NCBI GenBank assembly: GCA_025267735.1
Contig: CM046294.1
Coordinates: 36,115,222-36,179,221 of the forward strand
Direction: 5' to 3'
Length of the DNA: 64,000 bases
Origin: Mactra quadrangularis
Lineage: Eukaryota; Mollusca; Bivalvia; Venerida; Mactridae
This document shows positions 1 through 64,000 of this stretch, piece by piece. The translations under genes were made by a program, and so were the position numbers. How positions within the stretch are numbered: position 1 is the stretch's first letter; each line of letters begins with the position of its first letter. The notes beneath the pieces were generated by a model that did no database searches, had not been told where the DNA came from, and was given only the letters and a program-made list of their open reading frames with translations.

Positions 1-3000
1 ACCGCCGCACTACTACATATTTATAATCAATTCATGTATTACCATTTTGATAATGCAACATTGAATTTCTTTCTTGCTTAAGAGTTCATCAATTGTTGAA
101 ATTAAACATAACTATCAAGTGGTTGGGGTAACTAAAAATATGAAAATAACCATAAAATAACCTTGCAATAGCGTTCCTTTTGTGAGCCCAAACACATTAT
201 CTTTTTTATAACTTTTTTATAACTACTTTTTTCATAAATCTAAATGTTGATATAGGATGTCTATGTAACAGTTAACAATGTCTTGATTGTTATTGTCATT
301 TTTAACAATTGATGAACCTTAAATATTGTATTAGTCAAACACAGTCCTTGCCTATGTTTCCATTAAAGTACATTTTATAACAGTTGTTTTATATATTTCA
401 ATGATCATTACTCCCATAGCTGTTAGTCAAAGCCATTAATTATGTTTTCCTGAGACAATGAAACAACTAACTACATGTATAAGGTTCCTTATTTCTCACA
501 AAAAAATCTTATAATCGAAATGCTTTGGTTTCGGGGGCAATGGTCCTAGTTACATTACACTCAACAAGTTGTCTTTTGTAATTGTGTTATATGTATATGA
601 TTTGTAGTTAAGAGAGTTCGATAAATACATATGTAAATATTGTTTTATTTCTATGAATATAAATTGCATTCAGACAATGGATCAGCATTTTGTTGAGTGT
701 ATGAAATGACCCCCGTACAATAACATGCAATATAATTATAATGTATTGCAATGAAACATATTTGTGGTTACTTAGTGTTTATCTCCGCCTTTGTTTCAAA
801 GTATTTTCCTATTGCTTCTTGAACGTGCGAAGGGTCGTTTTACATGTTGCTGTTCCGATGTGCTTCAGACTTTCTTTTCATTTTTATTGACCAAGATTTT
901 ACAACTTTAATGGTTTTTAAGTATTATACAAAGAACGCAGCAATCTGCATGTAAAATATATCTCACTGCAGATCAAATTCATTTTCAGAAAACGGATATA
1001 TGCACTTTTTACAAAGCATACATTCTCTCGACTCTTCTGTTTTCTTTGTTTAAATTCTTTGTCCATATTTGGATAAATCTTTCCCACTGGAAAGTTTTCT
1101 TCTCGTTGGAATTTATTATTCATTAAATTCTTATTACAGTTGCAAATATTGTTTTCAAAGTTATATTAATGTGTTTTATGCCTTACTTAACATTGTAGAC
1201 GCATCTTTAATGTGAAAGTAAATCAGATAAAATGCATCTGGATTGTAGGTGGAAATTGAATAAACACATCATTAACTTTTGAAAAAATGTACGTAATTTG
1301 AACAACTGTTTTATTGTTTTCTTGTGGGGAAATGTCACTTGTTAAGAACCGTAAAATGTGATTAGGTGTATTGAATTAACACTCCCTCAAACTCTCATAA
1401 TTGGGATATTAGGACGACTTGATGATTGTTGAAAGTATAAACTAACCATAATTGAGAAATAAACATTTATATTTGAATGCCATTGTTTCAAACGAGTTTT
1501 GAACACGCAAAGCCGTGAATATGGGTAGGTTTATTGAATATATGTCGCTCACAAATGTCTCAAAGAAGAGATGAAGGTCGAATAAAGAAACTGAACATAA
1601 TGAAGAATTAGAATATTTACATTTATGAACATATATTTAAAACGCGTTTCAAATGCTGACGTTGAAATGCTCCATTAGCTCAGCCGTCTAGCTACCAGCC
1701 AAATGGTAAGGGTTCGACTGCCAAGAAAAAAAAACATGCGTAGTCGTAGCTTCGTTACATTTGGTAATAAAGTTTTATACTCAGTCATTTACCTAACTAT
1801 CTTTGCATCATGTTGGCTTAAACGACCTTAACCAAGTTGAACCTTAACCTTACTTTAAATGAATACAATTATATATATAATTTAGTTTCAAACATAATTT
1901 GGTAAATTAATAAACGCTGATTGAGAAGTTGCTTTGATGTCTTCTCATTTTTTTTCATGGATGAATGTAAATAAGTTTATTCTAAAACGAGGACTTTTTC
2001 GAAAAGATTTTGGAGAACACTTCACAAAATATACATTAACTACATTATACCACATGTTGCAATCAGTTATTTACAAATTATTGTAGCTTTCGTAGACATG
2101 TTGATGTTATCAATACTTTATATGTAGTGTCACATGGTCTATTTAAAAAATCTCAATGGAATTCAGAACAAACATTGCGTATGTTTTTATTGGTCGCTTT
2201 TCTCCCTTATCAAGTAATAGAAAAACAAGCCAGCATTGAGTATAGTTGTTTTGGGGAATGCCTTTGTTTGCAATCCAATAATTTGTTATGGTATTGATAA
2301 TGATGTTGTTAAATGCAATCCCGGTTGATTTATTGAAATACTGCTTACAAATAATACATTATAATTGCATTAATTTTTTATTTAGAAAACACCCATGCTA
2401 TACTTTTGATATATATAATAAATTGCATTTTGTCACACTCGCATTAAGGCTAGTTGTATCGATATTAACGGTTTTATTTTTATTTCGATTGCAAAGATTG
2501 CTAAAATATAATAATGTGTTTTTTTGCATTTCTATTACGGCCTGCCAACCCACCAATACGCCTGTCATGAGTGACTTCAAAATATGCCCTGTATTCGAAC
2601 AAGTATAAAATTGAATATTTTCAAACAAGCAACATATAAAACCATCAACAAACCTCATGTAATGTTGAACTTGACAATTGTCCTCTCTTCTGACTTCAGA
2701 AAAAGAGGTTACACTGTAAAGCAATCGAATTTCTTTCAAACACAAAGCGTATAGTTAATCAAAATGTGTTTCTTCAAGGTTTCTTCTATTTGAGAATATG
2801 TCTACACTTTCTTTTTTAAGTAGAATGAATTGCTCTCTATAGATATATTGTCACGTTATCATGTTAAACGTTAAAGCCCCTATATCAAGACTAATTTAGT
2901 CTAAAGAATGTAAATTATGTAAATCATTAAATTGTAATTAATGTGTTCTATGTTATTCTAAATATCTCGTCACCGAAATAAAATACGTTCAAATGTATTT

Positions 3001-3478
3001 TCACGTTGTTCGCTTCAAGCATTTCAAAGGGAAAGTAAACTGAATCCGAAAATAGAATGTCAGTACTTAAACAAAATTTTGATCTCAAACTGTTTAATAT
3101 GAAGTTAGTATTGTGATAGAAGTGACCTCCTTTAAATTATAAAAATTTTCCTCTTAAAGTTGTTTTATACCATATATAGTTGACATTTACAGAAACATAA
3201 GTATGCTGCACATTCATACAACGCCCATTACCCTTTTTAAGGAACTGGTTTGACATGTTTAAGGCGACGCCAATACTGATTATACTTTAATTTTGCATAC
3301 TATTAGTTTTAAGACATTTTTAATGTGTGTTATACACGTATGCGTTTTATACCCGTAATAGTATGGTACTTATAACTAAGGTAAATTAATATATCTTGGT
3401 ATAGTGACTTTAAACTAAAAATTGTAATAGAATTAACGTCTACCAACATGTAACATAATATTCACAATAGTGTGATTT
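1..3478. other. AT-rich DNA without a recognisable gene
   Basis: I see no exon with splice signals and no long reading frame here. The open frames present (up to about 115 codons at 2398-2745, minus strand) have no family resemblance, look like chance frames in AT-rich DNA, and one pair overlaps on opposite strands. The only structured item I could pick out is a tRNA-like fragment near 1.7 kb, listed separately. Confidence 0.6.
1668..1724 (+). repeat. tRNA-like fragment, possible decayed SINE head
   Basis: The stretch holds an A-box-like string (ATTAGCTCAGCCG), a short arm TACCA/TGGTA that could be the anticodon stem, and a B-box-like GGGTTCGACTGCC, in the order and at roughly the spacing of a tRNA. 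It is followed by an A-rich run. No full acceptor stem can be paired, so a working tRNA gene is unlikely. A decayed tRNA-derived SINE or a tRNA pseudogene fits better. Confidence 0.35.
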
Positions 3479-3683
3479 ATGGCGAGTCGTGGGAGGTATT
3501 ATTTATTTCAAACCTGATGTTTATGCTTATCTTTATGACGTGTAGGCGTCTGGCGAAGAAAAGTTTCTGTTGAATACTGCAACATTACACTTTTAAGAAA
3601 GTATTTTCAAGTGATACATGCGGTATCTTTTTTATATCGATTTTGAAATATACCGTCCTTGGTGTTTTGTTCTATAAATTAAA
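3479..3683 (+). repeat. Left copy of a diverged direct repeat
   Basis: About 200 bp, starting at ATGGCGAGTCGT and ending near GTTTTGTTCTAT, recur at 4242-4440 in the same orientation, offset by about 764 bp. Shared landmarks in the same order are GAGTCGT, GGTATTAT, GGCGTCTG-CGAAGAAAA, CTGTTGAAT-CTGCA, CTTTTAAGAA and GTTTTGTTCTAT. Substitutions and small indels are scattered throughout, so the duplication is old. It could be a tandem duplication or the terminal direct repeats of a small retroelement. Confidence 0.65.
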
Positions 3684-3859
3684 TGGTAAATCATTTTCGG
3701 CGCAGTCTAAGCTCACTTTTGACCTATATTTTTAACCAAAACAATTTAAGATTGCTTCATCTTTCCAGTTTGTCCGATGAAAACTTCTACTCCATTATTG
3801 AATCATTGAGAAATGAATACAATATGATACCATTGGTTGTCCCGCTGAAAAGTATAAGT

Positions 3860-4125
3860 CCCAAATTTTAAACTTGCGGGTCATAAAAAGTTTAGTATTT
3901 AGTCCAAAATTTTCAATATGCGGTCCCAAATAAAATTCTGTAAACGGTCTTTTTTCCATACGCAGATTCCGAGAGAAGTTAAGTATACGCTCCTAAATTT
4001 TCAATATGCGGTCCCAAACAGAGTTTAGTTTACGGTCCCAATTTTAATATGCAAGTATGGAAAGAGTTTACATAACGAGCCAAAGTTTTAAATTTGCGGG
4101 TATCGAAAACGCTTTAGTGTACGGT
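3860..4125 (+). repeat. Six-unit tandem array, unit about 44 bp
   Basis: Six successive units of 43-46 bp can be laid out. Each begins CC(C)AAATTTT or a variant, has ATATGCGGTCCCAAA or a variant in the middle, and ends GTTTAGTTTACGGT or a variant. The units differ from one another by many substitutions, and one (starting CTTTTTTCCATACGC) is strongly diverged. The array lies between the two copies of the 200-bp direct repeat. Confidence 0.7.
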
Positions 4126-4241
4126 TCTATATGTAATTAAATTATAGTTTTAAAGACAGACACATTTTGTGAAATTGATATTTTATAGAAGCTTAAAGTC
4201 ATACATATACATTTAATGCAGAACATTCTAAAATTGTGATG

Positions 4242-4440
4242 TATGACGAGTCGTAGAAGGTATTATTCATTTAAAATTGGATTCTTATGTTTACGACTTG
4301 AGGCGTCTGACGAAGAAAATGATCTGTTGAATGCTGCAGCGTGACTCTTTTAAGAATGTTTTGCCAAGTGGTCTCGTTTTGTTGAGATCGATTTAAAATA
4401 TGCGGACCTTGATGTTTTTGTTCTATGAGTTTGATTTCAA
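4242..4440 (+). repeat. Right copy of a diverged direct repeat
   Basis: This is the partner of 3479-3683. It starts at ATGACGAGTCGT and ends at TTTTTGTTCTATGAG. The two copies bracket the 44-bp tandem array. No clean short duplication was found immediately outside the pair. Confidence 0.65.
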
Positions 4441-6085
4441 TTTCTGGCAGTTATAAAGAATTTCAATTCATCATTTCATGTTGTATTTACGACGGCGCTT
4501 ATATAAATTGTGTCACGTAGGCTGACCTTCATTGTTTTATATCATCAATATAACGCTGACAAAACAGTAATGCTAGTCTATGTCTAGAAATTGCTTTGTT
4601 GTTAATATCAGATGTTAAAATTGATAAGTCACCACAAGGGAGACTAAAACTGATCCATTTTGTCAGATTGTATCGTACATTTTCTCCCCTTTTATATGGC
4701 ATAAAATAACGACGCACTTTGCATGATTAAATGAATGTTAATCTTAATGTCATCGGTATTTTCATTTTGCAATTGGTAATGGGTAACTTTTCCGTTGCAT
4801 GCGATTTAATTACGCAAATGTTTGTACATGCGAAGCGTGGGCATAACCAATTCAATTATGAATGAAAGAAAATCATTACAATCATTTTAATTGTTATAAA
4901 GGGTTGTCGGTGAATGCCTTAGTGGGTTATGATTGATTACAAAATAAAATTCATATGTTAACGCGTTCGACTTGTAAATACTACGAGACAAATTTAATTC
5001 ATTACTTTGACTAATGAACTATTATAGCATAGAACTGTGATGTCAATTGTTAAATGGCAAAACAAATTTGTTTAAATTCATATGTCGTATTTATATCAAC
5101 TTGCAAAATGTAAAAAAAATATAAACAGTGGAATATACGTAAAAATTGACATGTATACTTATGTTAGTAAAGCTTTGTTTGTTTTTCATATTAGTTTGTG
5201 TCAAATAACTGATGACTTTGCATTGGTACCTATATAAGTAAAAACATAAACACTATTTGCATAAATGAGGACGTAAATACGTCAATTTTCACAATAATAA
5301 TCACGGTAAAATGTTCGCTATATAGGACTATGATTGGAATAAGGTGAACATTCTTTTAAGGCGGTTGTTAACACCGATAACTGATTTGATTGCAATGTTT
5401 GTTAATAACATCCTTCGAACATTATCTTTCAAAAGTTCAGAAATTCGGTCCTTAATAAAAATAATTTTCTCAATGCATAAACAAATCACTAACCGAATTG
5501 ACAATAGCTGAATTAATATCATCTCTGCACCGAGTGTAAGAAAACTGGGATATGTTAATAACTGCAGACAAATGTTTATTCCTCTCACAAACGTTCTCTA
5601 TCATTCTCGATTTTATACCAAGCGAAGCAATAAATGTTTGGAAACAGAATTGCTGATTGTCTGGCAATTGAATAATTATTTGATTTCTAGACACGTTATT
5701 ATAACAATTGTCACATGATGAGAAATTGTCTCCCTTGAGTAGACATCAACCTATTTTTGTTTGATAAAATAGGGAGAAAATTGCCTGCGTAATGTCACTA
5801 TTATTAATATTTCCACCGTGGACAACTGTTCTTGATGCAATATCGGAAATGGATTTTTGATCTTTCTTTAACTGTGGACAACTGATCTAGATAATTATCG
5901 GAAATCGATGAGATAATTATCGTTTTATTGGTCAGATGATATAAATGCAATATCAATTTTGAATTTGTTCTGATGACTCTTTGTTACATGTCCCATGGAT
6001 AGTATGAAAGGTTTTCTTTAAAATGAGATTTTATCCAAGGGCTTTAGATTATTCTATAGATTTTTTAAATATTATTATAAATCGT
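4441..6085. other. AT-rich DNA without a recognisable gene
   Basis: No exon or mobile element could be recognised. The minus-strand open frames around 5328-5694 overlap each other in different frames and look random. Confidence 0.55.
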
Positions 6086-6098
6086 TTACAATGTAATA

Positions 6099-6391
6099 TA
6101 TCCCGGGTCGGTAGCGCAGTAACTTTTGATAGCGCGACTGGGTTTCGAATCTTGTGTTCCGAAGGAGGTACGGGTTCGAATCCCACACGGGAAGGTTATA
6201 CATTTCTATGAAATTTTGACAATGATGACAATTTTTTCGTTAATAAGGTATATGGAGAAGTTTCCAGCCTTATTAAAGGTAGGTGGGTACTGATTAAAGA
6301 CAATGGTCCAGGAAAGCTAGGTTAGGTGCGCTGGACGCTGTAAAATAACCTGTAAATTGTGTTGACACGGCGTTAAACCCAGTATAAATAA
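6099..6391 (+). mobile_element. tRNA-derived SINE, family A, full length
   Basis: A non-autonomous retroposon with a tRNA-like head, about 290 bp long. The head starts at CCCGGGTCGGTAGCGCAGT (A-box region) and carries a B box, GGGTTCGAATCCC, ahead of an ACGGGAAGG closing stem. The body includes TGGAGAAGTTTCC and GTCCAGGAAAGC. It ends with GACGCTGT...ACGGCGTTAAACCC and a short AT-rich tail. A perfect 13-bp target-site duplication, TTACAATGTAATA, flanks it at 6086-6098 and 6392-6404, which shows retroposition and a fairly recent age. SINEs are copied by an unrelated LINE's reverse transcriptase, so no protein is encoded. Short reading frames across it are chance. Confidence 0.92.
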
Positions 6392-6676
6392 TTACAATGT
6401 AATACAATTGTTCATCAATAATTAATAGCATGTGCATGTGAGACGTTATGTATTAACCTTAATAAAATACAATGCCTCATTGTGTGGTAATTCAATAAAT
6501 ATATGTCAATATCAATATATTACATTCATTAAACAAAAGAAAGATAAAATATTAATGCTCATAATGTGTTTGTTTTGTTTAACAAGACCAAATATCGATG
6601 TTTGAATGAATTTAAATTAGGACAACGGTATAATATATTTGCCGGGGATGAATGTATGGTAAACGCTTTATATAAC

Positions 6677-7130
6677 TAAGGGGGATAAAAACGGTGACAT
6701 AAGTATCATAAGGGATGTACTATTTCTTTCTAAAGGGAGATAATTTGGTGTGACATTTATCTAAGGGGAGATAATTCGAGTATTACGTATTTCTCAAGTA
6801 CATTTTTTGTTGGCTTATTTTCTTAAGGAAAGTTACATGTATTTGCTTGACTTATTTGATAAAGGGAACACATTTTGTTAGATTCTATTCTCAGATGAAA
6901 GTAATTTCATATTACAATTCTCAAGATAGTTGTTTAGCATTACTTTTTTAAATGGTATAATTTATAAGGGAAGTAATCTGGTATAGCTCATTTCTCAAGG
7001 GAGGCAAATCGGTATGACATATAGTTCAAAGGAGATAATAATTATTTTCTACTCAAGGGAGGTAATTAGGCAAGACATTATTTCTAATGAGAATAAATCT
7101 TATAAAACTTATTGCTAAAGAAAGTAAATG
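6677..7130 (+). repeat. Decayed minisatellite, period 30-31 bp
   Basis: The motif TCAAGGGAGGTAATTNGG or a variant recurs about fifteen times. Anchor positions include 6677, 6708, 6731, 6762, 6793, 6823, 6859, 6891, 6921, 6965, 6995, 7026, 7053, 7085 and 7116; most steps are 30-32 bp, with a few indels. A TATGACAT-like string often sits between anchors. The units are strongly diverged, so this is an old array. Confidence 0.75.
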
Positions 7131-8713
7131 ATGGACGTACTTTGATATGAAAATAACGTGGGCGTAATATTTTGTACATTGACCGAGTATTTTTGCTAGA
7201 TAATAAAATTGAAACAGTATCTCTAAATACAAATACAAAACTAACATATGTTACATCGTAGTTGTTTATATCACGTATATCCACTTACAATATTTCTTTG
7301 AGAATTTTGATTTGATTTATTTTAATTAAAATGCTTTCAATATAATATCATATCAAATGATGAACTCAGCTATTTCAGTAAATGATAAGAAAATAACAAT
7401 TATTCCACAAATAATTGTTTCCTGCAAGTTTGTCTATTAATAATATTTAGATTAAATCACACCAATTCAATGCTGAACATATTATAAAATGATATTCATC
7501 TTCATTTTCCATTGGATTGCAAATTCAGGATTGTATGAAATTACTTTTGTGTGTGTCAGATTTTTTAATTATCTTTTATTATTATGTGATGACATTGGAT
7601 TTGCATTTTGTTTATAACCGTACCGCTACCTGAATGGCTATTGTTCGGTTATCAGTTCAAAGTTGGATTGTATCATAGTTAAACGATTATGGCAATTTAA
7701 ACATTGATAACATTTTAGCAAAATGATATTATTATTTTCATTATTATTTTATAGTATTAATATTATTCTTGAAATCTATACTATAAATCTTTTACAAACA
7801 TAATGCTACATAAAATTACCATTGCCCTCGATTGTGAGCACTCGTGATGAAATTCTTACGCGCATCAATGCTGGTGCTTATATTTTATTATTCTATAAAA
7901 TGTAGAAAACTGTAAGTTATTTCTTGCATACATGATAAAATGTAGTTGATAAAACCATGTCTTCTAATCACATAACTTACCAAGACTTTATACAATATTA
8001 ACAGACATCCCATTTATTATTCTACGATATAAACAATAACAATAATTTACGGGATGCAACAATAACAGTCAATATAAATCATTTTGTTAAGTGTATTCGT
8101 GGAGAGTTTATTTATTCATTATATACCTTAAACACTTAGCATTCCAAAATAGTCTGTACAATACATGGCTTAGTTTTATCAAAGCGGCTGTTTTACTTTT
8201 CATAACAATCTTACTGTTGAATTCAGGCCGACCGATCATTTCAGTTTACAGCGCGTCTTGCTACGAACACATGGTTTGTTGGTTAGATTTCTAAACGGGA
8301 ACTATGAGGAATTACCTCCCTGACAATGAAATTAAATGACCGTGGTTACAGAACAAACTTGTAAAATTGGCTTTTCATGTACACGGAAGTAGACATTAAA
8401 CCGCACTTTAATTTGTTCTAAGACTTTAAATATCTGTTGCATGAAAGTATTCATATTCAAATTAATTCTCTTGACAATATTGTTGATATCAAAACAATGT
8501 TTTAGAACTCATAGACCACATGACGACATGGCTTTGCATACAGAACATGTGAATACTTTGACACTTAAAAGAAACAACGGAACAACCTGATATGCAAACA
8601 TATTGATTGTGCACGTACATACCTCATAACAAACGTTAACAATGTTATTGTGTAATACCAGCCTAGCATACAAATAGCTAATCCGAAAAGCTAATTTGTC
8701 TCATGCAATATTT
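7131..8713. other. AT-rich DNA without a recognisable gene
   Basis: Simple ATT/ATTATT-rich runs (around 7720-7790) and chance open frames only. Nothing with splice signals or a recognisable protein motif was seen. Confidence 0.55.
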
Positions 8714-8945
8714 CACACAGTTGTTGACATTTAAATGTCACTTTTATACTCTGCCTTTTATTGGAGCTGTGATATTACAATATGTTTCTCGAAATGTTCT
8801 TTGTGAACTTAAAGTATTTAATGTTTTGTTCAATTTTATTCGCAATCAACTTTTCCTTGAACTTGTGAGATAACTTCTATCCATTTAGTGTCGTGATTGC
8901 ATCATGAACATCACAATAAAGTTCAAATTACTGTGATGTTATAAT
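8714..8945 (+). repeat. Interspersed repeat, copy 1 of a pair
   Basis: Matches 22593-22800 in the same orientation. Shared strings in the same order are ACAGTTGTTGACATTTAAAT, CTTTTATTG, CTGTG-TATTA-AATAT, TCGAAATGTTC, CTTGAACTT and TCCATTTA. The family was not recognised, and neither copy contains a convincing protein or defined ends. Confidence 0.65.
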
Positions 8946-9034
8946 AAACAGCTGTATTTTATATTGTGTTCAATTCCAATACTTGAAGAAAAAGGCATAT
9001 GAAATGTTTAATATATAGTAAAGTATTGCAATGA

Positions 9035-9247
9035 ACTAAGGTTAGCATATATGACTTCGAATCCGGAGATCGCGGGTTTGAGCCTGGTCGCGGTAGGTCA
9101 TACCCTATACATGAATTGTCGGCCTCGTTGTACGGTAAGTTATAACTGGTGATAGAAAAGTGTCCAGGAAACCTATAGTAGGATGAGCTGACCGTCGTAT
9201 ATATAACCTAAATATGTGTTGACTACGACGTTAAAACCAATTAAACT
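9035..9247 (+). mobile_element. tRNA-derived SINE, family B, 5' truncated
   Basis: The copy starts within the tRNA-like head (GGTTAGCATATATGACTTCG), keeps the B-box region (CGCGGGTTTGAGCCTGG), then runs through GGTAGGTCATACC and GTGATAGAAAAGTGTCCAGG to the shared 3' domain GACCGTCGTA...TACGACGTTAAAACC. The body matches the fuller family-B copy at 47842-48064 closely. The A-box end is missing or decayed. No clear target-site duplication was found. Confidence 0.85.
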
Positions 9248-11791
9248 TACGAAGTCTAATCAAACTGCTTGCTTATCTACGCAGATTTAGCATTGCCAAA
9301 CTTATTTAATTTATTACGAAAATGAATTTTTATTATAACATTCATTTTTAATTAAATTTACTCAATAAAGATTTATGTGAAATAAACCCTATTTCAATTT
9401 TATCGCTTTGTTGTAATATGAACGTATGATTGAGAAACATAAGTATGTCCTAGTCTATGATATGAAATGTTATGCAATGGCAACGGCAATTTCTTGTAGC
9501 TTTTTAAGTATTGAATGTCACCAATATTAAACATTTGATGTTACACTGAGGCTACTATAATCATGTCCTTAGACAAGTGGCTGATTGAATAACAACGCAA
9601 TCCTTTGTGTCCAAAGACATGATACTTTATCTGTCCAAGTATAGCTAATTTTTCAGATTGGTGAACGGATTATAGATATATAGACATTGAAGGTCCGATG
9701 TAATGCTAATCAGAAGTTCGATACATGTAACAATAAAAATTCCATCATTAAATATCTGAAACGAGTATTTAACTATAATTGCGAGGTTTGATAAATCAAT
9801 AATATTCATTAAATAGAATATTCTTTGACAGCTCAATAATTTAATTGCAAAAGAATGTGAACTAAATTAATGCGGAATTTACTTCACTTAATCTCAAGCT
9901 TAGTTGTATTTAGCATGAATCAAATGTTTACATGAAACACCTTGGTGTTTCATCCAATCGTCATCCTGTATGATATATTGCTTTGTTCTAGTCAGATAAA
10001 CTCTATGGACAATTTTTATGCCTTATTTGACCCTGCTAAGTCTGGATAGTCTTATAAATAATAAGTTAAATGTAAACAAACTCCACAAATTAATCAACTT
10101 CATGTTCAAAATATTTTATAAGCTCTTTTATACTGTTTTACGTTCGTGTACCGTTCGTCAGAATATTTTTTGGAACAAAACACCCGGGATATGTAGACGA
10201 AGGTTACTACTAAAAATTGATTTGAGATTAGATGCTGAGCAAACTATTATTAACATTCCCCAGGATTTGAAAAAAAAACACATCTATATAATTTAAGATA
10301 AAATAGTGCGTTTGTTGTCTATATGTAATTTTTGAGTGGTAAAACCTGCTTCGATAAGATTAAGCTATTATTCCAACAACTAAATTTTATCAAAATAGTC
10401 ATTATCGAAGGACATGTATCAGAGTTATAACTCACATTGTCAAATTATGATAAATTACACGACAAAATACTTTTATAGATGCTAAAGAGTATTATTCATT
10501 TTGTAGAATTTTCACAGCCACAATAAGTGCAATTTGGGCATAATTATGAATGGTATGAATAGTTGCGATTATATAAATGCACTAATGAATGTACTTACTA
10601 GTCATATTAATGAAATTCTAAATGGATGCTATAATACAAAATATAGGATAGAATCATAATTGTCAGACTTATTAGCAAGAGCATGGAAAGTCGTATTCAT
10701 TTTCTGTCTCAATTATACGCCATATTTAACACAATCAAATGGAAATTATAGTGGCATACAATTGTTGGTAATAATTGACTGTAAATATTTCGCGAATTTG
10801 ACCACGTAGTCCAATTTGATTCTCATTTGAGTTGCAATCCTCTTATGGCTCTGAACCGTTTGGAATAATCAAACAGTAGTATCTTATTGGAAATTCGTTA
10901 TTATTAATGTGAACATCGTGTATAGCGTGCTGTGAGCAATTCCTAAAACAAGGTAAGTAACTAAGTTGTTGCTGTATTTTCTGCTTTGTAATGTTATTTT
11001 CAATTAAAATCTTGCACCGGTTTATATTCTGTATTTCTAATGATGTTATTTATTTTTTTAGCACATTACCTAAATGAATAAGGTTCATTATATCCAAATG
11101 AAATCAACTAGTCTTAATGTGTGGACCATCTGCGATAATGTTTAAGGAAGCAATTCCATTATTAAAACTAATTATCACACAGATTTTTATCTCTTAGTGC
11201 ATTCGTGCCGTGGATAACAGTACAGTTGCTACTACCTATGATCAACGGTCAGTTTGACCAAATTCTAACGTCTTTATAAATGCTTATTTAATCTTATCGG
11301 CATATTACGTAGACTTATCCCTGTCACACGAACTAAATCAGTTCTAACCGACTTTTCATTTAAAATTTGCATTTAGGATTGTCAGACTATATTGCATGTG
11401 GGAAAACTATATCTCTATGAATCCTTCGAGTTAATGTACTGGCGATTTCTCACATTTTCCTGGAAAGCAATTAAATTGTTACATTTTCCTAAGATAAAAC
11501 CATACAACTAAACATGCGTCATTAGATATCTAAATACACGCGCTTTATTATCGTTTATTTGTAAAATCAATATCAATCATTAAATAGAGTAGTTCAAACA
11601 ATAAACGTTAATTAATGGGGATAATGGATAATGATAGAGGCAGGCGATACAGACTACATTGTGAATATAAAACTCTTTGTCGTTGTTGCTGGTAAGTCAG
11701 AACCTATTTTGGAATGATCAAATGGTCTTTTCAGATTGAAAATTTAAAACAGACCTATGTAAGCTTTGTTTCAATTCTTTTTCTTTTTAAT
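9248..11791. other. AT-rich DNA with old, diverged repeat pieces
   Basis: No gene was recognised. Stretches around 10690-10800 and 11700-11780 share short ordered strings with 12700-13130. The segment 11545-11640 matches 25735-25835 (shared AAAATCAATATCA-TCATTA and AGTAGTT-AAAC). These look like remnants of an old repeat family. Confidence 0.45.
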
Positions 11792-12066
11792 TGAGTTTAA
11801 CGCCGTGTCTACTCAATTTAGGTAATTAAACGGCGTCCAGCGCACCTAACATAGCTTTCCTGGACCCTTGTCTATAACCAGTACTCACCTACCCTTCCAC
11901 AAGGCCCGAAACTTCTCCATATATCATATTAATGGAGGAAAATTGACATTATAGTCTAATTTTCATGAAAGGGTATAACCTCCCCGGGTGGGATTCGAAC
12001 CTGTACACCCTTCGGGACACGAGATTACCAATCCCGACCCGCTACCAACTGTGCCACCGACTCGGG
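11792..12066 (-). mobile_element. tRNA-derived SINE, family A, minus strand
   Basis: Read on the minus strand, it begins CCCGAGTCGGTGGCACAG, has the tRNA-like head with a B-box region near 11990-12000, the family-A body (GGAGAAGTTTCGGGCC, GTCCAGGAAAGC), and ends GACGCCGT...ACGGCGTTAAAC at the low-coordinate side. It is full length compared with the copy at 36536-36822. The flanks do not show a clean duplication, so it may be older than the other family-A copies. Confidence 0.9.
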
Positions 12067-15000
12067 TTTTACAATTATTCATAGTTTGCCTAAATAAATA
12101 ACATTACTTATTTTCTTGTGGCTACATCGTGTTCTTTCAATTTAAATATCAAAGACAAACCATGCATGTAATCGTCAACCGATTACATCAATACACGTTA
12201 TGTAACGCAAAACTATATTTTTGAACTTTAAACATAATAATTTTGTCTCTTTATTTAATTCAGTTTCATATTTTACACAATTTAATATATAAACTGAGCT
12301 TGTCAATGACATGGAGTAAACAAGAGTTTGCATTGTTATTCTAATTAATAATAAAAGTCGCCACAACTATACATAGACTTGCATTTTTCAGTTGTTTTAA
12401 CTATATCTTAATTGTTCGTCAATATTGATTCGTCTGTAGAATAGTGCGTCTTGATTTGCTTACTTATACTTGTATAACTCAAGTTTGCACCATATTAATG
12501 GAGTAGCTAATAGCTGTTCGATTTCAATGGTTACCAAATAGTTCTGAAATTGCAATTAACAACTTTAATTAATTATATGACTTTATAAATAGTTCCATAC
12601 AATGTATATTCATTCAAATAATTGAGAAAACTATTTCTTATATCAATGGGATTTTCAACATCAGTCACAAAGTTACTAATACAGCTAGCTCCACATAATC
12701 GTATTCATTCTCGGCATAGTACATCATTAACACTATCGGATAACATACTTTGCTGTGAAGTAGAACTGTGAACGTGATAATTGACTGTAGATAATTTGTG
12801 AGTTGATTATTTGCAGTGACCTATTTATATGAAATTTACATAACATTTGTACTTTTGTTATCAATGTGAGTTACCATAATTATTTCTCACCTGGCTCTAT
12901 GACTGCACAGACGATATAAACGAGTTGAAAATTAATTCTCGAACAGTGGTATTCATTCCTGAAACACAAATAGTGCATACGTTACACTACTAAATATTAT
13001 TATGGTTATTTTTTTATATATTGGATTTGATAAATGTGATAATTGATAGCAGATAATTTGTGTATCTATCTATAGTACACTTATATGATAGTTTTTACAT
13101 TTGTTATGACTGTTATTAATGTACCTTTGTGTTTTATTACTTTCCTTACTTTTGGTTCGCACGATTAAAAACTACATTTATGGGATTAGCATAAGATTAG
13201 TATTTATTAAGTGAAACTGAGTTGGGAAAATAGTTTAAAAGGTTATTAGTTTATAACTTGATATGGTATATTTTTAAAATTATAATTTGACTTATCTTGT
13301 TTGTTTGTCTTGTAATGTATTAACAATTTAGATTTATATCATCTACATATCTCTGTATTAACTGATGTTTTGTGAAGATATAGCTATAGGTACTTTTCAT
13401 CTTGATAGGAAACATTGCAGCTTGAAAAATATTTCATTTTGCATCGAAAATTGAAGGATATATTTATTAATATATATTAATAGTTTTATACTGAAAATAT
13501 TGCTATGCGTCTGAGGGTAGTAAGTGAAACTTCATATATATACAATGTGAAAGAATATTGCAGAGCATCAGTTAATAATACGAATATGTTTTGCAACGGT
13601 TCTTCAGAAAGATAATTAAATTCGTGTATTGTATATAAGTTATGTTTCCAGATATTTATGAGGTTTAACATTCTGAATATAATGTGTGTAATTGAATTCA
13701 AGTAATTAGCAGCTGGATATAAAATTAATTTCAATTTACATGTAACTTATTCCGATTCTGCGAGACAAAAAGCCGTATGACTTGTATTTGCATGTCTTAC
13801 TCTGCACCGTCATTCTTGCATGCAAAGTACGTCATTACTCCCCACTCAAAATTAAGAAATAAACGACCAGTCATCATTGTGGCATTGCACTTACCTGAGT
13901 TAATTCCGATTATTAAAGTTCTTACTGAACAAAAATCATATTCATGTACATTGTTAATGATACCTGATATTGTTTTTTTGAGGTAATTATGTTTCATTCA
14001 GTGTACTAACTCATTCTTCAAAGGAATAATTACACCTTCTAATGAAGCAGATGTTTCTTTCATCTAGTATCAAATAACAGTCCTGTTAGATTTTTATTTG
14101 TGTACATTGAAATAGAAAACCTTATACAAGTATTAGCGAGTCTTGTGAACAGAGTTATTTGAGCAATGTCAGAATCGGATAGTTTAATGATACCTTGCGC
14201 CAGTACGGAATGTGGGAAGTACATACCAATTGGTGCAAATTGCTTTATCAATATTTCTAAACGACTTTCCAACGCATACGTTGCATTTTAAAGCCTGTAT
14301 TTGTCTTATTTGATTGAAACTCTATACATATTATTGTCGGACATAAAACAAGCTTTCCTGTCAAGTTTCCAAGAAACAACAGTCATTATTTGCATAAAGC
14401 AAATTAATTGAAATCTGCGAAAAGGTGCGCTGACAGATCTATATATTCCATTGCAGTAAAATGTGCATATTTTATCTGCGAAGGCTCAATTTGCATTCCA
14501 TTTGTTTAGCTGTCAAAATAAGTGTTACATTAAATGTTCTCAGCTGTCAAAATATATTTGCCTTTGCGACTTTCAAAGAGTATGCAAACGAAATTAACAA
14601 AACAGTCTGAAAACCAAATTGCATTATTGAATTTTCTTTAGAAGAGACTTACATTTCAATAAATGCAATAACTATTACATTTTATGAATAATGCAACTAG
14701 AACGTTCGCGATTGAATATTTATAATACAGAATTGTAATACATTTTGTAATTTGATTATTGTAACAGTACTGACGGCATGTAATTATTTGGAACTGCACA
14801 CATTTCAACTCAATGAACAAATTTAAATTTTAATTGAAATAATAACGTTTGCCTTTTTTTTTCAATGTGTTAAGATAAACAAACATACTGAACGCACACT
14901 CTTTCTTGAAATGATCAACGTAATATTTAGGTGCATTTTTTCGAACTTTTTGTTGTTCTGTTTTGAAATACGAAGGTAAATGATTTAAACACCTTTCTTG

Positions 15001-15099
15001 CAGTAAAAAATGAATACGTACTATAGTAAAACAATTATGGAATAGATATTTATTATATTAATTTTCGTTTATATTTTGTCATAAATTATAATATATATA
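12067..15099. other. AT-rich DNA with decayed repeats, no gene recognised
   Basis: The segments 12775-12870 and 13035-13130 resemble each other (GATAATTG-CTG-AGATAATTTGTG, then ACATTTGT and TTATGA-TG), about 260 bp apart. The segment 14505-14565 resembles 24125-24185, with a repeated CTGTCAAA motif and a similar downstream order. The rest is AT-rich sequence with chance frames. Confidence 0.45.
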
Positions 15100-15366
15100 T
15101 ATATTTATTGAATCCTCCATATTGGAGATAATAACATATTTACAAGGTTATGCATATGTATAATATATGTACATTATATAAAACAATTATATTAAATAGA
15201 ATCCATGTAGATGTATGAATAAACAGGTATGAAAATATACTATAATAGCATACTATTACATAATAGATGAAACCTATATAACAACATTACATGTACATGT
15301 ACTTATACAGAATTTAGTATTCTATAGTATTATTTTATGTATGACCATACCTCACCACATATTACT

Positions 15367-17970
15367 CTAATTAACAAGAAATCTAATTTGGAACAAAATA
15401 TTCAAGTTGTGAAAGTTTTTATGATCATTGACAGTAGCTATTTGTAACATTTCCCAGCACTGTTCATTGCAATTCAGCTGAATGAAGGATAAGAACCATG
15501 GGAGACCGTTTAGTTCAAATATACTTGCCCACAACTTAAGGCGTTTATCATGAAGTTTATCATAGAAGCATATTTTATGAATAATGATATTGTCAGTAAG
15601 GAGTAAACATTTTTCACATGTACGTTTATACTGTTTTGACACCAGCGTAGCAATAGCATGAATGATTCTCTTACATATAGATTTCATCATATAAATGTCA
15701 GTATCTCGAGCTATATACCATAAAGGACTAAGACTATCATCACTTACAATATTTGTTAATAGTGAATCCTTTATGTTGATTAACAGACGAATCCTCAAAA
15801 GAGATCTTTCACGTTTAAAGACATGAATGTTTAAAATTTTCTTCCACTGAAGCTTAGACGGAAACAAACCACTGTCTATATATTCATAAAAATATAATTC
15901 GAGTTCATACCTATGAAATAATCTGAATGCGTCAGGTATAAATCCTGGCGTTTGATGATCACGATTAACAAAACGAATAAGTCTATGAACAAATATTTTT
16001 TTAGCCTGATAAAACCAGGGTAATCTACACAATTGACCAAAATATTTCAGTTTTTTATGTTTATCATTACTTCAATTGATACACAATTCAATAAGAAAAG
16101 GGCCAATGTAGTGTCTGTATTTCGTTGAAGAGACTGAATGTGTTTAATACAAAATCTATGCGCCTTTTCTAACATACTGATATCTCGTTTTGAATAAAAA
16201 TTCCACAATTCACATCCATATAAAGCTTTAGGAATAACAACACTTTCATAGATAGATTTTAAGGTTAAAGGTGAAATTGACGTTGGATGCATCCCACTGT
16301 TAATAACATTAAGAAAAGTCCCACGGAGTTTGATACTAGCATCTTTCATGGATTGTGACGAAGATAGATATTGATCTATATTAACTCCAAGATGTAAATA
16401 CATTGTTGACTCAATGATAGGTTTATTACCAAGTGAAAACTCAACAGTAGAACTAGTTGCTCGATTATTAAAATTTACAAGAGCACATTTTTCAACGTTA
16501 TAAAAGAATCTCCATTTACATGAATAGTAATAACAAATATTTAACATTTCATCCATGCCTACTTTAGATAATGATACAAGAACCATATCGTCTGCTACTG
16601 TTGGGGAACACATATTAAAATCATAAAAACACATTCCATAACCACTTTCTTCTAATTCTTTAATGAGACCATTGATGAAAAGTAAATACATAAGAGGCGA
16701 ACTTTTTCCACCTTGTCTGGTACCCTGTCGGATGTCAAAAGATTCTGAACAAAGACCTCTATATTTAACTTTTCCTGTGGCTCCATGATACAGTTCTCGT
16801 AGAGCAATTAATGTGGTTGAGTCAATACCACTTTCAATAAGTTTAAACATTAGTCCATCGTGCCATACTAAGTCAAATGCTTTCTGTCCATCTAAAAAAC
16901 ATAGATATACTTTCGAGTTGTTTTCTCTGGAAAAATGTAAATTTTCTCTCAATGAAAATGACGTCATAATACAACCTAACTTAGATTGAAATCCACCTTG
17001 TTGTTTACTAATTTTTAATATAATGTTGTCCTGGCAACGATCCAGTAATACAATTTCAAATAGTTTCAATATAGTACATGATAATGTGATGGCTCTGTAG
17101 CTATTCGGGTTAGTTTTAGACTTTTCCCGCCTTTATGTAAAGTTGTGATGAGACCACATTTAAGTTCCGATGGAATGAATCCATTGCGAAGCATTGCAGT
17201 AAACAAATTAGCCGGAACTGATGAGATAGATGTTCGATCGGCGTATATCAAGTGTTCATATCTTATCAAATCATCTCCAGGTGATTTCCCTTTTGGTAGA
17301 GTATGTATGGCACGAGACACAGTATCTGGTGTTACAATGCATTTTGGATTTTTGGATTTTTGGACACGTTTCCTAAAGTTTACTTCCTTCCAGAATCCAG
17401 TATTGTTCGATTTTGCTTTATGTTCTAACTGCTTATCAAGTTCAGATAAATAAAGGTTAACAGTTCTACGATGTTCCCGTCTAAATATTCGTTTTGCTTG
17501 TTTGTATTCTCGAAAAAACAAATGATTTCAAGTTTCTAGGTCTTCCAGCCTTACGCCACTGTTCACATTTTTGCCACATTTTTTCATGTAAAACATTAAG
17601 TGAGTCATTCCAATATGGTTTAAATTTTGTTTTGTAGATTTCTTTGGAAATATTTCATTTGCAACTGAGAAAAGAATATTACATGAGTTCCCGTAATTGT
17701 TCGATAAATCATTACAATCAGGAATCGACGTTGATAAATTCACAATATCACAATTATTCATCACTAAATTTTGATGCATATTAATGTGATCATTTGTAAT
17801 TTTGTTCCAGTTTATGTCATGACTATTACCAGAACCCTCTAAGAAATTACATGGTGAAACATTGGTCATACATAAACACATAAAAATAGGTCTATGTCTA
17901 GAATAATTTAAACATATATCAGAACCTACTTCACAGTAAGATAACAAATCTATATAGTCTTCAGGTAAAC
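15367..17970 (-). pseudogene. LINE ORF2, reverse transcriptase and C-terminal part, broken
   Basis: The reading begins at the end of the endonuclease (SRHRPI near the high-coordinate end). It continues with RT region KSPGDD...EHL, GLITTLHKGGKS, motif A FLDGQKAFDLVWHDGL, motif B RQGTRQGGKSSP and motif C TVADDMVLVS, followed by KWRFFYNVEKC (thumb side). The C-terminal part has a C-x2-C-x9-H-x2-C motif (CEKC...HKIC), as in many LINE ORF2 proteins. Three lesions were seen: an in-frame TGA at 17528-17530, a frameshift near 17130 (frames rejoin around KTNPNSYRAITLS), and a frameshift in an A-run near 16050 (rejoining at KYFGQLCRLPWF). The frame ends at a TAG at 15367-15369. The catalytic aspartates of motifs A and C are still present. 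Confidence 0.9.
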
Positions 17971-18351
17971 ATATTGTAACGTGTCCGCTGGGCGCACGGC
18001 CGTCAAGCCGGCGCTCGCTTACGTGTTTTAAGTCGATGCTCGTCTTAACACCGACTGACTAGGTGTCCGAGCTAGCTGCAGAGACGGAGACGAGACAATC
18101 CTAGGACACTGACTCGTGTCCCGGGGTTAACAACGATGTGAAATATATATAGATGGATTTTTCTCAAGCTATTTGCTTATATGATTAGAAACTAACTAAA
18201 ATAAAGCGTATAGTAATATGTACAGTCACAAAGCATAAAACAAAAATACACACTCCTGAGACAATACCTCAGAATGAAAAACCAATACAAACAACAAAAG
18301 TTATAGACACGATAGAATAAAACTACAGTATAGAATAATATGTACAAACTT

Positions 18352-18900
18352 AATGTTCCAGACACAGTGTGGAGCAGAGACAAAAACGTTAAAACTATAA
18401 CTCCGAACACAACCTCGGATTATAAAACTTAAGTTGAAACCAACAGACCCCGAGTCCGGACTGCAATGTCTCAGGAACAACTCGGAGCTAAAGCAAAAAC
18501 CAAAACTAAAACTAAAGCTTCGAACTCAACCTCGGGTTATAAAACGTATATTGAAACAGACGGACCCCGAGTCCGGACAAATCAATGTTCCAGACGCAAC
18601 TCGGGTCTAAAGCAAAAGCAAAACCAAAACTTCGAACACAACATCGGGTTATACTTTGCTTGAAACCACATACCCCGAGCCGGACGAAGCGATGTTCCGG
18701 GCACTACTCGGAGCAAAAGCAAAGCAGAAACCAATCCCGATACACTATCTCGGGTCATAGACTATTGCTTGGAACCAACAGACCAGTAGTCCAAACACTC
18801 CTATACCACAAGGACGACCCGGAGCAGAAACAAAACCTCGATCGCTGGAGCTTCAACAGTCTATTTTCGAAGACAACCTCGGGAACGATAACAAGAGATA
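18352..18900 (+). repeat. Tandem array within the insertion, unit 106-119 bp
   Basis: Units start at about 18352, 18465, 18584, 18691 and 18797. Each runs AATGTTCCAGACRCA, CTCGGAGCAAAAGC, a CAAAACYAAAAC A-rich core, TTCGAACACAACCTCGGGTT, TTGAAACCAACAGACC and CCGAGTCCGGAC, with variation. Few stop codons in one plus frame give a 217-codon open frame at 18585-19238, but it follows the repeat and has no recognised domain. Confidence 0.8.
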
Positions 18901-18920
18901 CCCCAAGATCTAGCACGATT

Positions 18921-19225
18921 TACCCCGCAGGTTCTGCCACCAAAGTCGGCGTGCAAAGACGCGTCTTTACCTTAGAGAAACCTACTAATCGCAATGATGC
19001 TCAGTTGTCAGTACAGCAGAAAACTCATGCCCAGCTTACCAAGCATCGGCGACTATACCTCGGACACGTTAACAAGGGAACACCCAGGAACCATGATTTA
19101 CCCCGCAGGTTCTACCACGAACGTCAACGAGCAAGAAGGTGCTTCCACATCGAACAACATACTAATCGCAATGATGCTCTGTTGTATGAACAGTTGAAGC
19201 ACACACCTTGTTCCAGGGCGTCTAC
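18921..19225 (+). repeat. Direct duplication within the insertion, period about 177 bp
   Basis: TACCCCGCAGGTTCT occurs at 18921 and 19099, and ACTAATCGCAATGATGCTC at 18984 and 19161, so the two halves are offset by 177-178 bp. Intervening sequence is similar but diverged. Together with the 110-bp array this gives the insertion a largely repetitive interior. Confidence 0.75.
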
Positions 19226-19732
19226 AATTAAACAGTAGACTCACGACTATCTTCCACTCCAACCAACACCACGAGTAGTCACCAACTTTCTGCTACCAAA
19301 TGAAGTCAACAAGCATTTATATACTATTGGACGAGTCAATTTTACAGAACAGTCCATTTCCAACCCGGAAGGTAAAACGAGTTAATTTTTGAAAAGGGAG
19401 GTAATTTAAATATTTTCCCAAGCTGACCTAACTCAATAGTATAAGTAGATTTAAATTGATAAAACAAAGGTATGGATTTCCCTTCAAGTTCTAAATAAAT
19501 AGGTAAAAAGGCTTAATACTACATAGTTTTAGACAATCAAAACGTATCACAATTCTAACATGACAGAAAAAGAAGAAAATTCACCAAAACATTTAATTTT
19601 AATAAAGGGAGATAATTTGTCAAAACCATTCAACAAAGAAATTCTACAAAGGCGATCTTGCTTACAAAGAGAAAATGCTCTTAACAAAGTCGCTGAACAA
19701 AACGACAATACCGGTTCGTTTCACTATATTGT

Positions 19733-19853
19733 CTAATAATAAACAACTAGTTTCATCATATGAAACAAAAGTAAGTCTTGGACCCTTACAACTAGATAGG
19801 GTATTTACAGCAGATATTTGACAAGTATTAAAAAATTCTAACAATGTTTTATC
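19733..19853 (-). pseudogene. LINE endonuclease, middle fragment
   Basis: The minus-strand frame reads LLEFFNTCQISAVNTL then GPRLTFVSYDE and LLLDNI, matching the region of LINE endonucleases between the GDFNA motif and the terminal SxHRPI motif. The fragment lies between two later insertions. On one side it joins the GDFNAN piece across the SINE duplication. On the other it joins CLPEDYIDLL after removal of the 1.75-kb insertion, with one base missing at the junction. Confidence 0.85.
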
Positions 19854-20151
19854 TTATTTATGTTTATTTATTTATTGGATTTAACGCCGTATCAACACAT
19901 TTTAGGTCATTTCACGGCGTCCAGCGCACCTAACCTAGCTTTCCTGGACCTTTGTCTATAACCAGTACTCACCTACCCTTCCACAAGGCCGGAAACTTCT
20001 CCATATTATCTAATTAATGGAGGAAAATTGACATTATTGTCTAATTTTCATGGAAGGGTATAACCTCCCCGGATGGATTCGAACCCGCACCCCCTCGGGC
20101 ACGAGTATTCAAATCCCGGCGCGCTACCAACTGTGCTATCGACCCGGGTTA
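19854..20151 (-). mobile_element. tRNA-derived SINE, family A, inserted in the LINE endonuclease
   Basis: Read on the minus strand, it starts CCCGGGTCGATAGCACAG, has the tRNA-like head with a B-box region, the family-A body and the GACGCCGT...ACGGCGTTAAAT 3' domain, then a (TAAA)n-like tail. A perfect 14-bp target duplication, AACAATGTTTTATC, lies at 19840-19853 and 20152-20165. Removing the SINE and one copy rejoins the LINE frame between DKTL and LEFFN, so this copy is younger than the LINE. Confidence 0.94.
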
Positions 20152-20671
20152 AACAATGTTTTATCACGCTGACATAAATCAAATTTATAAATGTTTGCGT
20201 TAAAGTCGCCCATTAAAACAAAAATACCGTTATCATGATATGTAAAATACAAGTCATAGAGTTTATCAATATAGTCCTGGTATTTCTCTACACTGTGATT
20301 TATACATGGTAAATAGACTTGAATAATATAAACATACATATTTTTATCAATCTGCAATTGTATACCAACAATACGATCATCACATATATCTAAAGGTACA
20401 ATGCGGCTGTCAAGATATTTTTTCCACATCAAAGCTACGCCCCCTTTACCAACATGGTGCCTTCTGACATTTAATTCGTTATCACAGACAACATGACAGT
20501 TATAATTAGTATTGACTGAATGTAAAAAGTACGTATTATGTGGGAACAACCAGTGCTCCGAGATCCCAACAATGTCAACAGAACCCTCTTCTTAAATATC
20601 ACTTAAACTAGATACATGGACATAATACCAAACACACTCCATGACATAATATTTAAAGATAAGTCAGCCAT
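20152..20671 (-). pseudogene. LINE ORF2 start and N-terminal endonuclease part
   Basis: An ATG at 20671-20669 (minus) starts MADLSLNIMSWSV, the usual opening of a LINE endonuclease (L-N-I-x-S-W-N-V type). Further along are GISEHWL (the catalytic-glutamate region of these endonucleases), GKGGVALMWKKYL, and MGDFNAN, the catalytic D-x-N motif. A frameshift or stop lies near 20590, between the start and the SEHWL segment. The domain then continues beyond the SINE into 19733-19853 and ends at SRHRPI around 17900. Confidence 0.85.
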
Positions 20672-20724
20672 TATAAATGATAATAAAACATGCATAAAAA
20701 ATCATAAACATGTATATATAGTAG

Positions 20725-20807
20725 TTAGTCGACATAGTTACTAGATAAATGTTCATATTGGTTTGTGTTTGAGATATAATCGTAACTAGTATAATTGTTC
20801 ATACTGT
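20725..20807 (-). pseudogene. LINE ORF1, C-terminal end beyond the Tigger-like element
   Basis: Removing the Tigger-like element and one TA makes the ORF1 frame continue from DDKVY into NSMNNYTSYDYIS and on to a TAA at 20727-20725. The frame is kept exactly, and the stop lies about 55 bases before the ORF2 start at 20671, a normal ORF1-ORF2 arrangement. Confidence 0.75.
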
Positions 20808-20809
20808 TA

Positions 20810-21725
20810 CAGTATAACCTCTGCTAACGGCACCTATAATGAGCGGCAACCTCCGACGAGCGGCATACTAGATTTCCCCCCGTCGATTTTGCACTATGAT
20901 TTACCTCTAATGAACGACACCTCCGCAGAGCGGTAAACGGCCGTTGAGATAAATTCCCATTGTTATTCTTTACCTCTGTACAGCGACACTAAGTCTAGCA
21001 AGGTTAATATCAATTATCGATAATTATCTATGACCGGAAGATTTAAACAATAAGCGATACCCGTAATCGTATAATACTACACTAAAGTGTCATGTTGTTA
21101 AATAATTTGACTAACAGGGGTTAATATACAAGTGACATATGGTTTCCATGACACCAACGAACGGATCTAAGACGAGGAGCGCTTTGTTTGGTAGGCTGAC
21201 GTCATCAAGTATCAGATGTACATACGTCCAGCTAGTTAACGATACTAAATGAAACTTATTTGTTATTGTACTTACTATTAAAAGCTTCGATGGCATGAAT
21301 TCAGTTTTAAAGTTTTTTTGAGGTTTAAAAGCCGAATCAGATAGTTAATCCCGAAAAGACGACGATAATCCATGCTAAATATTATTCGCCATTAGACAGG
21401 TATAAAAACAATTATGATGGTAAAAGAGACGATTTCGCTGGAGTATTGCTTTCTTGTGCTTAAAACTAACCATCATGCTAAGAATTTCTAACGGAGATAA
21501 AGATTTATTAAAAAAAATTGTAATCATATCAAAACTTTTTACTATTGTCGATCAGCGCCCAATAGTAACTGTATTTACATTACGGAACGGATAACGGCCA
21601 GTTTCCGTACCGAAACGGCCGTTTTTCGTGATCGGTAGAAAAAGTCTACCTCTGCAGAGCGGCACCTCTGCAGAGCGGCAGTTTTTTCAAACTCCGCCGA
21701 AAGTCGCTCTGCAGAGGTTACACTG
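20810..21725. mobile_element. Tigger/pogo-like non-autonomous DNA transposon, 916 bp
   Basis: The ends are CAGTATAACCTCTGC and, inverted, CAGTGTAACCTCTGC, flanked by a TA target duplication at 20808-20809 and 21726-21727, as in the Tc1/mariner superfamily. Subterminal repeats of CCTCTGCAGAGCGGCA type occur on both sides (20820-20990 and 21650-21720). The interior has no transposase; the largest frame (61 codons, 21111-21296 minus) has no recognisable motif. It sits inside LINE ORF1, and excision restores the ORF1 frame. Assignment to Tigger/pogo rests on the terminal sequence and the TA target only. Confidence 0.85.
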
Positions 21726-22134
21726 TATACACTTTGTCGTCAGTTCTTCTGGTAGTCATCATTCTTGGTGGTATATCCCTGCGTTGTCTTGGTCGCCATG
21801 GTCGACATGAGACATACGAAGGCCAGAAGTTTGATTTCAGTAGCCGTTCTACATTTCCATCCTCCTGTACGTTCAGCTTAATAACCACTTTATCTGGATT
21901 ATTCCTACATGGAAATACAGTCATGTTCGTTGTCTTTGGTCCTTTCTGTGATATGACTGATGCAAGAGTATCAGTATTCACATTTTTACTTAGTCCAAGT
22001 AAACAAAAACGTCGTGTTCGTTTTCGCTTAACAATTTGAAACCCGTCATCAGTGTGACCAGTGTCAAATCTGGTCGTAATCCTAGTTTCAATTTTACAGC
22101 CAACACTAGGGGTTTTCACTTTCATGACGTTCAT
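21726..22134 (-). pseudogene. LINE ORF1 protein, N-terminal part
   Basis: The minus-strand frame opens MNVMKVKTPSVGCK and includes RRFCLLGLSKNVNTDTLA, VFPCRNNPDKVVIKL and a basic stretch PWRPRQRRDIPPR near the end. It is the upstream partner of the endonuclease/RT frame and has the character of LINE ORF1 proteins (basic, small). I did not identify a zinc knuckle or a certain RRM fold. The frame runs into the Tigger-like element after DDKVY. An in-frame TAG near 22175 suggests this ATG is the start. Confidence 0.7.
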
Positions 22135-22289
22135 GTTTCTTCTATTTCTAAACGTATCAACACTAGCTTTCTAGCAATAAAGTCCTGGAAATTGAATATA
22201 ACGCAATGCCAAGTGTCAGATTTACGTAAAAACGTGGGAAAGAAACACTATTGGTACAGCGACATACAGTAGTGTCAAAAGGCAAGTAT

Positions 22290-25200
22290 TATAATGCTTA
22301 ACTGTGTCCGCATTTGCAATCATGTATATTTGTAAACTTATCTAAGTGTATCTTCAATCGGAAACTGTTCAACTCAACAGTTCCTGCATTTTCTACCGCA
22401 AATACTTCAAGCCTTATTGATCGTATATTATTTGTATAATGACTGACATTCAATCAACCCACCTGGTAAACAAACAAATGTATCGAAATTGTTTATATGC
22501 CAGAACAATAGTTCACGCTGTTTATATTCTTTTATATTGACTTGCAGTTCAAATAGCTATACTAGTTTAGTGAAATACTCTTCTCACATTCAGACACAGT
22601 TGTTGACATTTAAATGCCACTTCGATACTCAGCCTTTTATTGATACTGTGGTATTATAATATTCGTTATCGAAATGTTCGTTTTGAACAGCAAATATTTA
22701 CTTTTTATGCCATTCTATTTCAAAACAATGCTATCTTGAACTTTTGAAACTACCTCCTTCCATTTACAGTCTAGATTATAAAACCTGGGAACGTTATAGA
22801 GTATAAATACAGTAATATTGACTATATTCATGTACAAATAAATACACATCTAACTGGCTGCACATGTCTTCTTACTAGTGGTTTCTGACATATATGACTT
22901 TGCCCTAACTCATTATCATCATATAGTCAAATCTACATGATTTTCTTTGCTATTAATTGTTCTTTTTTTGCTTCAATATTGATGTATCTAAATTCTAATA
23001 TGTTGTCAATATATTTTTTGTAAACTATTTATCCCATGTTTCCATACGTTCACTTTCGCAATTAAAGATACATTAAGTTTGCGAATATATTTGATAGATT
23101 ATGCCTAGAAGTAGACTTTAGACCGTCCACTGATTGTTAATCTGAAGGAGCGATTTGTTTAATAAAACTGATAGGACAACAAGTGTTAAGGGGATGTTTG
23201 TGGTAACAAAATTAAATTAAAGGTTATGATAATTGAATGGAAGTTTCATTTTACCAATTGTCTCTTTCATATTTAATTTAGATAATGAATCAACGAGTAT
23301 GTTCAAACATTATTTATATAACTATATCATATTTAAGACATTTAATTTCCTATGAAATAGTATCATGCTTTTGATTGGCATTTTCATTATTCAAAATGAG
23401 TTCTATATTTTGCATTAATAATGTACACGAACTATTAATCAAAAGTTTATGTTACTTTAAACATACAATGTTACTTTACTGTTTGCAGCTTTAACTAAGC
23501 ACAAATAGTAACAACAGACACGGTGGTGTATTCCTTTTTAGATTCTGTGACCGACTAACAACTAGATTAAACTCTTGAGTTACTAATTACAAAATTCATT
23601 TTTAATTTGAAATTTGAGCTTGCACAGAAATACACTAAACAACATAAGGTTGTTGACATACATAAAACGTCCAAATGTACTTCATTATAATTAACTTACA
23701 TTACATAATTAATGAATTCAAAGAATTCTAAGACCAGTTCTGTAAAGCCAGACATTGAAGTAAATAAGATTTTCTCCACCAATAAAGTTGTTATTAACAC
23801 ATAAAAACCTCAGTTTTTAGATCATCAGAGTACTGTGTACTCATGTTGTTCATACACGGTACAAAAGAAATATTAACTATCCAGTAAATTCCATACAGCA
23901 AAAACTTGTAATTATTTTAGTGCCACTTAAATTCATTGCCTCAGCTAATTCAATAGTACCATTTTTCTTTTTTTAAACTAAATTAGATTCTCGTCTATTG
24001 CATTAAGTGATTTGCATTTGGAACTGTGGAAAATATTGATTATCCTATCCTAATTGTATCTTCAACTATATTTAAAGTTGATTATCTCGATATTTTTTCA
24101 GAATATCAATCACAGCCCATTTGTTAAACTGTCAAAGAAGTGTTTCAACTGTTGCTCTCTACTGTCAAATTAAATTTCCTCTCTTTTTGTTGAGATAAAA
24201 TCTCGAATGAAATTTAAATTCTGCATACAAAATTGCATTAAAGAAACGACTTTGACGAAATATTACTAAACGCATTGATCTAGTGTATTCCCTTGCTCCT
24301 GATGAATAATGCGTGAGTTTACAAACGTATAAATAGGCGAACTGGTTTATGTTTTGACGGTTAATCTTGTTTATATATCGTACGAGGGTATTAGTTTTTT
24401 CAAAGATGTTTTTATAATTAATTCTTTTACATTTTTCATGATAATTAAACAATAAAGAATACAACACTAAGCAAAACTCGAAAATATTTTTTTCCAACTG
24501 ATACAACTTATTTCGAGTAAATTGACATTGGGTTAGAAACAGAACTTACCATTACAACCAATCTTGTTCTTACAAACCCTTTATAAACATGAACATTGTT
24601 TAAATGTGATCATTATAAAACATAACTAGACGAAATGTGGTTGCTGTCTTAACACTGTCAGCGTTGTATATGTTCTTAAAATAAATGTAAGAGTGACTCT
24701 GCCTGCAATTTGCAACTCGGAAATTAGTATGGTGAGTTTCTCACATGCAATAAATCCAACTGCTGTTGACATTGTAATGACGCATAATGACTCTGCCGAT
24801 TATTTGAATAGCGGTATTTCAAACTTTGTTTCTTAAATGTTCCTAAAGAACTTTAAAGATTTATTGTTTTTTAAACGTGTTCGCAAACAACTTTTATTTA
24901 AACTTGTCAAAATTTATTTTCATCAACTCCCTATAACAATAAAAGTTCACAATCGAGTTTCAATTAATTATTGGCACCGAAACGATGTTCGTATAAAAAT
25001 AAATAACTTTAGGTTTTTGAGAGAGAACTCTATTTTATCGCTTAGATGCACTCGGAGAAGGTTTTACAGCCAAATATATTAGTGAAGTGTTTTAAGTGAA
25101 TCTCTAATCTTACACAATTACAGTTGATGTATTGGGTGACATCAGAGGTTTATCTAACTATTAGTGATAACTAGATAAAGTAACTGATTTTGCCAAGCTA

Positions 25201-25351
25201 AATGTGGTTGCTTAACTTTGAAATTGAGGAATCTCTCGAAAAAGTCGAGACTTTCGAAAGTTTTGATATTGGAGCCTAAATTATGGAACTGACTTTACAT
25301 TATTTATATATTTACTCGTACTTCAGTACATAAATATTGTTCTATTGTTTA
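22290..25351. other. AT-rich DNA, one interspersed repeat, no gene recognised
   Basis: Apart from the repeat at 22593-22800 and the CTGTCAAA-containing piece at 24125-24300 that resembles 14505-14700, no feature could be recognised. Open frames of 80-113 codons (24165-24506 minus, 24837-25082 plus) are low-complexity AT-rich sequence without motifs. Confidence 0.5.
22593..22800 (+). repeat. Interspersed repeat, copy 2 of a pair
   Basis: Partner of 8714-8945, same orientation, with shared ordered strings beginning ACAGTTGTTGACATTTAAAT. Moderately diverged; type unknown. Confidence 0.65.
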
Positions 25352-25485
25352 ATGCGTTTAACGCCGTGTCAACACAATTTAGGTAATTGTTCGGCGTCCA
25401 GCGCACCTAATATAGCTTTTCTGGACCCTTGTCTTCAACCAGTACTCACCCACCCTTCCACAAGGGCCTGGAAACTTCTCCCGGG
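25352..25485 (-). mobile_element. SINE family A with an internal deletion removing the head
   Basis: On the minus strand the 3' domain (GACGCCG...ACGGCGTTAAAC) and the body as far as GGAGAAGTTTCC are present. Then the sequence jumps directly to CCCGGG, the very 5' end of the family. The tRNA-like head and adjacent body (about 150 bp) are missing. The junction lies in a shared CC, which fits a microhomology deletion rather than 5' truncation at insertion. Confidence 0.85.
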
Positions 25486-28272
25486 TTACTATATGAATAT
25501 ATTAACAATTGGATACTCTGGTCAATTGACACTATTTTTAAATCTAAAATTGAATGGTGTATTTCTACAATGATATCCATAGTCCCGTATCACAATTTAG
25601 ATATGGTAGTTTAACTGTACTATACAATACTTCTTGTTTTACATTGAAAATCTCGATACTAATTATGTGTTAACATGTTCGAGGATATAGTCTAGCAATT
25701 TGAGATCCGTCATTAGATTATCTACAACAAGTGTTTTATTATTTCAGGAATTGGAAAATCAATATCATTCATTAGATAAAGTAGTTTAAACCAATAAAAT
25801 TATTCAATGGTGAAACATAAAACTGGATAATGCCTTAAAACTGATTATAAAGAGTGATTGTATTGTGTATGAGGGACTCATAATGTTTGTGATTATATCA
25901 GAAGTACTTTGGTCATTATCCGATTGTTGTTTAAAAATAATGGAATGGAAACACTTTTCCTTAGTCAGAAATGCCATACATAGCGGTTCGTCTCAATAAA
26001 AAATTAAATGATACACTGTTGCATAATTATTAATTTCGAATGATGTTAGGAAATTTTAGTTGTGTTTAAAAAATATTCTCTTTTTGACTCATTGACGTTT
26101 GCGTGATTTCCTTATTCATTGTAGCTACTGCAACACAACAACGGTCGTAATTTAGAAATTTTAACATTTAATCATAGTATCTAATTGTACATGTTTATCT
26201 TCATTAGAAGCTATGCTATAAATAGATTTAATAAGAACTTTAAGTAAAATGTATTGATAATGTTATATCAGAAGTTGTCGCCTTTTCACATTTTATAATA
26301 CCGACATATATGTGTTTCTTAGCGAATTCAAAATAACAATACATTTGGCTGTCATCATTGGACGGGATGCATGACTAAATTTCTTGTTACCTTGAAAATA
26401 ATTTATTCCGTAAAAGAAATCCCTTCTCATTTAGTGAATTATTCAGAATATTCACAAATTTGCATATTTTACCAGAGAAAATACAGTTTCTTAGCATGGT
26501 TAAAATGTTTGTATTAATGTCTAAATTTGCGTTGCATATATGCAGTTGTCAAAATATAGCTTACGTTTGATGGAGTATATTGTCTAATCAATTATCTTAG
26601 GTAAAAAACCTAAATAAAATTATTTTTAAAATTATACATTACCAAACACATCAATCATTACGGTTATATCACTTTCAAAATAATGAGTGACACAAACACA
26701 ATCGACAAAAATAAAACTGTGTTATAAGTTCAACAATCAAAATATCAACCAATCACAATATATGTTAGAAATCATTCGACTTGATAAACAGCGGGAACGG
26801 TAATGAATCTATTAAGATCGGTCAAGCCCAAATACAATCTCTCGCCACTGTCCGAGTTCTGACATACATAAGAGAAAAAATGTTATAAAATTCTGGTTGG
26901 CAAAATCGATTTTCTGAAACTTTAAATGAAATGATAGCATGCTTTTATGCTTACGCATTAATAATCAAATAATAACATGGACTCGTCAGAAGCTGGGAAA
27001 GAGATGGAAACAATTATGTTAACAGTCAATGCAATTACCATTCTACGCAATAAATCAGATAAATAAATTGTAACTATAGGCAACTCTAATATCTGTTATT
27101 TTGATAAAGTATATCATTTGTTGAAGTTGAGTTTTTGTGATGAAAACATCCAAACGTAATTCTTCATAGTTTCAGTGTTTTGCATTATTGCTATCACCTG
27201 TGATTGTATATTACTACAGTACTGATCACTAATAGTAGTGTAGTATCTTTGCTTCTGTTGATGATATGGCAATTATAAAAGTTATAGTAACATACTGTAT
27301 TTACATCAGGCACGCTGGAGTAAATATCTTTGATAATACATTTTAATATTTCATTTGATAAATGTATGTATGTTTTTTTAGAAGCTGTAACAACCCGTTT
27401 TATACATGCTGAATACTCCGATTTGATAATATACTCATAAAAAACGTATACAAACTTTATTCCTTTATATTTATGTAAAACGTTCTTATAAATAGTACTT
27501 AATTTTTGTTATTCTAATTTTTCATGGAATTAAAGCCATTGGATGGAAAAGAAATCGTCAGAATGTCTGACAAAGATAATTAAAAAAGCGTATGTGTAAT
27601 GATGAAACAGCTATTGCAATATTTGCAAAAGTATTTGTCATTGTATCACACTGAGATGAAACATAAAACTGACATTTAATGCACTGAACACTATAAGGAT
27701 GAACTGTTTCTGTAACAGCTTCCATACCACCGTAACCTTAACATAAATACTTTAAGATTACAAAAGTAACATTTGCTCTTAATAAGCAAAGTAAAGTAAT
27801 AAGATACGATGTAACATTAATAGAAGCCATAGAATGTCAAGAAATCAGAAAATATAAAGAGGTGGTTGTCTGCTTGTTTAAACACCAATAAACCAGTGCC
27901 AACCTGCAATAAATCACTGTTCCTAGTCTAAACATTGTTGATAAACAGTTTATCTTTTACAAGACCTGTTTGTTTATTATGTTATACAGAGAAGATTCGT
28001 TTTGAAGTATATTGTTTGAAATGTGAATATATTTTAAACCAAGTGGCAGGGTTGAAATTGGATTAATGTAACAGAAAAATTGAACAAAAACAGATTCACT
28101 ATCTCTAAATTTATATAACTCGTACGATACAATCTCACTATTACGCATACTTCATTCATTCATTCTGTTATAATTTCCAATGTTGAATCCATTGTGAGTG
28201 TTTAGAGTATTGGAGATTATAACGTTCAGCAAGAGAGTGGTTTTCAAACCTTTATTTCTAACTCTATTTCAG
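25486..28272. other. AT-rich DNA upstream of the exon, probably intron
   Basis: No second exon was found. The segment 25735-25835 is a diverged repeat shared with 11545-11640. The last 40 bases form a pyrimidine-rich tract with a possible branch point (CTAAC) and end in the acceptor AG at 28271-28272. Confidence 0.5.
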
Positions 28273-28483
28273 AATCGGTTTTACCTCCATCCGAGGTTCA
28301 CGTTGTGGTTAGTGGTTACACTGCAATAATTAACTGGACACAGGATGGTGATGTTGATGGAATTACAAGATTTGAGTTAACTTGTGAAATTCTTGGAAAC
28401 ACTATCGGTACAGTTAAAATAACTCATGGAATAAACAGGACTTTTAGAACTTATAAACTTTGGGGACTTTTACCTTCCCACAG
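28273..28483 (+). CDS. Internal exon encoding part of a fibronectin type III domain
   Basis: This is the only convincing exon in the window. It is 211 bp, open in one frame, preceded by a polypyrimidine tract and TTTCAG, and followed by the consensus donor CAG|GTGAGT. The upstream intron is phase 1 and the downstream intron phase 2. The peptide starts SVLPPSEVHVVVSGYTAIIN and has the FN3 pattern: a proline-rich start, strand B ending in a tryptophan (INWTQDG), then a hydrophobic strand (TRFELTCEIL) and strands IGTVKI and RTYKLWGLLP, where the domain's conserved L-P turn leads into the missing strands F-G. Two N-glycosylation sequons (NWT, NRT) fit an extracellular location. The rest of the domain must lie in other exons, not found here. 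The parent gene (receptor, adhesion or matrix protein) cannot be named. A decayed exon cannot be excluded, but frame and splice sites are intact. Confidence 0.8.
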
Positions 28484-29054
28484 GTGAGTTGATATTGCGG
28501 TTTTAGTTTTGTTTGATATTTCAAATGTATTTTAACTATAAACGTAAATACGCTATAAAATCAAATTTATTAAGCATCTTTGGCTATGTTATAAATTATT
28601 CTAAGATAGATTGCGGCTCATAAAATGTATTACAACTGTACTATTATATTGAAGTTAGATTTCTATTGTATTATATTTCACTACTTTTGGACTCAAGTAT
28701 TTTCAAACGGATATTAAAGATACTTATTTTAGTGTATGTGGATTTAATAAACCAAAGGTGATATACAATCAATTATTCGTCATAATCAACATTACATGAA
28801 ATTATAGAAGACTATGTACTGCTACCCTTACAGTCATTTTGAAATTATTTTTGCCTTGAGCAATCTGAAACATATTTCAGTCTATGAATGTTTAATAACC
28901 ATATATATCGCAATTAAGCTTTTCCTTTCAATGTGTTTTATTAACTGTGCTGGTAAGTAAAATAGTAAGTAAGAGGCATAGCATGTCTGTCAGTTTGTTT
29001 ATTCCATTTGTTGACTTGATTTTAGTATGCAAGAAGGTTCATTGCATTTGTGAA

Positions 29055-29210
29055 ACGTCTTGTGTTCTGTATTTACATTTTAACTAATGAATATAAACGA
29101 GGATTTGAATGAATGAGGAAATAAAGTAACGATACCGTTCAACAACATTGGCATGGCACCAGTTTCTTGAATAATTTTGCAAACGTAAGACGAATGAGAA
29201 ATCTGGAATA
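29055..29210 (+). repeat. Diverged repeat, copy 1 (partner 33720-33870)
   Basis: Shared ordered strings are CTGTATTTACATT, AACTAATGA-TATAAA, GGATTTGAATGAAT or a variant, GATACCGTTCA and GACGAATGA. It is direct-oriented and of unknown type. Its offset to the partner (about 4.66 kb) differs from the other nearby pair. Confidence 0.55.
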
Positions 29211-32200
29211 TTTACTACAAATGTCTGATATTTACATACGTGTCATAGAATCTCGGTCTAAATATAAAACATTTCTATTCAGAATAAGGTATTCGAACGT
29301 CGAAAACACCCGCATATATATACAGAACTGTGTCAAATGTTATTTAAGGACTTTCTTCAGATCATAGACTTAAATCATTCAATATTATATTTTTGTATTG
29401 GTTTACTATATATTTGATAATGTGATGGCATACTTATAGCTAAGTTTCCTATTTAAATAGTCATCGCTAAAATCCTGAAAATATGACGTTTTAAATAATT
29501 AATAAACCAACTCTATAATTATCAAGCTCACTCTAGTACGAAAAAAATACTTCCTAAAAATATTGCTATATTATATATTTTTCGATTCGTTTTCCTTTAT
29601 TTTGATTATAATTGTATTACAAACACATCTCTGAAGAAACGTATTGAATTAGATAATTGTATTTCTTTACTTTCTAGGTATTGACAAAAATGTAATTTAG
29701 TAATGGAAGCTCTTGGTCTCTCACCTAAGTAATTTCATCGAAAGAAACAAGTCACTGATTTTAAAGATCTGGGACCCGTATTATCAACGGTCTTACGATC
29801 AATCTTTTGTCGTAAATCATTCTATATCGTACTGTTATATCATCGTAAAATTGTTGATTATATACTGCCCTGATCTGATAGTAAGGATACGATGTATTTC
29901 TTAAACGTAATGGTTACAGTACACGTTTTAATTGTTTTTTCCGTTCATACTGAGATCAAATGTTATTTGCCTTGCTCCATAATTGGTTTGGTAATGTCCA
30001 ATATTCGAGACTGCAGTACATTAATTATTCATATTATCTGTGTACTTGAGAAAGCCTTGATAATTTTTCAAGGTAACGTTTGTATCATATTATGATAAGA
30101 ATGGACATTTTGTTATTTTTTCCTATGTCAATATTTTTATAATATTAGTCCAATTATTGCGTTAATTGTCGAACGTTCCTTACGGAAATCTAAATTAGTC
30201 TATAAAGTTATTTTAGTGAGTGATAATTATACTGTCTGGGTTCTTGATAGAAGTAGCTGAAATTGTAAGAGTCCTATTAGACTTAGCTTATATCTTGATA
30301 ATTACCTGAATGTTTTAGATAAAGATGTCCTAAATAACGAAAATAACCGTATAACCACTACAAATCTAAATAAATTGGAGATGATACAATTGTAGCCTCA
30401 TAAAACCACCAACATTGCTTTAATTGTTAGAAATTTAGGATAAGTTAATTACACTATTGTCTGCATTCAACACAAAAATAAAACATTTAATTGTTTCGTT
30501 TGACATTAAACCGCAGTATTCTTGCAAGGTTTATTCTAGCAATGTTATTTTCGAAAACAAACTTATCTTACGAAACAAATAATACCCGTTTTTGTTACTT
30601 AAGTAAATGGTAGAATCAGGTGTATTACAGTTCGTCAAATTTTATATCTACATACAAAAATATTGCATGGTACTTATTGGACTAAATACTTAGTGTTAGT
30701 GTTTTATTTATCAACATCTATGATATGATTATCTGCATGTATTGTAGTTATTGTACCATCATTAGGAAAGATAGCTATCGATAAGCATATTGATAAACTT
30801 TTCAGTGACTTGTCCAAACTGGTATGTATAAAAACATTAGTGATACTTGCTGAGAGAGGAACGATAAGAAAATTCAATCCGTTAAGGTCCATGAAATTTT
30901 AAAGAAGTGTCACTTTGAATCTATTCTAGCTATTTTCTATATCCTGTTACATTGGTATTCAGTCTGTTATATAGTGAATGCTTTAGCAATGGTAATATCT
31001 ACCCGCATAGTTCATGTTGATGCAAAGTGTGTTATAAAATATTTATGACCTTGTTTAAATAAGTATTTTTACCAGATATACTGTACCAAAATGACTTCAC
31101 AGAAAATATGACACCAGTACATTTCATTGAAATTACATAATTCAGACGCCATACAAGGCTAGCACATCAATTTTTTCATGGTAAACATACACAGTGGCTC
31201 GTACAAAAGAGACGCGCTTAATACTATAGTATTGCAAGGCTTAGTCTAAATCATTAATTTGCATTCTTGTATTCAGTATAATACATACAATGTAATACAA
31301 TTGTTTATTTATAAAACATTGATACTTTTTGGTATTACAATGTTCCAAACCACATTAATTTAAGAAATTATATATTTTATAAGGACTGGGAAGGAATACA
31401 ATTTTTACGTTAAAAAAAATATATAAATATTTTGCAAAATTGCTTGGTTTTTGTCTACTGCATGTTTATTCTCATCATAGGATTGTTATTTTCCATTTAA
31501 GTGAGTAGTAGGCGTTTAAAGACCTTTCCTGGTATGAAGTAATGAACTATGTATTGTTGCTACTTACAAAATTGTCGTCAAATGATTTGTTTCAATTATG
31601 CTTAAATATTTTTAGTCGCTTATTGTTTGATAATGTATGCAAGCTAATTACACATTTACGGCTTTGTCTAGACTTATTTAAAACTACAAGGACTAAATCT
31701 AAGGCATATTACTTAGTTGTATTATTGCAAGCGAACTTGTTTATCGAATCACGTTTAGAATATCGGATAAAATTAGTAAAGAGAAACCTTTAAAATATGC
31801 ATAACGTCTTTATATAGTCCAACACTATTAACCTGAGCTTGGCTTTTATGCAAGAATATATTAAACTGAGTCTATACTTCTATTGTTGTCTTCGTTTGTA
31901 AATCGTGCTTTATCGGAAGCTTTCGGTCAAACGAAATTACTGAACAATTAATTTTGTTTCATAAGAATAACAACTTTGGAAATGTGGCACATTATTGCGG
32001 ACTCACGTTTATTCTAACAAAGGAATGCGTCACGAATTACAAATTCAATAACATGCCATGTTCAAGAATTTGATTTATAGTCACATAGGTTGATGTAAAG
32101 ACGTGTATATTCGTATATACAAATACGAAAACTCACAATTTAATGTAAGTGAAGCGTGTAATTATAATAATTAGGTAGTTCAAGCTTAGGTTAATGTTGT

Positions 32201-32989
32201 TGGACTTTACGTAGCACCTAATACGTGTTGATGTTATAATGATTTTACGTACAACAATTTACAACAACAGTTATATGGTTGTCAAAACAACAGCTACGTT
32301 AGTGTAATTTATTGATTCATTTATTATCTCGACAAAACGTTTTATAATATGCTCTTTTATTATATTTTTTTTCAATCTAACCCTGATGTTGCACGTAGAT
32401 GATGTTTAAAATTATAAAAAGTAATACATGGAATCAGTTAGAGAACATTTTATTGTGCAAATATATGTTATTACGTCATTTTGTATTTAGCTATGGAAAC
32501 ACTGCATGAACATTACTATTTTAAAACCATTAATGTAGTCTTGAGCTGTATTTACATATGAATATAATCACATCATACATTGAGCTAATTAAAATGTAAG
32601 AATGTCAAATATGTGAATGTATATTGGTTAATTATTGGATTGAGATTATTTATTTCGAATCCATCAATGCACAAATAACTTTACCACCATTGACTGTGGT
32701 TTGACGTATATTTTGCCAACTTTTGTCTTTTAGTGAGCTTTTTGCTTTACAATTGATCTTGCTATACCAATATCAATGTCCCAAACGTACGTGTATATTA
32801 AGTGAGCATTTTAATGTTAACCGGCAGCGACAAAACCCTTTCACATGTCAATGCTACATACTTAAGTATTTCTTATAAATGCATTATCAATCGACCTAAA
32901 GATTTTTAAATTTGTACATTACTATTTTAGCATACACATTGCAGATGATACATTTTGTAATAGAATCTATACGTATTGTTCTGTTTCCA

Positions 32990-33190
32990 GGTAACGCTAA
33001 ATTGTCCAGACGATACATTATCCTTTAAATATAAACGAATCGATTGAATCAACACGTGTTGTGAGGTGATACTTTGCTAAGATAACAGAGACACGCTATT
33101 TAAGGAAAATAATGACATGGTTAAGAGCATAGTGTATTACGTGGATGACAAGATTGACATATTGCATGCGAATAAAGAGTAATACTTTAT
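32990..33190 (+). repeat. Diverged repeat, copy 1 (partner 35097-35290)
   Basis: Shared ordered strings are AGGTAACG, AAATTGT or AATTGTTC, GATACATTATC or GATATATTATC, AACGAATCGATTG, AACAC or AACAT plus GTG-TG, AAGATAAC and GACATG. Both copies are in the plus orientation about 2.1 kb apart, so this could be a local duplication or two copies of a mobile repeat. Confidence 0.6.
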
Positions 33191-33719
33191 TTTCTCATTG
33201 TTTTGAATTTCTCCTTTCTCTTAATTACTCGTACATTAATCAACATTGATGTTCTTAAATTTAGAAACAAACCTCTAGATAAATATACAAATACTCTTAT
33301 TTAGCATCTGTACGTTGCTTCATAAACCGTTGGCCAATTACAGCTGATAACAATTCTATCTAGTCGATATTTAGGTCACGTTTGATCATATTGATATTGT
33401 TTACACTTTACGTTTTTCATTTTCATTATTGTTTTACTAATTCACATTTAAGAATATTTCCGGCTTATTTATTAATACTTGTTAATGCTAAATTATTTGC
33501 AATATGTATTTACTAGTTGGTACTGAAAGCACAATTTGAATCAACATTTTGTATTGCTAATTTGTGCTTTATGCATACTTTCGTCGAAAAATACTTAATC
33601 ACAAAGTGTATTGCAATTTAAAAGACATTAATTTCTATGTTAAACTTTACCTTGCAATCTGACAGTAATGAATTATGTACCTAACTCTTAGTGACTTCAA
33701 TAAAACGTGCTATTTGTGT

Positions 33720-33870
33720 ATTCTCGTGTCTTCTGTATTTACATTGAACTAATGACTATAAATAATGGTTTGATTGAATAGAGAAAATGAAAAACAATAC
33801 CGTTCACCATTGGTATAGGCCCAGTTATAAAACTAATGATCGGTTTAGGATGAATGACAAATTTAAAACA
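33720..33870 (+). repeat. Diverged repeat, copy 2 (partner 29055-29210)
   Basis: Same orientation as its partner, beginning at TCTTCTGTATTTACATTG. The copies share order but differ at many sites. Confidence 0.55.
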
Positions 33871-35096
33871 AACGCGACAAATTATATAGTCTTGTTACCA
33901 TTGTGTCAAATATAGTAATAGCAAATATTATTATTTTTAACCCACTGTTTATATAACGAACAATGACTAAACCATAAATTTTCCTTAGGCTAATTAGAAT
34001 GTCTTGGTATTTCAATTTATTTTGCTTGCAACGAGAGTTCTATTGTCAATATGTTATTTGATAAAACAATCATCATTGATTCAAACATAATAATTGTTTA
34101 GGCAATAAAACATGAAAGCTATCGATCATAATTGATCCATATAATCCTTTGCCAGTAATTCTACAAATGATAATTATGACTGGCAAATTGCAAGACCTTT
34201 AACAACATTTGTATAGTACAGTCATGTTTGATCATTTAGAACTATCAAAACAATGGCTTTCCTACTCTCCATTGCATCGGTTCGAAAGATTCACTCGTAC
34301 TTGTTCACTTTCTACCTCTGCTAAATTACTATCTACAAACTGATATTTCTATTTTTAGACTGAGACACATAAACATTTAAATCGCATGACTGTCACGTGG
34401 TTTTTAAAAATAGATGCAAAAATTCTCAAGCCTGTAATTTCAAAATGTCGAAATGCAAAGATGTTGGACAGTTTTGCATTAATTAGATAATGGAAAATTT
34501 ACAAAAATGAAAGTAAACATTGATCTTTTTGAACGTGTATCTCTGATCTTTTAACTGTAAACATAGAGCAACTTATTGAACTTAAATGCAAAGTGAAGCC
34601 ACGCTATATATGACGTCATACGAGGTTGCAGTCGTCACTAGTATGACCATACCATATAAGGCGTTGTTTACCCGTTCAACCAATGAAAATGCGTATAAAG
34701 TTTTTCAGCTAAATTGGAATTTGGTAAACTTTCATTGGTCGTTCAAAGGTTCATAGTAAAGGTCAATATCATAAATCGACTAGTTTTAAGGCAGCGGGTG
34801 AATGTATTGTATTCACTGAGCTGCGAGGGGAGTGTATGGCTTTCCATAAATATTATATTAATATCAAACACACTCATTTCTCCAATGGTAGAAGTTTACA
34901 TACTTTCACGTACAGTTCTGTTCACAGTAAATGTCGCATATTTTAAATTTGTTGACAAAAAAGAAGCTATATTTGCGAAACAGGTATATATTTCTATTTA
35001 GCTTGCCGATAAATCACATTGAAGCTGGTTATTTAAGGAATACGCTATATAGAGAAGTGTGTAATCATATACTTCTGTTTACTACACGTGGTTCTG

Positions 35097-35290
35097 TAAC
35101 TAGGTAACGTTTAATTGTTCAGGTGATATATTATCTTAAAAAATAACAACGAATCGATTGTAACAACATGTTTGCTTGGTGATAGTTCTTTAAGATAACA
35201 TAAGCTGACAATTAAAGGAATAACACGACATGATAAACTGCTTAGCTCATTTACTTGACGTGAATGCTTAAAACATTGGTATAAACACGC
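35097..35290 (+). repeat. Diverged repeat, copy 2 (partner 32990-33190)
   Basis: Same orientation as its partner, beginning at AACTAGGTAACGTTTAATTG and containing AACGAATCGATTG. No coding content. Confidence 0.6.
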
Positions 35291-36535
35291 CTCATGAATT
35301 AGTATATTTTGAATTTTTCATAAATGACTCTTATGGTAGGATTTTAGAACTCGATATTAACCAGATTGGAAATTGCGTTTTCCTAACGAATGCGATTTGG
35401 ATCGAAACTGCAATTATATATTATACTTGTAATAGATGAGGTAAAAAGCCCGTGATTTCAAGCTTATTTCATAATATAGATTTAGTGAAGTATCTGCTGT
35501 GCTGCATCTAATGAACGAGTATATTGCAATGCAAATATGCACAGGCAATAATTAATTAATTTGATGTTTAAACTGTTCTCTACTTTATTGATTTTATTTT
35601 ATTAAAGGAAATCCTCAGACAAGGATATTGAACGAGAGTTAATTAGATAATGATGTTTTGTAAAAAAACAAGAATTTAAATCAAATATTTAATAATTAAG
35701 CCAAGCTAGGTTCTAAGAAACAGAACCTTATATTGATTTATAAAATATCTCTAATGCATATTGACTGGATTTTTTAGTTCAAATATATCTTTTTGTGGAA
35801 GTCATGGTTTCAGTTTTTTTTCCAATTTGATATTGTCTCTTAACTAAAAAGGAAATATTGGAGTGAGTCTTTCTTATTAAAGATATAGCAATATAGTTTA
35901 TATGGGGGTTCCATATATTTAGTAGTGGACTGTAGCAAACCCACATTGTTATTTGTCGCGGACTACATAAGTTCGTGCTTGCCCAATTTAAAGGATAATA
36001 AAAACTTTCTTTAGTATAGTTCGCATCACGCATTACTAGGCAGACGATATGCTGTGTATGCATTTGAAGTATATTTAATGCGGCTTGTGTAATCTTTTGT
36101 ATCTCTTCCCTTTGATATATTTTACGTGTTTATATATTCTGTTTGAAAACAAACGCGTCTGACTGCGCAATTAGTGCTTTGATTAGTACTTTTTACGCGC
36201 ATGTGACACGTAATAAACAAAATGAGAGGCATTGTTTCAATTAGAACTAATACGTTGCTACTCATTATTTGTCTATAAAACAATTAGCAACACTTATGCT
36301 TACATCTTCTGAAGCATTAGCTGTCAGTCATTTTGATTAACTGAATATTTTTTCACGATTTATTTGTACTAATTTAATAACACATTCAGAATGATTCATA
36401 CAAAGTTGAATATACATTGTAGAGTGATATCCTGTTAGTCAATCAACCAATTGTGAAAACACCAAATGGATGTTACTACTGCTAGTCTGCTTTCTTAAAA
36501 GTTTGTTTTTAATTATTTTAACACAATTCCGTAAG

Positions 36536-36822
36536 ATCCGGGTCGATAGCGCAGTTGGTAGCGCGCCGGAATTTGGAATCTCGTGCCCGAGGGAGTGCGG
36601 GTTCGAAACCCATCCGGGGGGGGGTTATACCCTTCTATGAAAATTTTACAATAATGTCGATTTTCCTCCATTAATTAGATAACATGGAGAAGTTTCCGGC
36701 CTTGTTGAAGGGTAGGTGAGTACTGGTTACAGACAATGGTCCAGGAAAACATTAGGTTAGGTGCGCTGGACGCCGTAAATGACCTAATTTGTGTTGACTA
36801 GGCGTTAAATCTAGTAAAACAA
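36536..36822 (+). mobile_element. tRNA-derived SINE, family A, full length
   Basis: The head starts ATCCGGGTCGATAGCGCAG, with TTGGTAGCGCGCC (A-box region), a B box GGGTTCGAAACCC and a GGGGGGG run at the head-body junction. The body has TGGAGAAGTTTCCGGCC and GTCCAGGAAAAC, and the 3' domain is GACGCCGT...TAGGCGTTAAAT. A perfect 13-bp target duplication ACAATTCCGTAAG lies at 36523-36535 and 36823-36835. The 3' stem in this copy carries one substitution (TAGGCG instead of ACGGCG), so it is slightly weakened. Confidence 0.94.
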
Positions 36823-37164
36823 ACAATTCCGTAAGCTGCAATTATATTTGTAACGAATAAAGATATTTCAGGGCAAATGTCACACATACATTGTGTAACA
36901 GGCTTGTGTAACAGTATTTAGTCTATAGATTCTATCTATATCACAGCTGCTTACATATTCTTATTAACTATTGACATACTAAAACGAACTAAAACTTTTC
37001 CGAAAAAAAAATGTATATGATTATTGTTAAATCATAATTTGATATTGCATTTTGTCTAAGTAGAACAAATTTGGAGATTGTGGAGATATTTCCGTCATCA
37101 GTTCACCAAATATTAATGTACTTATACAGACTATTCTCTAGCTAATATCATTGTACAAGAGGTA

Positions 37165-37772
37165 TACTCGAACCCCATTGTATCGATCTATCCATTGTAT
37201 CGTGCTATTTATTGATCTCGCGATATTTTGATTGCAACGCCACCTGCCGATTGTTTACACCGTTAACTAGGTCAAATTTACTGTTGCATGGCTTTTGATG
37301 GAATTTTACGATGGAAACATGTCTATAGTAGCATTTTTTGTATGATTTCTCCATTTATCCTCGTTTTTCTGCTTGTTTCTGAAAGTTTCTAGTGTAAGAT
37401 CCTATAAAACCCACCTCTGATGTCTTAATCAGCTTCCCTTTAAATGATTAATAATATTTTAAGAGAGAGGGACTCTGTGAGTATGTCAACAGTTGTAAGC
37501 ACTAAAACAACTCTGGCCTTCCATATTTTGAACTGTTTTCCCACAATGCATCGATACAATGGCGTGACGTAATATTTCCCTCAGACTTACCCCCCTTGTG
37601 TATATTGACAAGTAATTTGCCGAAATTAAAACTTATTGAAGAAACTTTGATAGAGTTGGATTAAATGGACATTAAAGACTATTGAAATGCAGAAATAACA
37701 AGATAATTGGTTTATTTAGTTTTGAAATTTGATGTTTACAATTAAGTAGATCGATACAATGGGGTTCCAGGG
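37165..37772. mobile_element. MITE with TA target and GGAACCCCATTGTATCGAT termini
   Basis: After a TA at 37163-37164 the left end reads TACTCGAACCCCATTGTATC, and the right end, inverted, CCCTGGAACCCCATTGTATC. The match continues as GATCTA, giving terminal inverted repeats of about 28 bp with few mismatches. A TA follows at 37773-37774. A further ATCGATACAATGGCGTG string occurs internally near 37550. The 608-bp interior has no transposase. The TA target and ends suggest the Tc1/mariner/pogo superfamily. Confidence 0.8.
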
Positions 37773-40084
37773 TACCTTTTATTATGTGTTATTTTATCTC
37801 CTATGGTTGTCTGGAATAAATCAGTCTGGTTCACTCCACGTGATACATAGTTCTACGATAGGTGTACGCACTTATTATGGATATTTAGTAACTTTTTTCA
37901 CTTGAAAGAATATCATCAGAGCCATTTGAAGTGTGACTATTTAATACATTTATATAGCTAGATATTAGTTGCAATGCAATAGCTCTATCATGTTACGATG
38001 GATTACTCCATTTAGGTCTTGACATATAGAACTCGTATTCAAATTCATGCAAAATTTCTATCCGGGTTGAGCCGATCATTGCTGGTGTTCTTTTGTGTTT
38101 GGTTAACGGCGAACGGTTTGAAAAACTACTTATCTTGTTACACTCTTTTTATGGTTTATATTGCTTCTTGTACATAACATTTGGTGTTAATATAAGTTAT
38201 TCATTATTATAAAGGACGGTAAACGCTTACCCAGTTAACAATTTTCGTAAAATAACTAGCATGTGTCCGGCATAAAACATTGTGGTGTGCAAACCATCTC
38301 GTCTGAAACATCGTTTAAATATGTAACTAGAAGAATCTCGGGGTCACCTAAACATTATGTTTCACATTGCCGTTAATCAGGGTTCCCGTTTTTGGCATAC
38401 ACTATAGTTTAGATCTTTGCATTTCAGATGTACATATCATGATAGACGAGAATCCCCGTATTCTCTTTGATTTTATCATTTGTTTTATATTCAAGGTCAC
38501 GGTCACATTAATTAGTATATACAATGCTTACCGTCATTTGTTCAATCATATACTTTACATAATCATGTAATAATCGAGAATTTATTCTAAACGTCAATAA
38601 ATAGAATTACCTTGTATCTTTCTTTTCTCTTTAACCTAATTTTTATAATCAGACTTATTTACAGATTATTATTGGGGATTTTCATTAGGCATTGTGCTAT
38701 AAATAGTTAATACAAAATAAGCCAGTTATAGAATAGTAAATGTGTTTATAAGACATTTTATAGCGTTACTGATTTCATCTGAAGACACAGCTGGATGCGG
38801 CTTTAAAACAAAGCATCTGTAATTGATTGGTTCTGTTTATATTCTCTCGTTTTTACCGATTTTTACTTCTAAGGTAATATATCATTAATTACGCCAACTA
38901 TTTCCTTTTTGTTTTAAGGTCGCTATCCCATAGTTTGAGGTAATTAAGTCGACCATTGTTCACTCTCGTTTATTGAATGATATGATCAAAGACTAAAAAG
39001 CTTTCATTCATGATAATTGCTTAGATGGCAAAACCTGATAGGGATTATATCGACTAGATAAATCAATACAATCATTTACTATTATTGTTTATGTTGTATT
39101 TAAAACAGTCTATTTCTTGCCTGAATTACTTAAACAATGTATGTTTTAAATGCGAGTACTAATTACTAATGTGTTGTTGCCTCCTATCTTACTTGTGATA
39201 TGGGGCAATTCTAAGTAAAACATTATCGTCTCTTTAAAGATAATTGAATTGCATTCACAACATAGTTACACAATTCAACGTTCTTATTTTCCACAAAGAC
39301 ATATTTTAGCTTTGAAGAGATCTGATGTCGTAAAAACTGTATAGAGTTTATTGAAATTTTAAACTTCCCAATTACACGCATGACGGTTCAACAATTAGTG
39401 AGTTTGAAACGACTTAATATTGCAAACACAATACTTAATTATTTATTGGTAACCGTTGTAAATTTAACACAGAAACAAAATTCTCATCATAAAATACATG
39501 TTCTATTAATTATTCACTGTCATTAATTTAAAGATATGCAATAACCTACTTGCACCTAGCTTGGCTAAGTATCAGAGAATGCATGTGTTAAAATCGGTTA
39601 AGATAAGGCATTTATGAACACTAAACTGGTATGGTGGTATCAAACATTCTAGTAATTTTGAATATTAGTTTCATTACAATTACACGAAGTGTATTAGCCT
39701 GCGGGAAGCAATGAAGCTATGATTTATCGGTAATATATCTGCACTTACAACTGATTCAAATTAATCAATAATCTCTACAAAAATATGGTAAACATTTGTA
39801 TTAGCAATTAAATGTGTACGGATATTATAGGTGATAGAGAATCCTGCTTCTAAATACAACAAAATGTAGCCTCGTTAAGCAAAGACCATCAGTAAAAACA
39901 TAGATATTCTAACCAGCCAAAAATACCAAAGAGGACCACACATTTAAACCTTAAAAAATGTTATTAAACGACGCCACAGACGCGGGAACACGGAATATTT
40001 TTGATAATTCTGGAAATGTTGCTATTGAGTTGAAGCCAGCAAAGGATTAGCATTGAAATAAAAGACAAAGAGGTATTGATAATA

Positions 40085-40254
40085 CAGTACAATTTCTCTT
40101 GAACAACTTGAAGAGACTATAGTTTTTTGCTGTTCACAGGTTGTTGGTCTGCAGAGGTAAAATTCAATTTTAACTACGCCTATGAGAAATATCAAAAGCT
40201 GTTGTTGTGCAGAAGATTTGTCCGGTAGAGGGCCACTCTCTAGAAGTTATACTG
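40085..40254. mobile_element. Short TA-flanked MITE, 170 bp
   Basis: The left end CAGTACAATTTCTCT and the inverted right end CAGTATAACTTCTAGAGAG match at most positions over the first 13 bases, and TA flanks both sides (40083-40084 and 40255-40256). Length and terminal sequence resemble short Tc1/mariner or pogo derivatives. The evidence is only the short termini, so a chance match is possible. Confidence 0.5.
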
Positions 40255-41563
40255 TACAATGAAGTGACACATCGTAATATTGTGATAATTGTGATGATGG
40301 TCAAGGTTTATTGATAACATTGTCACGTATATTGATGAAACATCAACAACGTCTGACAGGTTACTCATTTGTGTATCTTATCTTACGATCTGACACTTCT
40401 AATGCAGGGAAATCATTACATTGTCTACAGTTACGGAAATTTCCCGTAACGTAATGCATTAAGTACATATCCAGACAGATTGGCTAGAATCCTATCTCAT
40501 TTGTATTTTGTGTAATTACCTCTCTCCTTAATATAAGAGATTACAGACAGAGTGTTTGTCTTTCATTTTAAAGCATTGGAAATGTCAATTCACACGATGT
40601 AGTCCTTCACTAAATGGATTTACAATCTTCAAAAAGGATAAACAGTCTTCAAAACCAGTCAAAACCAACTGTGTTGAGTTTTAGCCAGTAATAGCCCACT
40701 ATACGGACAGCAATGGGCACAAGATGGCTATAACATTAAACATATAAAACATAGACACTTGTTTTATGCATGTATTCGCAATAAGTACAGTCTGCATGCC
40801 TATTTGAATCTATTAAATAAACTGCAACGATAGTATTTCACAGATTCACAGATCCATTTTTCCGATGACTACTGTTCATTAAAAAACGAAGTTTTTTTTG
40901 CAGTGAGTAGACTTTCAAAAGTAATCACAATTGAAATTTGTGTATATAGTTACATTCTACTTTTCTCTTGTATACGTGAATGTTGTAACAAACGTGTCCA
41001 TTCTGTACACAAACGGTCTGACTGACCTTTGTACGGAGACGCCGCGCATCACGGGTAAAACTGTTTATTTACCTGAAAGCACGTGGCAATGTTTACATTC
41101 TAACAATTCCCCCCCTTCAAGTAAACTGAACAAATAGAGTATGAATTTTGTGTCTACTCAATAGAATTTGACTATCCAACCAACTCTCCTCATCAAATTA
41201 AACTTTTTAACTGGAAGTTAAACCTTCATCATAACGTGTTTACATCTGTCATTCTTTACACAATAATTTGAAATCGAAAGTAGAGTACACGGTTTAACTA
41301 TGTACCTATACCTACAGAGGTTTAAAAGTACTTAGTATATATAGATTAATATTCCTGTAGCTATAAGCGGTCGTTATTTTACATTTGGCGAAAAAATGAC
41401 AACAAAGTAATTCACAATAACGATTTTCTCTGATATTTCTTGTATTCATACGCGGAACTACTTGACGCGGAAGTAAATTGCGGATGATTGGTTGGTCGTT
41501 ATGCGTCTTAGTATAGAGGTGATATCTTCACCGTCTATTTATAGAATGCAAACGTGTCATATA

Positions 41564-42346
41564 TAGTGCTGCAACGATTCACCAGAAAGTCGATTCGATG
41601 CGATTCGATACTTTTTTTTTCGATTCGATTTTTTTCGATTCGATTCTTTTATGAATACAATTTACTACAAATATGCATTTATACACATATTTGAGCTTAA
41701 AACTAAATGATATTATTTAAATAAAAGTGTTACTAAAATTGGATAACACGAAACTCGAAAATCTGATATTTTTTTTATATTTGCTTTATTCAAGTACGAA
41801 ATGGATTGGGTACGAATGTAAAGGTCGCGAAAATGTATTATCAATGTAATATCGACTTAAAAAGTAAAGACAGCATGTATCATAAATTGTAGAAAGATGC
41901 AGTTCTTGGTATACTATCGTACATATTAGTTAAACATACACTGTGCATGCAAAACTATTTAAATTTGAATAAACTAACAACAAAACTTGGCTTGCTCATG
42001 CGGAGCCTAAAATCTTCCAGATTGTCAGAACAGGTAAAATTCAATCACACCCACCCAATTGGCGGAGGATCGGGGCATATACTGTAGAATGTATATTTGG
42101 AACAGAGTTTCTAATCATGCTACATAAAATCGCAATAGAAATGTAACAGAAATGTAACAAAATGAAACACAGTTTCACTGTCAACGTATACTTTGACTTT
42201 TAGGCGCGCCTTTGCTTTTATCGTTGTAACTTATGTAGACACTTAAAAGTCAGTATCGAATCGAAACTCGCGGGTCCCGAATCGAAATCGAATCGGCACC
42301 CTTGCAATCGAGTTTCGATGTATCGAATCGAATCGTTGCAGCCCTA
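41564..42346. mobile_element. Non-autonomous hAT-type DNA transposon, 783 bp
   Basis: The terminal inverted repeats are TAGTGCTGCAACGATTC and, inverted from the right end, TAGGGCTGCAACGATTC (one mismatch in 17). They are flanked by a perfect 8-bp target duplication GTCATATA at 41556-41563 and 42347-42354. An 8-bp duplication and a YAGNGCTGCAA-type end are hallmarks of hAT elements. Subterminal CGATTCGAT repeats are dense at both ends, a typical place for transposase binding. No transposase frame is present, so movement would need an enzyme supplied elsewhere. Confidence 0.93.
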
Positions 42347-42354
42347 GTCATATA

Positions 42355-44868
42355 AAGTATAACCAAAGTTCTTTGGATGAAAGCGTTATCACCTTAAGAA
42401 TTGCAATAGAGTTTGCTGTTAAAACAATAAACCTCTTAGTGTGTATACTATATTTCAACCTACCCTAGAAATAAGTCAGTAGCACAATATGTCCTTACTA
42501 ATTTTGAACATACATTACATTGAGGAATGAGTTAAACAGTTACTTCCTCAATCGTAAATCATGGATATAAAAGTCTGAAAAGGAGTATCTGACAGTGTTA
42601 GAATTAAACCAGTGAGCCGTGACCGTGTCCACCGAAATCCCCTTCGGTCCAGTTACGTTTAGAAAGTGAGTAGTCCGATGATCCTTCAACTTTTTACAGC
42701 CACAATTATCCTAGTTTAATACAAACATTATATGTTGTTTCATTGTTAATTTAATTTAGAATATATTATTCTAAATTGTTTGAATGGACAGCATATTTTA
42801 ACATCATTAATATATTTTTGGTCAAGTAACCTTTCATTCGACACAGTAAAAGCTCATTTTACTGGACCGATTGTCCAATGCTGATAGAAGTTCGTGAAGA
42901 CTGACCCAGTGAACGATTACATACATTATACGAATATCAACCTATGTCTAACATATTTACTACACTCTTTCTGGCTCGAAAGCTTACCTACAGTTTTGTT
43001 ATCAATGATTTTGCGGAAGTATAAACTGGTGTAAATGATGATAAAAAACGAAAGGAGATTATGAGGGAAACAGAAAACACAATTGTTGGAATCGATTGTT
43101 TGCTAATTAGGTAATATGAGCTTTCTTGGTAAAATCGATATATTTTAATTAGACGTTTGGTATTATTTATCAGTAAGATATCGTATAAGGACCGGCAAGT
43201 TTTGCTTAATAACTTTATAAATGCAAATATTATGTTTCATGTTTAAGGTTAGTAGTTACATCAGTAAGGATTTTTTTTCTTATTATTATATTTTTAACTT
43301 GATTTTTCTTGATATTGTGGATTTTGAGTTTGTGGTATAATGTTGAAATTTAAGAAACTTTTTTTCGTAATTTATATTTTTTTCAAACGCTGGCTCATTT
43401 TTTTCAAACAGCATGTTATGTTCCAAATGTCATTTTTACATGCTAATATTTTAAAATGTACGAAATGCTACGCTTCAAAGTTCTAGTTTAAATAAATGTT
43501 TATATACGCAATAACTACTTTATTTCAATAATGATAAGTTCTTTTGCATTTACAATAAAATCCTATACAAAGAAGCTCTTAATCTATTAAGTATATAATT
43601 TGTTCGTTTATATCTTGGCTCCATTTCGCAATGGAATTTGCACTTTACCTGACATTGTCAGAACATTGAACATGGGTCGATATATAAATTATTTATGTCT
43701 AGCCTAAATAATTAAATAATGTATTTATTATTTAAACGAGGTCGTAACGCTTGAACTTCACACGGTGAAAATATCTCATTAAAGAATGGTATCAGTCGAT
43801 CGATCGTCGACAAATTCAGTGGGTTGTAATTAGTATGTTCAGAAAAAATATCCACTTTCAAATATTTGCCTTACATTTTAAATGTTTTACATAGAATGAT
43901 AATTCAAAATATAAGGCAAACAGTTGTTTTAAAGTATAATCTCTCCGACTGTCCTGCACCTAATTACAGCGTGTGTTCGCATTTACGGTATATAACGCCA
44001 TATAGATAATTTCCTTTATAGATTCCTTTTTGAGATTTCCTTAATGAGAGTGCATACTCTTTCATGAAGTGTACTTCGTCCAAACTTGTTGTTATTTCAT
44101 TATGTTAATATGTAACTTGTTCACGATAAGTATTATCAATATTGTCTTATACAATGAATATTCCCGTCTCATCCATGGTTTTTCATTTATTTGTTCGGAA
44201 AGCACTTCATTTTGGTAAATGGTATAACCATATAGGATAGTTTACTAGTATAGTGGTTTACATGTAAAAGTTTGAAAATTTCATTTTAATTATGAATAGT
44301 TGCACAAATAAAAAATATAGCGTCTGCAATAGACACAAGCTTTATGTTTGTTATCAAAGCAGACTTATGGTTAATTCCACCAGAAGTTTGTTTGTACGTG
44401 AAAAGTAATTCAAGAAAAATAAGGAAGTTATTATAGCTTAATTAGATGTAATTAGCAATTTATGTTGGTACTTGTGATTTGCCTATAAAACAATTAACTT
44501 TATTTAATCCTAAATGGTTTTAGATAATTTTTGTCTAACATTATAAAATAACCAATTATGTTTTACGACTAAGTCTAGACTAATTTCTAAACAAGAAAAA
44601 AACATTGCTGTAACAACAAGAATGTGTTAAAACAAGAATAAAACGAAATGCGAACAATGACGTTGCACTTGACGATGTAATCTACTACATCAACTATAAG
44701 TGGATACCTTGTGGTATAAACAAGCCAATAGGCAATGTGTCAGATTGACTAATTTGTTACTAATGTTAAAATGGAACATTTGGATACGATGCAAGTTGAA
44801 ATAGCTAAACATCAAGACATTGCTATAGTTTAGATTACAATCGAATCATGTCTAAGTGTCTTTGCTGT
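42355..44868. other. AT-rich DNA without a recognisable gene
   Basis: A short perfect hairpin CCGAA-ATCCCC-TTCGG lies near 42640, and a run of overlapping ATCGATCG occurs near 43798. I can attach no function to either. No exon or element was recognised. Confidence 0.5.
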
Positions 44869-44879
44869 TATACAGACTT

Positions 44880-45181
44880 AAATAAGCCGCCCGGCTGGCT
44901 CAGTTAGTAGCAAGCAAGTCTACTGATCGAGGGGTCGTGGTTCGATTCTCGGGCGGGGCATACTTTCGTGGAGCTTATACTTATACTTTCCCACTAATGA
45001 TTCTTGATTATGTAGGGCAGTTGTCAGTCACTGACGAAAGTATGCGCATAGTAGTTGTTTAACAGCTAAATCCAGAGATTTAGCCTTTCCAAAAGGAATA
45101 AGTAGGTTAATTGAGCACCGTTATATGACCTATACAATGAATTGCTACACCGTTAAACCCAACAAAAAGTAATCAAACAAA
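44880..45181 (+). mobile_element. tRNA-derived SINE, family C
   Basis: The tRNA-like head starts GCCGCCCGGCTGGCTCAGTT (A box) and has a B-box region GTGGTTCGATTCTC before CGGGCGGGGC. The body carries an inverted pair GCATACTTTCGT (44958-44969) and ACGAAAGTATGC (45034-45045), and a hairpin GCTAAATC-CAGA-GATTTAGC (45065-45084). The tail is CCCAACAAAAAG with CAAA-type runs. A perfect 11-bp target duplication TATACAGACTT lies at 44869-44879 and 45182-45192. The shared 3'-domain stem is decayed in this copy (CACCGT with ACACCG). Confidence 0.93.
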
Positions 45182-45192
45182 TATACAGACTT

Positions 45193-47602
45193 GAAAACCA
45201 GTAATGTTAATGATAATGCCGAATTGTGGAGATTTTTCAACATTATGACTTATTTACATATTGTAGGTGGATCAAACAGTTTATTCTGTAATATATATAC
45301 AAACTAGAGATGTTTGTGTTTCTTAACATTTATCTATTTATTATACTTCAAAAGAGTAAGAAACTGTATAAGTTATTTCTTAGCTGATTTGTTGATACTT
45401 TGGTTACCATCCAAGTATTTCCACAGTGTTTTCCTTTTCATTCTTTTTTTCATTTCATGTTTTTCTATCTTGATATATTGGCGAACACTATAAATTAAAG
45501 TAAATAATATCAAACGATTATTTTTCCTGGTAGTGTAATTATCATAACTTAGGAATGTTGTAATACCAACTCAGTGTTTTGGCCGAATTTATATCTATCA
45601 TTATTATGATAGTACAACTGTTGTAGCAGATTATGTTATGTTGAAATTTGTCTTTCTTGCACAAGTTTTCAAATGTGTTGTGGCTTATTCTGTTTTCTTT
45701 GCAGTGGATTTTGGCTATCATATGATACATTTTTGTCACACATGGAAATGTATGCACTCACTTTATTGATCTACTCATTTTAATTCACTACACACACACG
45801 CTTGTAAACTGCATTTGGAATTAGATGTTTTTTTCTAAATATGTTAAAAGTGCATAGAGCTTTGGTAAGGCGAAGTCCAACATTTTGTAAAGAAAAATTA
45901 TTTTTGTTTGTTCCAATAGTGTTATCATAGTAAAGAATAAATATACGCTAATATCATTGTATCCAGATAGTTTGTCTGCACCGTCTACTGATATATCGTT
46001 TAATATACAAGTTAACAAAGTGTTACTGCATATCATAGTCAAGTATAACATATACCTTCTGTCAAGAAGTTCTACAATTTCCTCTTATTAAGAATTAATA
46101 TCCATCCTGTGGCTGTCTGGAATAAATGAGTCTACTTTTCATCACGAGAGACATGAGTGTACGTTTAGAAGCAAACCGTATAATTTGAAGTACTTTGTCC
46201 ATGAACTGTGTAGTTTTTTAGAAGTTAAAATATCATACAGCAGCTATACTGACTGCTAATATACGCTCAACTGAGTGATGCCTCAGTTAGATAGTTAGAC
46301 AACACTGATAATTGCTATATCATAACTCATGTCTTTTTTGCCTCATTAGTATACAATATACAGTATATCAGACACAAGCCGTTCATAACAATAACATAAT
46401 CTACTGGATAAGAAAATGTATCAAAAATGCATTTACATTTTGATACTTGTATTTGATAGTGCCATGAAACATTTCTTTGACAAATAAATGTTGATGATCA
46501 CTTATTATACATGACGTACCTGTCATTTTATCATACTTAGATTTTATACGTGTTAAATAGTTTCATCATGACTTTGCTCTTTTAGCCCGTCATGAGTAAT
46601 GTGGATTAGTATATATTTTTTTAATTTTCGGAAGGTACTATATCCACGGTTTTTTGACAAAGATGTATAACATGCATGTTTTACAAGGAATAAAACATCC
46701 GTTATCATTAATCATTCTATTATCATTGGTATTTGAATAAGATATGAATCTGGTCTATCAATTACAACGACTGGTTTTTTGATAATTAGTTTGTCTTTCA
46801 TATTAGTTAAATGGAATTTTCCTAATATGTTTTAAGATTTGGACAAACCATAAATAATGGCGGAACAAACGTAAACATTTCTCATAATTATATGCTTGAA
46901 ACTAATCATTAATTATTTGATTTACTGACAAATATTTTACTTGTATTAATCTCGTTATTGATAAAAAGCTTTTGGTCAAAATGACTTTAATAAGACCTGA
47001 AATCATGGTTTTATTTTATCAAAACACATCAGCTACATTGCACCAACTGCCATGTTTATTAATGCTAGCAAATTTAGACAAAGGTATTCGGATTTAATTT
47101 AGTGAAAAAATTGAAATTCTAATTCAATGTTATTTAAGTACTCGAATACCCTTAAATTGCAATACTTTGTTGCGTTTGGTGGTGAATCCAATTTCCCTCT
47201 TGAGGATATTTAAATTGCCGAATGAGTGGGTTGTATCTTTTTGCCGTCGGCTTATAATGAGTTTTATTGGATTTTAATCGACTTTGGTAATTGTATTTGG
47301 AAGTAATGACTTTGGAAAATGTTGTTAGTGGTTTGTGTTGTAAACAGTCTGATACATTTTTCTGAATTTATTTAAACCATATGCTGTTCATTTCTTTAAA
47401 ATAAGTTTCTTTTTCTTTTGTCATTTTGTTGTGTGACATATATATTAAAGTGTATGGTCGATCTAGCAAACTTTGATAATCATCGAATTTATTCTGTCAA
47501 ACACATAATAACTTAATGTGCTGACTTAAAATTATAAGATAATAAGTGAACTTAATGCAGTTTTTTTCGTCGAAAAATCCGGCTAATAGTTTGGCGAAAC
47601 AC
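45193..47602. other. AT-rich DNA without a recognisable gene
   Basis: The segment 46100-46300 is a diverged repeat also seen at 37795-37990. Nothing else could be supported. Confidence 0.5.
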
Positions 47603-47636
47603 GGGCGGGCGGGTAAACGGGGGCGGGGTAGGCGGG
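47603..47636 (+). other. G-rich patch with quadruplex-forming pattern
   Basis: Five G-runs of three or more (GGG, GGG, GGG, GGGGG, GGGG) separated by one to five bases, then GG and GGG, lie on the plus strand within a very AT-rich region. This satisfies the usual G3+N1-7 quadruplex pattern. Short open frames cross it on both strands but have no recognisable protein content. Confidence 0.75.
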
Positions 47637-47841
47637 CGTTCTGTGTCGTTAACAATTGCGTTGAAGTTTATTGTCAGATCTTTATGAAACTTCATACTCG
47701 TACAATGATAACATACTATGTGATCAACGGAATAAGAAAGTAACCACAACATTACCTGCCTTTATTATGGATTATTGCTCTTTGTATTTTTGCGTTAAAG
47801 ATTTTAAATACGGCTTTAATGTGGTTTCCACATTACATTTC

Positions 47842-48064
47842 GAGCCGCGGTCGTGGCAAAGTGGTTGGCATGTCTGGCTTCGAATACGAAAATCGCGGGT
47901 TCAAGTCCGGTCACGGTAGGTCATACCGTATACATGAGTTGTCGGCCTCGTGGTAGGGTAAGTTAGTACTGGTGATAGAAAAGTGTCTAGGAAACATATA
48001 GTAGGGAGAGCTGGCCGTCGTATGTATGACCTAAATAAGTCTTGAATACGACGGTAAAAAAACC
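47842..48064 (+). mobile_element. tRNA-derived SINE, family B, full length
   Basis: The head starts GAGCCGCGGTCGTGGCAAAG (A-box region GTGGCAAAGTGG) with a B box CGGGTTCAAGTCCGG. The body has GGTAGGTCATACC and GTGATAGAAAAGTGTC. The 3' domain CCGTCGTA...TACGACGG forms a perfect eight-pair stem. A perfect 11-bp target duplication CATTACATTTC lies at 47831-47841 and 48065-48075. It is the most complete family-B copy here. Confidence 0.93.
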
Positions 48065-48075
48065 CATTACATTTC

Positions 48076-50280
48076 TTGTTTTCTCGTGGTTTGCTGATTA
48101 CAGAAACATTAACGTATTATTATTTAGGCATATTACATGTACAGGTTGCAATATTATAAATAATAAATTCATAACCTGCTCTAAGAAATTGTAAATGCAT
48201 TTTATCACGCTGTGTAACGCTAAGCGTCGAAGTCAAGACCATTCCATTAGCTGAAAAGCTTTATCATATCTTAGGGGATACATGTTATCATTTAATATTA
48301 GGCTTGGTATGATAAATCAATGCTATCTACGATTTTCTTTCAATGGGTATACAATATTAGACTTGATAGCGTACTACATACGTTCGTGTTTGTTCATCAT
48401 ATTTTCACTTACAAAACCAGTCATAGCATGACCTGCTTTAATGAATTTTAGATCATTTCGTGAGTTTCGTTTTGAACAGGCAATAGTTGCATGTCGTGCT
48501 GTCTGCGAAAAGCACAGTGACAAATCACACGTAGTCATTTCTTGAAAGGTTTGATATAGACATGTCCTTTCCAAGACATTGTGAAATAGTTCCGTGGTTA
48601 TCGTGAAGATTTAAATGAGATCGATTAAATAAACACTCATGGTGGAAAAATACGTTCATTTGAACTGAAATGCGCTTTCAAGGAAACAAAAAGACAAAAA
48701 CCAACTGCATAGAATCTTGAATTGACGTTTTTGTCTGTTTGCATTGTAATGTAAATATAGATAAGCTTTAGGTCATTGTTCAAGATTTCCTGCCGACAGT
48801 AAATTCACATAGTTTAAAGAAAACTTCATGTGATAGTCTGCGACCACGAATTTGAGATATGTTCTTAAAACGTCGTTGTTGAATTTATTGATGTTCATCT
48901 TAACTTGCTTTGTGAGGAATATTTCTCATAAAGCGACTATTTAACTGTCACAAAACACATGCCAACAGTTTTGTACGTCTCTCTAGTTGCGTGGGGAGAT
49001 AAAACAAGTGTTATTCTTAGGACTTTGTATATGTACTTGAAATAGTACTACTGAATGAAAGAGCTTGTCAAAACGAAATGTGTTACCGAAGCCTAAATCG
49101 TTATATTTGCTCAAAGTTTTGGTAACCTGGTCACCTATATTGATGAGCTGTCTTATTTTGACGAGTCACAATCAATGTGTCTCATTTATCTATTTATGCA
49201 AAATACACCAACACAATATATACTATTACTTTATGGTGATTACATAGCCAGACAGTGTGCATTAATTTCACGATTGTAATTGTATTGGGTAATTACTTCT
49301 TTTATGTTAGAGTGTCATTGTCGCCGCTTTTTTACGATTGATTTTGTAAGCAAAGTTAGATACGTATGCATGGTATATGATATAATATAAACCATATTAC
49401 TGCATGTTGAATTATTTCTATGGTTTCCTTTTTATATTTCAATGTTTTATATTTATGCTTTTCAACGACGTATTGACCGCATATAGACCTAGTTTGTGTA
49501 TACAGTAGAATTATTCTTAGTACATGTATATTGTTCAAAATAGTTAGTAAAGCAAGCCTAGATATCACCTAACTTCAATACATATAGATCAAAGAGGGCC
49601 CCATGTGTAGATTAAAAAAGGCAAGGTTCAAAGTATCATCTAAATTAAGAATAATCGGAACAGCATGAACTACTGTTTAAGAAATTAGTCTTAACTAAAC
49701 TAAACCGCTAATATATCCACAGTTGTTGCTTGTACGGCATAGTCAGGGGTTAATTACGTCTTAACGAATCATTAGAACTCAAAGTACATTGAAATATGAA
49801 GTAAACATCTAGACATCACTCGAGGTAAACCAAATGTAATCATCCCTGATAAAGACTGTGAGATAAGGTAAAATATTGGGAATATATGTAAGTTTACTTC
49901 AGTGTTATGAAATTCAACCCTCTAATTGACGATAAAAAAAATTCAATAGTTTTCACTGATCGATTTTTAATCATCAGCAATTGCTGTATCTGATTCATGT
50001 TTTCTTTGAAGTAGATCAATATATGCATCGTACTAAACGTTTTTTGTTTTTGTTTTATTACGGTAACATTGAGGAGTTAAATTACTTTTTTATCGTTTAC
50101 CTTATCAATGTTTACGCGTGCAAAGTTAATTATTAGTTTGAAATAAAGTTAAACATATCAATTTCAACAATGCGTACCTTTTGAAAAAAGACGATTTCAA
50201 TGTGTTCACTAAATTATGTCGCTGTTGCTAATACGTTTTCAGATTCCTTTTTCTAGTATCAGTGTTAGGAACAGGCTTGG
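48076..50280. other. AT-rich DNA without a recognisable gene
   Basis: Only chance frames (up to 70 codons) were seen; no element boundaries or splice-flanked exon could be supported. Confidence 0.5.
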
Positions 50281-50291
50281 AAATGTAAATA

Positions 50292-50607
50292 AGCCGACCG
50301 GCTAGCTCAGTTGGTAGCGCGCAAGTCTACTGATCGAGGGGTCGTGGGTTCGATTCCCGGGCGGGGCATACTTTCGTGGAGCTTGGTCATGAAATTATTT
50401 CTACGGCTATTCTCCCTCTTACCAATGATTTTTAATTCTGTAGGACAGTTGTCAGTACGAAAGTATGCGCTTAGTAGTTGGTTAACAGCTAAATCCAGAG
50501 ATTTAGCCTTTCCAGGAGAAGTGAGTAGCTTGACTGACCGCCGTTATATGACCTAAAGAATGTGTTGCTACGGCGTAAACCCAACAAAAACAAACAAAAC
50601 AAACAAA
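50292..50607 (+). mobile_element. tRNA-derived SINE, family C, best-preserved copy
   Basis: The head GCCGACCGGCTAGCTCAGTT with GGTAGCGCGCAAGTC (A box) and GTGGGTTCGATTCCC (B box) is well preserved. It resembles a tRNA cloverleaf of about 75 nt. The body has the inverted pair GCATACTTTCGT (50366-50377) / ACGAAAGTATGC (50457-50468) and the hairpin GCTAAATC-CAGA-GATTTAGC (50488-50507). The 3' domain CGCCGT...ACGGCG pairs perfectly. The tail is (CAAA)n-like. A perfect 11-bp target duplication AAATGTAAATA lies at 50281-50291 and 50608-50618. Confidence 0.95.
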
Positions 50608-50618
50608 AAATGTAAATA

Positions 50619-52406
50619 CACTACTGCATAATGTACATGCTTCTTACGTCACAATGCATATTGTGTTGATATTAAACCACAATTATGATAAGATAAGAAA
50701 GTGAAATAAACAAAACAATGGTGTAATTATAACTGAAATACTGTTCATTATGATGTAATGTGCCATGTTGTTTTGTTCAGGTAATACGAAATATACAATA
50801 ATATTATTATTTATGTCAAAACAATTGGTACAACTGTCTTCAAAGTGATAAATTTATTATCCTGTGTAGGCCGATATCTCTGGAACATTAATTGTATTCA
50901 TTCTTTTCTCTGTGTTCATACTATTTGCTATGACAAAACTTTATCTATCTCTCAAACTTGTTTTATTTGTCTTAGTACTTTTGGTATTCTCGATTCTCGA
51001 CTTTGCGATGTTTTCTTTGTTTACTTGCTCGTGCGTGCAGGTGTTATTTACATTCACATTAAGATAATTTGTAGGGAATTACATTTCATAAATTTTCTAT
51101 ATGCAAGTATGAAAGGATTTCGTACATTCAGTATGTTGCATCATTGTCGAGTGTTTATTTGTGCAGTGATGTTTTGAAAGCATTGGAGTAGCTTGTTTTG
51201 AAATCGCTTATGATTTACATTTTCTTTGATTTGACAACTAAACATAAATGAAGAAATAAGCAATGTAATTCATATGCAGATCATCGTGCGTATTTTTGTA
51301 TTCAAAAATAGACTCGCCCACTTAAAAATCAGGTGAAACACGTTCATCATTTTACTGATTTAAAAATGTCATTATGACATATATAAATATAAATTTTACA
51401 TACGCAGTGTATGCACATTAAAATTGTGTATGATGTTATGTTAACAAATTATATTTACATTAACTAAACTATTCTTATAACATTTTATCCCTTAATATTG
51501 GATTTGAATAAAATGGATATGCTTGAATACACAATGTATATATTAACAACATGTACAGGTTAAACGTTTACACTGATTGACAATATAATTTATTGTTAAA
51601 CATACATTTTTACTATGAGAAATACGCTTTATATCTGCATCAAGAATGCTAAGCGAAGCAGTTTTTGTTCAACCATGTGTGCTAGCTATGTATAAGTAAT
51701 GCTTAAGTACCACTTGCTAGAATATTAAATCGTGGGCGTGTAGTTTTATAGTTATATATGATATTGTTAAACTACAAAGATATCTGTTCAATTTACCACA
51801 ATCCAGACCTCTCTATTTCTGATTTTGGTTAAGGTTTCTATATTCAGTTCACTATTAGGTAAACAGGTTGCAAACCTATGTTGTTGTTTTTTGTTTTTGT
51901 TTTTTAAAGTAACAGATGGTAAGTTTTATTTACTGATTAACATCGTGTTGTTACTAATCCGTTTTGATCAATTTCGGAACAGCCATTCGATAGCACTCAT
52001 TACACTCTATTATCAGCGATCTTACTTTTTCTTTTATAAATTTTCAAACTATTTTCCAGTAAGTTAAGATCTCGTTTCGTGCAAATTGCTTTGAGACATT
52101 GAAAAAAATGTCATAAATGCTCGCATTGCATTAGATTGATTTATTGATCCTTGTTTTTAAGATAGTACAGAACGAACCAATAACTATCACAAAACATACC
52201 GAGGCAAGTTTCCATGCAGGTAATTACGTATTAAGACTAGTTTTATGTTCCGATATGTGGGTACAAGTTGTACCAATTATTCAATGGTGCTGTTTGTATT
52301 TCTCGTCTCAATTGCTTTATTGAATAAAATGATCGACACATTTTCTAATTGTGATGACATTAATGCTCTCCCTTATGTTGTCTGAAATAATACATGAATA
52401 TCTTTT
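50619..52406. other. AT-rich DNA with one repeat, no gene recognised
   Basis: The segment 50744-50935 is repeated at 55926-56116 (listed separately). The plus-strand frame of 110 codons at 50845-51177 runs partly through that repeat and has no recognisable motif. Confidence 0.5.
50744..50935 (+). repeat. Interspersed repeat, copy 1 (partner 55926-56116)
   Basis: A core of more than 40 identical bases starts TTTATGTCAAAACAATTGG and ends CAAAGTGATAAAT, flanked by weaker similarity (ATTATGATGTAATGT upstream; ATTATCCTGTGTAGG and GGAACATTAATTGTATTCAT downstream). Direct orientation, about 5.2 kb apart. It has no protein or recognised family. Confidence 0.8.
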
Positions 52407-52615
52407 ATCATCAATTTATCATCATTTATCATCAATTTATCATCATTTATCATCAATTTATCATCATTTATCATCAATTTATCATCATTTATCATCATTT
52501 ATCATCAATTTATCATCATTTATCATCAATTTATCATCATTTATCATCAATTATCATCATTTATCATCAATTTATCATCATTTATCATCAATTTATCATC
52601 AATTTATCATCATTT
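52407..52615 (+). repeat. Minisatellite of two alternating units, 20 units
   Basis: Unit A is ATCATCAATTT (11 bp) and unit B is ATCATCATTT (10 bp). The order read from the sequence is ABABABAB BABAB a BABAAB, where a is a 10-bp A-like unit missing one T. The dominant period is therefore the 21-bp AB dimer. Open frames across it (Ser/Ile/Tyr/His repeats) are by-products of a 21-bp period. Confidence 0.95.
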
Positions 52616-55600
52616 ATCATCATCCCATATTCCGTTAGTTCTGTTATACAAATTTTTATTATTATTCTAATATATTTTTGAGCAATGCAAAATGAGCATT
52701 TAGTCAGTAAACTTGAGATTTTATAAGTTTTGATAGTCTATTTTTCTCCTACAAAATTACCACAAATAAGTTGAATTATGAGCAGGATTAAACAGTTTTA
52801 TTGTTTGTTTTTATATGAATCATGTTGGAAAATGTGTGAGATGGTGTGACCGAGAACGGGGTTTAAACTCCTTTGACAATTATTTTGCCAATAATCGTTT
52901 AACAAGGCAACAATTTAAATAAAATATTTTCGTTATTTATTTGCGACACTCATTTTAAAACAAAACATATCTCTCTTTGGTTTTGGATGATTTTTAACTG
53001 TTGATGTTTTCGTTCTTTAAGACTGCTTTTTAGTTCTACAAAGTGTCAATGATTCATCCATGACAATTTAACTGTTGTTCTGTCTGGTGAAGTATAAGTA
53101 CAAACATTAACTATTTACTAACATCATCCTGTACAAATTGTCATATTTCCTGTTTTTTTGTGTGTAGTTTCGTCACTCACTAAGTTGGCTTAAATTCGTG
53201 TGTCTAGTTTTTCACCTCAAGGGACTTAATGTGCACGTAATGATAACCACTTCATATGAATTAATAGACAATACTAAGAATATTATTGGTAACTTAATAT
53301 ATTTTGTCCGAGATTGTGTACCATATTAATCGTGTTTTGTATCGATTGGAACTGATATTTAATTACATGTTTAAAGGGGGTTTCTTTTTTAATGTCTGAA
53401 GTATGATGAACACTTCTGATTTTCCAATATCAAACTTATACTAGAATACTTATCAAAATCACCCTGCTAAATATTACCTACGAGAAAAATACTCCAGTTA
53501 TAGAAATGTTTTTTTCACGTGCCTGCGATAACTTCTTGAAATTATTTTTGAATGCGTTTTTTTAAAGAAGGAAAATTACGAAAATTAACTATGAGTGTAA
53601 TACTTTTTATCCAGATAGTATAACATTGTATTTACATGTATAACCTTGAAAACTCTAACATTATTAGCTTTAAATGTGCCTGGAATAAAAGAAGTATTAT
53701 GGTTCCTTAAAACTACAATACGATACTTTCGATGTGCTTATTAATGAATATCAATTAATGTTTCGCTCATTAAAATTATGGTTTGCTGTTTTTACAGTGG
53801 CATAGCGTGGAATACTTCAGTGCTTACATTTATAACATCTAAAATAAAACCAAAGCAGAAAATTCAGAAACAAGAAATCTGAAAATTAATTAGATTATTA
53901 TATAGAGATGATCATTGTTTGTAAGAAATGGTTCTTCATTAAAAAAATCCCTGTTTATCAAAAGATTTACTGTGAGTAACTTTACGCTACTGAATGTGTT
54001 ATGGTGTGAAACATAATGCAATATTATCATTTTTTTAGAATAAAAAATGTTACATTAAAAACAAGTTGTTCATTTCTATGCCAACATAAAACACGCTCGT
54101 GAAGTTGCATTAAATCGATTAAACAAGCCCAGTGGTTTGATAAACTACTATTCATATGATTAAAATGCTTCATAGAAGAAATATACTGACTCAGCAAACT
54201 GCGCAAAATCTTATGTAGACGTTCTAGACGGTTTGAATTGAAATGTAAATAAAAAAATCTCATTATTGGAAGTTCGAAAATTGCTGTTAGAAATTGGTTA
54301 AAAATTTATGTCTCAGACTCTAATCTACTTGCCAATATATCTATCATTTTCGAAGGTTTATTACAGCAGAAATTCGTGTTCATTATATGATTATAAATTC
54401 TGTACATAACTAACAGACTCGATCAAAAAAATCAAACCTGTTTCAAGCACAGTTGTATAATGCCGACATTGATGAGTAGATACTTGAAAAGATGACCTTT
54501 CTATAGTCAATTTTCTTGAAAAAGTGGCATTTGATATGTCTGGATAGTCCAACAGTGTCACTAACACTTCTTTCATTGTATTGGTTAGGGTTTATTGGTG
54601 ACTTTTTGATGAATGTTTGTATCAAGTTTTGTCTCTAAGGAAACTAATGAACCGATCTCCTATGTAATTTAAACGTACATCAATACATTATCTATCATTA
54701 GGTAATGCAGTAAATACTTATCCAGACAGTACGGATTGATTCCATGAATGTAGTTTCAACTTCGTATTATCACTTGTTTTTGTTTGGACATCGGCCCGTT
54801 TGTTGATGCCATCATGTGTAGTATTTGTTTGTAGAAACACATTTAGTATCGTTGAAATTAATATAAATATAACAAATTAATATAATATCGTTGACATAGA
54901 AAGGAATATTAAACATATTAGGAACAACAACATTAAATAAATAGCATACTTTTCGCGCAGCTAAAAAAGCCAATAGTGATAAACGTTTTCATGCTTATCA
55001 TGACAGAAAGGACACTACAGAAAATACTGAAAAAAATGTGTTTGTCTTGGAACGAACAGGGACAAACTATTGGAGATAAATCATTGAAATATGCTTTACA
55101 ATGTCTATTATCAAATCCTTATTTATGTAGATAAATAGTATTTAATTTCAAATGATTCATATAAATATTATTATTATGACGTACCGACTCGAATATAGAG
55201 GTATACACCTTGCTTGTTAAAAGAGTATAGTGAACGTATTCATTTTTAAATAAGACGTCAGCTTAAAAACTGATTAAGTGTTTCTTGTTTCGTTCTCATT
55301 AAGGAACCGTTAATCATTTACGTTAATTTCATTTACTCTAATTAGTTCCTAGACATTGCTTGTCAGACGTAAACAAGTTGTTAATTTTCTCTTGGGTTAT
55401 TACTTGAACACAAAAATACAATGAGAAAAACATAAACATTTATGTCTTTTTCTGATCGTTAAAATGTGATACAGAACTGTACAGAAAACTATACTATACA
55501 GAAAACAGTACCTAGCGAACGTAGACTAGCCTTTTTTAAGCGTAACAGCTCTTTTATAAAATGTACAGACTATTACTTTTTATCTACAAGACTTTATTGC

Positions 55601-56574
55601 ATCACACCATTTCTAATGATGACAACAACGACATGACCGAAATAAAAGGTTGAAATCAGGCGTAAAGCAACAAAAAATTACTTAACGTTACAATGAGTTG
55701 CGTTGCGTTTCATTGTATGACATGTCATGCCATTACGTGACGTTACGTTACGTAAAATTACATTGTATTATTTATATGACATTAATTTAAATTGCGTTAA
55801 GTTGTGTAAAATTCAGTTACAAAACGTTTTGATATTTTAATGCATTGATATTGTATCTTTAAATGCAACGTTAATAGAAGTCAGGATAGTATAACTGTTA
55901 GAAGTATAGGAGCCTGGGATATAGTACATTATGATGTAATGTACAACACTTCTGTGTTCTGGTTATACGTAATATACGATAATATTATCATTTATGTCAA
56001 AACAATTGGTACAACTGTCTTCAAAGTGATAAATTAATTATCCTGTGTAGGTTGGTGTACCAGGAACATTAATTGTATTCATTCTTCATACTAAATGTTC
56101 TGTTTTTTGTTGTGACAATGATTGATCTAGTTATTATCGAGGTATGTATATCTATGTAATTTAGAGTAAACGTTTTCGTCATAGATAAATGGTGCCTATG
56201 GGTTATAATCGTTTCATTTTGTGTCTTGTTTTTGTCCTTGATAGATGTGCAATCATAATTTTTGTTTTGTCTGGTGCAAATGGTTTCGTTGCAAACGTTC
56301 AAGTTAAAGGAACACAGTGGAAATAAGAATTTGCCATTTCTTGAATGTATTTACGTTGGTGTATATATCATATCAAATACATTTACAATCATATTTTCAT
56401 AAATTTATATTATGCATTATTTGTGCGAGTGTGTTTTACGTGTTATATAGGTTTCGTAATTTCGAAAATAAAGTCAATAAATATAATTACGAACTATCTT
56501 TGTTGCGTATGTAAACAAGTAAAAAGTATAAGTTAAAGCAAAGGTTTTTGAACTATTAGTATCATTATTCAGTC
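52616..56574. other. AT-rich DNA with one repeat, no gene recognised
   Basis: The segment 55926-56116 is the partner of 50744-50935. A short GTTACGTTACGT-rich patch lies near 55740. Other frames are short and unconvincing. Confidence 0.5.
55926..56116 (+). repeat. Interspersed repeat, copy 2 (partner 50744-50935)
   Basis: Same orientation and the same ordered blocks as its partner, including the long identical core. No clear terminal structure is visible at its edges. Confidence 0.8.
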
Positions 56575-56820
56575 GACTCTTGACATTAACTTCCCCAATC
56601 ATCGGGTCACCCACTAACTGTTAACAAAAGGCGCAGATTGCAGCCACAGCATACAGTGCATGACTGACCCTTATCGGTACCCACTTACACTTGGTTGATG
56701 TGAAGCAATCGCAGGTAAAATCCGTGCACAAGGACATTAGCAGAACCCCTAGTTGAATGTTAACCCATGACCTTTCGATTTGCTCAGTGGTGGGACTACT
56801 GCTCCTGCATGTGAACAGAT
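56575..56820 (-). repeat. SINE-like element, decayed, minus strand
   Basis: On the minus strand a tRNA-like start (CCCACCACTGAGCAAATCG then GGTCATGGGTTAACATTC, B-box-like) is followed by TTGTGCACGGATTTTACCTG, CGATTGCTTCACATCAACC and AGTGTAAGTGGGTACCG. This order and wording resemble tRNA-headed metazoan SINEs with a conserved central domain. Its 3' part differs from families A, B and C. The termini are not defined and no duplication was found. Confidence 0.5.
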
Positions 56821-58654
56821 GTCAGAAGCTTCCATAGATACAATGTTAGGCTTTTTGTTCATTGTTTGACTATTAATTATTTTAGTATTTTTTCCACTAC
56901 AGTGTGTACCACATACTTTCACGTACGCATACACTGATTTTATCATACTAAAGGTTCAGCAGTACGTGCTCATCTAGCAGTTTATGTTTTCTGATCATTT
57001 TGAATTTTATCACGCTCATCATAGACTTGTGCAACATTGTTTGCTAATCGTGCAAACACTTTTATACATGGAATCACGTTTCCATACACCTTTATTTTCC
57101 TATTTACAAAATACATATGACAGAGTAATGAATACATAAAAAATATGATACAAAACTGTATACAGTAATATTTTAAACATCATAGAGAAAGTAATGGGAA
57201 ACAACTATACTGAGGAAATCTTACGAAAAAGATATTAGGTAAACGAACCATCAGAATAGTTGGAGGTTTAAATGCTTTGAAAACTAAGTTGACACAATCG
57301 ACTAATTTTAGATAACTGATTTAAAATACTTTATATTTTGGAAATTAACATATTGGCATATATTGGATGTGATAATCGGCAAATTCAAACGTCTAGGTCT
57401 ATTACAAAGCGCTAAAGGCAATAATTTATGCAGCTCGTCTCATAATTATCCAAGCTGTTATTTTAATATTCTGTGCTATCAATGTATTAACCATTGTTTA
57501 CTTACCCACTGTCAGATTTATTATGACGTGGGTGTTTGATTTATTGTTTAATATAACATGTTATTAAGCTATTATAATTATGATTCTGGTCAATTACCCT
57601 CTCCATATCCTCCCTGTTTGTTTTGTTTATGATTTCCGCATTTTGTTTATTATCTAGTAAGCTGATAAGAGGCAGCTTATTGTTCGTCTGGACAACATAT
57701 ACTGGGCTATAGATTGTAAAGTATTTTGTTGTGATTATTGAAAAAAGACAGATGTTTATCTTCACTGTTTGGTTTAATTTACTGGACGTCTGTTTTTGTG
57801 CATGTTTTATGTAAGTGAGAGTGTTTTGAGTGCGCGCAAAAGTTCACGGGCAAATTACGGTAGAGACAGAGTAAGTACACGAGTAACTCTGTTTGTACCC
57901 TGTAAGTTTTATTACATTAAATACATTCACTTACTCGAAATATAGTAATATAGTATTTTTACCATTAATTATGTAATAATATTATGATTATTATTTGTAT
58001 TAGTGTTCTTTTTTTCCTTTTCCAACTTTGATATTTATATAAATAAAGGCGAATGACAGGTCTGAAATAAATCCTATTATCGTCTGTATTTTGGCAATAA
58101 ATTCAGACACAAATCCTATCAACGTGATCAAATAACTGAATTTACCCATAGCAAGATTTGCGTTTCGAAGAAATGACAAAAATATGTTTATTATTCAATT
58201 AACTCCAATTTTGTCCAAAAATCTTATAAAAAATACACTGATTTGTTGGCGTCATGAATCATTATGATGTTGGTACGATATAGATTGGTCAGTGAAATAT
58301 TTGTCTACATCTATTTTTTATTTACATGTACTGACAATATTTTTCGTTGACGCATCGATATAAAATTCAGTCTAAGGAATATAAAGGAAATTAATTGATA
58401 AATTATCATTTATTTCATTTCTTGTCTGGTCATGAATTATAAAAGTAAACACCGCGTTTGTTTAATGTCAGTCAGTAGTGTGTGCTAACTATGTATGCGT
58501 GGGAGTATATATTTGTCCATTAAACTTTGCTTCACACACTCGTATTTGTTTCAATAATTTGATCAGTTACTTTCAAGGTTTAGTTTAATTGTACAAATAA
58601 TATCCCAGTTGAACTCGTATCAATATTTACTATCAGAGTTCACCCTCTTGATTA
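56821..58654. other. AT-rich DNA without a recognisable gene
   Basis: Nothing with splice signals or element ends could be supported. The string ATCGTCTGTATTTTGGCAA near 58080 recurs near 63449, but the similarity does not extend far. Confidence 0.5.
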
Positions 58655-58775
58655 CGTTAGTCGGTAGTGTGTTTAACTACACACTCTGAGGTCATGACTG
58701 CAATTTCCGGATGAAGGAGCATACCTCAGTGGAGTTTATCCAAGAAATACTTTCTACGGCAATTCTTGTGCTGTA
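58655..58775 (+). repeat. Decayed SINE fragment, family C-like
   Basis: TTAGTCGGTAGTGTGTTTAACTA, split here as TTAGTCGGTAGTG / TGTTTAACTA, corresponds to the A-box and anticodon region of family C. GGAGCATACCTCAGTGGAG and TTTCTACGGCAATTC match GGGGCATACTTTCGTGGAG and TTTCTACGGCTATTC of the copy at 50292. The second half of the element is missing or unrecognisable. Confidence 0.65.
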
Positions 58776-59169
58776 TCAAATATGAATTTTTTAATCATTT
58801 CTGAGGGAATGTGATTTGGTTTAGGTAAAATGCTTTGGTAAAGAGATCAATGCCTGCCCAGGGAACGTAAATATAACGACTGGTCGACACACAATGACTG
58901 AAAAAACCTGTAGAAATGCGGCTGTTTGTTGTACTACACGTGCTATTATTTTTACAAACTGTGTAATGGGTGAATATTCTATCATGTTGTTTTTGCACTT
59001 CATAGAATAGTTCTAATATCGAAATATTACAATATTTTTCATTACAATTTGTTGGTATTGTCCAAATTATACCAGATACAAGCGTCGATTTATAGGCTCT
59101 CTTCATAAATATTAAACACGAAAGAATAAAAACTCTGAACTTAATCGCCTTATCTCTTTTGTTTAGTCA

Positions 59170-59350
59170 ATGAAATACAAATACACAGCGGTTTCACGCA
59201 ATACAATAACTTAATTTACTATTTGCAGGATTTACTTTCTTAGAAAGCGGCAAGTTAGTTTTGTAATCTAGTTAAATATGTTACTATAGACATTCTATCT
59301 GGTCAGGAGAATGACAATTGTTGCCTGGAACTAAAATTGATTTATATTTT
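59170..59350 (+). repeat. Diverged repeat, copy 1 (partner 63450-63650)
   Basis: Shared ordered strings are GAAATACAAATACACAGCGG or a variant, ACTTAATTTACTATT, TCAGG-GA-AATGACAAT or a variant, and AACTAAAATTGAT-TAT or a variant. Direct orientation; type unknown. Confidence 0.55.
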
Positions 59351-59426
59351 CTATAGAATAAATATCCTGGAAAACGAGAACGTTTAAAGAAAGAGGTCCA
59401 TGATTCGGTTATGTTGGTTTGTAATT

Positions 59427-59480
59427 GGTTTAACGCCGTTTATCCACAGATTTATTTGATTATGAACGGCGGTCGATGAG
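59427..59480 (-). repeat. Isolated SINE 3'-domain fragment
   Basis: On the minus strand this reads GACCGCCGTT, about 25 bases, then AACGGCGTTAAACC, the paired 3' domain shared by SINE families A, B and C. The loop has diverged (no GACCTAAA string) but the stem is perfect and one pair longer than usual. No head or body was found next to it. Confidence 0.65.
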
Positions 59481-61824
59481 CATAACCAGTTTTCTTGAAT
59501 ATTTTCTTCAAAAAATACCATTTGCTGTTTCTCTATTTCTGCATCATTTCCTCTACAGAGGAATGTTGAAAACAAATTTAGACGACATTTTAAGGCTAAA
59601 TAAATTTACTCTCAATCACCGCAGCATGGTTACAACTCCAAGCATAGTCAGGCATTATAACTGCGTCGGCTGAAATAACTAAATAAGCAAAGGTAGTCTT
59701 TGGTCTACTAAAAGTTTCCCGCTTAATTACACAAAAGTTGTGGTTTGTTTATTTATTAAAACTTAAGTCCAGTATTGTTTGAAGTTCCTATAATTCTTGT
59801 ATCCAATGATATGACCGAGCTTTTGAAGTTTATACGAGATAATTATTTAGATAATATCCGACTTAGAGATTTAATGAACGTTGTGAATCATTGATTAGAT
59901 CTAACCTAAAGACAAATATTAGTAGGAATCAGTTCAGTCTACTTTTAGAGCTTTCAGCGCTTTGGTTACAATATAATGACTTATCACGTGATTAAAAGCT
60001 TACAATACAATAATCTAACGTGGCTTTGATTATAATAAAATGACGTTCTAATTTAAATGTTTCTTTTGTTGATAATAACAGAAAATTAACAATATACATC
60101 TTAGAACACACCTAGGCATGTGGTATCATATATCTCGTTTCCATGACAACGATCATAATACATGTGTTAGTTTTCTAAGTCAAAGACATTGTGCAGTTGT
60201 TAGTGTATTTTATTTCTGCAATAAAACACCCTGAGTTATCCTAGAAAATAGTCAACAAACAATTATGTTTGTTCAATCGATTTAATGAGAACTCTTTTAT
60301 ATGGAGAAATTATTTCTCATTGTCACGTGGGATTTGTACAATATTTTTTTTAGTGTAAGATTGTATCCACGTAAACTACAACAACAATTTGATAGTAATA
60401 TGAAACATAACATTGAAAAAGAAGTCGACATGTTGAACTGATTGCTTTTGGAACAATGCCGGACAAAACACAACATTTTAAAACAACATTGAATAATCTC
60501 ATTCGAGGATTGAAAAGGTCAAAATATTAGATACTAATGTAATGCAAAGTGCCATGGATATCCGAATTCAGGCAATAAGGCTATTTGGTAACGGAAATAG
60601 TCTACAATTTTTCCATGTGTAATTTATTCTCGAGGCCGTAGGCTGGGGCATCAGTTCTTAACACTATCATGGACACCGAAGGACAACTGTTTGACTGTCC
60701 CAAAATTACATATAAAATAACTGTTTTATTACCTGATCAATTTCAAATGCTTGTAGACGAAAAAAGAACAATAACATAGTTTGGCAAATATACTAGTGAG
60801 TAATAATAATTTGAATTTAAAGCAGTCGTTAAACTACGACAAAGTTGTTGACATGTTTACGTCTGGTTTATGTTCAAGATCGATAGACGCTTGAAAGAGT
60901 CTGGTGAATCTTAAACTCCCTTTAAAGTTACCTTTATCAGTTTAGTACCAGTTCAAGGAACATAGCGTAATGTCAGAGCTAGCCAAACGAACCGTCAAAA
61001 TTATTTATATAAGGAACCAGGTAATAATAGTACTTGATTATCTAGCTTGGAGGTTGAATCAAAGCATGCATTAACACATAGCCTTCAGCATACACTTTAT
61101 TGTTATTGTTTAATATCATATTATGGTACTATAAACCTTGGAAATAAAGTACATTAAGTTAATATGTTTGCAGGTTGTTGACTTTCACGAGCAGTCTTTA
61201 AATGATTTATATCAGACCTTAAAGTGCACATAATGATAATATCAGTCAATCACGCCTGATGTAAAATGTGTGTACTAAAATGTTTAATTGAAAGAGCCAG
61301 TGGGTTTGTTACTAATAAAACTTAATTTGCACAAACTACCGCCATTATTCTTAGCACTAATGAACTATTATGCGCATGTGTGAAGAATTTTTGCTTTCAA
61401 GATGCTAGACACACCGTTCAATAAAATAGAAAACAATAAACACGACGGAACAACATATTAGGTCCTATTTTACTGGTGAATTCTTTCAGTAAAACTATTT
61501 GACTCAGCTTGACACAGCTTATCTATATTTTAGATGGTAAACGACTAAATAATTTAGCCAGCCTTTCTTTGACTCTCTCCAGGTGACATTATGTTACACG
61601 GTTGCGACTACTTACATAGTTTAATGAAACCAGCTTAGAAAAAACTGCCAGTACGGTAATCAGGCTGGTTTTCTTTTCACGTAGCAAAAACAAAACTATT
61701 AAAATCAATGCATGATACATTGACCATTGATCCATTGATTTATAATGCTAATCAATCTGATTAAAACCCTATCTAAAAGTGTCCGCTCGCCTACGCGCTA
61801 ATTTTGAACTGACCGTTTTCAAAC

Positions 61825-62073
61825 GAGGGTCACGTTCAAGTGATCTTTTTTTATTATAATATTCATGACGAAATTGTTATTTTAAGTAACTTGTTTACAT
61901 CGTCTACGTCATACAATTTGAAATGAGCCTTCCAATCACAGCCTGTGAATAATACAGCTTTCAAATTAGCTCGCAAACCTTGGTCTAAAAATAGAATGCT
62001 ATTAATAGTGTTTCGTCTAGATGAAAGGTACGCATTGATTGGTCGACATAAAGTTCATCTTGACGTGACCCTC
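61825..62073. repeat. Inverted repeat pair, possible foldback element
   Basis: GAGGGTCACGTTCAAG (61825-61840) and CTTGACGTGACCCTC (62059-62073) are inverted copies differing by one inserted base, about 218 bp apart, inside a locally less AT-rich segment. Flanking duplication was not identified, so the pair may be the ends of a small MITE or chance. Confidence 0.4.
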
Positions 62074-63449
62074 CATTGAGATCTTAGAAATCCTGTACGA
62101 CAACGTTCCACAGGATATCTGTTTGCGGAGATTGAATGCTAATAAAATCTCTTTGACAATGTTTACGTTTATCATAACTCAACTCTAAATACTTGATCTT
62201 ATCTTATTATGGGTCAATACAAAAATCATAGCAACCTTGAAAAATACTGAACATTAATTAACATCAGTAAATAAACAAAATATTGTATTAGTGTGAATAC
62301 AGTGTAGCGTAAGTGTTGGACTTGTTACGAGTAGTACATTGTGTATATATCAATCTCCGTAAACATATATCTTAGATCGGGCTTTAATCAGACTGCGCAT
62401 ATAGCGAAGAACATTTGCACTATCTGCACGGCAACAGGCAATTAATGTTTAATGTAGGTATTTTAAAGAAACTCTAGTAATGCATAAAGGTCCCTGACTG
62501 GAAGCGAACCTAAAACAAGAAATTAATCCAACCAGACGATCTAATTTTATAATTACAATCATTACGGAAAAACGACTATGAAATAACTGAAATCAATTTC
62601 GAAAATCCGAGATGGAGATTGAATGAGATGTTTTCTACATAGTTTACGGTTCACTTAATACCTTTGTTAATTTCAGAGCTGTTTTAGTTAGACAGCATAC
62701 ATCAATTTTAGTTTCGGAAAATTAATTGTTTTTTTCTATTAATCTAAATTGAAGTTACATAGAACCGCAATGAACTTAAAAGAAATTAATCCTTGTTATA
62801 AAAAAAGACCACAAAAACTTGACAATGATAAATAAGGTTAATGGAATACGCGAACCCGTTTGTACTTTTATTTCATTCACAAATTGACGTCAATGTATTT
62901 CAACTATAACTGTTATGACATGCGCTCACATGCTAAACCAGAGTACATTGTATACAGTCATGTGATCTTCAGATTGTCAACAAACTTCTGTTTTACGTCA
63001 AATTCCTGCAGCAACCAAACAATATAACATATTTAAATAGTGCATTAAAATAACTATTATATTTGTTTGTTCAGAAATGCTCACATGAACCTATGAGTGG
63101 TAATTGCACATGACATAGTTTGCCGCTCAATTCAAAATGTATGCACAGAGTTTTGAGCTTATCATAAAAACTCACAGGATCAAATGGAATGTTTCGAGCA
63201 GAGAAATGTAGTAGTTATTTTATGCGCTTTTAAAGGTCATTCAATTTTTTCTGAAATGTGTAACAAGAAATATGATTTGTTAAAAATTCTACCTTAAGTC
63301 CTTCGGAAATAAATAAAGTCTACAGTTGTACCTTGAAAGCGATCCTCCATTGTTGTGGAACTAAATCATCAGAAACCAATTCATTAATTTCTATGATGTT
63401 TTATCTAATTTGATTTTTACGGGGACAATTCTGGCGTTAAGCGCTTTAT

Positions 63450-63650
63450 CGTCTGTATTTTGGCAAAGAAATAAAAGTACAAAGCGGGTTCATATATTTC
63501 ATTCACTTAATTTACTATTGTCAAATTTTTGCTCTCTCATAAAAGCAAGGATCAATTTGTTGTTAAGTTTTATACGTTTCTATGGAAATTCCTATCAGGT
63601 TACAGGAAAATACAATCAATTTCAGGAATCTAAAATTGATATAAGCTGTC
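63450..63650 (+). repeat. Diverged repeat, copy 2 (partner 59170-59350)
   Basis: Same orientation and block order as its partner, including ACTTAATTTACTATT and TCTAAAATTGATATA. A 93-codon frame (63410-63691) overlapping it has no recognised motif. Confidence 0.55.
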
Positions 63651-64000
63651 TATCTAGAAAAGCTCTGATATTAACTAACACTGAATCGTAATTATATAAA
63701 ACGCAGCTTATTCATTCTCTGTCGGGTTACTTGGGTTGTCTAAATTGATTTTCATTTATTTTATTGTTACTTTTGGAATGGTAGTAATTATAAAATCAGA
63801 TCGCCTGGTTGGTTAAATTACCCTTTTTACGTTCGCTTCTCGTCAGGTACATTCATAGATCAGTAGAGTATGTTCAAAATACATTGAACATTTTATCTGT
63901 TGCCGTTGTTGCTGTGCATAGTGCAAACTTTCTCCGCTTTATACACAGTCTGATTAAAGTCAACTCTAAAATATATGTTTACATAGGTACCTGTAAAAAT

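Follow-up and report, generated by a model that had tools for sequence, protein, structure and literature searches.

A very abundant 3' tail with hairpin-forming potential is shared by three SINE families in the clam Mactra quadrangularis

Three SINE families of the bivalve Mactra quadrangularis, referred to here as A, B, and C, end in a genuine and very abundant shared tail that contains a hairpin, an arrangement of an ordinary, known kind. The tail was studied in the window, that is, the whole 64,000-nucleotide stretch of contig CM046294.1 that was analysed, and in the complete 979-Mb assembly (447 contigs). The shared 3' domain is probably the recruitment tail of stringent-type SINEs. At least three SINE families carry a common 3' stem-loop, with TTAAA and an A-rich run behind it, and, according to the mechanism that we favour, a LINE-encoded protein would, most likely, bind the stem-loop and start target-primed reverse transcription there. 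The tail would be common to families with unrelated bodies because each of them derived its 3' end from one and the same LINE, or from a relative of it, or else received the tail from another SINE.

All nine copies listed by the first-pass annotation (five of A, two of B, and two of C) are present where it had placed them. Family A occupies 6099..6390 on the forward strand, with arms at approx. 6336-6341 and 6367-6372 that include one G-U pair and precede TTAAAC, and with a 13-bp TSD, TTACAATGTAATA. On the reverse strand it is found at 11792..12066, with a perfect stem within 11796-11835; at 19854..20152, with a perfect stem within 19880-19919 and a 14-bp TSD, GATAAAACATTGTT; and at 25352..25480, where the 5' part is missing or degraded and the stem (approx. 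25356-25396) has one mismatch. The 19854 copy interrupts a LINE, being inserted in its endonuclease ORF; this LINE matches Pfam Exo_endo_phos and RVT_1. The fifth A copy, at 36536..36825 on the forward strand, has arms at 36771-36776 and 36799-36804 with two mismatches and a 13-bp TSD, ACAATTCCGTAAG. Both B copies are on the forward strand and have CGTCGT/ACGACG arms: one at 9031..9240 (the 9035 copy), with the stem within 9193-9235, and the other at 47842..48065, with arms at 48016-48021 and 48048-48053, 10 pairs in the predicted fold, and an 11-bp TSD, CATTACATTTC. The C copies, also forward, are located at 44885..45180 (the 44880 copy; arms at 45116-45121 and 45147-45152, three mismatches, and a 14-bp TSD with one mismatch) and at 50292..50610 (a perfect stem at 50539-50575 and an 11-bp TSD, AAATGTAAATA). 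In addition, a diverged tenth tail is present on the reverse strand at 59429..59471, with CGCCGT/ACGGCG and TTAAAC, a loop unlike those of A-C, and no recognisable SINE body upstream. It was recovered at E = 1e-5 in an iterated profile search whose profile was probably built with the tenth tail in it.

TSDs of 11-14 bp thus flank six of the nine copies, five of them exactly and the 44880 copy with one mismatch; a search around the 11792, 25352, and 9035 copies gave nothing convincing. As six copies have TSDs and terminate shortly after the common motif, they are real SINEs: short elements whose motif is dispersed in more than 10,000 copies. The TSDs also show that each element stops directly downstream of TTAAA and a brief run rich in A, and the shared domain is therefore a tail. 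This position speaks against the idea that it is a superfamily-defining domain, as the annotation had suggested, since it occupies the very 3' end, the place of a LINE-derived tail, and not the centre. For the same reason it is quite improbable that the shared part is a conserved structured domain with a role of its own (stability of the Pol III RNA, a host function, or module exchange), comparable to V, Deu, Meta, and CORE, even though such domains are known in bivalves, whose SINE families have been catalogued as V, Meta, MIR, Deu, and Core (PMC10294476). A further point in favour of such a domain is that family C carries a separate central hairpin, GCTAAATCCAGAGATTTAGC, present in 18 of 18 C copies at no more than five edits and exact in five. 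The A and B bodies may be Meta-like and the C body V-like.

The common ending described previously, i.e., CGCCGT, a loop, TGTGTTG, ACGGCG, and TTAAAC, is borne out, with loops that measure 22-26 nt. The six-base stem is perfect in five of the nine copies (11792, 19854, 9035, 47842, and 50292). The mismatch counts given above agree with the statement that most A and B copies and the best C copy can pair and that those at 36536 and 44880 are weakened. A hairpin pattern (arms of six bases, four or more of them G/C, a loop of 20-28, and then TTAA, TAAA, or NTAA) matches 10 times at seven places in the window; in 60 dinucleotide shuffles, matches average 0.28 and number 2 at most. Genome-wide, the loop motif GACCTAAAN{0,12}TGTGTTG has 14,362 exact matches (7143 + 7219), and its reversed control has 33 (17 + 16). 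When GCTG and TTAA anchors are added to the loop pattern and the arms are left free, 11,769 matches (5865 + 5904) are obtained versus 42 (24 + 18) for the control. With G-U allowed, the full set of six pairs survives in 20 of 28 copies of A, in 11 of 17 of B, and in only 5 of 15 of C, the counts being restricted to copies with both arms located (17 of 19 for B and 15 of 18 for C). The stem-loop sits at the 3' end of the element, and what sequence and predicted folds establish is its potential to pair: in whole-element folding ensembles of seven copies, the stem reaches a probability of approx. 0.6 or more in only three and approx. 0.3 in a fourth; it is close to 0 in the other three, including the 9035 copy, whose arms are perfect.

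The relationships among the families were assessed by local alignment of heads, bodies, and tails against 500 shuffles each. All three tails are related to one another; those of A and C, for instance, align with a score of 57 (shuffles, 11.7 +/- 2.2). The annotation had described the families as having different heads and bodies, which holds for the body of C, unrelated to that of A (score 18; shuffles, 19.2 +/- 3.1) or B (score 17; shuffles, 18.3 +/- 3.2), but not for the bodies of A and B, which are homologous over approx. 78 nt (score 77; shuffles, 18.8 +/- 3.2). The heads of A and C are also alike (score 53; shuffles, 15.7 +/- 3.0), for which a common tRNA origin could be the reason. Motifs resembling box A and box B are visible in the heads by eye. 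ARAGORN reports no tRNA in the window or in the three family consensuses, and Rfam gives no tRNA match at E<=1 in three copies and no relevant match otherwise. The first description of the families as SINEs, apparently tRNA-like, with a common 3' hairpin that is able to pair is supported.

The annotation had further proposed that the stem is under selection, given that both arms change together in family B. The paired change is confirmed: in a set of 19 distinct B copies, to which 13 additional B-like stretches had contributed (one of these being a duplicate), T-A is present in 16 of the 17 copies with both arms located and C-A in one. Because T-A is fixed across the family, it is counted as one founding event. 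Covariation was examined in a 264-kb sample consisting of the window plus 20 10-kb stretches, which had been picked for their exact loop matches on a single contig (C1). A profile search of this sample gave 61 matches; 49 near-complete domains (44 distinct) were aligned and 12 were dropped. Across the distinct rows, 44 in number, pairing holds for 90.5% of the cells in the six-pair stem, and sliding the 3' partner by 1-3 columns reduces this value to 16-65%. One column pair is changed on both sides, with C-G in 33 rows and T-A in six, all of the latter belonging to family B. None of the other five stem pairs, which have one-sided changes or broken cells only, is changed on both sides in the 49 aligned copies. 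The count of column pairs changed on both sides does not exceed that of shuffles (452 of 500 reach the observed value), whereas the covariation score does (0 of 500), and so does the tally of single cells in which both partners are altered (2 of 500); shared descent alone can be sufficient to raise this score and this cell count.

These results bear on a rival account, according to which descent and the exchange of tails between SINEs are all that is required and the hairpin arose incidentally from an ancestral sequence rich in GC, with the stem unselected. One paired change alone is fixed in a family, as this account would have it, and two random substitutions among the twelve arm positions fall on complementary partners with P = 0.031-0.045, which is not negligible for a feature chosen after looking. 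However, the B change, the only one by which the arms of the family consensuses differ, is exactly complementary and does not lie at a CpG. Moreover, the consensus arms of A and C are identical despite their differing loops, and an inner helix, TGACC with G.GTTG, formed from two conserved loop motifs, is paired in 93.1% of cells (one change on both sides, in two rows). We regard this account as unlikely, albeit less so than that of a domain with its own role.

Changes in single copies were examined in strings from an anchored genome scan, of which 99 were kept and 96 were readable in register (84 A and 12 B). Among the 84 A strings, the arms are exact in 51 and all six pairs are kept in 63. 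Four cells, at pairs 1, 2, 4, and 5, are changed on both sides, and all four are Watson-Crick, which again argues against an unselected stem; shuffles give a mean of 0.83, and 14 of 2000 reach four. The whole stem is intact in three of these four copies, while the fourth is otherwise broken. Two of the four are changes from C-G to T-A at CpG sites and could have arisen by methylation decay on both strands. In general, of the 54 changes seen in the arms of A strings, 33 are C>T or G>A (at least one string with an odd ending is misread in the tally), and decay of this sort can yield T-A for C-G without selection, in line with the rival account. Two B copies have T-A for C-G at pair 1 too, and the 12 B strings contain one cell changed on both sides, no more than shuffles (972 of 2000). 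The pair adjoining the stem is A.C in 41, G.T in 30, G.C in 5, and A.T in 3 of 82 A strings (at least one string being misread in this tally as well), which hints at a linked subfamily change that gained a G-U, again as one event. The single-copy changes are a hint of further compensation, short of proof, as the shuffles ignore old copies decayed throughout. The covariation expected by the annotation is consequently present in part: the B pair is family-wide but reflects a single founding event, no second pair emerges from the 49 aligned copies, and the 84 A strings contribute four single-copy changes. With one founding event and a few single-copy changes, support for the stem is suggestive rather than decisive; the B change and the four complementary A changes are hints of selection, and of these the B change alone is family-wide.

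Recognition by a partner LINE, which the annotation had also put forward, is the best inference for the function of the tail, although none of the 11 LINE 3' ends examined carries it. The LINE in the window ends, by eye, in AATAAA and a TA run, without the tail. From 8,532 RVT_1 candidates in the genome, 150 were scored, and 10 LINE-like groups were selected by match length; for each, 2.2 kb downstream was fetched, starting approx. 500 nt past the RT match. The tail is found in sense in 0 of these 10 stretches (0 of 11 with the window LINE), some of which possibly do not extend to the element ends; antisense matches occur in two, L070 (E = 1.5e-17) and L077 (E = 1e-4). In 280 kb, a tblastn search with 118 RT relatives detected no LINE beyond the window, and 10 ORFs in the fetched stretches, some of them upstream of tails, are without an RT domain in Pfam; one of these ORFs, 230 nt upstream of a tail (L028), has no Pfam match. 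By eye, eight of the nine tails that end in TTAAATAAATAAA follow an A-like body, and the ninth (L061) lacks a SINE body. A genome scan for the canonical stem in which three SINE-like upstream letters were disallowed gave 119 matches (control, 0); among the first 100 listed, many have the C loop, and the set therefore includes truncated or altered C copies. Three such tails on another contig (C5; 27895748, 27947571, and 29870793) have a different loop, nearly identical in all three, and the same upstream letters. Since no LINE with the tail was found, its LINE origin is proposed from its position and from precedent. It is highly unlikely that the tail is instead a SINE-only recruitment module, which the LINEs here have lost or never had, passed between unrelated SINEs by template switching, and read by a LINE with a different 3' end.

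The RT of the window LINE has 118 relatives, eight of which are assigned to an organism: five bivalve records (Mya, Mactra, Dreissena (two), and Mytilus) and three bacterial MAG records. Two of the latter are Candidatus Thiodiazotropha, which are clam symbionts, and the relatives thus point to a bivalve as the probable host. In GTDB contigs, the tail pattern has 0 matches, and none of 23 stretches matching RT patterns was confirmed. In IMG/VR, the first tail pattern gave nine matches, which were taken as chance because CGCCGT is absent from the preceding 60 nt in seven of the nine and lies only 9 nt before the 3' arm in the other two (L004 and L006); GACCTAAA occurs in 0 of the 9. The other two tail patterns gave one match and none.

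With regard to previous work, molluscan SINEs were reportedly described by Matetovici in 2016 as having a 40-bp V subdomain folded into a stem-loop, and the Meta domain is said to have been treated by Nishihara in the same year. A full-text literature search with the tail strings, together with titles and the beginnings of abstracts, found no description of the tail among the papers listed; key molluscan SINE papers fall outside this scope, and prior publication is thus possible. The clam tail leaves existing knowledge of SINE tails unchanged. It does, however, offer a clean experiment of nature on the recognition of client RNAs by a LINE, in which three SINE families with two unrelated bodies share one hairpin, one family has different stem letters, and more than 10,000 copies occur in a single genome.

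Known systems provide close parallels. The tail of UnaL2 has a GGAUA loop. Like the clam tail, those of UnaL2, ZfL2-1, and ZfL2-2 (L2 clade) consist of a 3' stem-loop followed by a short repeat-like run, with TSDs; the clam arms and loop appear to differ from those of UnaL2, and the clam tail was found without a partner LINE. The proteins of zebrafish ZfL2 (L2 clade) bind the tail stem-loop via the region between the endonuclease and RT domains (PMC4176376). The tails of plant L1s and SINEs (Ohshima; PMC3747384) share a common hairpin with compensatory changes; they resemble the clam tail in the 3' position of the hairpin, the compensatory stem changes, and the conserved bases beside the stem and in the loop. 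The plant tail is carried by both LINE and SINE, whereas the clam tail is seen on SINEs only and has one fixed compensatory event. Finally, the molluscan Meta, V (RUDI), Deu, and MESC SINEs are like families A, B, and C in length (approx. 200-300 bp) and in having a bivalve host, but their names refer to central domains, whereas the part that A, B, and C have in common is the tail.

The 3' arm of the tail stem followed by TTAAAC is shared by at least four families, because, in addition to families A, B, and C, another repeat ends in TTTAGTTGACACGGCGTTAAACACAATAAAA or in a sequence close to it. This repeat, which differs in its upstream part, was found in two copies on the minus strand of fetched stretches of the host genome (L024:5582-5611 and L025 near 7233). 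Among the matches listed, tails with the canonical stem also occur at positions 27895748, 27947571, and 29870793 of contig C5 of the host assembly (G000); their loops are almost the same and lack GACCTAAA, and their upstream letters are identical. These three tails are candidates for a further family or for the partner LINE, the autonomous element presumed to copy the SINEs via the tail.

Family A bodies carry a second inverted repeat, GTCCAG...CTGGAC, directly upstream of the tail stem (e.g., 36536-36814 in the window), which is perfect in 20 of the 29 copies listed (one copy being entered twice). The two bases adjoining the tail stem co-vary, with A.C present in 41/82 strings and G.T in 30/82, and this alternative marks two family A subfamilies. 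The family C consensus contains a central 8-bp hairpin, GCTAAATC-CAGA-GATTTAGC, in the body of the element (e.g., 50292-50582); it was found in all 18 copies at ≤5 edits and is exact in five of them.

A stretch of the window LINE at 18350-19240, situated between its endonuclease and RT parts, contains imperfect repeats (CCGAGTTG..., GACTCGGGGT...) and, on the plus strand, an open frame of 227 aa that has no Pfam match. In another fetched host stretch, an open frame (L039:3-416) encodes a Forkhead domain (E = 4e-10) and is probably a host gene exon.

On contig C2 of G000, six tail hairpins form a tandem run (12652920-12653395; canonical-stem pattern, among the matches listed), spaced 68-145 bp from one hairpin start to the next. 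Their loops are C-type, and the matched letters are almost the same in all six hairpins. The run is a small satellite-like array built from SINE tails.
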